From Candidatus Zixiibacteriota bacterium (GTDB lineage: Bacteria > Zixibacteria > MSB-5A5 > DSPP01): a DNA stretch of 35,544 nt. A program made the translations under genes and the position numbers. The stretch spans positions 1 to 35,544 of the forward strand of contig JAKEHY010000007.1 of assembly GCA_022614805.1 (NCBI GenBank). Direction: 5' to 3'. Of this stretch, positions 1-35,544 are shown in pieces. Positions within the stretch are counted from its first letter, which is position 1. The number at the start of each line of letters is the position of its first letter. The notes below the pieces were generated by a model. That model worked only from the letters and a program-made list of their open reading frames with translations. It ran no database searches and was not told where the DNA came from.

Positions 1-1158
1 AAGCTTGCCTCCTGGGGCAGTCGTCCCGATGCCCACACTGCCATCGTTGCCTATTATCCTCATTCGTTCGGCACCACCGGCACGGAAGTACAAATCGTTT
101 GTTGTAGAGGGAAGCCCGATTTCGCCCTGGGTAACCCCACCACGATTGAAGGTTAGTATGTTCCACTGCGATAGGTCGGACGATAAGGTAAGCCGATTTG
201 TTCCGCCCGCGGTCTTGACTTCAAGCTTGCTTGTCGGGACAGTTGTCCCGATGCCCACGTTGCCCGCAAAGTAGCTCTTGCCGTTGGGGGTTTCCGCGTA
301 GAAATCAAAATCCTCCGGGGTCCCCACCGGCGGAAAGCCCCCGTCGTTTGCGCCTGCTCGTACACCGATGCGCGTCCCGGTAATTCCAGCATCTCTGATG
401 GTTAAACCGTATACCCCAGTGGCGTCGCCCGCCCCAACATTGTAGCCAAGTCCCTGCACACCGATGCCGCCGGACCCCGTCGCTTGTCCGAGGACTCCAT
501 AGGGTCCCATAGCGGCGTCGTTTTCGCCAAACACCCCTGCGCTCCCTTTCCCCCCCACTCCTACAAAGGGACCCCTTCCAAAAACGCCGTAGCTTAAGGG
601 GCCTCCTTTCCCATAAATCGCAGCGGCTTCGGAACTGACGGGAGAAGTGCTGGCACTATTGTCCACGTATAGCGCCCAGTCGTCGGCAGCTCCGCCTAGG
701 ATATGCAAAGGATAACCAGGACTGGTCGTGCCGATGCCGACGTTGCCGTTTAACCGGAAAAGATTTGCCCCGGCGGAAGTCCATTCAGAAGAGTTGTGGC
801 TGTAGCCGACGGAAGATAATTTCTGCCGCGGGGTCATCTCCGGGTCGGCCCCGACTTGGACTCCCAAATAGCGGGAACTATCGTTAAAAACAGAAGCGGG
901 AATCGGCGAAACGCTGCCCAACAGGGTGCTGAAAAGCCCGCTAGTGGTGGTTACCGATTGGGTTTCCGTCCAGAGATTGGTTCCCCCCGATGCGGCATCG
1001 TAGATGGTAAAGATTACCGAATACGACCCGTTCGCCACCGGGTTGCCGTTTCCGTCCCGCAGGATGCCCTGGAAGTTGATGAGCTGGGGAACCGCCGCAA
1101 AAATTGTCGAGCAGAGAAGCAGAATCCCCGCTCCCAAAAGCATTGGGATGCATTTCAT
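1..1158 (-). CDS. Surface protein with VGIGTT repeats, 3' end outside window
   Basis: Open from the ATG at 1158 to base 1 with no stop (386 codons), so the C-terminus lies beyond the window. AGGAGG stands 7 bases before the ATG. Residues 1-21 form a signal peptide. Residues 22-125 are a constant domain (PQLINFQG, FTIYDA, SGLFSTLLGS, DPEMTPRQ) shared with three other genes here at 1226, 14221 and 16614. After it come repeats of the type VGIGTT.P...L, typical of phage tail-fibre-like and trimeric surface proteins, with Gly-rich blocks (YGVFGRG, GVFGEND) between them. Location at the cell surface is inferred; no enzyme motif is visible. Unlike the paralogs at 14221 and 16614, its signal peptide runs straight into AVPQLINFQG with no PSAVEG insert. 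It follows the 1226-2569 gene by 67 bases on the same strand and is probably co-transcribed. Confidence 0.85.
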   Translation of the reverse strand, partial: MKCIPMLLGAGILLLCSTIFAAVPQLINFQGILRDGNGNPVANGSYSVIFTIYDAASGGTNLWTETQSVTTTSGLFSTLLGSVSPIPASVFNDSSRYLGVQVGADPEMTPRQKLSSVGYSHNSSEWTSAGANLFRLNGNVGIGTTSPGYPLHILGGAADDWALYVDNSASTSPVSSEAAAIYGKGGPLSYGVFGRGPFVGVGGKGSAGVFGENDAAMGPYGVLGQATGSGGIGVQGLGYNVGAGDATGVYGLTIRDAGITGTRIGVRAGANDGGFPPVGTPEDFDFYAETPNGKSYFAGNVGIGTTVPTSKLEVKTAGGTNRLTLSSDLSQWNILTFNRGGVTQGEIGLPSTTNDLYFRAGGAERMRIIGNDGSVGIGTTAPGGKL

Positions 1159-1192
1159 TTGAACCTCCTTTTGGGTTTGATTTTCTGTTTTC

Positions 1193-1220
1193 GTAGGGGC
1201 ACAATATATTGTGACCCTAC
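1193..1220. repeat. Palindrome with GTAGGG/CCCTAC feet
   Basis: A near-perfect palindrome: GTAGGG, one base, CACAATATATTGTG, one base, CCCTAC. It lies between two surface-protein genes, 35 bases before the start of the downstream one. Its feet match the GTAGGGG...CCCCTAC hairpins elsewhere in the window, but its centre is AT-rich rather than GC-rich. Confidence 0.8.
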
Positions 1221-1225
1221 AAGAT

Positions 1226-2569
1226 TCAATTCTCATTTTCAATTCCCTGCTGGTTTTGATTCCTTTGCTCCCGCATTTCCCGCTTCAGCACCTCCATCTC
1301 CGACCTCACCTGCGTCAATTCCCGGGCAATGCGTTCGGCGTTGAACGTTTTTGCCTCGGCCTGCTCGGCGGCAAGGTTCGCGGCGGTTAAAACGGAAACC
1401 TTGGGCGCTTGTTCGGCCGGACGGTCTGGCTTCGCTTCCACTATAGTCGGCTCCACTGTGCCGTAGGAAGTTGGGAAGTAAATCAAGGAGAGCTGCCTAT
1501 CATAGATTGCAAAATCACCCTCACGTTTGTGTCCCACCAAGTAAAAAGTCGAAAGACCGGCGGCCACCGAAAAGAGGCCGTGTACCGTCACGGTCTGCTT
1601 ATATAGTCCGGAGGGTGCGGAAAGCGGAAAAGCAACTTCCATCTCCTGATTTGCAGGGAGACTGCCGGCCGCATCCGAAACGCCGAATTCCGCCCACTTG
1701 TTCTCCGTACCGGAGAAGTGGAGCATGTACATCCCGACGGTTCCAATGGCCAAAACAAAACCATCTGCGGGGGTGGTGATACTTCGGGAAAGAAGGGTCT
1801 GGTAGCTACCGTCCAGACCCAATACGTTGAGTCCTTCAATATCACTGGCCACCCCCGGTTCGTCCTTTATTTCCAACGCATTGATGGCGTTGTTAGGAAA
1901 AAAAACGGAGGCGTCGCCAGGCAGCCCGCCGTACAAATCGATGACCGTGCTTCCATTGTTGTCCCTAAGTTCCAGTTCCCCACCGGATGAATTATTGGCT
2001 GCAAGCCTGGCCGTCACGTCATTTGTAAGGTCTCCCTCGTGAAGCATAATTTCTCCATAACTTGGCCCCCACAGACGAATCTGCTCCTTGCCGTCAGAGC
2101 CATACGTGGAAAGTTGATGGGCATCGGGGATTGTACGAATGACCACCGTATCGTTGGTGGTCCTTCTGACTTTCAATCCCCCTGCCACCCGAGTAAAGGG
2201 TGTGCTAACTAAACTGGTGCGGGGCGCTTGGGTTTCCCCATCCACTACAATTTCCAAATACAACGCATCGTGGTCCTGAAACAACGTCTGTGGTAAGACG
2301 GTAAGGGACCCCAACTGGTGATTGAAAAGTCCGCCAGCCGTCGAAATCGAAATTGGCCCCTCCGTCCAGAGGGCCGAACCACCTGCAGGAACATTGAAAA
2401 TACGGAAAGCGAAGCTGTGCGGCCCATCCGCTACAGGTATGCCGGCATTATCCGTCAATCTCCCTTGAAAGCTAATCTCATATTCAATTATGTCTTGCGC
2501 CACCGCCAGCGAAGCCGTAGCTAAAATGACCATCGCCAGCAAAGCCGTTAATAAAATGCTGCGTCTCAT
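1226..2569 (-). CDS. Surface-family protein with C-terminal coiled coil
   Basis: 447 residues. The ATG at 2569 is chosen because AGGAGG lies 6 bases before it; a GTG one codon upstream is less likely. Residues 1-25 are a signal peptide (LLTALLAMVILATASLAVAQ). Residues 28-125 are a divergent copy of the constant domain of this family (ISFQGRLTDNAGIPVADG, FRIF, LFNHQLGSL). The middle is beta-rich with no VGIGTT repeats. Residues about 385-447 are charged and heptad-like (AEQAEAKTFNAERIARE, EMEVLKREMREQ), a probable coiled coil for trimerisation, and the chain ends in an Asn/Gln/Glu-rich tail. Function is not recognised; an exported structural or adhesive role is inferred from the paralogs. It is the first gene of a minus-strand pair with the partial gene at 1-1158, and a hairpin-repeat array lies upstream. 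Confidence 0.8.
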   Translation of the reverse strand: MRRSILLTALLAMVILATASLAVAQDIIEYEISFQGRLTDNAGIPVADGPHSFAFRIFNVPAGGSALWTEGPISISTAGGLFNHQLGSLTVLPQTLFQDHDALYLEIVVDGETQAPRTSLVSTPFTRVAGGLKVRRTTNDTVVIRTIPDAHQLSTYGSDGKEQIRLWGPSYGEIMLHEGDLTNDVTARLAANNSSGGELELRDNNGSTVIDLYGGLPGDASVFFPNNAINALEIKDEPGVASDIEGLNVLGLDGSYQTLLSRSITTPADGFVLAIGTVGMYMLHFSGTENKWAEFGVSDAAGSLPANQEMEVAFPLSAPSGLYKQTVTVHGLFSVAAGLSTFYLVGHKREGDFAIYDRQLSLIYFPTSYGTVEPTIVEAKPDRPAEQAPKVSVLTAANLAAEQAEAKTFNAERIARELTQVRSEMEVLKREMREQRNQNQQGIENEN

Positions 2570-2604
2570 CACGCACCTCCTTTAGGGTTTGATTTTTTGT
2601 TTTT

Positions 2605-2729
2605 GTAGGGGCGGGGTTTCCCCGCCCAGGGCGAGGCGACCTCGCCCCTACGTTTTGGATTTGATTTTTTGTCATCGTAGGGGTGAACCTTCAGGTTCAC
2701 CCCGGGCGAATCTAAAGATTCGCCCCTAC
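2605..2729. repeat. Two paired hairpin repeats, GTAGGGGC family
   Basis: 2605-2651 and 2677-2729 each start with GTAGGGG and end with CCCCTAC. Each holds two hairpins back to back (GGCGGGGTTTCCCCGCC plus GGGCGAGGCGACCTCGCCC; GGTGAACCTTCAGGTTCACC plus GGGCGAATCTAAAGATTCGCCC). This is the layout of REP pairs (BIMEs). The AT-rich stretch between the first copy and the 2569 start (AAAAATCAAACCC then AAAGGAGGT) recurs before the 1158 start. Confidence 0.8.
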
Positions 2730-2886
2730 GTTTTTGGTCTTGCCTGCCAATTTCAATTTGTTCAGACATAGCTCAACCCTTTCGGCAAATATCCCTCCCT
2801 TCTTTCGCCGCTTGAAAAGCTGTTTCTAATGGCTGAAAGATACCAAACCGAAACGGGGGGTCAAGGAAAAAACCGGAGAGGGTTTC

Positions 2887-3027
2887 GTAGGGGCGAACCT
2901 CGTATTCGCCCGTAGGGGTTTGATTAATCAAACCCCTACACCAAACCGTAGGGGTGAGGTTTTCCCCCCTTCCCGTTTCGGGCTTGTCCCGAAGCTTGTC
3001 GAGGGGAAGGGTCAGGGGGTTAGGTCA
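2887..3027. repeat. Hairpin repeats, one carrying a type I module
   Basis: 2887-2939 is a GTAGGGG...CCCCTAC pair. 2967-3027 is a CCTTCCCG/CGGGAAGG hairpin followed by TCAGGGGGTTAGG. It is interrupted by a 22-nt type I module at 2983-3004 (starts CTTGTCCCGAAG, ends TCGAGG). The uninterrupted form of the same hairpin is at 19081-19120 and another interrupted one is at 16498-16560. Confidence 0.75.
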
Positions 3028-3039
3028 AAAAAAATCCGG

Positions 3040-3189
3040 CCCCGTCGAAACTATTTCGACGGGGGCGGATGCCTGCAGGGCCACATCCTTGTGGCCGTGT
3101 CAAAAGTTGTGTCGGGAGTTACTCCCGACACGGCGTCAGGAGTAACTCCTGACGCAACAAACCCAAGGCACGGCGTGCCGTGCCCCTAC
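3040..3189. repeat. Array of four different hairpins
   Basis: This stretch between the aquaporin stop and the surface gene holds no gene. It contains CCCCGTCGAA/TTTCGACGGGG at 3040-3065, GGCCAC/GTGGCC at about 3079-3096, a two-hairpin GTTG...CAAC element at 3106-3158 (TGTCGGGAGTTACTCCCGACA then CGTCAGGAGTAACTCCTGACG), and GGCACGGCGTGCCGTGCC at 3167-3184 followed by CCTAC. The 3106-3158 element recurs at 26091 and 26389. Confidence 0.75.
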
Positions 3190-3197
3190 GAAATGAT

Positions 3198-3935
3198 TTA
3201 ACGCCGCACTTGGCGGACGGTCACTTTCGGCTCTTCCCGCTCGGTGAAGGCACCCCAGGAACCGGTCGCGCCGGTGACGGCCCGATGGACAAACGGGGCG
3301 CCGAGGCCGCCGATGATGGGGCCGACCCAGTACAGCCACTGGTTGGTCCAGTTGCCCGAGCCGATGGCCGAACCGAAGGAGCGGGCCGGGTTGAAACCGG
3401 CGCCGGTGAGCGGCCCCGCTACCAGAGTGCAGAACCCGAGCGCGCACCCGACCGCCAGAGGCCCGATGTTCCGGGAAACCCGGTCATCCGTGGTGCAGGC
3501 CAAAACGGTCGTCACGAAAATGCAGGTGAAGAGCGCCTCGATGAAAATCTTGGTCACCAGTCCGATGCGGCCGTCGGCGATGGGGGCTCCCAAAGCGACC
3601 GGCTGCCAGACGTTGGTCGGATAAATCGAGCGCAGAACCAGCCCGGCGATGATGGCGCCGGCCAGCTGGGCAACGATGTAGATGACCGCCGTCTGCGTCG
3701 GAATCCGCCGGGCCGCCCAGTGCCCGATGGTGACCGTGGGGCTGATGTGCCCGCCGGAGACGTGGGTGGTGAAGGCCAAAAGCGCCGTGAAAACGAAGCA
3801 GTTGGCCAAAGCGATGCCGACCCAGGAAACTTCGCCGCGGGTCATTGCGTTGGCGCAGACCACGCCGGCCGCCGTGGCGACGAAAATGAAGCTGGCGACC
3901 AATTCGGTCAGCGCCGGTTTGAACGTTTTCTCCAT
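3198..3935 (-). CDS. Aquaporin/MIP family channel with altered first NPA
   Basis: 245 residues, the usual length for a bacterial aquaporin, with about six hydrophobic segments. It should form a tetrameric inner-membrane pore for water or small neutral solutes. The second half-helix motif is canonical (GAGFNPARSFGSAIG, including the selectivity-filter Arg). The first motif, at about residues 60-70, reads GGHISPTVTIG, so the usual NPA is SPT. The fold and the rest of the family signature (ELVASFIFV near the N-terminus, VAQLAGAI in TM3) are intact, so this is not decay. The start is supported by AGGAGG 4 bases before the ATG. It lies 203 bases downstream of the multicopper oxidase on the same strand, behind a strong terminator, so it probably has its own promoter. 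An AqpZ or TIP-like assignment is not possible by eye. Confidence 0.9.
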   Translation of the reverse strand: MEKTFKPALTELVASFIFVATAAGVVCANAMTRGEVSWVGIALANCFVFTALLAFTTHVSGGHISPTVTIGHWAARRIPTQTAVIYIVAQLAGAIIAGLVLRSIYPTNVWQPVALGAPIADGRIGLVTKIFIEALFTCIFVTTVLACTTDDRVSRNIGPLAVGCALGFCTLVAGPLTGAGFNPARSFGSAIGSGNWTNQWLYWVGPIIGGLGAPFVHRAVTGATGSWGAFTEREEPKVTVRQVRR

Positions 3936-4090
3936 AACCCCTCCTTTTCAAGGTTGGTTTGGGCCGGACGGCAACGGGGGCCGGTTGGATACCGGTCGAA
4001 GGCGAGAGTAAATGCTGCTTGCCCCCCTTACAAGTCCAACCAATTAAGGATTATCGGATGGCGGCCGGAAAACTTAAGCCCCCAAAAAAC

Positions 4091-4124
4091 AACAAGGGAC
4101 GGGCTTTAGAGCCCGTCCCTTGTT
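4091..4124 (-). terminator. Rho-independent terminator after the multicopper oxidase
   Basis: A perfect 15-bp stem, AACAAGGGACGGGCT / AGCCCGTCCCTTGTT, with a 4-base loop. Read on the minus strand it is followed by GTTTTTT. It lies 15 bases beyond the oxidase stop codon and separates that gene from the aquaporin. Confidence 0.9.
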
Positions 4125-4138
4125 TCCCGAAAGCAAAT

Positions 4139-6205
4139 TTACTTTAAGAGGAGCATCCGCTTCGTTTTTTTGAAGTCGGGGGTCTCCAGCCGGTAGAAGT
4201 AGATGCCGCTGGCCACCGACTGGCCGGCTGCATCCCTTCCATCCCACCGGACGGTGTGGTCACCTGCCTCGAGGTTTCCGTTCACCAGTCGGCGGACTTC
4301 CTGTCCGAGAAGGTTGAAGATTCTCAAATCAACGTTCCCGGCATTGGGAAGACGGAAAGCAATCTGCGTTTCGGGATTAAACGGATTGGGATAGTTGCCC
4401 AAGACCGGCTCCGATTTCGCCGCCTGGGCCAAGGCCGCCGGCGCCACCACCATATACGGCCGCATCATATCGTTATCCTCGTGCTCGAGGATGTGGCAGT
4501 GCCAGACGTACCCCGGCTCGGCCGTGGCGTCAAATAAATAGGGGGAGCCATCCTGCGGAGCAAACCGGACAAGCACGCGGGTGACCTCTCCCGGGTTCAT
4601 CCGGAAGGTATCCTTCCAGCCCCGTTCGTTTTCATCCGGCGGCCTGGGCGACCCTTGCAGGTAAGGCCCGACCGGCACGACCGTCGTATGCTCCGCCGGC
4701 AGTTCCGGATTGGCCTCTTCGTAGGCCTCCATATACAGGTTGGTATTGAACGCCTGCCGGTTCAGCATCTGGAATTGCACGAGGTGGATGTGAATCGGAT
4801 GGGCATCCCCGGTGGTGTTGATGATTTCCCACAGCTCCGTGGAACCCAGCTCCGGATATTCGGTGATGCCGGCCATAAACTCCTTGCCATCCAAAAGCGC
4901 CATCAGAGGGCCGTTGGCGCCTTCGATCTCATTCAAGGTCAAGGTTCGGGTCACCGGCCCCGGGGTGAGCGTCGGAATGGTGTTGATGGCCGTAGGAATG
5001 GAACTGTTGTCCGGACCGGAAAGCGGCACCACCCGGAACTGTATAATCTGCCCGACCGTGCGCGGGTCGGACGCCGTGCCCATTGGGAAGGGGGCCTTGG
5101 CATTGTTATCCAAAATAAAGCGGGTTCCCACCGGGATGCCGGAAAAATCAATGATGACATCCGCGCGTTCCCCCGGCGCCAAGAGAAGCCGGCGGCTGTT
5201 CGGGTCGGATGGATTGTTCAGCACCACCGGCGCTGTCAGATACCCCCCGTCCGAGCCAATCTGGTAGAAAGCCGGCCCGCCGCGCAAACGCAGATTGTAA
5301 AACCGGGCGTTGGAGCCGTTCAAAAAGCGGAAGCGGTAGCGGCGCGGCTCCACGTTGAGATAGGGCCAGGCCTTCCCGTTCACCACGATGACGTTGCCGA
5401 AAAATTCCGGCACCCACACCGGGTGTTCGGGGTTGTCCCCCTCGGAGGGATAGAAAAGCTCCCCCTCGTACGTGAACATCCGGTCCTGAATCACGATGGG
5501 AATTTCATACGCCCCGGAGGGGAGATTGAGCGGTCCCTCGAAGGCCGGGTCGCGCAGAAGATAAAATCCCGCCAGTCCGGCATAGACGTTCAAGCGGGTG
5601 ATTCCCATCGCATGGTCGTGATACCAGAGGGTGGTCGGCTCTTGGTTGTTGTGGTAGGTGTATACGTCGTGCACCCATCCCTCCCCTTTTTCCGCATACC
5701 CCTGGGTGAACCACGCCATTGGCCCGCCGTCGCTGCCCGGCTCGGTCTCCCCGCCGTGCAGATGGGCCACCGCCGGCACCCCCGGCCCTTCCGGGTCGGC
5801 CCAGTGCAGGGTGGTGTCGATGGCGTAATCCAAAAGATGGGTGTAGGGGAGGTTGTTGGTCCACTTCACCTGAATGGGCATCCCCCGCACCGCCTCAAAG
5901 GTGGCCCCGGGATAGGAAGCCGTGGCCATAGTTGGCCCGTAGCCCCAGACGGGGGCATACGGCAGCTGGCTGTGGAACCGGTGCATAATCTGCCACATCC
6001 CCACCTCGTAGTAATTCGGGCCGGCCGGCGGCATCACCCCCGGTACGGGGAGCGGGTCCACATACTTGGTCAGACTCAATGGATTGAGCTGGTCCCCCGG
6101 AACCGGCGGCCCCAAAGCCCACAGATTTGTGGCCGCTGAAAAAAGCCAGACGGCGGCGACGAGCAGCGCCACAAAAGCTGTGCAAAACTTTTTAACTCCT
6201 GACAT
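4139..6205 (-). CDS. Secreted multicopper oxidase with C-terminal sorting domain
   Basis: 688 residues from the ATG at 6205, chosen because AGGAGG lies 5 bases upstream and a signal peptide (FCTAFVALLVAAVWLFSAA) follows directly. All four copper motifs are present: HLHG (about residue 146), WYHDHAMG (about 193), HPIHIH (about 467) and HCHILEHEDNDMM (about 567). The last is characteristic of the CotA/bilirubin-oxidase group and includes the type 1 Cys, His and axial Met. It should oxidise phenolic or metal substrates with reduction of O2 to water, outside the cytoplasm. From about residue 601 a FlgD-like Ig/Por sorting domain follows (YPNPFNPETQ, LGQEVRRLV, SGIYFYRLE, ending KRMLLLK), implying type IX-like secretion or surface attachment. 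Upstream on the same strand is a Crp/Fnr regulator, and an FNR-type box lies between the two genes. The natural substrate is unknown. Confidence 0.92.
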   Translation of the reverse strand: MSGVKKFCTAFVALLVAAVWLFSAATNLWALGPPVPGDQLNPLSLTKYVDPLPVPGVMPPAGPNYYEVGMWQIMHRFHSQLPYAPVWGYGPTMATASYPGATFEAVRGMPIQVKWTNNLPYTHLLDYAIDTTLHWADPEGPGVPAVAHLHGGETEPGSDGGPMAWFTQGYAEKGEGWVHDVYTYHNNQEPTTLWYHDHAMGITRLNVYAGLAGFYLLRDPAFEGPLNLPSGAYEIPIVIQDRMFTYEGELFYPSEGDNPEHPVWVPEFFGNVIVVNGKAWPYLNVEPRRYRFRFLNGSNARFYNLRLRGGPAFYQIGSDGGYLTAPVVLNNPSDPNSRRLLLAPGERADVIIDFSGIPVGTRFILDNNAKAPFPMGTASDPRTVGQIIQFRVVPLSGPDNSSIPTAINTIPTLTPGPVTRTLTLNEIEGANGPLMALLDGKEFMAGITEYPELGSTELWEIINTTGDAHPIHIHLVQFQMLNRQAFNTNLYMEAYEEANPELPAEHTTVVPVGPYLQGSPRPPDENERGWKDTFRMNPGEVTRVLVRFAPQDGSPYLFDATAEPGYVWHCHILEHEDNDMMRPYMVVAPAALAQAAKSEPVLGNYPNPFNPETQIAFRLPNAGNVDLRIFNLLGQEVRRLVNGNLEAGDHTVRWDGRDAAGQSVASGIYFYRLETPDFKKTKRMLLLK

Positions 6206-6227
6206 AAATCCTCCTTTCTTACGTACA

Positions 6228-6256
6228 TCGATAACAAGAAAGGAGCTTTGTTCCAA
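6228..6256 (-). promoter_or_regulatory. Predicted promoter of the multicopper oxidase
   Basis: On the minus strand TTGGAA (6256-6251), 17 bases, TATCGA (6233-6228). Predicted start of transcription near 6221, 16 bases before the ATG, with the AGGAGG inside that leader. The FNR-type box would then be centred about 63 bases upstream, close to a class I activation position. Inferred from sequence only. Confidence 0.4.
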
Positions 6257-6276
6257 TGACAGGCGTCAAGCGAAGG

Positions 6277-6292
6277 CTTGACCGCCGTCAAG
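6277..6292. promoter_or_regulatory. FNR/Crp-type operator, TTGA-N6-TCAA
   Basis: CTTGAC-CGCC-GTCAAG is a perfect palindrome matching the TTGA-N6-TCAA consensus of FNR-class regulators. It overlaps the last bases before the stop of the Crp/Fnr gene and stands 72-87 bases before the oxidase ATG. A second, overlapping hairpin (6265-6282, GTCAAGC-GAAG-GCTTGAC) shares one half, so a purely structural role is also possible. Confidence 0.5.
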
Positions 6293-7015
6293 TCAGGGCG
6301 TCAAGGAGGGAACGAGGGTTTTGAGGATGGCGGGGTTTTGGATGAGGATTTCGTTTTTGGTGAGGCGGATTATTCCCTTGCGCGCCAGTCCGTGCAAAAC
6401 GCGGGAGAAGGTTTCCGGCGTGGTGCCAATCATCTCCGCCATTTCCTTGTGCTGGAGGGGAATGCCGGGCGGCCCGCCCCCTTTCCCCGCCGGGCCGGTC
6501 TTTTCGCCGTAACTTTCCTGCAAAAATAAAAGCAGGTGGGCGGCCCTCTGTTTGACGGAAAGGTGGGCCATCTCCACCATTTTTTCTTCGGAGGTGCGCA
6601 ATTCTTTGGCCAGTTTGGCCATAAGCCGCAGGGCCAGATCGCAGGATTCCTGCAAAAGGGCCAGTAGGGTTTGTTTGGAAATGACGCAGACGGTGGTGGC
6701 CTCCAGCGCTTCGGCCGTGGCGGCAAACGGCTCCCCCGCCAGAAGGGCCCGGTAGCCGGTGATTTCTCCGGGACCCATCAGGCGGATGACCAGGGGGTCT
6801 CCCTTGGGGGAGGACTTGTACAGCTTGACCCGGCCGGAATAAATGTGATAGACGGCCAAAGCCGGCGTCCCTTCCTGAAAGACGGTCTGGCCGCGCTCGT
6901 AGCGGTGAACGGCCTTTTCCCGGTCGAGCCGTTCGAGATGTTTGCCGGCCAGGCCGCAGAAGATGGAATGTTCCCGCTGGCCGCAAACCTCGCAGCGAAA
7001 AGTTTCCCGTTTCAT
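6293..7015 (-). CDS. Crp/Fnr-family transcriptional regulator
   Basis: 240 residues with the standard order: N-terminal Cys cluster, cyclic-nucleotide-type beta-roll (about residues 30-120, VFQEGTPALAVYHIYSGRVKL), dimerisation helix, and winged helix (about 170-230). Cysteines at 8, 11 and 20 plus later Cys in VCVISK and ESCDLA could ligate an FeS cluster as in FNR, but the spacing (CxxCx8C) is not identical to E. coli FNR, so redox sensing is an inference. The recognition helix reads TTPETFSRVLHGL; the E..SR pattern is the FNR type that reads TTGA half sites, which fits the box at 6277-6292 just beyond its own stop. The neighbouring oxidase is the obvious target. Gly/Pro-rich residues GKGGGPPG sit in the loop before the helix-turn-helix. 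Confidence 0.9.
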   Translation of the reverse strand: MKRETFRCEVCGQREHSIFCGLAGKHLERLDREKAVHRYERGQTVFQEGTPALAVYHIYSGRVKLYKSSPKGDPLVIRLMGPGEITGYRALLAGEPFAATAEALEATTVCVISKQTLLALLQESCDLALRLMAKLAKELRTSEEKMVEMAHLSVKQRAAHLLLFLQESYGEKTGPAGKGGGPPGIPLQHKEMAEMIGTTPETFSRVLHGLARKGIIRLTKNEILIQNPAILKTLVPSLTP

Positions 7016-7071
7016 CGCCTATTCCCTTGATGAAAATATACGCTATCGGCGGCTGTAAAGGAATCACTTTT

Positions 7072-7080
7072 ATCATACCA
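7072..7080 (-). promoter_or_regulatory. Possible extended -10 promoter of the Crp/Fnr gene
   Basis: On the minus strand TGG-TATGAT forms an extended -10 element about 57 bases before the regulator ATG. No convincing -35 hexamer is visible. Weak call. Confidence 0.3.
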
Positions 7081-7101
7081 ACCTCGCGCTCACAGACGGT
7101 T

Positions 7102-7131
7102 TTGCTTGATTTTAGGCAAAAAGAATTATAT
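7102..7131 (+). promoter_or_regulatory. Predicted promoter of the haloperoxidase-like gene
   Basis: TTGCTT, 18 bases, TTATAT, giving a predicted start near 7138, 85 bases before the ATG at 7223. The sequence TTGATTTTAGGCAA at 7106-7119 inside it differs from TTGA-N6-TCAA by one base, so control by the adjacent Crp/Fnr regulator is possible but unproven. Confidence 0.4.
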
Positions 7132-7222
7132 TGGGATGGGGATGTCTTTGATGAAAACGGTCCGCGCACCGGTTTGAACGGTTGACAAAACCCCTGAATG
7201 CGGGGCTTAAAAGGGAGATTTT

Positions 7223-8638
7223 ATGCGTTTTGGATTTGCGGGATTTCAAAAATTTCGGCGGCGGAGCGAAGCGTTCGGCTGGGCCGCTTTTTTGTTTTTG
7301 GTTTTAGGTTTCGGCTGCGGCAAAAAGCAAGCGACCCAGCCGGACCCGGCCGGTACGCCAACGGAACCGGAGGCCGCCGGTCTTGTGAGTTTCGAACGCC
7401 CCACTCCCGCAAGCGAGTTCGATTCCGAAGTCCCGCTCGCCTGGTTTGGTCTGGTCAACCGGCTGGCCGCTTCCGAACGGCTCACTCCGCCGGCCGCCTC
7501 CCGCATCCTCGGCTATTCCGGAGTGACCTTATACGAAGCGGTGGTGGGTGGAATGCCCGGTTACCGTTCTCTGGCGGGGCAGATTAACAACGTGCGCTTC
7601 GTTCCTCAAGCGCACGGCAACCTGCACTGGCCCACGGTGGCCAACAACGCCTTGGCGGTTCTTTTTAAAGGAATGTTTGAAAGCCGCGCGGAAGTTGTCC
7701 AAGCCGACCTCGATTCGTTAAAGGAACACTTCAATGACGAATTCAAAGCGGAACTTTCAAGAGAGCTTTTTAATCGTTCCGCCCTGCACGGCAAGCTGGT
7801 GGGAGCGGCGATTTTGGCCCAGTCCCGCCGGGACGGATACTTCGAGTTCCGCAACTGCGCCTACACGCCTCCCACGGGGCCCGGTTTGTGGGTGCCGACA
7901 CCGCCCGCTTTCGCACCGGCACTGGAACCCTGTTGGGGGGAGTTGCGCCCCTTCGTTTTGAGAAGCGGGGAAGTATGCAACCCCGGGCCGCCTACGGCCT
8001 ATTCGGAAGACCCGGCCTCCCCTTTCTTTCTCGAAGCCAAGGAAGTGTACGATGTCGGAAATAATTTGACCGATGAACAAAAGACCATCGCCTTCTTCTG
8101 GGCCGACGGCGCCGGGACTTTGACTCCGCCGGGACATTCTTTTTCGATTTTAAATCAGATTATCCGGGAGAAAAATTTGAAGCTGGACGCGGCGGCCGAA
8201 GCGTATGCCAAACTCGGAATGGCGGAAGCAGATGCATTCATCTCCTGCTGGAATACCAAATTCCGCTACAACCTGCTCCGTCCGATAACCTGCATCCGGG
8301 ATTTGATTGACCCGAACTGGACAAGTTTCATCGTCACGCCCCCCTTCCCGGAATACACCTCCGGCCATTCGGTGCAATCGGGCGCGGCGGCCCAGGTTTT
8401 GACGGACCTCTTCGGCGACGTCCCTTTTACCGACCACACCCACGACGGGAGCGGTCTTTCTCCCCGGTCGTTTGACTCCTTTTTTGCTGCCGCCGAAGAA
8501 GCGGCCATCTCCCGGCTTTACGGCGGGATTCATTACCGCCCCGCCATCGAGCTGGGCATCGAGCAGGGGAAATGCATCGGCGTCAAGGTGAGCGCGCTCC
8601 GTTTCAAAGGCCGAGGGCATTCCTTGGCAGAGCATTAA
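7223..8638 (+). CDS. Vanadium-dependent haloperoxidase/PAP2-family lipoprotein
   Basis: 471 residues. GGGAG stands 5 bases before the ATG. A hydrophobic stretch ends in LGFGC (Cys32), a probable lipoprotein signal with Gly rather than Leu at -3. The catalytic pocket of the vanadium haloperoxidase/acid phosphatase superfamily is complete: K and R of KFRYNLLRP (about residues 346-353), SGH of PEYTSGHS (about 379-381), and R...HYRP..G of SRLYGGIHYRP (about 431-440). These residues bind vanadate or phosphate in an all-helical bundle. The length and the KFRYNLLRP spacing resemble the vanadium haloperoxidase-like group more than short PAP2 phosphatases, but halide oxidation versus phosphatase activity cannot be decided from sequence. 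It is divergent from the Crp/Fnr gene with about 200 bases between them, so joint regulation is plausible. Confidence 0.88.
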   Translation: MRFGFAGFQKFRRRSEAFGWAAFLFLVLGFGCGKKQATQPDPAGTPTEPEAAGLVSFERPTPASEFDSEVPLAWFGLVNRLAASERLTPPAASRILGYSGVTLYEAVVGGMPGYRSLAGQINNVRFVPQAHGNLHWPTVANNALAVLFKGMFESRAEVVQADLDSLKEHFNDEFKAELSRELFNRSALHGKLVGAAILAQSRRDGYFEFRNCAYTPPTGPGLWVPTPPAFAPALEPCWGELRPFVLRSGEVCNPGPPTAYSEDPASPFFLEAKEVYDVGNNLTDEQKTIAFFWADGAGTLTPPGHSFSILNQIIREKNLKLDAAAEAYAKLGMAEADAFISCWNTKFRYNLLRPITCIRDLIDPNWTSFIVTPPFPEYTSGHSVQSGAAAQVLTDLFGDVPFTDHTHDGSGLSPRSFDSFFAAAEEAAISRLYGGIHYRPAIELGIEQGKCIGVKVSALRFKGRGHSLAEH

Positions 8639-8661
8639 ACGAGCATCCGGCCAAAAAATAA

Positions 8662-8896
8662 ATGGAAGACTGAAGTCTTCCGCCACCGCCAAATACGTTT
8701 AGGTAGCGGAGGTCAAAAGACCTCCATCCTCACATATTGGAAACTCGTTTCAAATTTGGCGTTATCTGCCGCTGCCAAAATGGAAACCTAAAGGTTTCCG
8801 CTGCCCTAAAAAACCTTTGGGCGTAGCGGCTTGTCCCGACTTGTTCCGAGCATAGCCGAGGAAGCATAGTCGAGGGGAGGTCAAAAGACCTCCATT
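8662..8896. repeat. GTAGCGGA-type hairpin pairs, one with a doubled type I module
   Basis: No gene is visible from 8639 to about 9068. 8662-8730 holds two inverted hairpins (ATGGAAGACTGAAGTCTTCC and GTAGCGGAGGTCAAAAGACC, ending TCCAT). 8779-8896 repeats the pattern, but GTAGCGG and AGGTC are now separated by 8830-8877. That insert is a type I module (CTTGTCCCGA ... TAGTCGAGG) containing a second complete 22-nt copy at 8840-8861 (CTTGTTCCGAGC...CCGAGG). The uninterrupted form lies about 100 bases away in the same window. Confidence 0.75.
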
Positions 8897-9068
8897 TCTC
8901 TGCAAACCGTTTCAGGCGGCCTTAAATCGGGAATTTCAACGGCTCTTTCAACCCTATGTAATGCAATTGATTATTCCGCATTTTTTTGAGTCCATTTCAG
9001 GCACGAAGGTTGCGAAAGAGGAGCTTGGAGGGAGCGGCCCGGCTGGTCGGGCATTGGAAAGGAAAATT

Positions 9069-9173
9069 ATGACCGCACGTGAACACCGCAAAAACCTCCT
9101 TCTTCTGGCCGCCGCCATTATCGCGGGGGTGCTTCTTTTGTTGGCGGACAAGGCCGAAGCCTTTTGGCGGTAA
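9069..9173 (+). CDS. Possible 34-residue single-pass membrane protein
   Basis: ATG at 9069 with GGAAAGG 6 bases upstream. The product has a basic start (TAREHRKN), one hydrophobic segment (LLLLAAAIIAGVLLLLA) and a short tail DKAEAFWR. An upstream ATG at 8961 is in frame but without a ribosome site or plausible N-terminus. No family is recognised. It could be a small membrane peptide or a remnant signal sequence. Confidence 0.35.
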   Translation: MTAREHRKNLLLLAAAIIAGVLLLLADKAEAFWR

Positions 9174-9354
9174 GCCCGCTTTCCGGCTGCGCCAGACCTC
9201 GAATTTACTGATTGCCAAAAGCTTGTAACAGTATGACAAAAGTCATTTGACTCTGAAAAAAAAATCATAAATTAATAAACGAGCGGGGAAGTTTTGAAGT
9301 ATAACTTGGTTGCAGGTCTTGGTGGAAAGACCAAAGTTAAACAAAGGAGGTGCT

Positions 9355-9813
9355 ATGCGTAACTTGCTTTTCGTGGGGCTCCTGTCCGCGGCGTTTGCCG
9401 CTTTCGGTTGCAGCTCCAACCCCGCCGGTAACATAAGCGGTCCCGCTTCCTCGGAGACGTCAAGCGAAGCTGCTGCCACCGGGCTTTACCTGCCGTCCCC
9501 GGTTCCAGACGGCGTGCCGGCCGGCGCTCAGGCCTTTTTCGGGCAAATTTCAGATTTGAGCGCCAGCGGCTTTACCCTGACCAGCCAGAGCGGGGAGAGC
9601 TTTGACATACTGGTCACGCCCGAAACCCAGGTCCTTCTTCTGGGTACTTTCTCCACAGATTTGAGCGAACTGGAGGATGGTTTGTGGGTCACCGCCTACG
9701 CACAAGTGAGAGGGATGCCCGGTGCTGCGCCCCTTACGGCAGCCGTTATCGTGGTTCCCGCCGCCAACACCTATTCCAAAGGGAATTTCGGGGACCCGGT
9801 GGTAGCGCCTTAA
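9355..9813 (+). CDS. Lipoprotein with DUF5666-like domain
   Basis: 152 residues from the ATG at 9355, chosen because AAAGGAGG lies 6 bases before it. The signal peptide ends FAAFGCSSNP, with Cys19 the probable lipidated residue. Residues about 60-145 (GQISDLSASGFTLTS, SFDILVTPETQVLL, LEDGLWVTAYAQV, LTAAVIVV) follow the pattern of small OB-like DUF5666 domains: a short beta-barrel with a regulated 'threshold value' loop. Location in the outer membrane or periplasm is inferred; function is unknown. The leader contains a hairpin (GGTCTT-GGTGGA-AAGACC). A strong terminator follows, and a shorter gene with the same N-terminus lies next (9948). Confidence 0.75.
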   Translation: MRNLLFVGLLSAAFAAFGCSSNPAGNISGPASSETSSEAAATGLYLPSPVPDGVPAGAQAFFGQISDLSASGFTLTSQSGESFDILVTPETQVLLLGTFSTDLSELEDGLWVTAYAQVRGMPGAAPLTAAVIVVPAANTYSKGNFGDPVVAP

Positions 9814-9864
9814 TTCAAGTTCGTGCTGGCTGGAAGCAACAGGCGAACCAGCCAATCACTTATG

Positions 9865-9898
9865 ACCCCGGTCATTGCTCCAACGGCCGGGGTTTTTT
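9865..9898 (+). terminator. Rho-independent terminator
   Basis: ACCCCGG / CCGGGGT stem followed by TTTTTT, 52 bases after the DUF5666-like lipoprotein stop. Confidence 0.85.
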
Positions 9899-9947
9899 AG
9901 CGTATAAAAAGTTGGTTAACGATAGGAGTGACGCAAAAGGAGGTTGT

Positions 9948-10166
9948 ATGCGTAAGCTCGTGATTTTGGGAGGGGCCGTTCTAACATTCACCGTTTTCGG
10001 CTGCGGTTCCAACCCGGCCAGCAGGATTGCCGGGCCGTCCCCGAAGGCGGCTCCTGCGCTTGCCCTTCCACCCCCGGTCAATCTTCCCTTCGACCCGACC
10101 GACGAGATTATCGGGCCGCCCAAGTACATCGAACTGGATGGATTGGAACCGGTGGCGGAGCGCTGA
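9948..10166 (+). CDS. Small lipoprotein, paralogous N-terminus
   Basis: 72 residues; AAAGGAGG precedes the ATG at 9948 by 6 bases. The signal peptide ends TVFGCGSNPA with Cys19 as probable lipid site. The start (MRK..., FGC.SNPA..I.GP) mirrors that of the gene at 9355, but the DUF5666-like domain is absent and only a Pro-rich tail of about 40 residues remains (ALALPPPVNLPFDPTDEIIG). It may be a shortened duplicate or an independent small lipoprotein. It has its own ribosome site and terminator, which argues that it is expressed. Confidence 0.65.
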   Translation: MRKLVILGGAVLTFTVFGCGSNPASRIAGPSPKAAPALALPPPVNLPFDPTDEIIGPPKYIELDGLEPVAER

Positions 10167-10235
10167 TAGGGAAGTTTGAACGGCCGCGTCCGCTTGCGGG
10201 ATTAAAAGTATCTTAATTGACCGAAGTGAAGAAGG

Positions 10236-10264
10236 CTCCTTTCCAAACGGAAGGGAGTTTTTTT
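10236..10264 (+). terminator. Rho-independent terminator
   Basis: CTCCTTTCC / GGAAGGGAG with a 4-base loop (one G-T pair) followed by seven T. It ends the 9948 lipoprotein gene and lies against the 3' end of the convergent gene at 10266. Confidence 0.8.
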
Positions 10265-10265
10265 G

Positions 10266-10547
10266 TCATTCCTCTTTTTTCAATCCGGGAAGCGTTTGCA
10301 GAATCTCCAAAGCCTCGCCGATTCTGGCGACGGCGGCCTCGATGGATGCGAGGGCGGGCAAAAGCTTTCCTTGCGGGTCTTTGATTTTCCCCGAGGTAAC
10401 CGCCAGTTTGGCCAGCTGCGCTTTCCCCAAAATGGTGGCGGTGGCGTTGTTCAACTGGTGGGTGAACTGGCCGACGATTTCATCCGCGCCCTCGGATGCT
10501 TCTTCCCCTGAACCGGAGCCGAACAGTCCGGGAAAACTTTCGTCCAT
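10266..10547 (-). CDS. Orphan histidine-kinase DHp-like protein
   Basis: 93 residues from the ATG at 10547. Upstream in-frame codons are translated repeat DNA (10596-10732) and were excluded. Residues about 25-85 (VGQFTHQLNNATATILGKAQ ... SIEAAVARIGEALEILQTL) match the two-helix DHp domain of sensor kinases, where the H-box is usually HELNNPLA.ILG and the second helix is RI..IL..L. The phospho-accepting His and following Asn pair are present. No sensor domain precedes it, no HATPase domain follows, and it ends in KKEE before a terminator. It could be a phosphorelay/dimerisation adaptor or the remnant of a kinase cut at its 5' side by the repeat array. No good ribosome site is seen (GGGAGGG is about 20 bases upstream). 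Confidence 0.55.
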   Translation of the reverse strand: MDESFPGLFGSGSGEEASEGADEIVGQFTHQLNNATATILGKAQLAKLAVTSGKIKDPQGKLLPALASIEAAVARIGEALEILQTLPGLKKEE

Positions 10548-10595
10548 GGTACAGGTATCGGAAAAATTCCCTCCCCCTTGAACCGATGCGCCCAA

Positions 10596-10732
10596 ACCCG
10601 GCGTTTTTGCGGCATTAAAATGCCGCCTACGGAGGGGGTTCTCTTCATTCGTAGGCCGGGTTTCCCTGGCCGTCCGTACGGACGACTCGGGCAGGCAACC
10701 CGGCGTTCTTGCGGCATTAAAATGCCGCCTAC
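10596..10732. repeat. REP-like pairs, left flank of the RAYT gene
   Basis: 10596-10630 is a partial unit ending GCGGCATTAAAATGCCGCCTAC. After the 20-nt spacer 10631-10650, 10651-10732 is a full unit: GTAGGCCGGGTTT hairpin arm, then AACCCGGC, then GCGGCATTAAAATGCCGC and CTAC. Each unit is two inverted hairpins with GTAG at each outer foot, as in classical REP pairs. The first hairpin carries a 31-nt type II module at 10665-10695 (CCTGGCCGT-CCGTACGG-ACG, then ACTCGGGCAGG). Confidence 0.85.
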
Positions 10733-10761
10733 GAGTGGGAGCCATTCGATTGGCAAAAAAA

Positions 10762-11217
10762 TCAAGCAATTGGGTCGACCAATTCAGACCGGTGGGCTGA
10801 CGAATACGGATATTCTTCCGGTTCCTTCGATAAACCGGCCGTGACCGGATTATACAGGACGTACTGAACCTTCCTTTGGAAATCCCCCTCGTCCCTTATG
10901 GCGTGTTCATAATATCGCTCCTGCCAAACCGGTCCGGAGGCTTTGAGAGATTGGTTTATCAACCGGGCCGATTTGCCTTTCAGTTTTTTCATAATCCCGG
11001 GAAGGGACAATTCGTTTGGTTTTATAATCAGATGCAAATGGTCAGGCATAATCACGAAGGCATATATTTCACAAGATTGGCATTCGCGCAGCTCCTTTAG
11101 GACCGAAAGTAAAATTTCGGTGAGCGAGCCGTTCAGAAACAGCTCTTGGCGGCCGCGGGTGGTAGTGGTGATGAAATACACCAGCTCTTCTTCAATGATA
11201 TGCTTGAGCCTTGCCAT
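10762..11217 (-). CDS. REP-associated tyrosine transposase (RAYT, TnpA-REP type)
   Basis: 151 residues from the ATG at 11217; earlier in-frame codons are translated repeat sequence. It belongs to the Y1/HUH single-strand transposase superfamily: the metal-binding HUH motif is MPDHLHLI (about residues 55-65), and the catalytic Tyr is expected in WQERYYEHAIRD (about 110-122), followed by the usual YVLYNPVTAGL and YPYSS. Known RAYTs cut single-stranded REP DNA next to GTAG-type tetranucleotides and are thought to spread REP sequences. Here the gene is bracketed within about 35 bases on each side by paired hairpins whose feet are GTAG/CTAC. Length is normal for the family and no frameshift is seen, so the enzyme may be active. 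Confidence 0.92.
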   Translation of the reverse strand: MARLKHIIEEELVYFITTTTRGRQELFLNGSLTEILLSVLKELRECQSCEIYAFVIMPDHLHLIIKPNELSLPGIMKKLKGKSARLINQSLKASGPVWQERYYEHAIRDEGDFQRKVQYVLYNPVTAGLSKEPEEYPYSSAHRSELVDPIA

Positions 11218-11235
11218 TATTATAGAATCCTGCTC

Positions 11236-11390
11236 GTAGGCCGGGTTTCCCTGGCCGTAGCCAGAGGCTACGACTCGGGCAGGCAACCCGGCGTCTTTGC
11301 GGCATTAAAATGCCGCCTACGGAGGGGGTTCTCTTCATTCGTAGGCCGGGTTTCAACCCGGCGTTTTTGCGGCATTAAAATGCCGCCTAC
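11236..11390. repeat. REP-like pairs, right flank of the RAYT gene
   Basis: 11236-11320 is a full GTAGGCCGGG...GCCGCCTAC unit with a 34-nt type II module at 11250-11283. The spacer 11321-11340 is identical to the left-flank spacer (GGAGGGGGTTCTCTTCATTC). 11341-11390 is the same unit without the module (GTAGGCCGGGTTTCAACCC, then GGC, GCGGCATTAAAATGCCGCC, TAC). Left and right flanks are therefore near-copies of one composite array. Confidence 0.88.
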
Positions 11391-11401
11391 GAGATTCTCC
11401 G

Positions 11402-14017
11402 CTATTCTTCTTTCACCCGCAACTCTTCCAAGGCCCGTACCAGGCGGGTGTCCGGAAAACGGGAAAGGCGCTCGAAGTTGAAGCCGATGGCTTCCGGCGC
11501 CACCGGCAGCCGGTATTGCTTGCGGCGGTTGTTTTCGATTTCAAAGCGCCGTCCGAGCACCTTCTCCAATTCCTTCTTCAACCGAAAAACAAAACGCCCC
11601 TGCCCCTCTTTTTTCTCGAAGGCATATATGGAAATCCATCCCTCCGGGGCGGTGAAACGCCCCTTCGCCAGGCAGAAAAGATAGTAAAAAAGCTTGGCCG
11701 GAAGAAAAACGTCCGTTCCGTGGACTTTGGCCAGAAAACGGTTTTTGGCCTCTTCCCCGTCAAGATAAACCGAGTACTCCGGCGGCTTTTCTGGCGGCCG
11801 GACGAAGACGAGCCTCTGCTTCGGCTTCACCCCCAAAAGCCGCGCCTTTTGAAAAACGGCCGTGCCGGTCTCAACGCCGAAAAACTCCACAAGCCTTTCC
11901 TGCCCCAAGGCGGCGGCATCTTCGGCTTCGATAAAACCGAAATCGGAAAGCCGGTGAAACTGGTCCCGAAACAAAAACTCGGCAAAGGCGAAAACCAAAT
12001 TTCGCAGCCGGAAGGGCACTCCGTAGCGGGCCTTGAAAGCCAAGGCATCGAGGCGCTCCTCCCAATCGGACGGCAAAGCCAGAAAACGGGCCAAATCCCG
12101 CGCCGTTTCCAGAACCCACGAAGTCCCCTCCGCCCAGAGAAGCAAATCCCCCGCCCCGGCCCGGTATTTCGCTTCAATTTCCCGCAAGGGAATCTTCGAT
12201 TTCCAGTCCTCGAAAAGGGAAAGAAAAAAGAGGGTGCGGGCCGGAAAGGCGAGCCCGGCGGAGACGGAGGCCTCGGCCGCCTCCTCCCAGTTTCCGGAAG
12301 CGGTGGATACCGGCGCGGCACCAGTTGTGGGCATACGGTGACTCCCTTTCAGGGCGGAAAACCGCCCGGCCGCATCGGAAAGTTCGTCCAAAGAATAAAT
12401 CAAATCGAACAGCCGGTCGGCGGAGAGCTCGGTTGCGGTGCTCAAAAAATCGTAGAGCAGGCAGTAACTTTCCACCGAAAATCCGGAAGAAGCCGCCAGC
12501 TTTCCGAGGGGGGTGGGGAAAAACTTCCCCCGCTGGTTTTTCAAAAAGCCGACCGCTTCCAGTTCCCCCGTAATTTCTGAAAGCCGCGCCCCTTCCAGCC
12601 GGCTTTTCGGTTTTTTGAGATAAGTTTTTGAAATTTCATCGGCAGAGGAAACCGCCCCGGAGCTGACTAAATCCAGAACCAGCTCGAGAGTCAGTTCGGA
12701 GGCCGGCAGTTCCGCCCCCCGCTGCCCCCGCAAAACGTAGCGCTGCCAGAAAAGCTCCTTTTCGAGGGGGGAACGGGCGATTAAGATGGCCTTGCCTTCT
12801 TTTTCGAGTCCGAGCCGACCCGCCCGCCCGGCCATGTTTTCATATTCGATGAGTGAAATCGGCTGGGAAATCCATTCGCCCGAGGCCGGCCCTTTCTCAA
12901 ATTTTTCCGAATCGACGAAAACCGTCCCCGCCGGCAGATTCACCCCCCATGCCAGAGTCGAAGTGGCCGCGACCACGCGGATTTCCCCGGAGCGGAAGGC
13001 CTCCTCCACGGCGCGGCGCAAAGGAAAAAGCAAATCGGCGTGGTGAAAGGCGACTCCCCCTTCCAGAACCCGCCAGAGCCGTTCGGCCGAGTTGGAAAAA
13101 AGTCCGGTTTTGATTTTCCCCTTCGCGTTGGAGGCCGGCGGCAATCCGAGGCGGCCCGCCAGCCGCAAGGACAGTTCCTCGCACTCTTTTTTGCTTTTGC
13201 GGAAAACCAGAATCTGCTCCCCTTCGGCCGCCTTTTTTTCTATCGATTTGAGCCAGAGTTCCTCATCCGAAAGTTGTTCCACCTCCGGCCAGCTCTCCTC
13301 TTCCTCTCCGCTTCCGGCGAAGAGTTTGAGCCGCCCTTCCGCCAAAACCCCGCGCTTGAGCGGAACGGGACGGTGGGTGTCCTCCACGTAGCCGCACAAA
13401 AGCCAGCGGGCCAGTTCGGAAAAGTTGGCGACACCGGCGGAGAGAACCACAAGCTGCGGTTTTTTGGGACTTGTCCCGAGCGAAGTCGAGGGATAGGCGA
13501 GATATTTGAAAAAGATTTTTTCCAGAACTTTTCCGCGTTCGGCATCGAGCAGCAATTGGCCTTCATCGACAACCAAGAGTCCCAAAGTCGAAAGAATGTC
13601 CAATTTGCGCACTAATAGTTGATTCAGTTTTTCGTAGATGACCACCGCCAAATCGAAATTCCCTTCCGCCAGAAGGGAATCGGATTGCGGGTGGTCGCGG
13701 GTGGAGAGCAGAACCCGCACCCCCAAATCGGCGTAGCGTTTTTTGAAAGTCGCAACCTTCTCCTCCGCCAGCGCTTTCAACGGCACGGCAAAAATCGTTT
13801 TTTTCCGTTCCTCGATAGCTTTGAGGAACGCCAGCTCGGCCAGAAAGGTTTTTCCGGCGGAAGGGGGGGCCGAAACCCACAGCCGTCGCCCGGCAAAAAG
13901 CCCCTCTTCCAAAACCACACGGGATTGCAAGGGGAGCAAATTCTCCCCCTGTTCTGTTTTGACCCGCTCAAGGAATTGAGGCAAAAGACCGTAACGACCC
14001 AAATCGGAAAGCTTCAT
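11402..14017 (-). CDS. Ski2-like DExH helicase with C-terminal winged-helix-like region
   Basis: 871 residues. Superfamily 2 motifs in order: Q-like LPLQ (28-31), Walker A APPSAGKT (50-57), PLKAL (79-83), motif II VVDEGQ (149-154, DEGQ in place of DEAH/DExH), motif III SAG (193-195), GVAFHHADL (321-329), motif V TSTLAWGVNLPAG (352-364), motif VI MAGRAGRLG (395-403). This order and the HHADL and WGVNLPA motifs are those of Hel308/Ski2 helicases, which unwind DNA or RNA with 3'-5' polarity. Residues about 765-860 (VFLPAKLFYYLFCLAKG ... IENNRRKQYRLPV) look like the winged helix of OmpR-type regulators, which is not usual for Hel308. A type I repeat module encodes residues 176-183 (PSTSLGTS). The gene stands alone between repeats. 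Its substrate is unknown. Confidence 0.85.
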   Translation of the reverse strand: MKLSDLGRYGLLPQFLERVKTEQGENLLPLQSRVVLEEGLFAGRRLWVSAPPSAGKTFLAELAFLKAIEERKKTIFAVPLKALAEEKVATFKKRYADLGVRVLLSTRDHPQSDSLLAEGNFDLAVVIYEKLNQLLVRKLDILSTLGLLVVDEGQLLLDAERGKVLEKIFFKYLAYPSTSLGTSPKKPQLVVLSAGVANFSELARWLLCGYVEDTHRPVPLKRGVLAEGRLKLFAGSGEEEESWPEVEQLSDEELWLKSIEKKAAEGEQILVFRKSKKECEELSLRLAGRLGLPPASNAKGKIKTGLFSNSAERLWRVLEGGVAFHHADLLFPLRRAVEEAFRSGEIRVVAATSTLAWGVNLPAGTVFVDSEKFEKGPASGEWISQPISLIEYENMAGRAGRLGLEKEGKAILIARSPLEKELFWQRYVLRGQRGAELPASELTLELVLDLVSSGAVSSADEISKTYLKKPKSRLEGARLSEITGELEAVGFLKNQRGKFFPTPLGKLAASSGFSVESYCLLYDFLSTATELSADRLFDLIYSLDELSDAAGRFSALKGSHRMPTTGAAPVSTASGNWEEAAEASVSAGLAFPARTLFFLSLFEDWKSKIPLREIEAKYRAGAGDLLLWAEGTSWVLETARDLARFLALPSDWEERLDALAFKARYGVPFRLRNLVFAFAEFLFRDQFHRLSDFGFIEAEDAAALGQERLVEFFGVETGTAVFQKARLLGVKPKQRLVFVRPPEKPPEYSVYLDGEEAKNRFLAKVHGTDVFLPAKLFYYLFCLAKGRFTAPEGWISIYAFEKKEGQGRFVFRLKKELEKVLGRRFEIENNRRKQYRLPVAPEAIGFNFERLSRFPDTRLVRALEELRVKEE
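13470..13491. repeat. Type I module inside the helicase gene
   Basis: The 22-nt core CTTGTCCCGAGC/GAAGTCGAGG lies within the coding sequence, antisense to the gene, and is read as PSTSLGTS just before the strand carrying motif III. The frame is kept. The same core occurs between genes and in two surface-protein genes. Confidence 0.8.
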
Positions 14018-14051
14018 ACTGGTTGGAATATAAAAAATTCGTTTGAAAAAT

Positions 14052-14112
14052 GTAGGGACGAGGTTTCCTCGCCCGGGTGTGGGGGGACAGGGCGGGGAAA
14101 CCCCGCCCGTAC
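14052..14112. repeat. GTAGGG hairpin pair upstream of the helicase
   Basis: GTAGGGACGAGGTTTCCTCG and GGCGGGGAAACCCCGCC hairpins ending CCGTAC, 35 bases before the helicase ATG. A diverged member of the GTAGGGGC family. Confidence 0.65.
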
Positions 14113-14123
14113 AATTTCACAAA

Positions 14124-14200
14124 AAAACAGGGGCGGGTTTCCCTCGACTTTCCTCGTCTGCGCTCGGAACAAGTCGCTCGGGATAAACCAACCCGCTCGG
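14124..14200 (-). terminator. Terminator hairpin with a doubled type I module in its loop
   Basis: Read on the minus strand: GAGCGGGTTGG, a long insert, AAACCCGCCCCTG, then TTTTTTT. The insert (14141-14189) is a type I module (TTTATCCCGAGCGA ... AAAGTCGAGG) with an inner 22-nt copy at 14152-14173. The same terminator stem without insert is at 16563-16596. It follows the 14221-16263 gene. Confidence 0.6.
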
Positions 14201-14220
14201 GCCAACCCTTCCAGATTGAT

Positions 14221-16263
14221 TTAATCCGCGGTTTCTGTAAACCTCATCCAGTTGGTCCCGTTGTAAACACGCAAACCCGGGGTATTATCGGTTTGATAGA
14301 CGGCCATCCCGGCGACAGGAGAGGCAATGGCGTCTCTTTGCGCTTTCGTCATCCGAGACAGCACAAATCCTTTGGTGGTGGATGATAGCTCTAAAATGCT
14401 GGATGCTCCGGGACTCGCCGTCCCGATGCCAACGGCACCTTGCACTAAGAGTCCGGCGTATGGAGCTGTACTCACGCCAGCGTAGGAGGGTCCGATAGCA
14501 ACCCCGCCGTAAACATCCAGCTCGTTTACTGGTGCCGTCGTTCCTATGCCAACCTGCGTTTGCACCAAAAGTCCGCTTGATGGAGCCGTATACGTACCGG
14601 CATAACCATATCCGATAACGGCCCCACCTTGAACATCCAGTTCATTTTTCGGGTTTATCGCTGTTCCGATGCCCACACGGCCGTCATTTCGAACCAGAAA
14701 TCCAGGGGTTCCGACGCCCCAGTTCACACCCAACGCGGCTTCGAGCGGATTCGCGCCGACAGTTGATATACGCAGACCCGCGCCGCTATTGTTTTCGATA
14801 CTAGCGGCATAAGTGCCCGCGGCCGATTTTTGCACGTGCAGCGGATGTGCCGGGACTGTCGTGCCAATGCCAACATTGCCCTGTACCAAAATTCCGTTTA
14901 ATGGAGCCGTAACCGCTCCGGCATATCCGTAGCCGATAACGGCTCCGCCTTTAACATCCAGCACGTTTTGTGGGTTGGTCGTCCCGATGCCGATATTGCC
15001 GGCAACATCGTCTATATACATTCGGGTTGTTCCGCCGGTTTGCAGTCTCAAGGGGCTCAAGCTGGACACGTTGCTTGCAAAGAGAGTATCGGTCACTCTA
15101 ACGTTGCCGGAAAAATTCCCCGCATACCCTTCTGCCGTAGGCGCCGTCGCATAAACTCCATATTTTGTGCCGGTTCCGGTAGTGTCGGTAAAGAAATAAC
15201 CCCCGTACACCGGCCCGGAGATGCCAAAACTGCTACTCCACACCCCGTAGTGCGGCCCGGTGCCGGTTCCGCCGGTGGATACGTTAAAGAATCCGCCATA
15301 AGCATCGCCGGTCGAGCTGTTGTCCGCTTCACCGTAAACGCCGTAAGCCGGATTACCCGAAGCGCTGGAGGCATTCCCTCTAACTCCTGACTTTATTCCC
15401 GTTCCAGCTGAACTGGCGGTGAAAATTCCACCAAAGGCGCTCCCGGTTGAAGAGTTGGAGACAATACCGCTGACACCTTGTTGCGAAGCGGCGCTCGATA
15501 CAGAGTTCAGAACTCCAAGTTTGGCCGTAGGTGTTGTCGTTCCGATGCCGACGTCGCCGTCCGCATCCACGCTTAAAGCCGGATTGGGGTCCAAATCCGA
15601 AGCCGCCAGCGAACTGTGGGGATGCGCGCTGTCCGCCAGCCGCACCCACTGCGCCGCGTGCGCGTAATAGGCGGCCCCTTGATTGTGGGCGTGGGCAAAC
15701 ATACCGTGATACGTGGTGGGGGCTGGGAATGTCGAGACGTCATCATAGTGAAAGCGAATCTTGCTGCTCATTCCGGTGGCGTCTATGGTCCCGTTAACGG
15801 CAAGATTGCTTTGAATGCTGGTGTTGCCGGAAATAGTTCCGCCGGCGGCTCCATCTATCGTTCCTACGCGATAGGCATATCCGACCGATGCCAATCGTTG
15901 CCTGGGAATCATCTCTGGGTCGGTATCTACTTTAATCCCCAGATACCGAACCGTGTCCTCAAATACCGAATCGGGAATCGGATTAGAAGAACCCAGAAGC
16001 ACATTGAATCGGCCTTCATCGGCGATGGTTATCGAAAGGGTCTCCGTCCAAAGCGCGGTGCCCCCGAGGGGATCGTCATAAATCGTAAAGGTTACGTCCA
16101 GCATATCGACCGCCGGTGGATTTCCAGCGGCATCTTTCAATACCCCCTGAAAGTTGATAAGCTGTGGAACGGCCCCCTCGACCGCGCTCGGGACAAGTCC
16201 AAGGACAGTTGCTGCGAGGAATAAAAACATCCCCAATCCGAAAAGAATGATGATGCGTTTCAT
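14221..16263 (-). CDS. Surface-family protein with VGIGTT and pentapeptide-like repeats
   Basis: 680 residues; AGGAG lies 7 bases before the ATG. A signal peptide is followed by VPSAVEG (encoded by a type I module, 16176-16197), then the constant family domain VPQLINFQGVLKDAAGNPP ... DPEMIPRQRLASVGYAYRVG (about 33-135). The middle carries Gly/Ser-rich repeats (YGVYGEAD, GVSGIVSN, GGFFNVSTG). From about 415 there are six VGIGTT blocks, several paired with near-identical lines such as LDVQGGAVIGYGYAG. It ends in SSILELSSTTKGFVLSRMTKAQRDAI and NGTNWMRF, a tail typical of tail-fibre-like proteins without an S74 chaperone. The role is inferred as a fibrous, exported surface protein. Adhesion is possible but not shown. 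Confidence 0.85.
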   Translation of the reverse strand: MKRIIILFGLGMFLFLAATVLGLVPSAVEGAVPQLINFQGVLKDAAGNPPAVDMLDVTFTIYDDPLGGTALWTETLSITIADEGRFNVLLGSSNPIPDSVFEDTVRYLGIKVDTDPEMIPRQRLASVGYAYRVGTIDGAAGGTISGNTSIQSNLAVNGTIDATGMSSKIRFHYDDVSTFPAPTTYHGMFAHAHNQGAAYYAHAAQWVRLADSAHPHSSLAASDLDPNPALSVDADGDVGIGTTTPTAKLGVLNSVSSAASQQGVSGIVSNSSTGSAFGGIFTASSAGTGIKSGVRGNASSASGNPAYGVYGEADNSSTGDAYGGFFNVSTGGTGTGPHYGVWSSSFGISGPVYGGYFFTDTTGTGTKYGVYATAPTAEGYAGNFSGNVRVTDTLFASNVSSLSPLRLQTGGTTRMYIDDVAGNIGIGTTNPQNVLDVKGGAVIGYGYAGAVTAPLNGILVQGNVGIGTTVPAHPLHVQKSAAGTYAASIENNSGAGLRISTVGANPLEAALGVNWGVGTPGFLVRNDGRVGIGTAINPKNELDVQGGAVIGYGYAGTYTAPSSGLLVQTQVGIGTTAPVNELDVYGGVAIGPSYAGVSTAPYAGLLVQGAVGIGTASPGASSILELSSTTKGFVLSRMTKAQRDAIASPVAGMAVYQTDNTPGLRVYNGTNWMRFTETAD
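16176..16197. repeat. Type I module at the signal-peptide junction
   Basis: The 22-nt core in frame encodes LVPSAVEG between the hydrophobic signal core and the mature domain of the 14221-16263 protein. The family member at 1-1158 has no such segment at the same place. Confidence 0.8.
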
Positions 16264-16320
16264 TTTTCGCTCCTTTCTTTAGGCGAATGCCATTCGCCCC
16301 TACGTTTTTTTACGTGTTAT

Positions 16321-16368
16321 TTAACGAAAGAACACAGCCAGCGACTTTAAAACGTTTAACCGTTTCAT
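16321..16368 (-). pseudogene. Decayed 5' end of a third surface-family gene
   Basis: ATG at 16368 with GGGAGG upstream encodes MKRLNVLKSLAVFFR and stops. The gene at 16614-18953 starts MKRLNVFNSLAVFF. The homology continues upstream to about 16497, covering leader and promoter, and matches 18954-19080. This is the promoter and first 14 codons of a family member whose body is gone. The repeat GCGAATGCCATTCGC at 16281-16300 lies beside the break. It may still be transcribed into the 14221-16263 gene. Confidence 0.75.
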
Positions 16369-16458
16369 CGCTACCTCCCTGTTTGTCCCCGCGCTGTGGC
16401 GGAGAACTAAAGGTTTTTTGTAACTACAGCCCGCCCACTCGACTTTGTGGTAAGGTTA

Positions 16459-16488
16459 AACATACCCCTTCTGAAAAGCAGTTGTCAA
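16459..16488 (-). promoter_or_regulatory. Promoter of the decayed gene, possibly driving 14221-16263
   Basis: On the minus strand TTGACA (16488-16483), 18 bases, TATGTT (16464-16459). It has the same spacing as the promoter of the 16614-18953 gene (TTGACA-N18-TATTTT at 19070-19041). Conservation of both hexamers and spacer between the two copies supports the call. Confidence 0.65.
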
Positions 16489-16497
16489 GCGAGGAAT

Positions 16498-16560
16498 CCC
16501 CCTTTCCCGTTTCGGGCTTGTCCCAAGGATATTCGAGGGGAAGGGGGCAAGGGGGTTAGG
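16498..16560. repeat. CCTTCCCG hairpin with type I module
   Basis: CCCTTTCCCGTTTCGGG, a 22-nt type I module at 16517-16538 (CTTGTCCCAAGG...TTCGAGG), then GGAAGGGGGCAAGGGGGTTA. Compare the uninterrupted copy at 19081-19120. Confidence 0.75.
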
Positions 16561-16562
16561 TT

Positions 16563-16596
16563 AAAAAGACAGGGGCGGGTTACCAACCCGCCCCTG
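16563..16596 (-). terminator. Rho-independent terminator of the S74 surface gene
   Basis: On the minus strand CAGGGGCGGGTT, loop GGT, AACCCGCCCCTG, then TCTTTTT, 18 bases after the stop codon at 16614. A 12-bp perfect stem. Confidence 0.88.
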
Positions 16597-16613
16597 CAAT
16601 CAAACGTTAATTC

Positions 16614-18953
16614 CTATTTTCTGACTGCTTGCAGCTTTTCCAACGCCTCGATCCGGGCTTTGAGTTCGGCAACTTCCGCCGTCCGCTCTTCCAGCGCCTG
16701 CACGGCTATCATCAAAATGCCGGCCATATCCCCGGAGTTAAGCGTGGTCTCCGTCCCAATTTTCCCCACGCCGTCATTTCCAAAGGCGGCAAAGAAATCC
16801 TGCGCCACCGGCCCGTAGTGGCGGAACTGTTGGGGGTCGTGCCCCTTGTAGTTCCAGCTGGCGAGGTTAAATCCCCGGAGTTTTCTTAGCACCTCTCCTC
16901 CGTCCACCGGTCGGAAGTTTTCCTTTTGGGCCCGGTCAGAAACGACCGTGAGACCGACTTGGCATTCGAGAACCGTGACTGAACTGTTGCCCAGGCGGAT
17001 TTTGTTGCTGGCGTTCACTATCGCCCCGTTGCCGATGGCGGTGGCGTTGGTCAGGTTGACCAACGAAACATTCGCACCGGCTCCGATGGCGGTGTTGTTG
17101 CTGCCGACGGTGTTGGTTAGGAGCGCACCCTCCCCGCTGGCCGTGTTGCCGCCACCGGTGGTGTTGTTTGTGAGCGCATCGACCCCGCTGGCGGTGTTGC
17201 CGCTGCCGGTGGTGTTGCTTTGGAGTGCGCTCGCCCCGCTGGCGCTGTTGAGGTTACCGGTGGTGTTGCTTTGGAGTGCGCTCGCCCCGCTGGCGGTGTT
17301 GAAGTTTCCGGTGGTGTTGAACTGGAGCGCGCCGGTCCCGCTGGCCGTGTTGTTGCTGCTGACTGTCGTCAGGTTGCCGGCATTGCGGCCGATGAAGGTA
17401 TTGTCCGTGCCGAAATTGTGGATGAAAGGTACGCCCCCCTTCAGAATATTGCCCGCCGACGCCGTGGAATTTTCAAGATTGAAATTCCCCCCGGCAACAT
17501 CCAGCTTGCTGGCCGGGCTCACTGTTCCGATGCCGACATTATCCCCCAAGGTAGTAAGCCGGACCACGCCACCGCCGTCCGTCCAACCACCACCACTTGA
17601 TACCGCCGTAGTTTGCAAAGTGCCATCGGGAAATTTGATGCCATCTACACCGGCTGTTCCGCCGATGTGGAGTTTTGCAGTCGGACTTTCCGTCCCGATA
17701 CCGACGTTGCCGGTGGCGTCGTCAATATGCATCCGGGTCGTGCCGGCAGGGGCTTGAAAGGAAAGCGGGCTGTTAGAGGAAAGGTTGCTGGTAAACACGG
17801 TGTCGTCAGCGCCGACCTTGATGTTACCATCCGTTTCAACGAGCATGACGGCGCTGTTCCCCAGGCGGATTTTGTTGCTGGCGTCCACTACCGCCCCGCT
17901 GCCGATGGCCGTGGCGTTGGTCAGGTCGCCCGCCGAAACATCTGCTTGGTATCCTATCGCGGTGTTGTTGCTGCCGGTGGTGTTGCTGAAGAGCGCATTG
18001 GTCCCGACGGCGGTGTTGTCGTTGCCGGTGGTGTTGCTGAAGAGCGTTTGATGCCCGCTGGCGGTATGGTTGTTGCCGGTGGTGTTGCTGAAGAGTGCCC
18101 GGTACCCGTTGGCGGTGTTGTTGAAGGCGGTGGTGTTACTTTGGAGCGCAAAGGCCCCGCTGGCGGTGTTGAAGTTGCCGGTGGTGTTGCTTACGAGCGC
18201 ATAGGCCCCGCTGGCGGTGTTGTTGATGCCGGTGGTGTTGTTCCGGAGCGCACTGTACCCGCCGGCAGTGTTTTCGAAGCCGGTGTTGACCCAGAGCGCA
18301 TAAGCCCCGCTGGCGGTATTCCAGGCGCCAATGGTGTTGCCTGAGAGCGCATAGGCCCCATTGGCGGTATTGTTGAAGCCGATAGTGTTGAATAGGAGCG
18401 CACCGGCCCCGCTGGCGGTGTTGTTGAAGCCGATGGTGTTGCTTTGGAGCGCCGACGTCCCAATGGCAGTGTTAAAGCCGTCACCGGTTGTCGTCAGGTT
18501 GCCGGCATTGCGGCCGACGAAGGTATTGTCCGTGCCGAAATTGGGGATGAAATGTGCGACTCGGAGAGAATAGGCCACCGACACCAACTGCTGCCTCGGC
18601 GTCATCTCCGGGTCGGCACTGACTTTAGTCCCCAACCAGCGGTTCGCGTTATTAAAAGCGGAATCGGGAACCGGGTTCAGCGAACCCAAAAGAACTGTGA
18701 AAAGCCCGCTGGTGGTAGTTACAGAAGTTGTTTCTGCCCACTGAACAGCTCCTCCGACCGGGGCATCGTAGATGGTGAAAACGACGGAATACGAGCCGTC
18801 CGCCACCGGATTGCCGGAACCATCCCGCAGAACCCCCTGAAAGTTGATGAGCTGGGGAACGCTTCCCTCGACTGCGCTCGGGATAAACCCCGATACCATC
18901 ATTGAAAAAACAAAAAAAACTGCCAGCGAGTTGAAAACGTTTAACCGTTTCAT
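16614..18953 (-). CDS. YadA-head-like surface protein with S74 chaperone domain
   Basis: 779 residues; GGGAGG precedes the ATG. A signal peptide is followed by IPSAVEG (type I module, 18866-18887) and the family constant domain (VPQLINFQGVLRDGSGNPV ... DPEMTPRQQLVSVAYSLRV). Then two blocks of 17-residue repeats of the form NTASGx.AL..NTTGxx, about nine units near residues 155-315 and about five near 525-605, resembling YadA/Hia head repeats. VGIGTESP and VGIGTVSP links lie between them. Residues about 671-760 are an intramolecular chaperone/peptidase S74 domain (SDRAQKENFRPVDGGEVLRK, HYGPVAQDFF) with the Ser and Lys of the self-cleavage site. A coiled coil ends the chain (EERTAEVAELKARIEALEK). 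S74 domains drive trimer folding and then cut themselves off, so a trimeric fibre is expected. It is the only one of the four paralogs here with a visible S74 domain. Confidence 0.88.
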   Translation of the reverse strand: MKRLNVFNSLAVFFVFSMMVSGFIPSAVEGSVPQLINFQGVLRDGSGNPVADGSYSVVFTIYDAPVGGAVQWAETTSVTTTSGLFTVLLGSLNPVPDSAFNNANRWLGTKVSADPEMTPRQQLVSVAYSLRVAHFIPNFGTDNTFVGRNAGNLTTTGDGFNTAIGTSALQSNTIGFNNTASGAGALLFNTIGFNNTANGAYALSGNTIGAWNTASGAYALWVNTGFENTAGGYSALRNNTTGINNTASGAYALVSNTTGNFNTASGAFALQSNTTAFNNTANGYRALFSNTTGNNHTASGHQTLFSNTTGNDNTAVGTNALFSNTTGSNNTAIGYQADVSAGDLTNATAIGSGAVVDASNKIRLGNSAVMLVETDGNIKVGADDTVFTSNLSSNSPLSFQAPAGTTRMHIDDATGNVGIGTESPTAKLHIGGTAGVDGIKFPDGTLQTTAVSSGGGWTDGGGVVRLTTLGDNVGIGTVSPASKLDVAGGNFNLENSTASAGNILKGGVPFIHNFGTDNTFIGRNAGNLTTVSSNNTASGTGALQFNTTGNFNTASGASALQSNTTGNLNSASGASALQSNTTGSGNTASGVDALTNNTTGGGNTASGEGALLTNTVGSNNTAIGAGANVSLVNLTNATAIGNGAIVNASNKIRLGNSSVTVLECQVGLTVVSDRAQKENFRPVDGGEVLRKLRGFNLASWNYKGHDPQQFRHYGPVAQDFFAAFGNDGVGKIGTETTLNSGDMAGILMIAVQALEERTAEVAELKARIEALEKLQAVRK
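17000..17390. repeat. 51-bp coding repeats, distal head block
   Basis: About five 51-bp units (17 residues, N-T-A-S-G core) within the S74 surface gene. Neighbouring units are strongly similar at DNA level (GGTGGTGTTGCTTTGGAG recurs), so copy number may change by slippage or recombination. Confidence 0.7.
17950..18495. repeat. 51-bp coding repeats, proximal head block
   Basis: About nine units of the same 17-residue repeat; one unit near residue 200 is 16 residues. The DNA is marked by GCCGGTGGTGTTGCTGAAG in several copies. Confidence 0.7.
18866..18887. repeat. Type I module at the signal-peptide junction
   Basis: A core variant (TTTATCCCGAGCGCAGTCG, then AGG) in frame encodes FIPSAVEG at the same position as in the 14221-16263 protein. 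Confidence 0.8.
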
Positions 18954-19040
18954 CGCTACCTCCCTATCTGCCCCACCTTTGGCGGGGAATTAAAGGTTTT
19001 TGGCGCTACTGCCCGCCCACTCGATTTTGTGGTAAGCTTA

Positions 19041-19070
19041 AAAATACCCCCTTCGTTAAGAAATTGTCAA
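19041..19070 (-). promoter_or_regulatory. Promoter of the S74 surface gene
   Basis: On the minus strand TTGACA (19070-19065), 18 bases, TATTTT (19046-19041). The predicted leader of about 80 bases holds a hairpin CCCCGCC-AAA-GGTGGGG before GGGAGG. The whole region is duplicated at 16369-16497. Confidence 0.7.
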
Positions 19071-19080
19071 GAGGGGAACC

Positions 19081-19120
19081 CCCCCTTCCCGCTTCGGGAA
19101 GGGGGTCAGGGGGTTAGGTT
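19081..19120. repeat. Uninterrupted CCTTCCCG hairpin
   Basis: CCTTCCCGCTTCGGGAAGG followed by GGGTCAGGGGGTTAGG. This is the 'empty' form of the repeats at 2967-3027 and 16498-16560. Confidence 0.8.
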
Positions 19121-19241
19121 GCTTTTCGATCTCTCAATGACTCAATGATTAAATGATTCAATCGCTCCACTCCCCTTGACTTGCCAAACCCACAATGCCA
19201 TCTTAGTGCTACGTAACTTAACGGAAAACCCGGGAGGCCGT

Positions 19242-20510
19242 ATGCCCAAAGTTTCAAAGCTTGGTCGTGCCAGCTTAATGATAAGAGCGGCAAAAGCGTC
19301 TCTTTTTATGGCCCTGTCGCTGGCGATGTCTGCCGACCCGGGGTTCCCGCAGAGCCCACAATGGCGAACCTTGCCGAACGCTCCCGTTTCAACCGGAAGA
19401 ATGGACGACGTCTTTTTTATCAACCCCTCGCTGGGATGGGTTCTAAGCAACAATTACAATTCCGATAGCACGGCGTTTCTTGGAGATATCTGGAAAACCA
19501 TGGACGGCGGCGCCACTTGGGCGCTTCAGATTACCCTGAACCAGTATCTGCGCAGCGTCGGATTCGCGGATTCCTTGACGGGATGGGTGGGGACCGTCTT
19601 CGACCCCGACAGTCTTTTGTACCATACCACCGACGGAGGGACGACCTGGGCTCTGGTTCAAAATATTCCCGAGCCCCGTCCCTTGGGCATTTGCGGAATC
19701 TCGGTGGTGAACGATTCCGTTATGTACGCCTCCGGCCGCTACTCCGGCCCCGCCCGCGTGATAAAGACGACCGACCGTGGAGCCAACTGGACCTCGTTCG
19801 ACCTTTATCCTCTCGCCGATAACCTGGTGGACTGCCGTTTCTTCAGCCCGGATTCGGGATTCGTGGTGGGTTCCATCGGCGCCGATTATCACACCGGATA
19901 CGGAAGGGTGCTGTTTACATCCGACGGCGGCTCCACCTGGGCCACCCGCTACGCGGGCACTCGGAGCGAAGAACTCTGCTGGAAAATTCAATTTCTAAAC
20001 CGGACGACCGGCTACGTTTCCATTGAAAACTTTTCACTCGGGCCGACCTACTATCTGAAAACGACGGACGGCGGCGGAACTTGGAGCGACGAGCTGTTTC
20101 TAAATACTCCCTACGAAGTTCAGGGAATCGGATTCGCCACCGATTCGCTGGGATGGATGGGGGGCTGGGGGGGCGACACGTTCGAAACCACCGATGCGGG
20201 CGCCTCCTGGCATCTGGCAGGGTTCGGGTACATCGTCAACCGCTTCCGCTTTCTTTCCGACAAACTCGCCTACGCCGTGGGGGAGACGGTATACAAGTAC
20301 GAGTTGATTCGTGTGCCGGGAGATTTGAACGGGGACGGGAACTTCACCGCGGCAGACATAGTGTTGCTGATAAACTGCGTTTTTCAACAAACGGGTGAAT
20401 GCGACCTGTCGTTCACCGATTTAAACTGCAACGGCGGCTTGAGCGCAGCCGACATCGTGACCTTGATAAACGTCGTCTTCCAGGAAATCCCGGTCACCTG
20501 CACACCGTAA
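19242..20510 (+). CDS. Secreted Ycf48-like/BNR propeller with dockerin-like tail
   Basis: 422 residues; GGGAGG lies 4 bases before the ATG at 19242. An N-terminal hydrophobic segment (ASLFMALSLAMSADPGF) acts as export signal. At least six repeats end in the BNR/Ycf48 pattern TTDGGxTW: WKTMDGGATW, YHTTDGGTTW, IKTTDRGANW, LFTSDGGSTW, LKTTDGGGTW and FETTDAGASW, with a further blade likely at the ends, giving a beta-propeller. Residues about 360-422 form a dockerin type I-like pair of calcium loops (GDLNGDGNFTAADIVLLINC and TDLNCNGGLSAADIVTLINV). Dockerins bind cohesins in cellulosomes, but in FCB-type genomes they also end many unrelated secreted proteins. No cohesin is seen here. It is convergent with the VCBS gene at 20557. 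Confidence 0.82.
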   Translation: MPKVSKLGRASLMIRAAKASLFMALSLAMSADPGFPQSPQWRTLPNAPVSTGRMDDVFFINPSLGWVLSNNYNSDSTAFLGDIWKTMDGGATWALQITLNQYLRSVGFADSLTGWVGTVFDPDSLLYHTTDGGTTWALVQNIPEPRPLGICGISVVNDSVMYASGRYSGPARVIKTTDRGANWTSFDLYPLADNLVDCRFFSPDSGFVVGSIGADYHTGYGRVLFTSDGGSTWATRYAGTRSEELCWKIQFLNRTTGYVSIENFSLGPTYYLKTTDGGGTWSDELFLNTPYEVQGIGFATDSLGWMGGWGGDTFETTDAGASWHLAGFGYIVNRFRFLSDKLAYAVGETVYKYELIRVPGDLNGDGNFTAADIVLLINCVFQQTGECDLSFTDLNCNGGLSAADIVTLINVVFQEIPVTCTP

Positions 20511-20527
20511 AAATCTTTTTTTTCTTT

Positions 20528-20554
20528 GTAGGGGCAGGGTCTCCCCGCCCCTAC
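20528..20554. repeat. GTAGGGGC hairpin between convergent genes
   Basis: GTAGGGGCAGGGTCTCCCCG then CCCCTAC. It fills the 46-base gap between two 3' ends and may act as a terminator for both strands; a T-run (20517-20526) lies on the plus-strand upstream side, so it is not a classical one. Confidence 0.6.
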
Positions 20555-20556
20555 GA

Positions 20557-22899
20557 TTACGGGCAGGAAAAGGGGTGGTCCAGAAAAACCGCAAACAATT
20601 CGGTGACTACATCTGCCCCGGAAAGACGGCTGTCGCAGTTCAAATCGGTGTAGCAGAAGTGGCAGCTTCCAAAACCCCGGAAGGTGCAGTTGACCAATAA
20701 AATTACGTCGGTCAGCGAAACAAACTTGTCGCCGGTTAAATCCCCTTTTTGAAACGGGCAGACGGCTTGATTGGACAGGTTGGCCAGAATCGAAACCGTG
20801 TAGGAGCCTTCGTTGGCGGCGGCCAAGTCCAAATCTCCGTCCCCGTCCAAGTCGGCAGAACAAATGGAACGGGGCCGCCGGCCGACGCCGTACGTTCCAA
20901 AATCCGGAAGGAACGTGCCGTCCCCGCCGTTGCGCAAAATCACGATGCTGTTGGAGGCATAGCTCCCCCCCGCCAGGTCCAAGTCTCCATCGCCATCCAA
21001 ATCGGCGGCAACCAGCGAGAAGATGAGCGCCTCCATGGGATAGCCGGCCGGAGAAGCGAAACTTCCGTCCCCGTTATTTTTCAGGATAGAGACCCAGTAT
21101 CCGGCGGGGCCGCCCCCCGCAGCGGCCAAATCCAAATCACCGTCCCCGTCCAAATCGGCGGCCAAAACGGAAAAAACCAGAAAACCGAGGTCGAAATCAT
21201 TCCGGTCGGTCAAATCTCCGTCCCCATCGTTTCGGTAAAAAGTGATAAACGAGCTGGCCGCCGCCGTCAAATCCAAGCTCCCGTCGTTGTCGAAGTCGAG
21301 AACGGCAAGGGCCCGCGGGTTGGGGGGGAGGGAATAGTTTACCCGCTCGGCAAAAGTTCCGTCCCCGTTGTTTTTGTAAATCGAAACGCTGTTTTCGATG
21401 TAATTGGCCGCGGCCAAATCGAAGTCCCGGTCTCCTTCGATATCGAAGGCGGCCAAAGCGGAGGGGTCATTGCCGGCCGGGTAGTCCACTTTAGGGAGAA
21501 AACCACCGGCACCGTCCGCCAAGAGAACCGAGATGCTGTTGTTTGGATACAGGGAATTGGCCGTCGCCAAATCCAAAGCTCCGTCGGCATTGAAATCGGA
21601 TGCCAAAAGAGCGGAAGAGCCGTCGCCGGAAGGATAATCGCTCCGGCTAAAACCGGAGCCGCCTTCGTTCTTCAATATCGAGATGCTGTTGCTCCCACGG
21701 TTCGCCACGGCCAAATCGAAATCGCCGTCGGTATCCAAATCGACGCCGATGACTGCGTGCGGCACGGAGCCAGTTGAAACGGAGGGGACGGAAAAATCCC
21801 CCTCTCCCCTGTTTTTCAGAACCGTAATGGTGCCGTCACCGAGGTTGGAGACAATCAAGTCGAAGTCGCCGTCCCCGTCCAAATCGCAGGCGGCACCGCC
21901 CCAGGGGCCGGCTCCGGCGGGATATTCCACTATGGAGTCAAATTGACCCTCTCCGTTATTCTTTAAGACTCCCGCGCTGTTCCCCCGCCAGTTGGAGGTG
22001 GCCAAATCCAAATCCCCGTCGCCATCCAAATCGGAAGCGACCACGTAAGCCGGATATTCCCCCGGCGTGTAGTCTGTTTTGGAGCCGAAAGCCCCGAACC
22101 CGTCGTTTTTCAGAACCGAAATTTTGTTGACCTCCTCGTTGGTCGTGGCCAAATCCAAATCACCGTCCCCGTCCAAATCGGCGGCGATGACCGAACAGCA
22201 GTCCGGGCCGGTGGCGTAATTTGTGACGGAGTCAAACCCGGCCAGACTGTCATTCATCAAAACCGAAACGTCACCGCTCCCCTGATTGGCGGTTGTCAAA
22301 TCGACATCCCCGTCCTTGTCGAAATCCCCCGCGCAGATGGCGTAGGGCTGCTGTCCGACCGGAAAATCGGCTTTGGGCTGGAAACTTTCGTTGCTGTCGT
22401 TCAGGAAAACCGAAATCGTGTGGCTGTAAGCATTGGCCGTGGCCAAATCGACGTCTCCATCCCCGTCCAAATCCGCGGCCGAGACCGCCTCCGGGTGGTC
22501 ACCGGTGGGATAGGAGGCCGACAAAACAAAAGTTCCGTCCCCCTGGTTGATTAAAATCGCCAGCGTGTTGCCGGTATGGTTCGCAACCGCCAAATCGATG
22601 GCCGTATCTCCATTCAAATCAGCCGCCTCCACAAACGCCGGCCCGCTGCCGACGGCATAAACGGTTTTCGAACCGAAGGTCCCATCCCCGGCGTTGAGGA
22701 AAACCGAGACGTTGCTTTTCCCGTCCACGGCGGCCAAGTCAAAGTCGCCATCCCCATCCAAATCGGAAGCGGTGACCGAATAAGACGGCCCCCCGACGAG
22801 GTAAGCCCGCCAGGTGTCAAAGAGCGGCTCGGAAACCAAAGGAGCGGCCGCCAAAAAAAGATAGCTCAAAATTGATAATACGATGCCTTTGCCCGCCAT
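20557..22899 (-). CDS. Secreted FG-GAP/VCBS protein with 14 repeats and dockerin-like tail
   Basis: 780 residues from the ATG at 22899, chosen because GGAGA precedes it and a signal peptide (GIVLSILSYLFLAAAPLVS) follows at once. 14 repeats of about 48 residues carry the calcium loop DLDGDGDxDLA (a few weaker, such as DIEGDRDFDL and DFNADGALDL). Each is followed by NSISVLKNxGDGTF. Fourteen units would make two seven-bladed propellers. The C-terminus is dockerin-like (KGDLTGDKFVSLTDVILLVN and TDLNCDSRLSGADVV). No enzyme domain is present; a binding or surface-structural role is inferred. It is a close paralog of the gene at 27991, whose mature start LFDSW matches LFDTW here. Confidence 0.85.
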   Translation of the reverse strand: MAGKGIVLSILSYLFLAAAPLVSEPLFDTWRAYLVGGPSYSVTASDLDGDGDFDLAAVDGKSNVSVFLNAGDGTFGSKTVYAVGSGPAFVEAADLNGDTAIDLAVANHTGNTLAILINQGDGTFVLSASYPTGDHPEAVSAADLDGDGDVDLATANAYSHTISVFLNDSNESFQPKADFPVGQQPYAICAGDFDKDGDVDLTTANQGSGDVSVLMNDSLAGFDSVTNYATGPDCCSVIAADLDGDGDLDLATTNEEVNKISVLKNDGFGAFGSKTDYTPGEYPAYVVASDLDGDGDLDLATSNWRGNSAGVLKNNGEGQFDSIVEYPAGAGPWGGAACDLDGDGDFDLIVSNLGDGTITVLKNRGEGDFSVPSVSTGSVPHAVIGVDLDTDGDFDLAVANRGSNSISILKNEGGSGFSRSDYPSGDGSSALLASDFNADGALDLATANSLYPNNSISVLLADGAGGFLPKVDYPAGNDPSALAAFDIEGDRDFDLAAANYIENSVSIYKNNGDGTFAERVNYSLPPNPRALAVLDFDNDGSLDLTAAASSFITFYRNDGDGDLTDRNDFDLGFLVFSVLAADLDGDGDLDLAAAGGGPAGYWVSILKNNGDGSFASPAGYPMEALIFSLVAADLDGDGDLDLAGGSYASNSIVILRNGGDGTFLPDFGTYGVGRRPRSICSADLDGDGDLDLAAANEGSYTVSILANLSNQAVCPFQKGDLTGDKFVSLTDVILLVNCTFRGFGSCHFCYTDLNCDSRLSGADVVTELFAVFLDHPFSCP

Positions 22900-23101
22900 C
22901 AGCGTTCTCTCCGGAGAAACTTTTCCCGACACAAACCCACGAACATCAAATATACGTCAATTCCCGTGCCAAAACCTCTTCCAGCGCCGCTGATTTTAAT
23001 TTTATGGATTCCAAAACCTTAAAGTGGTTGAAACGATTGGTTCAAAGGTTCTTGTCAGCCAATTTCCGCCGTTTGGGAGATAAAACCGGCGAAAATTCAG
23101 C

Positions 23102-23131
23102 TTGAAATACCTCTGGCAAATCGACTTAAAT
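23102..23131 (+). promoter_or_regulatory. Possible promoter of the gltX cluster
   Basis: TTGAAA, 18 bases, TTAAAT. The predicted transcript start is near 23138, about 10 bases before the GTG at 23149, which has no ribosome site. If both calls are right, the first gene is translated from an almost leaderless message. 22900-23101 holds nothing else recognisable. Confidence 0.4.
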
Positions 23132-23148
23132 ATGTTAGATTATCGGGT

Positions 23149-23670
23149 GTGAGACGAACCGCAGTAGCTATACTGGGGATACTGGTTTTAGCTCTGGCCT
23201 GCGCCGAAAAAGAGGCGGCCGAGCGGATTTATCCCAAAAACTACCGCGAGATTTTAGCCGCCTCGGAAGTTATAGAAATCCACGGCGAAACGGCCGATTC
23301 GACCAAGTTGGAAGGGGACAAATACTTGGTCGACAATCTTGATTATATCCTGGCCCAAAACAAGCGGGTGGCCGTCAATTTCGGCGCCTACTGGTGCAAG
23401 GACTGCTACAAGTTCGACCCGTACTTCCGGGAAGCCGCCGCCCGGCCGGAATACGCCGGGGTGGTTTTCGCCCACGCCGAAGTGGACGGAACCAGAGGGA
23501 ACGAAAACTTCCGCAACCGTTTTGCCCTCCCCGGCGTGCCGGTGGTGATGCTGTTTGAAAACGGGCAGCCAATCGAAAAAAACGGCCAGCGGGGCATCCT
23601 CTTCGGCGAAAAAGGGGACAAGACCCGCGCGGATTTGGAAAATCTGCTGAAAACGTTCTTCGGGAGTTAA
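23149..23670 (+). CDS. Thioredoxin-fold lipoprotein
   Basis: 173 residues from a GTG start. The signal peptide ends LALACAEKE, with the lipidated Cys at 18. Residues about 70-165 form a thioredoxin fold: VAVNFGAYWCKDCYKFDPYF carries the CxxC (C-K-D-C), and a cis-Pro strand follows (LPGVPVVMLFENGQ). It resembles DsbD-gamma/thioredoxin_7 proteins that reduce or oxidise periplasmic disulfides. It is the first of four tightly packed plus-strand genes: the next starts 1 base after its stop, and the last two junctions overlap by 4 bases. Its link to gltX is probably only operon sharing. Confidence 0.82.
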   Translation: MRRTAVAILGILVLALACAEKEAAERIYPKNYREILAASEVIEIHGETADSTKLEGDKYLVDNLDYILAQNKRVAVNFGAYWCKDCYKFDPYFREAAARPEYAGVVFAHAEVDGTRGNENFRNRFALPGVPVVMLFENGQPIEKNGQRGILFGEKGDKTRADLENLLKTFFGS

Positions 23671-23671
23671 G

Positions 23672-24247
23672 ATGATTGTTCCTTTGATATGTTTATGGTT
23701 TCCCGTCGCGGGGGCAATTCATGAATTGCCCGAACAACTGGCGCAAATGGCTCCCGCCCCATCCGTCACCGATTCCGGATTTGTTTTCACCCAGCCGGTT
23801 TTCAAAAGCATTCCCCCGCAGGTTTTCATCTTCAAGCCGGGGGCCGGGCCGTATGACAGCGTGGCCGGGGAATTCGACGAACTGATAGCCTTTATGGCGG
23901 AGAAGAGAATGCCGGGCCAGCTGGCGGCGGTTTTTTACGACGACCCGGCGCGGGCGCCGGCCGAATCGCTGCGCTGGGAGGCGGGGGTGATTACCAACCA
24001 CCCCCCCCCGCACACCGAGCCCTACACCCAGAAAATCATTTCGGCACGAAAAGCCGCCAGCCTGATTGTTGACGGCACACCGGGGCAGAATCACGAGCGT
24101 TATGCCGCGATGTTGGGCTTCATCCGCCAGCGCCGCTATCTTTTCAAACCGCCGGCAATGGAGGTTTTAATCCAACCGGCAACTGAAAACGCCGACCCGA
24201 AAACCGAAATTCTGCTGCCGGTTCAACTGAAAAGGAGGGAAAAATGA
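23672..24247 (+). CDS. GyrI-like domain protein with N-terminal signal
   Basis: 191 residues. The body (VFKSIPPQVFIFKPGAGPYD, then ELIAFMAEKRMPGQLAAVFYDDPARAP, ending EVLIQPATENADPKTEILLPVQL) matches the GyrI-like/AraC effector-binding fold, with the typical GPY, YxDDP and final E.LxPV elements. This fold binds small molecules. The first 16 residues (MIVPLICLWFPVAGAI) are hydrophobic and could export it, which would be unusual for a fold best known in cytoplasmic regulators. A later start would remove them, but no later ATG has a ribosome site. It overlaps the next gene by 4 bases (ATGA). Confidence 0.75.
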   Translation: MIVPLICLWFPVAGAIHELPEQLAQMAPAPSVTDSGFVFTQPVFKSIPPQVFIFKPGAGPYDSVAGEFDELIAFMAEKRMPGQLAAVFYDDPARAPAESLRWEAGVITNHPPPHTEPYTQKIISARKAASLIVDGTPGQNHERYAAMLGFIRQRRYLFKPPAMEVLIQPATENADPKTEILLPVQLKRREK

Positions 24248-24597
24248 AATGGGAATTGAAACGAATCGATTTGGCCTCGCTCGCCAAAATGGCCCTTTTT
24301 TTGAACGCCATTCTGGGTTTTTTAATCGGCATTCCCATCGGCTTTTTTATTTATCTGGGGAGCATGCTGCCGGGGATGGAGGAAAACCCGATTCCGCAGG
24401 GGCTGGCTTTCTTATTCCCGTTTATCACGATGTTTGCCGTGGCCGTAATCAAAACCATCGCCTGGCTCATCGGCGGGCTTTTGTATAATCTTTTGGGCGG
24501 ACTTTTCGGCGGCATCGAGCTGGAACTGAAGGAAGTTCGTCCGCCGGTTTCCCCCTCTTCGGCACCCCCCGGAAGCGTCGAACTCCCCTCTCTATGA
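24244..24597 (+). CDS. DUF3566-like membrane protein
   Basis: 117 residues. The pattern KWELKRIDLASLAKMALFL, two hydrophobic segments (about 18-40 and 54-85), YNLLGGLFGGIELEL after the second, and a Pro/Ser-rich tail fit short DUF3566-type proteins. Function is unknown. It overlaps both neighbours by 4 bases, so translation is probably coupled to gltX. Confidence 0.7.
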   Translation: MKWELKRIDLASLAKMALFLNAILGFLIGIPIGFFIYLGSMLPGMEENPIPQGLAFLFPFITMFAVAVIKTIAWLIGGLLYNLLGGLFGGIELELKEVRPPVSPSSAPPGSVELPSL

Positions 24598-26051
24598 GCG
24601 CCGTGCGCGTCCGCATCGCCCCCTCCCCGTCCGGCTTTCTGCACGTCGGCACCGCGAGGACGGCGGTCTACAATTTCCTTTTCGCCCGGCACCACGGTGG
24701 AAAGTTCATCCTGCGCATCGAGGACACCGACACCGCCCGCAGCTCGGAGGAGATGGTGCAGGTGATTCTGGATGGGATGAAGTGGCTCGGCCTGAACTGG
24801 GATGAAGGGCCGATATTTCAATCCAGGCGCAATGAGTTGTACAAGGAATGGGGGAAAAAACTGGCCGAAAGTGGGCATTCCTATTGGTGTTTCTGCACGC
24901 CGGAGGAGTTGGAGGAACGCCGTAAGGCGGCCATCTCCCAAAAAATCGCCTGGAAATACGACCGCAAGTGTCTAAAGCTTTCACAGGAGGAAATTGAGGC
25001 GAACAAAAAAGCAGGAAAGCCGGCCGCCCTGCGGCTGAAAGTGCCGGAGGGGAAAACGGGCTTCACCGATTTGGTCGGCGGGGAACTGGAGCGGGAAAAC
25101 GCCGACATCGAGGATATGGTCTGTTTGCGCTCGGACGGCCGCCCCACCTACAACTTCGCCGCCGTGGTGGATGATTACGATATGAAAATCTCCCACGTCA
25201 TCCGCGGCAACGACCACATCTCCAACACCTTCAAGCAGATTCTCCTCTACCGGGCCTTGAATCTGCCCGTGCCGGAATTCGCCCATCTCCCCTTGATTTT
25301 GGGGGCCGACAAAAAGAAAGTCTCCAAGCGGCAGGGCGCGGTGGCGGTAACCGACTATCGGGACACCGGCTTTTTGCCGGAGACGATGCTGAACTTTCTG
25401 GCCCTTCTGGGCTGGTCGCCGGGGGACGGGCGGGAAATTATGTCGCGCGAGGAACTCATACAGGCTTTTTCGCTGGCGCGGGTGGGCGCCGCCAATCCGG
25501 TCTTCGACCTTCAAAAACTGGAATGGATGAACGGTGAATACATTCGCAGGCTTCCGGATGAGGAACTGCTGGCGCGGGCCTTCCCTTTTTTGGAGAAAGC
25601 TTCGCTCGTAAAACCGGAAGAGAAGAAGTCCAAGCGGGATTATTTTTTGAGGGTCCTTCCGCTGCTCAAGGAGCGCTGCCGGCTCTTGTCCGATTTCGCC
25701 GAAATGGGGGATTATTTCTTCAAAGAGGAATTCGACTACGACCCCAAAGGGGCCGAAAAGCAGTTTGCCGACCCCCAAACCGCCTCCCGGCTCGAAAAGG
25801 TGGCCGCAGCCTGGAAAGCGGTCGAGCCTTTTTCGAAGGAGAAAACCGAAGAGGCGCTGCGGCTGCTGGCGGAAAAAGAGGGGGAAAAAGCGGCCGCCTT
25901 CATTCATCCCATCCGCCTGGCGATAACCGGAAAAACGATGGGCCCGGCCCTCTTCGACCTCGTGGAGGTTTTGGGAAGAAAGCGGGTTTTGGCCCGCCTT
26001 TCGCGGGCCGTGGAATACCTCAAAAGCCGCACGCCGGCGGCGAAAACCTGA
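24594..26051 (+). CDS. gltX: Glutamyl-tRNA synthetase
   Basis: 485 residues, normal for bacterial GluRS. Class I motifs: HIGH-type PSPSGFLHVGTART (about 10-23) and KMSKS-type KKVSKRQG (about 241-248). The catalytic core also shows LRIEDTD and FNFAAVVDDY-like NFAAVVDDYDMKISHVIRG. A zinc-site remnant WCFC ... YDRKC is present near 97-123. It ligates glutamate to tRNA-Glu. In bacteria without GlnRS the enzyme also charges tRNA-Gln with glutamate, later amidated by GatCAB. A tRNA-Gln gene lies 238 bases downstream, but whether this enzyme is non-discriminating cannot be read from the sequence. The ATG overlaps the preceding stop (ATGA). Confidence 0.96.
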   Translation: MSAVRVRIAPSPSGFLHVGTARTAVYNFLFARHHGGKFILRIEDTDTARSSEEMVQVILDGMKWLGLNWDEGPIFQSRRNELYKEWGKKLAESGHSYWCFCTPEELEERRKAAISQKIAWKYDRKCLKLSQEEIEANKKAGKPAALRLKVPEGKTGFTDLVGGELERENADIEDMVCLRSDGRPTYNFAAVVDDYDMKISHVIRGNDHISNTFKQILLYRALNLPVPEFAHLPLILGADKKKVSKRQGAVAVTDYRDTGFLPETMLNFLALLGWSPGDGREIMSREELIQAFSLARVGAANPVFDLQKLEWMNGEYIRRLPDEELLARAFPFLEKASLVKPEEKKSKRDYFLRVLPLLKERCRLLSDFAEMGDYFFKEEFDYDPKGAEKQFADPQTASRLEKVAAAWKAVEPFSKEKTEEALRLLAEKEGEKAAAFIHPIRLAITGKTMGPALFDLVEVLGRKRVLARLSRAVEYLKSRTPAAKT

Positions 26052-26090
26052 CAAATCCCTCCCCCGCTTGACAACTTTCCGCCGAATCTT

Positions 26091-26233
26091 GTTGCGTCAG
26101 GAGTTGCTCCTGACGCTCGTATATCCCTTACTGTCATTCCGAGCCCCGTCCTTCATGGGGCGAGGAATCTGGGCGGCGTGGTGGGTGCAACCCCTCCATC
26201 TCCATCCGGATTCCTCACTTCGTTCGGAATGAC
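26091..26233. repeat. GTTG-type hairpin and GTCATTCCGAG-type paired repeat
   Basis: 26091-26115 is GTTGCGTCAGGAGTTGCTCC then TGACGC. 26133-26233 runs from GTCATTCCGAG to CGGAATGAC and contains the CGAGGAATC/GGATTCCTC arms and an inner CCCCGTC...GGGGCG hairpin. This is a widespread intergenic repeat whose spurious translation reads CHSERSEE. Together they fill the gap between gltX and the tRNA gene. Confidence 0.75.
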
Positions 26234-26250
26234 AATAAGAGAGGTGAACC

Positions 26251-26278
26251 TTGACAACTTCTCGCCGGGTTTTAACTT
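26251..26278 (+). promoter_or_regulatory. Promoter of the tRNA-Gln gene
   Basis: TTGACA, 16 bases, TAACTT, with a predicted start near 26285, 5 bases before the mature tRNA. The ten bases TTGACAACTT also occur at 26068-26077, just before the repeats. Confidence 0.6.
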
Positions 26279-26289
26279 GCAATCCCCAC

Positions 26290-26363
26290 TGGGAGATCGT
26301 CCAACGGTAGGACATGTGGCTCTGGACCACAGAATCGGGGTTCGAATCCCTGTCTCCCAGCCA
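26290..26363 (+). tRNA. tRNA-Gln (anticodon CUG)
   Basis: Acceptor TGGGAGA / TCTCCCA, D-arm GTCC...GGAC, anticodon stem TGTGG / CCACA with loop CTCTGGA (anticodon CTG), T-arm CGGGG-TTCGAAT-CCCTG, discriminator G and an encoded CCA. All stems pair and the short variable loop is class I. It stands alone and is flanked by palindromic repeats on both sides. Confidence 0.96.
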
Positions 26364-26388
26364 ATTCTTCCCCCCGACACCAAGTACC

Positions 26389-26475
26389 GTTGCGTCAGGA
26401 GTTACTCCTGACGCGCCTGTTGGGAGCCTGCCCGAGATGAGCTCGGGGCTCGGCCAGGGTAACTCCCGACACAAC
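26389..26475. repeat. GTTG...CAAC hairpin pair with type II module
   Basis: GTTGCGTCAGGAGTTACTCC-TGACGC is intact. The second hairpin (TTGGGAG / ACTCCCGAC, then ACAAC) is split at its apex by a 32-nt type II module at 26427-26458 (CCTGCCCGAG...GGCCAGG). The uninterrupted counterpart is 3106-3158, in reverse orientation. No gene from 26476 to 26699. Confidence 0.85.
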
Positions 26476-26699
26476 TATAAACCGGCACGCAATTTGATGA
26501 TAATTTATTCGAACGTTGATTATTCTCAAACTGATACGGGCGCAGGGCTGGAACAGAAAGCCCCCTCTTCCGCCCCAAAATCGGAGAAACCTTGGCCGCT
26601 TTCCGAGAAAACGGTTTCAAAAAAGGACTTGACGGAAAGAGGGCTTTGGTGCATTATTTGGGGTCAGGCGTAATGCGAAGGTGGAGTGGAAAGGAAAAT

Positions 26700-27899
26700 A
26701 TGCGTTTTTTGGGCAAGTTTTTGTTGATTGCGGCCGCCGGGCTTTTTTTGGCCCAGTGCGGCAAAAAGGAAACGACGGCGCCGGCCGGGGAAATGGGTTT
26801 CGGCACGAAGGTGCAGTTGGACCCGGTCGACTTGCCCGAGCCGCCGGCCGGGCTCGTTTATCAGGCCTGGCTTTTTCGCATTGAGCCGTCGGGGCCCGGC
26901 TACTCGATTAAATACTTTCCCTACGCCAAATTCAATTGGGTTGGCTATCCCTACAAGTTCACCGACCTCAATACCGGGACCGATGTTGGCCGCACGTTTC
27001 AGGCCAGCCCGGACGGCTCCAACCTTTTCACCGTCAACCTGACCGGCTTTATGCGGGCCGACACCCTCTTCGAAACCGTGCAGAAGTTTCTGCGCGGGGA
27101 CACCGTAAATCTTCCCGGCCGGCAGGAGAATTTGACTCAAATGATGGGATTTTTGTTTTCCCTCGAACCGGCCAGCGAAACCGGCCCGGATACCGCCACC
27201 CCCGCCATTCCCTTTCTGGCCGGGTACAGCAACGACTCCGGCAAGTTCGATTTGGTCTATCCCTACAACTACCGCCACCCCGATTTCAATGCGAACTACG
27301 TTATAGCCACCCCCTCCGACACACTCTATCTCTATTATAGAGAAAGCGATACCATCCACCTGCGAAACGAGCATGTGGGGGTCTGGTTTGGGGTCATCGA
27401 TACCAGTAAATACGAATTGGGAATTAGAGTCATCCGCTCGGATACGGTCTTGACCAAGCTGGCGCGGGAGCTTTTGCCCGGCTGGCAGTTTCAAGCCTGG
27501 ATTGAACGGAACGGCACGCGGGTGAACCTGGGGCATTTTGTCCGGGGGGATTCCGCCGATTTGGAAAACCCTTATTGCTTTCAAACCGATTCCCTCCCCG
27601 CTTGCCCGGGTGAAGATTTGATACCCCGTAAAAATCCCCCGGCCGAGTTCGCCGACACTGCCATGGTACAAGGTGTTTTGAAAAGCCGGCTCTCGATTAC
27701 GCTCGAACCACGGCCGGATAACGACCCGGAAATGTTCCCCCTGATTGTCTTCCGTCACGACACACCGGAAAAAGATTCCTCCAACCGGGACCCGGGCCAC
27801 CCCGGCATCGAGAAAAACATCCACTTCAACTGGCAGATGGAAAATCGCACCCGGTTCTTTCCAAGAATCCGCATGCAGGTTATTCGCGAAGAAAGATAG
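26700..27899 (+). CDS. Lipoprotein of unknown function
   Basis: 399 residues from the ATG at 26700 (GGAAAGG 5 bases upstream). The signal peptide ends FLAQCGKKET, with Cys20 the lipid site. The mature part is rich in Tyr, Pro and Asp, with no membrane segments after the signal and no motif I recognise. It ends in FPRIRMQVIREER. It is likely anchored in the outer membrane facing the periplasm. It is a single-gene unit: repeats and tRNA before it, a strong terminator after it. Confidence 0.75.
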   Translation: MRFLGKFLLIAAAGLFLAQCGKKETTAPAGEMGFGTKVQLDPVDLPEPPAGLVYQAWLFRIEPSGPGYSIKYFPYAKFNWVGYPYKFTDLNTGTDVGRTFQASPDGSNLFTVNLTGFMRADTLFETVQKFLRGDTVNLPGRQENLTQMMGFLFSLEPASETGPDTATPAIPFLAGYSNDSGKFDLVYPYNYRHPDFNANYVIATPSDTLYLYYRESDTIHLRNEHVGVWFGVIDTSKYELGIRVIRSDTVLTKLARELLPGWQFQAWIERNGTRVNLGHFVRGDSADLENPYCFQTDSLPACPGEDLIPRKNPPAEFADTAMVQGVLKSRLSITLEPRPDNDPEMFPLIVFRHDTPEKDSSNRDPGHPGIEKNIHFNWQMENRTRFFPRIRMQVIREER

Positions 27900-27913
27900 C
27901 CGAAGAAGAACAG

Positions 27914-27950
27914 AAAAACCCCGCCTTCCGGCCGGAAGGCGGGGTTTTTT
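27914..27950 (+). terminator. Rho-independent terminator
   Basis: AAAAACCCCGCCTTCC-GGCC-GGAAGGCGGGGTTTTTT, a perfect stem of over 13 bp. It ends the 26700 lipoprotein gene and, being symmetrical, may also serve the convergent VCBS gene. Confidence 0.92.
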
Positions 27951-27990
27951 ATTTCAGGCGCAAATCAGCACGCCAAGTGCGCCGGTGCAA

Positions 27991-30561
27991 CTACGGGGAA
28001 CAGAGGTTCCCCCCCCCAAACACCTTCCCCACAAGCGCAACAACGTCTGCGCCGCTCAAGACCGAATCGCAGTTGGTGTCCGTCACACACAGGGGGCAGG
28101 CTCCTACCCCCGCAAAGATGCAGTTGACTTCCAAAACCACGTCCGTGGCGGTGTGCAATCCGTCCCCGTTCAGGTCTCCCCGCATAAAGCAGTCGGAGAT
28201 GGTCTGATTTTCAAGGATGGTAAGCGCGCCATTGGTTGTGCTCGTCCTACCGGTGAAGTCAGCGTCGACCACCGCCAAATCCGGGTCGCCGTCGTTATCC
28301 AAATCCGCCGCCGTGAGGGAAAGGGGAAAAAGCCCGGCGCCGTATTCTATGGAGGGGGCAAAAGTGCCGTTTCCCAGATTTTCCAGAAAGGAGATGGAGT
28401 TGATGCCGTTGGCCGCCGTCACGATGTCCGGGTCCCCGTCCAGGTCGATGTCGGAGGCAAAGAGGGCCACGGCTCCGGCTCCCGGAGTGTAGCGCTGGGC
28501 GGGGCCGAACGTTCCATCGCCATTGTTAAAAAGCACCGCAACCGCATTGTCCGGTTCCACGGGTGTCCCTTCGAGGGTGGCGGCCAAATCAACGTGACCG
28601 TCCCCGTTAAAATCGGCGGCGGCTAACGAAACCGGAGCGCTGCCCACCCAATAAGAGACCCTGGTCGGGAAAGCTCCGGTGCTGTCGTTGAAAAGAATCG
28701 AAACCGAGTCGGGAACGCCAAGAGTCGTGCCCCTGTCGGCGGTAATCAGGTCCCAATCTCCATCCCCGTCCACGTCCGCCGAAGTAACAAACTCGGGCAG
28801 GGGGCCGGTGGGATAAGACTGCGCTACAGTGAAATTTCCACTGCTGTCGTTTTTTAAGATGGTGACAGTGGGTGGATTGGCATCGGCATTGGCCACCGCC
28901 AAGTCGATGCCGTTGACCCCGTCGAAATCCCGCGCGACGATGGAATACCCTCTTCCGGCGGCGTAATTCACCTGCGGGTCGAACTGCGGATTTAATACGG
29001 CGTTTCCTCTGTTTTTGAAAACAGACACACCCAATGTTGGGCTGCCCTGATTGGCGGCGGCTAAATCGAAATCCCCGTCGCCATCCACGTCCGCCACTGC
29101 CACACTGCGGAAATTCCCCCCGCCAAAAAAGACGGCCGGGGCAAAGGTTCCGTCCCCGTTGTTCCGGAAGAAGCACATCTGGTTCCGCGATCCTTGGAGC
29201 GCAACCGCCAAATCGACGTCGCCGTCGGCATCGAAGTCCGCCGCCACGACGTGTCGGGGACCGCTGCCGCTGCCGGTGGAGTACTCCCTCCCGGCCTCAA
29301 AGCTCCCGTCGCCGCCGTTGCGCAAAACCGCCAGCGAATGGCCGCTGATGCTGGTCACCACCAAATCGATGTCCCCGTCCCGGTCGTAGTCCCCGCCGTC
29401 AATCCAGTAAGGCGTGGCGGGGGAGAGGTAGTCCTTTTTGGGGGCGAACGTGGCGTTCCCGTTGTTCTTTAAAATCGAAACCGAGCCGGATTGGGCATTG
29501 GCGGCGGCAATGTCCAAATCGCCGTCCCCGTCCAAATCGGCGGCAAAAATGGAGCGGCAGCCGGTTCCGACCCGGAAGGTGTCCGGGGGGGCAAAAGTGG
29601 AATCATTCAGTCTTTGCACGGTGGGCCAGAGGTTTCTGAAAATGCAGACCAGCGGCCGCGGGTTGGCCTCGCCCGGGTCGGAGGAATCGGCCAGGGCCAA
29701 ATCGGCAAAGCCGTCTCCGTTGAAATCGGCCGCTATCACCTGTTGAGGATTGTAAAAGGTGTCCGAGAGGGGGGTGCCGACCATCGGGATTCTGAAGAAA
29801 ACCCGGGCGCTGTCGTCGTAAACGCCGGCGATGTTTGGCATCACCACCAGCCCGTTCCCCCCCAACGCCGGTTGGGGAGTGGCCTGGCGTAGAATGGAAA
29901 CGGAGAAGGCCAAATCCAGGTCCCCGTCGTTGTCCATATCAAAAGCCGCCATCGAGCGGGGCTGTATCCCCACGAACTTTATCGATTCGACCGGAAAGGC
30001 AGCCGCCCCGTGATTAATCAGAATCGAAGCGGTTCCGGAAGTAAAGTTGACCGTGGCAATGTCCATCAACTGCGGCTCCCCCGGGTTGACGACGTCGAAA
30101 TTCAGCGAATCCACCACCAGCGCCTTCGGGGTAAATTGCACGAAGCAGCTCAACCCCTCCTCAAACCCCCGCCCGAACCCCTTGTTCTTGAAAATCGTGA
30201 CATTGTTGGTATTCTCGTTGCAGGTGACGATGTCGACGTCCCCGTCCCGTTCCACGTCCTTGGCCACCACCGCCACCGGCGAGCCGACAAGGTGCAGGGC
30301 GGTGTCGCGGGAAAAGGTGCCGGCCCCGTTGTTTTTGAAGACAACAACCGTCGGAACGCCCGCCGTGTCCCCCTGAAAGTGACAGACCACCAAGTCCAAA
30401 TCCCCGTCCCCATCGATGTCCGCGGAGTGCACGCCGGTGGGCTTTTTGTCGGACAGATAGTTGGGCCAGCTGTCAAAAAGCGGCACGGCCGCCGAAAAGG
30501 AAAGTGCGGGAAAAACGAGAATAAAAAAAAGACCCAAAAGAGCCGAACGCTTTCCACACAT
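27991..30561 (-). CDS. Secreted FG-GAP/VCBS protein with 14 repeats and dockerin-like tail
   Basis: 856 residues from the ATG at 30561. AAGGAG lies 9 bases upstream, a signal peptide follows (LLGLFFILVFPALSFSA), and a near-consensus promoter at 30623-30651 lies inside the longer open frame, excluding earlier starts. About 14 VCBS units with loops such as DIDGDGDLDLVV, DLDGDGDLDIAA and DFNGDGHVDLAA. One unit, near residue 160, has lost its calcium loop (NFDVVNPGEPQLMDIAT). Two seven-bladed propellers are likely. The tail is dockerin-like (GDLNGDGLHTATDVVLEVNC, TDTNCDSVLSGADVVALVG). It is a paralog of the gene at 20557 with the same architecture. No catalytic domain is seen. Confidence 0.85.
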   Translation of the reverse strand: MCGKRSALLGLFFILVFPALSFSAAVPLFDSWPNYLSDKKPTGVHSADIDGDGDLDLVVCHFQGDTAGVPTVVVFKNNGAGTFSRDTALHLVGSPVAVVAKDVERDGDVDIVTCNENTNNVTIFKNKGFGRGFEEGLSCFVQFTPKALVVDSLNFDVVNPGEPQLMDIATVNFTSGTASILINHGAAAFPVESIKFVGIQPRSMAAFDMDNDGDLDLAFSVSILRQATPQPALGGNGLVVMPNIAGVYDDSARVFFRIPMVGTPLSDTFYNPQQVIAADFNGDGFADLALADSSDPGEANPRPLVCIFRNLWPTVQRLNDSTFAPPDTFRVGTGCRSIFAADLDGDGDLDIAAANAQSGSVSILKNNGNATFAPKKDYLSPATPYWIDGGDYDRDGDIDLVVTSISGHSLAVLRNGGDGSFEAGREYSTGSGSGPRHVVAADFDADGDVDLAVALQGSRNQMCFFRNNGDGTFAPAVFFGGGNFRSVAVADVDGDGDFDLAAANQGSPTLGVSVFKNRGNAVLNPQFDPQVNYAAGRGYSIVARDFDGVNGIDLAVANADANPPTVTILKNDSSGNFTVAQSYPTGPLPEFVTSADVDGDGDWDLITADRGTTLGVPDSVSILFNDSTGAFPTRVSYWVGSAPVSLAAADFNGDGHVDLAATLEGTPVEPDNAVAVLFNNGDGTFGPAQRYTPGAGAVALFASDIDLDGDPDIVTAANGINSISFLENLGNGTFAPSIEYGAGLFPLSLTAADLDNDGDPDLAVVDADFTGRTSTTNGALTILENQTISDCFMRGDLNGDGLHTATDVVLEVNCIFAGVGACPLCVTDTNCDSVLSGADVVALVGKVFGGGNLCSP

Positions 30562-30622
30562 CGAAGAAAACTCCTTATTTTTCCGGTTCAAAAAGACCCG
30601 CTTCCCAACGTCAAAACCTCCA

Positions 30623-30651
30623 ATTAAACAGTTTTTCCCCTCCGCTGTCAA
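30623..30651 (-). promoter_or_regulatory. Promoter of the second VCBS gene
   Basis: On the minus strand TTGACA (30651-30646), 17 bases, TTTAAT (30628-30623); predicted start near 30616, about 55 bases before the ATG. One of the strongest promoters in the window. Confidence 0.75.
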
Positions 30652-30910
30652 GCCGTTTGGAAGCCCTTTTTTTGAAACACCAAGAGGCCGCATACATTTT
30701 GCCATAAGGAAAGAAAACAAAAAGCGTGCCGGACGGCCCTCACCTTCGGCCGGCTCTAATCCTTTTCGAGCCAGCGCCTTAGCGGTTGAAAGAAACGGCT
30801 TTTTTTCGGCCGGGCGGCGAATTTCCGCCGAATCAAACCAAAATCGGCGGAAAAGGACTGGAATTGTCTCATTCTTGGCGCCGGTGGAAGGCTTTGCTTC
30901 CTGCCGGCTC

Positions 30911-30939
30911 TTGACACCCCGGCGTCAAACATCTATCGT
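30911..30939 (+). promoter_or_regulatory. Promoter of the CHAD-SixA operon
   Basis: TTGACA, 17 bases, TATCGT, with a start near 30946, 22 bases before the ATG. The -35 lies in an inverted repeat TTGACACC-CC-GGCGTCAA, a possible operator. The remaining divergent region 30652-30910 shows no gene or repeat. Confidence 0.55.
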
Positions 30940-30967
30940 TATCTTGAATCCCGCAGAAGGAATAGCA

Positions 30968-31441
30968 ATGGCCAAAGCCTGGAAAGTTCGAAACTTGAAT
31001 CCCGAAGAGCGGCTGGACGCGGGTTTGAAGAAAATACTCTCCGTCCGCTGGCGGGAGATGTGGTCCTATGAAAGGGGAACGGTGGAGATGAAGCGGACAA
31101 ACCCCCTGCACGATATGCGGGTGTCCGGGCGGCGGCTCGCGGCCGTCTTGAAAATCTTCGCGGCCGTTTTTCCGAAAAAGAAATTCAACGGCCACGCGAA
31201 ACGGCTGAAGGAGCTCATCCGCGCCCTGGGGCGGGTACGCCAGGAGGACGTTTTCATCGCCGAATTGGAAAAGGAGGCCAAAGCGTTTCCGCCGCCGGAA
31301 AAAAAGAGCGTACAGCTGCTTTTGGCCCGGCGGGAAGCGGTCCGGAAGGAGGCCCGGAAAATCCTCCTCCAAACCTTAAAAACCCTGAACCGGGACGGCT
31401 GTAAACGGGAGTTTTCGGATTTCCTGAACAAAGCCCTGTGA
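30968..31441 (+). CDS. CHAD domain protein, N-terminal half
   Basis: 157 residues. LHDMRVSGRRLAAVLKIF (about 48-65) is the first of the two conserved His-helix motifs of CHAD domains, helical, basic bundles that bind polyphosphate. A complete CHAD domain is about 250-300 residues with two four-helix halves, and this protein is only the first half. It stops at TGA (31439-31441); two codons later, in the same frame, the second half begins with ATG at 31448. Lys and Arg are abundant (KRTNPLHDMRVSGRR, KKKFNGHAKRLKELIR), consistent with binding a polyanion. Other genes in the window end in TGA, so the codon is a true stop here. Confidence 0.8.
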   Translation: MAKAWKVRNLNPEERLDAGLKKILSVRWREMWSYERGTVEMKRTNPLHDMRVSGRRLAAVLKIFAAVFPKKKFNGHAKRLKELIRALGRVRQEDVFIAELEKEAKAFPPPEKKSVQLLLARREAVRKEARKILLQTLKTLNRDGCKREFSDFLNKAL

Positions 31442-31447
31442 GTTTCC

Positions 31448-31936
31448 ATGCCGGCAAATTGGCGACCGAAAATAAAAAAAAGCCTCCGCGAGCAAGCGGC
31501 CGCGGTCGTGCCGCTCTTGTTTGAAGAATTCATCTCCCACCGCCAAGAAGCGCTGGCCGGCCCCCCGAGGCCCGACCGGCTGCACAAAATGAGAATCGCG
31601 GGGAAGCCCCTGCGCTATGTCTTGGAAACCTTCCGGCCCCTTTTCGGCCCGGCCTTCGAAAAGTGCTGTGTTGAAGTCAAGGAGCTGGTGGAACGGATGG
31701 GGGAAATCCACGACGCCGACGTGGCGTTGCCGATTTTCCGGGAGCATTTAAGCGAGCTTCTTTTCTTCAACCGGACGGCGGCCGGAAAAGAGGAAAAATT
31801 TCCCACCCGGCCGCTGCGGACCCTGATTCAAAAAACGAAATCGGAACGGGAGCGGCTGTTTGGCGAATTTGAAAAGACCCTGAACCGTTGGAAGCGGGAA
31901 GGCTTTGAGCGGAAAATTCGGGAATCTGTAAAATAG
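31448..31936 (+). CDS. CHAD domain protein, C-terminal half
   Basis: 162 residues. LHKMRIAGKPLRYVLETF (about 45-62) is the second conserved CHAD helix motif, with the His and Arg/Lys ligands kept; GEIHDADVALPIF follows. It is in the same frame as the upstream half and separated by one TGA and two codons. No strong ribosome site precedes its ATG, so translation may depend on the upstream gene. Either the two proteins assemble into one polyphosphate-binding bundle or a nonsense mutation split a single gene recently. SixA starts 2 bases after its stop; CHAD and SixA are often neighbours. Confidence 0.8.
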   Translation: MPANWRPKIKKSLREQAAAVVPLLFEEFISHRQEALAGPPRPDRLHKMRIAGKPLRYVLETFRPLFGPAFEKCCVEVKELVERMGEIHDADVALPIFREHLSELLFFNRTAAGKEEKFPTRPLRTLIQKTKSERERLFGEFEKTLNRWKREGFERKIRESVK

Positions 31937-31938
31937 TC

Positions 31939-32436
31939 ATGCGATTGTTTCTCATGCGCCATGCCATCGCTGTTCCCCGGGGAACCCCCGGCTATCCCAA
32001 AGACGACCGGCCCTTGACGCCGGCGGGAATAAAAAAAATGAAGGAAGCCGCCCTTGGAATGCCCAAAGTCGTTCAAAAGCCGGACGTCATTCTGACCAGC
32101 CCCTTCAAACGGGCTCTTCATACCGCCCAAATTGCGGCCAAGGCTTTGAAAGCGGAGAAAAAAGTAAAAATAGCCCAAAAACTTTCCCCCGGCGCCCGGC
32201 CGGAGGATTTTATGGAAGAGCTGGCGAAATACAAAACCGCCAAAAACGTTCTAATCGTCGGGCACGAGCCGGATTTGGGAAAATTCGCTTCGGCGCTCTT
32301 GGAAGCCCGGCCGAACTTCATCGAATTCCGCAAGGGGGGGTTGTGCCGGATTGACTGGGACGGCTTGCCGCCGCAAAACTCCGCCCGGCTGGTCTGGCAT
32401 CTGAAGCCGAAGTTTTTGCGCCGGTTGGCGGAGTAG
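31939..32436 (+). CDS. sixA: SixA-type phosphohistidine phosphatase
   Basis: 165 residues, histidine phosphatase superfamily. The catalytic LFLMRHAIA (about 3-11), TSPFKRALHTAQI (second Arg, about 54-66) and VGHEPDLGKF (second His, about 110-119) are all present. SixA removes phosphate from His of phosphotransfer proteins; the family also includes other small phosphatases, so the substrate is not certain. It is the last gene of the CHAD operon, and a role in polyphosphate or phosphohistidine handling is inferred from that context. Confidence 0.88.
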   Translation: MRLFLMRHAIAVPRGTPGYPKDDRPLTPAGIKKMKEAALGMPKVVQKPDVILTSPFKRALHTAQIAAKALKAEKKVKIAQKLSPGARPEDFMEELAKYKTAKNVLIVGHEPDLGKFASALLEARPNFIEFRKGGLCRIDWDGLPPQNSARLVWHLKPKFLRRLAE

Positions 32437-32479
32437 CCTCCCTTCTCATCTCCTCTCCCAGTCTAAAGAAACGCCCCAA

Positions 32480-35272
32480 CTACCGGATGATTACAATCTT
32501 CCCGACGTTCCGCCCCTCGGAAGACTCCACCACGTAGAGGTACAACCCCGCCACCACCAGCTGCGCATTGCGGGTGAGCAAATCCCAGAATTCATACCCC
32601 GAATCCGAGGCCGCCGGGTCTTTGTCGTGGTTTACCTGCTGCACCAAATCTCCATCCAAAGTGTAAATCCGAATCGTGCATTTGGGAGGCAGGTTGATGA
32701 AGTTTATCTTTTTGCTGCTCTGGGGATGGCCGGAAGCCGGCTGGTTCTTCTCAAAATGGCTGTAGTCCTCGTCTATCCGGTAGGGATTGGGATAAACCGA
32801 GATTTTCAACTCACCCGCTTTTCTGGCCGAATCGGTGGCCACCGGATAAATCAGCCGGGCGATGGCCGAAGTGGGCGGGGACTGCGATTCGATGTGCTGG
32901 TAGTAGGTCAGCATTCCGTTGTCGAAGGGAACGACTGCCAAGAAGAGCGGCTGGGAGGGGAAAAGCCCGGTCAGCTTCATCTGGTACCAGTAGGCGCTGT
33001 CGTTTTCCGGGTCGGTGACGGCGGGGAACATCCGGGCCTTCTCCAAGCCGGTGTTATATCCTTCCGGGATAAAATAAAAAACGGTGTCCACCCGTGCCGG
33101 AAGCCCGGAGGGGGACCGGCCGCAAGAGTCGCAAAAACGGACCCGCACGGCTGTTTTGTTCGTATCCGGCTTGCACCAGGGATTGTAGGGGGGAACAAGG
33201 GGAAGGTCACGGTAAGAGTACCTCGTCACTCTAATTACAAAAATTGGAGCATTGTACTTTTGCGGGTCAATCGGTTTGACAATGTTGCCCGGCTTGTTCA
33301 CACAGGTATCCCAGCGAAGGGCATAAAAATTCTGAATCTCCTCATAGGTCAAAGGCCGCTGCCGGGCCGGCTCCCAGCGGGTATCCAGGGTGTCATCAAA
33401 ATTATTGTAAGGGTCATCCGGGTCCGTGTAGCCGTTTCCGTTGACGTCCGGGTTTAAATAATGCACCCGCCAGTTCACTTTATCGAAGTAGCCGACGACG
33501 GCGTAGTTGAAGCCGTCGGTGGACATCTGCACCGAATATCCCTCGAAGTCTTTCAAGCCGGTAAAGGGGTCAATGGCATTTTCGGTTTCCCGTCCGAACC
33601 AGCGAATCGTGACCTCCCCTTCGGCGGTGGAAAATTCCACCTTCGGAAAGGGCGGCGGAGTCGGCCCCTTGAAGTCGGGGATGCCGTCCCCTATAAAACG
33701 GATGTCGTAAGTCGGAAATTGGGACTCGAATTGGCAGATGACCGTTGCAAGAACGTTCTCGTTGTCAAAAACGTTTTTGGCCATCCGCGCGTTGGCGATT
33801 AAAGCCCCGAGGTTAAGACGGTTCTGATAGGCCAGGATGCGGACGCTGTCCAGAAAGTCGGTGGAAGGATTCTGAAAATTGAAAGCATAGTTGGCCGGGT
33901 CGTCGTGAAACTTATCTCCCGCCAGCAGGACGAAAGTCAGAGGGACGCTCTCCCCCACCTCCAAATCGAACGGCCCTACGGACAAAAGAAAGCGGGAATC
34001 GGCTCCGCCGGCCAGGTCAATGGCCGCGTCTTGCGGCACCAAGGGCGGACGCCAGATTTCCTCAAACGGTCGGTTCTGATTCTTGGCGGAAAAAATCTGG
34101 TCGTAATCCTGCTCCCGGTTGGAAAGATAGAAATACTTCATTCTATCCCCCATCGGCTGGCCGTAATGGGCGAAGGAATTTTGCCGTCCCGGCAAATGCT
34201 GCGGCCCCCAGTCCAAAACCCCGTTGCTGTCCGGCACCCACCAGTTGAAGGCAATGTGAATGTTGGGGTCAGGAAGGGTACCGTGCACCCCCAGCAGCTC
34301 TCCGGCCCGCAAAACCCGCAGGCCGATACCCCCCGTGGGGCTTCTCACCCCGTACCCCCCGTTCTCTTGCGGGTCGCCGTCATTGTCGTAGGCGTAGGCC
34401 AAATTCAAAGTCTCCCGGCAAATCAAAAAGTACGGGTCGATTCCAGGCCCATTGGCGGCCGGGTCGGCGACTTTTAAGAAAGCCCCCGGCCTGAAAGCGG
34501 AGTAATCGTCGGTGTGAGTCAGCCGGTTGGCGTCGACACTGCCGATGTCCGGGTCCAGCAAAATGCCAAAATAAGCCTGCCGTATCGGCTCCGGCCCGAG
34601 GTTGGTCAGGGTATAGTCCAGCAAGACCCAGTCCTTGCCAAAATCCGCCGCCCAGGAATAACTCCGCTGTTCAATCTTCAAACCCAAGGGGTGAAACAAA
34701 TCTCCGGTTTCCGGGTCGGGCGAGGTCACCAGACGGGGGTCTTTAAGGGTGTCGTAGAAGACCGAAATAATGTCCAAATCCGAAACGGCGGCCGGGTTGT
34801 AATAGGGGCTGGTCGGCCGGGCCGAGCGCTTGAGGATGCTGCCGTAAGCCCCCGCTTCCGGATAAAGCTCCCGAATTCCCACCCAGCCGTCGCTGCCGAC
34901 AGAGACCAAGGTGTCATTTTCTTTACCGACGATTCCCCCCACCCAGAGCGCTCCCTGAAAAAGATATTCCACCCCCGACCCGCCCGGAAACTCGGCCGAA
35001 GAGGAAAAACCGCCCGTGAGACAGTCCCGGAAAAAAACGTTGCGCTGATTCCCCAAAATGCCCCAGTTCGAGACCGTCAGCCACAGCCGCCCGGTTTTGT
35101 GGGTGCATTGCTCCAAATTGGGGAGGGCCGTGATTTTGGACAGCTCGGAAAACGCCGGCCGGGCCGTGTCGATGGCCATCATCCGGGCAAAAAGCGGTGA
35201 AGCAATGGAACTAAACAGAAATGCAAAAGCGAGAAGAGTTGTCCGATTTAAATCCCACCGTTTGGCGCGCAT
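32480..35272 (-). CDS. Large secreted protein with C-terminal sorting domain
   Basis: 930 residues from the ATG at 35272, chosen because a good signal peptide (TTLLAFAFLFSSIASPLFA) follows. The frame is open 27 codons further upstream, but those residues look unlike a signal. Residues about 30-420 contain blocks common in uncultivated FCB-type secreted proteins (VSNWGILGN, GGSGVEYLFQGALWVGG, DYTLTNLGPEPIRQAYFGI), and later segments are fibronectin-like (VTIRWFGRE, FEGYSVQMSTDG). It ends in a FlgD/Por-type domain (VYPNPYRID, CTIRIYTLDGDLVQQV, AGLYLYVVESSEG, VGKIVIIR), the signature of type IX-like export. Function is unknown. It is convergent with sixA, 43 bases apart, with no clear terminator. 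Confidence 0.8.
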   Translation of the reverse strand: MRAKRWDLNRTTLLAFAFLFSSIASPLFARMMAIDTARPAFSELSKITALPNLEQCTHKTGRLWLTVSNWGILGNQRNVFFRDCLTGGFSSSAEFPGGSGVEYLFQGALWVGGIVGKENDTLVSVGSDGWVGIRELYPEAGAYGSILKRSARPTSPYYNPAAVSDLDIISVFYDTLKDPRLVTSPDPETGDLFHPLGLKIEQRSYSWAADFGKDWVLLDYTLTNLGPEPIRQAYFGILLDPDIGSVDANRLTHTDDYSAFRPGAFLKVADPAANGPGIDPYFLICRETLNLAYAYDNDGDPQENGGYGVRSPTGGIGLRVLRAGELLGVHGTLPDPNIHIAFNWWVPDSNGVLDWGPQHLPGRQNSFAHYGQPMGDRMKYFYLSNREQDYDQIFSAKNQNRPFEEIWRPPLVPQDAAIDLAGGADSRFLLSVGPFDLEVGESVPLTFVLLAGDKFHDDPANYAFNFQNPSTDFLDSVRILAYQNRLNLGALIANARMAKNVFDNENVLATVICQFESQFPTYDIRFIGDGIPDFKGPTPPPFPKVEFSTAEGEVTIRWFGRETENAIDPFTGLKDFEGYSVQMSTDGFNYAVVGYFDKVNWRVHYLNPDVNGNGYTDPDDPYNNFDDTLDTRWEPARQRPLTYEEIQNFYALRWDTCVNKPGNIVKPIDPQKYNAPIFVIRVTRYSYRDLPLVPPYNPWCKPDTNKTAVRVRFCDSCGRSPSGLPARVDTVFYFIPEGYNTGLEKARMFPAVTDPENDSAYWYQMKLTGLFPSQPLFLAVVPFDNGMLTYYQHIESQSPPTSAIARLIYPVATDSARKAGELKISVYPNPYRIDEDYSHFEKNQPASGHPQSSKKINFINLPPKCTIRIYTLDGDLVQQVNHDKDPAASDSGYEFWDLLTRNAQLVVAGLYLYVVESSEGRNVGKIVIIR

Positions 35273-35280
35273 ACCCGCAA

Positions 35281-35337
35281 TCACCGTAAAAGCCCACGGC
35301 CGGACGGCCCTATGTGGGGGATAGGGTTCGCCGCCAT
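35281..35337 (-). CDS. Possible 18-residue leader peptide
   Basis: AAGGAG lies 7 bases before ATG 35337, the best ribosome site near the start of the large secreted protein. The frame encodes MAANPIPHIGPSGRGLLR and stops 8 bases before ATG 35272. It may couple translation of the main gene, which has no good ribosome site of its own. It could also be chance, or mark a sequence error joining the two frames. Confidence 0.3.
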   Translation of the reverse strand: MAANPIPHIGPSGRGLLR

Positions 35338-35440
35338 CGCTTGTCTCCTTCATTCATAAATTACTCCCCCGGCAAGAGCTGTCAAGAAAATTTTGAACGG
35401 CCCTATGATACCCAACCCCCCCACTGTATTGTTTCCAGAC

Positions 35441-35544
35441 ATGGGTAAAAGATGGAAATACGCTCTCCATTATCGGGAAAAAGCGACTTTCTGGAACTCG
35501 GCGGTCTCTCGGCTTTGCCCGGCCGAATTTAGGCAAGGTCTTAT
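35441..35544 (+). CDS. Possible 5' end of a divergent gene
   Basis: ATG at 35441 opens a frame (MGKRWKYALHYREKATFWN ...) that runs to the window edge. No ribosome site is visible and only 34 codons are seen. Listed because it would be divergent from the large secreted protein; very uncertain. Confidence 0.2.
   Translation, partial: MGKRWKYALHYREKATFWNSAVSRLCPAEFRQGL

Follow-up and report, generated by a model that had tools for sequence, protein, structure and literature searches.

A 24-nucleotide hairpin repeat as an apparent small, non-autonomous mobile DNA element

Results

Interrupted and uninterrupted sites in the window

The window, by which we mean the whole 35,544-nt stretch of the Candidatus Zixiibacteriota contig JAKEHY010000007.1 analysed here, contains a short repeat for which a preliminary description had listed copies of a common core. 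All of the named core copies are present, within 1–2 nt of the positions given there and in both orientations. The first copy, CTTGTCCCGAAGCTTGTCGAGGGG (2983–3006, + strand), lies in a hairpin of the form CCCTTCCC..GGG^AAGGG, and a diverged copy, CTTGTCCCAAGGATATTCGAGGGG (16517–16540, +), lies in a CTTTCCC..GGG^AAGGGG hairpin; the uninterrupted CCCTTCCCGCTTCGGGAAGGG hairpin at 19081–19120 (+) is the empty partner of both. At 8830–8877 (+) an outer copy, CTTGTCCCGA^GCATAGTCGAGGGG, is split by an inner copy, CTTGTTCCGAGCATAGCCGAGGAA (8840–8863, +), and the pair sits in GTAGCGG^AGGTC, with its empty partner, the uninterrupted GTAGCGGAGGTC..GACCTCC, at 8703–8727 (+). On the − strand, another outer copy (14140–14187), TTTATCCCGAGCGA^AGTCGAGGGA, is split by the inner copy CTTGTTCCGAGCGCAGACGAGGAA (14150–14173, −) and occupies the loop of a GCGGGTT/AACCCGC hairpin, for which a similar, uninterrupted hairpin, GGGGCGGGTTACCAACCCGCCCC (16563–16596, +), is the empty counterpart.

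The three empty partners proposed in the preliminary description are thus real, save for small differences in bases or length. Once a few base substitutions and small length variations are allowed for, the filled sites differ from 19081–19120 and 8703–8727 by clean insertions of 24 and 48 nt, and 16563–16596 fits the site at 14140–14187 except for small differences in the loop and arm. What had been recorded as double sites (8830/8840 and 14141/14152) are self-nested copies; neither self-nesting nor insertion in frame within genes had been noticed in that description.

Three copies in the window lie inside open reading frames. One (13470–13493, +) contributes 8 aa in frame to a DEAD/DEAH helicase ORF of 871 aa (11405–14017, −). 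The second (16174–16197, −) and the third (18864–18887, −), the latter with a TTTA tag, also keep the frame and lie close to the N-termini of ORF 14224–16263 (directly ahead of AVPQLINFQG) and ORF 16617–18953, respectively; the insertion position is the same in these two ORFs. The view that a module of constant length splits hairpins that also exist intact in the same genome was borne out, but hairpins are one of several types of target and not the only one. The window also contains a RAYT-like Y1 transposase gene (10762–11286, −), which is flanked by GTAG-tagged REP hairpins and not by the 24-nt element.

The unit is 24 nt long and has a covarying stem

The length of 22 nt originally assigned to the module proved to be wrong, as only excision of 24 nt exposes the nested outer copies and the exact empty partners. 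The unit consists of a CTTG tag followed by an imperfect hairpin of 20 nt, YTTR-(4-nt stem)-GAGC-NNN-GTCGA-(stem'), in which the core GAGC-NNN-GTCGA is invariant and the 4-bp stem varies in sequence yet retains pairing. Among 108 distinct 24-mers, retrieved without regard to the stem, 88% of stem positions formed Watson–Crick pairs compared with 45% after shuffling (maximum 51%), and perfect stems of 21 different sequences occurred, which amounts to covariation. The stems of these 24-mers contained 28 G.T but only 7 A.C pairs, an excess suggesting that folding takes place in the CTTG strand; the predicted DNA fold of a lone 24-mer is weak (−1.8 kcal/mol). The tag was CTTG in 74 of the 108 copies, CCTG in 14 and TTTA in 8, and never GTAG or CGTC. 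Freedom from stop codons in all six frames is not a general property of the 24-mer, holding for only 42 of 86 distinct copies. A literature search with the core letters returned only unrelated primer papers.

A scan of the genome for the repeat, as suggested in the preliminary description, gave about 97 structure-defined copies in roughly 340 kb of the organism's own sequence and none in the reversed sequence. A pattern allowing up to two mismatches matched 78 times, 39 on each strand, and its reversed form not at all, so chance can be excluded. After excision of 24 nt, an exact empty partner (16–22 nt) was found for 24 of the 97 copies; excising 22, 23, 25 or 26 nt gave 0, 0, 1 and 0, respectively. 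Successive rounds of 24-nt excision revealed 9, then 1, then 1 outer copies, and excision of 21–23 or 25–27 nt revealed none. In related genomes, which likewise carry nested copies, 24-nt excision exposed 8 outer copies and other lengths 0. For 80 GTDB loci it exposed 74 first-level copies as against 0–1 for other lengths; these loci had themselves been selected by a 24-nt nested pattern, although 18 of the exposed copies had not been so selected. Self-nesting reaches up to four levels in the organism's own genome and six in a cyanobacterium (locus L173, where 144 nt corresponds to 6 × 24).

A unit of 22 nt with a 2-nt repeat could be read in 34 of the 97 copies (shuffled sequences: mean 20, maximum 32), but a target duplication of this kind was ruled out as a general rule, because several exact empty sites show none. 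Matching end bases were slightly in excess (1 nt in 60/97 copies, 2 nt in 34/97), which leaves room for a duplication of 1–2 nt at a subset of sites. The terminal inverted repeats and fixed target-site duplication of a MITE or classical transposon were not found for the element.

Two loci, L227 and L255, have copies directly side by side, and composites such as GTAGCGG^48^AGGTC recur in the genome. Several of the filled hairpins could have spread as composites, so the 97 copies should not be equated with 97 independent insertions.

Targets of insertion

A hairpin was present at 24 of 96 junctions in the organism's own genome, compared with 0.65 expected, and in 20 of these 24 the 3' arm began immediately past the insert, placing it at the 3' edge of the loop. 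The interrupted hairpins include GTAG-type REPs, and another family, G012, shows the same geometry with respect to the loop and 3' arm. About three quarters of the copies have no clear hairpin target, and some of them lie in coding DNA or adjoin GGGG^TGAGG repeats. Tandem arrays of 7 nt were found at none of the 96 copies in the organism's own genome, but elsewhere (Nostoc, Omnitrophota and others) they accompanied 12 of 137 copies, with 0.4 expected; since the targets in other phyla include such arrays, loop targeting may be lineage-specific.

The preliminary description had proposed that orthologous sites should vary in presence and absence, and they do so between two genomes of the same genus, where flanks are homologous and gaps are exactly 24 or 48 nt. 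Three protein genes have such exact empty sites in the same-genus genome, which identifies their copies as in-frame insertions. In the helicase the insert at 13470 corresponds to aa 175–183, within the DEAD domain (aa 39–197), and is missing from 11 of 11 homologs, the gap in the same-genus ortholog being exactly 24 nt; the ortholog gap is exactly 48 nt for a GAF/response-regulator gene and exactly 24 nt for a methyltransferase–MTHFR gene. In an M1-peptidase-like gene (L061) the copy is shared by genome G001 and hence there is no empty allele, and an intergenic hairpin site (L009:2001) could not be aligned to that genome.

Distribution

A search for nested copies that was independent of the stem and tag identified them in at least 118 GTDB stretches, from Cyanobacteria, Bacteroidota, Omnitrophota, CPR and others, and their stems covary strongly. 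The nested pattern retrieved copies from Nostoc, Anabaena, Brasilonema and Sphaerospermopsis, and several of those in Nostoc were flanked by 7-nt arrays. Among 2.9 million viral contigs there were no nested and four single matches, and spread on phages was rejected.

Discussion

Relationship to known short repeats

Elhai and colleagues reportedly described in 2008 small dispersed repeats (SDRs), SDR1–8, of 21–27 nt in Nostoc punctiforme and relatives. These SDRs reportedly form a hairpin with compensatory changes in the stem, insert into one another and, for some families, lie within tandem heptamers, and they are said to have been reported from one cyanobacterial subgroup only. The Nostoc copies of the 24-nt element appear to match these reported SDRs. 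The element and the Nostoc SDRs appear to be of the same kind, because the nested pattern retrieves Nostoc copies, several of them flanked by 7-nt arrays. The element shares with SDRs a repeated unit within 21–27 nt, a covarying hairpin and self-nesting; the tandem heptamers of some families are missing from the organism's own genome but occur in Nostoc, Omnitrophota and others. What sets it apart from the reported SDRs is its range, which takes in a distant lineage as well as many further phyla, its position at the 3' side of hairpin loops, REPs among them, and its in-frame insertion into conserved genes. The preliminary description knew of no described mechanism for similar-looking sequences; the SDRs of Nostoc are a described close analogue, likewise not known to have an established mechanism. 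The SDR article (Elhai et al. 2008, Genome Res 18:1484) is cited in PMC3116915 and PMC2884548.

The element resembles REP/REPIN sequences with their RAYTs in being a short tagged hairpin of high copy number and non-autonomous. Those sequences fall into GTAG and CGTC superfamilies (Di Nocera et al. 2013, PMC3733652; Bertels and Rainey 2011, PMC3116915), and some REPs have been reported within small palindromes (PMC3733652). In contrast, the element has a CTTG tag, does not surround RAYT genes and nests in itself with a fixed 24-nt unit, and the GTAG-REPs here are its targets. Rickettsia palindromic elements are short palindromic sequences found in frame in conserved protein genes (PMC10969869), as is the element, with three orthologous empty sites; they are, however, about 100–150 bp long, have no 24-nt unit or self-nesting and belong to a different lineage. 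Certain IS elements also use REP hairpins as insertion targets, but these are full IS with their own transposase (PMC1525189).

Interpretation and alternatives

At the level of sequence, comparison shows a 24-nt unit with a paired stem, repeated precise insertion, nesting and a bias to the 3' edge of loops. We consider it likely that the element is a non-autonomous, SDR-type mobile DNA of exactly 24 nt, present in many phyla and inserted precisely, such that no target bases would be lost and no general target duplication made. Its targets would be DNA able to form hairpin loops, including RAYT-type REPs, and the loops of its own earlier copies; genes would be rarer targets, in which the 24-nt length keeps the reading frame. 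Movement would occur in trans, probably as a folded single strand, with a putative factor that would recognise, as single-stranded nucleic acid, the folded CTTG strand and join it to a folded target strand where the loop meets the 3' arm, replication forks being one place where this could happen. That the copies form a superfamily across many phyla, served by an enzyme that pastes the folded single strand at such junctions and so parasitises REPs and its own copies, is a possibility that we advance tentatively.

The agent might instead be the genome's own RAYT (Y1/HUH) transposases, the element being a REP in which CTTG replaces the GTAG tag. The tag-plus-hairpin layout, a size near 20–40 nt and the lack of general duplication would fit a Y1-type system, and Y1_Tnp genes are present in the carriers G000, G001, G002, G003 and G012. 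However, the numbers of RAYTs and elements are uncorrelated across 58 genomes (Spearman −0.04, p 0.75). We examined 24 RAYT loci, and wherever repeats could be recognised they were GTAG/GGAG hairpins, while none of the 108 copies of the element has a GTAG or CGTC tag. The canonical 24-mer came within about 1.5 kb at just one RAYT locus (some 0.8 kb away), where it was itself inside a GTAG hairpin, and GTAG-REPs are the element's targets in its own genome. We therefore judge RAYT mobilisation unlikely, and the evidence does not favour the gene at 10762–11286 as the mobiliser. Spread through a reverse-transcribed RNA copy seems quite improbable to us. An RNA intermediate was reportedly proposed for SDRs by Elhai et al., and the excess of G.T over A.C pairs would fit an RNA fold of the CTTG strand; G.T pairs are possible in single-stranded DNA as well, and RVT_1 (PF00078) is absent from G000 (93% complete), G001, G002 and G012 (100% complete, 69 copies).

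Adjacent copies and recurrent composites could also point to tandem duplication, gene conversion or template switching among ordinary hairpin repeats, with no mobility at all. This is very improbable, because one and the same 24-nt unit splits more than a dozen hairpins and genes that are unrelated, and its own copies too. Exact empty alleles exist for such sites, and three genes have exact 24- or 48-nt empty orthologs; neither conversion nor slippage would be expected to yield, at sites without relationship, a unit of fixed size whose ends are conserved and whose stem covaries. Least probable, in our view, is that selection maintains the 24-mers as functional signals (a terminator, protein-binding site or RNA motif): the core and stem pairing are strongly conserved, which speaks for it, but copies occur in both orientations, within unrelated genes and within each other, the window copies match no Rfam family, and the best-studied insertion, that in the helicase, is missing from all 11 homologs.

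The 24-nt hairpin is apparently among the smallest mobile DNA elements. If a sequence without genes does multiply in trans across phyla, it would set a lower limit to the size of mobile DNA and imply that folded nucleic acid undergoes a joining reaction that is hidden yet widespread; were the superfamily real, it would be the smallest known transposing unit and its reaction one so far undescribed. The loop-edge polarity, choice of targets and absence of RVT_1 in the main carriers would make the movement of SDRs a directly testable question, and excision of 24 nt provides a simple, length-exact test with which insertions could be dated and mapped in any genome. Insertion of the element would also explain recurrent 8-aa in-frame inserts in bacterial proteins, such as LVPSEVEG, PSTSLGTS, SLDYARDK and CPERSRG.

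Unit length and nesting

The repeat of the preliminary description proved to be real, as CTTGTCCYGAGCNNNGTCGAGG (up to two mismatches) gave 78 matches, 39 per strand, in the 2.56 Mb draft genome of the window, and the reversed pattern gave none. A structure-based definition recovered 97 copies, not independent of one another because composites have multiplied, in about 340 kb of this genome, and none in the same sequence reversed. The consensus was YTTR-TCCC-GAGC-NNN-GTCGA-GGGR, in which positions 5-8 pair with 21-24 and the core GAGC...GTCGA permits two G.A oppositions and a short apical loop.

To reveal nesting, each copy was excised and the joined flanks were scanned for further copies. Within this genome, excision of 24 nt exposed nine complete outer copies, then one more around one of these and then a fourth level, the deepest nest (1965-2060 of L058, another stretch of the genome) being 96 nt, or 4 x 24; excision of 21, 22, 23, 25, 26 or 27 nt exposed none. 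Nested copies in the window lay at 8830-8877 and 14140-14187. Removal of 24 nt also left the joined flanks of 24 of the 97 copies identical to an uninterrupted 16-22 nt partner elsewhere in the sequence examined (for example GCCGACACTTT^AGTGTCGGAAA, GGGGCGAGGCA^TGCCTCGCCCT and CCTCCCCTTGA^GGGGAGGGATT, with ^ the insertion junction), against one at 25 nt and none at 22, 23 or 26 nt. The unit is thus 24 nt and not the 22 nt first proposed. There was no general target duplication at the insertions; matching end bases were slightly in excess. Self-insertion occurred after nt 10 or nt 12-14 of the element's own copies, and at two loci (L227 and L255) 24-mers directly abutted head-to-tail, indicating that the element also inserts at its own edge and not just in its own loop.

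Insertions within genes

Orthologs were compared with one same-genus relative. The copy at 13470 falls within the DEAD-domain region of a helicase gene; the ortholog of this gene (87% amino-acid identity) is missing precisely the 24-nt insert, and the eight residues that it encodes were absent from 11 helicase homologs of the class. Gaps of 48 and 24 nt, respectively, likewise stood opposite two nested copies in a GAF/response-regulator gene and a single copy between the domains of a two-domain methyltransferase-MTHFR gene. Further copies were found inside ORFs with cytidylyltransferase, TonB-receptor, ribonucleotide-reductase and radical-SAM domains. One copy, in an M1-peptidase-like gene, was present in both, which makes it an older insertion or a coincidence.

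Paralogs for secreted proteins (window 14224-16263 and 16617-18953; L020, L031 and L053) carry a 24-mer at the identical place directly after the signal peptide (LVPSxVEG-AVPQLINFQG), an insertion that probably predates the gene duplications.

Target sites

In the window's genome, 24 of 96 junctions fell within a hairpin of score at least 7, compared with 0.65 expected, and in 20 of these 24 the 3' arm began directly after the insert, the loop bases remaining on the left. Such a polarity suggests that a single folded strand is recognised. More than 12 unrelated hairpins served as targets; two of them, GTAGCCGACACTTTAGTGTCGG and GTAGCCTCGACTTCAGTCGAGG, also occur without an insert around a RAYT gene (L001) of this genome. 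The same geometry was seen in G012, a genome with 69 copies from a different family of the class (AACCTCTCcctccgg^GAGAGGT). The loop-edge rule is not absolute, however, since in the CTTCCCGTTTCGGG^AAGG family (window 2983 and 16517) the insert lies a few bases inside the 3' arm.

A further hairpin repeat, GCGTCAGGAGTTACTCCTGACGC, is present in the window at 3106-3160, 26089-26116 and 26389-26414 with no 24-nt insert.

Distribution and stem covariation

Matches were found in 13 of 58 relatives, which were also scanned with a stem-agnostic pattern; copy numbers (0 to 69) only loosely tracked kinship. A nested pattern leaving tag and stem unconstrained (GAGCGA-N8-GAGC-NNN-GTCGA-N4-AGTCGA; about 0.1 chance matches estimated for the whole collection) retrieved at least 118 stretches of GTDB genomes. 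Those listed included cyanobacteria (Nostoc, Anabaena, Brasilonema and Sphaerospermopsis), Polaribacter, Flagellimonas, Algoriphagus, Saprospiraceae, Elusimicrobia, Omnitrophota, Desulfuromonadales, several Parcubacteria-type lineages, Planctomycetes and Spirochaetota. Among 108 distinct GTDB 24-mers, which still include non-independent copies, 88% of stem positions were Watson-Crick, whereas shuffled controls gave 45% (51% at most); there were 21 different perfect stems, and G.T outnumbered A.C by 28 to 7. Excision of 24 nt at these loci also revealed nests, the deepest with six levels (144 nt, L173); the loci had been preselected by the nested pattern, and 18 exposed copies lay outside that selection. 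Outer copies sat within 7-nt tandem arrays in 12 of 137 cases (0.4 expected), with essentially no other period. Phage and virus contigs searched held almost no copies.

Arrays of this kind (TCGTCCG, ATGAGGG) also hold inserted 24-mers in L114, L144 (both Omnitrophota) and L165 (Desulfuromonadales), as they do in Nostoc, to which these lineages are not related.

Possible mechanism and known systems

Sequence comparison shows that insertion is precise at 24 nt, that copies nest, that the stem pairs and that target sites are biased to the loop edge. With no room for a gene of its own, the element must depend on a trans-acting factor, and we infer such mobilisation together with a single-stranded intermediate and a choice of strand. 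Y1 transposase genes occurred in nearly all relatives, carriers and non-carriers alike (Spearman -0.04). The RAYT genes examined were flanked by GTAG/GGAG hairpins or by none, and the single canonical 24-mer near one was itself inside a GTAG hairpin. Movement via an RNA copy would call for a reverse transcriptase, yet the RVT_1 domain was not found in G000, G001 (the same-genus relative), G002 or G012, which argues against this route, barring loss of the enzyme or a failure to detect it. Given this absence and the Y1/RAYT pattern, a folded single-stranded DNA intermediate is preferred, which a putative enzyme would join to the target at the loop/3'-arm junction.

SDR elements of Nostoc, 21-27 nt long, reportedly share the features of this repeat, including nesting and heptamer arrays, and our Nostoc copies fit that description. 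Apparently new are the spread over many phyla, the polarity at hairpin loops, REPs among them, the excision tests that single out one length and the in-frame insertions at orthologous gene sites. The SDR work of Elhai et al. (2008) is cited in PMC3116915 and PMC2884548. Di Nocera et al. (PMC3733652) described some REPs inserted inside small palindromes, a related observation but on other repeats.

Other features of the window

Within 10595-11424, a RAYT-like Y1 transposase ORF (10762-11286, minus strand) lies between GTAG-tagged REP hairpins (GTAGGCGGCATTTTAATGCCGC and GTAGGCCGGGTTTCAACCCGGC), the classical REP/RAYT arrangement. Two large repeat-rich ORFs (20557-22932 and 27991-30720) share DNA repeats, the former having at least 13 FG-GAP-like repeats (Pfam), and the C-terminus of a multicopper oxidase (4139-6256) weakly matches type IX secretion sorting tails.

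Follow-up and report, generated by a model that had tools for sequence, protein, structure and literature searches.

Introduction

How tiny palindromes multiply is an old question, posed by REPs, by the palindromes of organelles and by GC clusters. In the mitochondria and plastids of Volvox carteri short palindromes, 14-79 nt long in the plastid, are presumed to be selfish and are often inserted into one another (PMC2670323). REPs of T. roseum, A. variabilis and H. neapolitanus are nested in palindromes and are also found inside genes (PMC3733652), and a number of insertion sequences, including IS1397, IS621 and ISRm22, target REPs, with ISRm22 entering at the axis of palindromy (PMC1525189). 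The GC clusters of yeast mitochondria, such as GC42, are tiny, mobile GC-rich hairpins that have been exchanged between species (PMC4478555).

Here we describe a bacterial example that offers a fixed unit, exact pairs of filled and empty sites and dozens of copies. The unit, at 15 bp among the smallest apparently mobile pieces of DNA seen in bacteria, recurs as insertions in some genomes of one little-known phylum, mainly at hairpin tips and sometimes in frame within genes. Like it, the Volvox palindromes are short, nested and without a known mover, but they are organellar, and a fixed 15-bp unit with exact filled and empty sites, targeting of T^C and in-frame insertion into conserved proteins are not known to be described for them (PMC2670323). 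The nested REPs share with the unit the insertion of one palindrome into another; these inserts are, however, single or dimeric REPs that bear a GTAG or CGTC tag and enter one palindrome type each (PMC3733652), whereas the 15-bp unit is untagged and enters many unrelated hairpins, REPs among them. Insertion into REPs is likewise common to the unit and the REP-targeting insertion sequences, but the latter are full elements with a transposase and usually use one REP type (PMC1525189). GC42 clusters, which are likewise minute, mobile and of hairpin form and for which a mover is not known, differ in their length of ∼42 bp and in the AG duplication at their flanks, and targeting of hairpin apices is not known to be described for them (PMC4478555). 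Finally, Rickettsia palindromic elements resemble the unit in that they insert within protein-coding genes (as cited in PMC3733652). What is new with respect to these systems is the combination of a fixed 15-bp size, exact filled and empty pairs, many unrelated hairpin targets and occurrence in two bacterial families; an earlier description is possible. The Rickettsia elements are longer than the present unit.

Results and Discussion

Modules in the Window and the Hairpins They Open

The window, a stretch of 35,544 nt, is contig C4 of a 38-contig, 2.55-Mb assembly that we refer to as G000. A sequence-only reading had proposed that three modules with shared ends and different palindromic cores split two unrelated hairpins at their loops, adding one extra base each time. 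The three modules are found where that reading had placed them and in the same orientations, CCTGGCC-GTCCGTACGGACGACTC-GGGCAGG at 10665-10695 and CCTGGCC-GTAGCCAGAGGCTACGACTC-GGGCAGG at 11250-11283, both on the plus strand, and CCTGGCC-GAGCCCCGAGCTCATCTC-GGGCAGG at 26427-26458 on the minus strand. The pattern CCTGGCC-N(4-34)-CTCGGGCAGG matches three times in the window and not once in 100 dinucleotide-preserving shuffles, and the cores are more self-complementary than shuffled ones, with a mean stem of 4.9 bp as against 3.2 bp. Each filled site does carry one base more than the module, the inserted unit being the module plus one C, located at 10664 or 10696 in the first case.

The two plus-strand modules both open the hairpin GCCGGGTTTC^AACCCGGC, giving filled REPs of the form GCCGGGTT..AACCCGGC at 10655-10704, where the loop is 34 nt rather than 2 nt, and at 11240-11292, where it is 37 nt (both plus strand). 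An empty copy of this REP, GCCGGGTTTCAACCCGGC, is present at 11345-11362 (plus strand), bearing out the claim of a module-free hairpin near 11341-11390. The minus-strand module opens GTCGGGAGTTAC^TCCC(A)AC, and the filled GTGTCGGGAGTTAC/TCCCAAC hairpin extends over 26419-26472 on that strand. Its empty form, GTCGGGAGTTACTCCCGAC, lies at 3111-3129 (plus strand); of the segment 3106-3158 that had been taken for the uninterrupted hairpin only this part corresponds, the remainder being a second, separate hairpin. A further empty REP, GGGTTTGATTAATCAAACCC, is located at 2916-2935 (plus strand), and on contigs C11, C15, C17, C19 and C25 this hairpin holds a 15-bp short form of the module. The GTAG/CGTC foot tetranucleotide of REPs and REPINs is absent from the module, which lies inside GTAG-tagged hairpins.

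Two large minus-strand genes of the window, at 20557-22932 and 27991-30720, contain many DNA repeats of ∼147 nt and probably encode repeat-domain secreted proteins, and a 51-nt (17-residue) tandem repeat array is seen at 16965-18528 within a long minus-strand open reading frame.

A 15-bp Unit with a Short and a Long Form

It had been assumed that the module itself moves. The moving unit is instead a palindrome of 15 bp, YCCTGGCCGGRCAGG (mostly CCCTGGCCGGGCAGG), that sits between T and C, and the modules are a longer form of it with an extra core. The short form CCTGGCCGGGCAGG, that is, the module minus its core, is present in 10 exact copies in G000; when 0.75 Mb of this genome are searched for TC-CCTGGCCGGGCAGG-C and one mismatch is allowed, 16 copies are obtained, compared with 0 for each of two control strings. 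A genome-wide search for the long form, CCTGGCC…CTCGGGCAGG, as the sequence-only reading had suggested, returns 13 exact copies in the 2.55 Mb and 0 for the reversed control, and many members of the family turn out to be of the core-less 15-bp kind. In the long form the ends are those of the short form, but GCC and GGG are separated by another 17-20 bp, for an inserted length of 32-35 bp. Its cores are variable and self-complementary with CTC at the end, and both arms change from copy to copy. Nesting of palindrome within palindrome occurs in the family itself, the short unit being found inside a long one twice (C16 and C19), in each case immediately after the CTC of the long form.

Copies from a second genome, G010, which belongs to another family, bear on the identity of the extra base. 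Among these copies the base preceding CCTGG co-varies with the third base of GGR, the two being positions 1 and 11 of the element (C-G 40, T-A 7, T-G 1). A subfamily, TCCTGGCCGGACAGG, in which two complementary positions are changed relative to the main form, was noted at L265, L274, L354, L358 and L364, and at L364 one such A-type copy is inverted within a main-form, G-type copy. The A-type copies look like a single subfamily. The co-variation may reflect one ancestral double change, and as a sign of pairing between bases 1 and 11 it is suggestive only. Such co-variation would arise from base pairing between target and element, or from an extra base that is itself the start of the element. 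The sequences suggest the second: removal of the T/A form from the TCGGGAAT hairpin leaves TCCA, a loop that empty copies of this hairpin do have, and a clean result is likewise obtained when the copy nested at L364 is taken out. The alternative, an extra base that belongs to the target, is less likely, as the A-type copies and the empty TCCA loop fit an element with an initial Y, a reading for which the support is one decisive site and one nested copy. In view of these two clean removals YCCTGGCCGGRCAGG is taken here as the unit and T^C as its insertion site.

Filled and Empty Sites

Pairs of filled and empty hairpins, a comparison that had been proposed along with the modules, differ by exactly 15 bases for the short form and 32-35 bases for the long form, the 15-bp differences being read from the assemblies of G000 and G010. 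In G000 five copies of the REP GGGTTTGATNAATCAAACCC are filled, all at an identical position (GGGTTTGATNAATC^AAACCC), and hold CCTGGCCGGGCAGGC or a version that differs by a single base, with 15 extra bases (the copy on C11 has one base beyond the 15); the remaining copies are empty. Six hairpin families of G010 follow the same arithmetic, with added lengths of 15 or 30: the loop of CGCAACCT..AGGTTGCG is 2 nt in 6 empty and 17 nt in 4 filled copies, that of GTAAACCT and that of GTCAAGCT 2 or 17 nt, that of GGGAGCCC 5 or 20 nt, that of TCGGGAAT 4 or 19 nt, and that of GGGAGACC 5, 20 or 35 nt, the last a nested double. Tandem units were also observed, three in one hairpin loop of G010:C15 (L042, L264) and two in G013:C10 (L174).

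It could be argued that nothing moves, and that filled REPs are loop variants which gene conversion or the transposition of REPs has spread along with their stems. Some REP stems do recur identically filled, for example GGGTTTGATTAATC, and a number of the repeated contexts may have come about by copying of a hairpin already filled, not by fresh insertion. However, the same 15 bases recur in two genomes in numerous stems that are not related to each other, and also in coding genes, within the long module itself and in tandem arrays, and the idea, to which we give hardly any credence, is already largely refuted.

The filled and empty pairs also bear on the possibility that the 15-mer is the remnant of a MITE or an excision scar, in which the two terminal inverted repeats of some larger DNA transposon are fused with hardly anything left between them, more of these ends being kept in the long form. 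CCTGGCC and GGGCAGG do form an imperfect inverted repeat, and the long form has the look of two related ends joined. Yet nearly every short site measures exactly 15, which ragged scars would not, and filled minus empty equals 15 bp, leaving no target-site duplication, or one of 1 bp at most, in place of the 2 bp or more of a MITE. Moreover, no such pair of ends flanks a gene in the sequence examined, and the parent would itself need a preference for hairpin apices. We therefore regard an origin of this sort as improbable.

Preference for Hairpin Tips and T^C

In order to score the target, the empty site was rebuilt by removal of the unit and the longest stem with its apex at the cut was recorded, with a threshold of at least 7 bp; T^C dinucleotides drawn at random from the same sequence served as the null. 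In G010 stems that reach the threshold are obtained for 34 of 49 copies (69%) as against 5.9% for the null (p=6e-29), and in G000 for 11 of 25 (44%) against 4.8% (p=1e-8). Since repeated hairpin types are not fully independent we also give figures for distinct sites, for which the enrichment persists, with 14/26 in G010 (5.9% for the null, p=6e-11) and 5/15 in G000 (4.8%, p=5e-4). The target has a sequence component as well, albeit a loose one, with T^C at the insertion point in 19/25 and 36/49 copies. The earlier proposal of a second-order element that enters hairpin loops thus stands as far as the filled and empty pairs in many unrelated hairpins and the apex enrichment in two genomes are concerned, but loops are neither the whole target nor an obligatory one. 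Some 6 long copies in G000 adjoin CCTCCCC/CCTTCCC hairpins at their 5' foot, outside the loops, and a sizeable minority of sites, that in the gene for ribosomal protein L22 included, is without hairpin context. Hairpin tips are strongly preferred, not required.

A different explanation of these numbers is that insertion is random at T^C and that hairpins are enriched through survival, intergenic repeats tolerating inserts. Most copies are in fact intergenic, and some of those in coding sequence are in frame or near protein ends, as survival would have it. When only intergenic [ACT]TC sites are used for comparison, however, odds ratios of ∼9-17 are still obtained; the crude ORF mask mislabels some intergenic sites as coding in this comparison, and the genome-wide T^C null is independent of the mask. 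In addition, the cuts fall on the apex or close to it and are not spread over the repeat. We consider survival as the source of the enrichment distinctly unlikely, more so than the MITE origin above.

Orientation of the unit relative to local GC skew is 15/33 and 19/40, with no strand bias at the modest power of these counts, and the lagging-strand-template bias of IS200/IS605 elements is accordingly not seen; targeting of the lagging strand was rejected on these grounds. IS200/IS605 elements go in on the 3' side of a short, fixed target by guide-target base pairing and do not duplicate it; for the unit the T^C target is loose, duplication amounts to 0 or at most 1 bp, and bases 1 and 11 co-vary as described above, with A-type copies that look like one subfamily.

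Insertions within Genes

Because the unit is 15 bp long and free of stop codons in all frames it can write five-residue inserts into proteins. In ribosomal protein L22 of G000 the short unit adds five in-frame codons, PARPG, near the end of the protein, an insert that the L22 gene of G001, a genome of the same genus (83% identical), does not have. A second protein of G000 has gained five in-frame codons, LAGQA, in its apparent signal peptide. In G010 in-frame copies are found in two transposase genes, in one of them directly ahead of a conserved TDNG motif and in the other as an insertion common to three copies of the transposase.

Distribution among Genomes

We surveyed 132 genomes of the class, which amount to the whole phylum as sampled. 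Exact matches to the T-unit-C string TCCCTGGCCGGGCAGGC number 10 in G000 and 49 in G010, with one each in G001, G004, G013, G047 and G057 and zero in the rest of the 132; the reversed string gives zero matches across all of them. The sequence itself was read over ∼1.2 Mb in G000 and over 0.73 Mb in G010, and the remainder was searched by pattern.

Viral contigs (L194-L202) contain nine exact matches to the TCCCTGGCCGGGCAGGC 17-mer and none to the reversed string. Spread by viruses was considered and not accepted, as four of the nine are one gene and the others resemble ordinary coding sequence; the viral matches are probably due to chance.

What Moves the Unit

Taking these results together we think it rather probable that the modules are members of a family of mobile palindromes, very small and non-autonomous, in which a 15-bp unit is placed into T^C by an enzyme that acts in trans on hairpins. 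The basic unit 5'-YCCTGGCCGGRCAGG-3' would enter between T and C, strongly favouring a T^C located at the apex of a hairpin or immediately 3' of it, and the window copies would be a longer version with a variable self-complementary core between GCC and GGG. A trans-acting enzyme would copy the unit into transiently single-stranded DNA or extruded hairpins, in a reaction that could be HUH/Y1-like or another structure-sensitive strand transfer. As both strands are hit equally, extruded cruciforms are likelier than the lagging-strand template. If hairpin tips are the true target then each insertion marks DNA that was once single-stranded or cruciform in the cell. In a more specific version, which we put forward tentatively, the 15-nt DNA would be the complete substrate, joined by a structure-sensitive enzyme to T^C at extruded hairpin tips, with the complementarity of bases 1 and 11 playing a part in recognition and horizontal transfer between families of one phylum accounting for the distribution. 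Over the ∼1.2 Mb and 0.73 Mb read in G000 and G010, respectively, neither an enzyme nor an autonomous partner was found, and a search there for an autonomous element with both ends gave nothing convincing, the pairs found resembling ordinary coding 7-8-mers.

The window contains an obvious candidate for a REP mobiliser, a RAYT-like Y1 transposase gene (PF01797, 151 aa) at 10762-11217 on the minus strand, placed between the two filled REPs. According to a further explanation this RAYT (TnpA-REP), or its paralogue on C25 (51% identical), mobilises the module as a loop-nested REP. TnpA-REP cuts single-stranded hairpin DNA and its cleavage site can be selected through complementarity with the GTAG bases (PMC8266576). 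The module is, however, without GTAG and its insertion shows no strand bias. Among the Y1 genes whose flanks were examined, only the window gene is bounded by modules, and there the flanking REPs are a common target. Y1 genes are present in both G000 and G010, but the Y1 protein of G010 that was aligned, one of three Y1 hits there, is only ∼27% identical to the window RAYT in a genome with 49 copies of the unit, and we have for this reason rejected the window RAYT as our main reading; its involvement strikes us as unlikely, about on a par with the MITE origin. A search of genome contigs with the window RAYT protein returned distant relatives only, 28-36% identical. The entire REP-RAYT-REP block (10567-11402) is absent from G001, where, by BLAST coordinates, the flanks align ∼100 bp apart.

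Another Y1 transposase gene, in G000:C26:12640-13400 (L164), is bounded on its two sides by directly oriented copies of another hairpin repeat, GTGGCGCACATTGGTTTT.GTAATGTGCG and CATTCGGGGCCACCG, that is without GTAG.

A second nested family was encountered as well, a palindrome of ∼24 bp, CTTGTCCCGAGCGNAGTCGAGGGA, that is seen in the loops of the hairpins CCGACACT, CCTCGACT, CCTCCCCT and CCCTTCCC, which are empty elsewhere. It is located in the window at 2967-3011 and in G000 at L146:2907, L151:7239 and 9838, L155:7920 and L166:13478, and nesting is therefore not confined to the 15-bp module.
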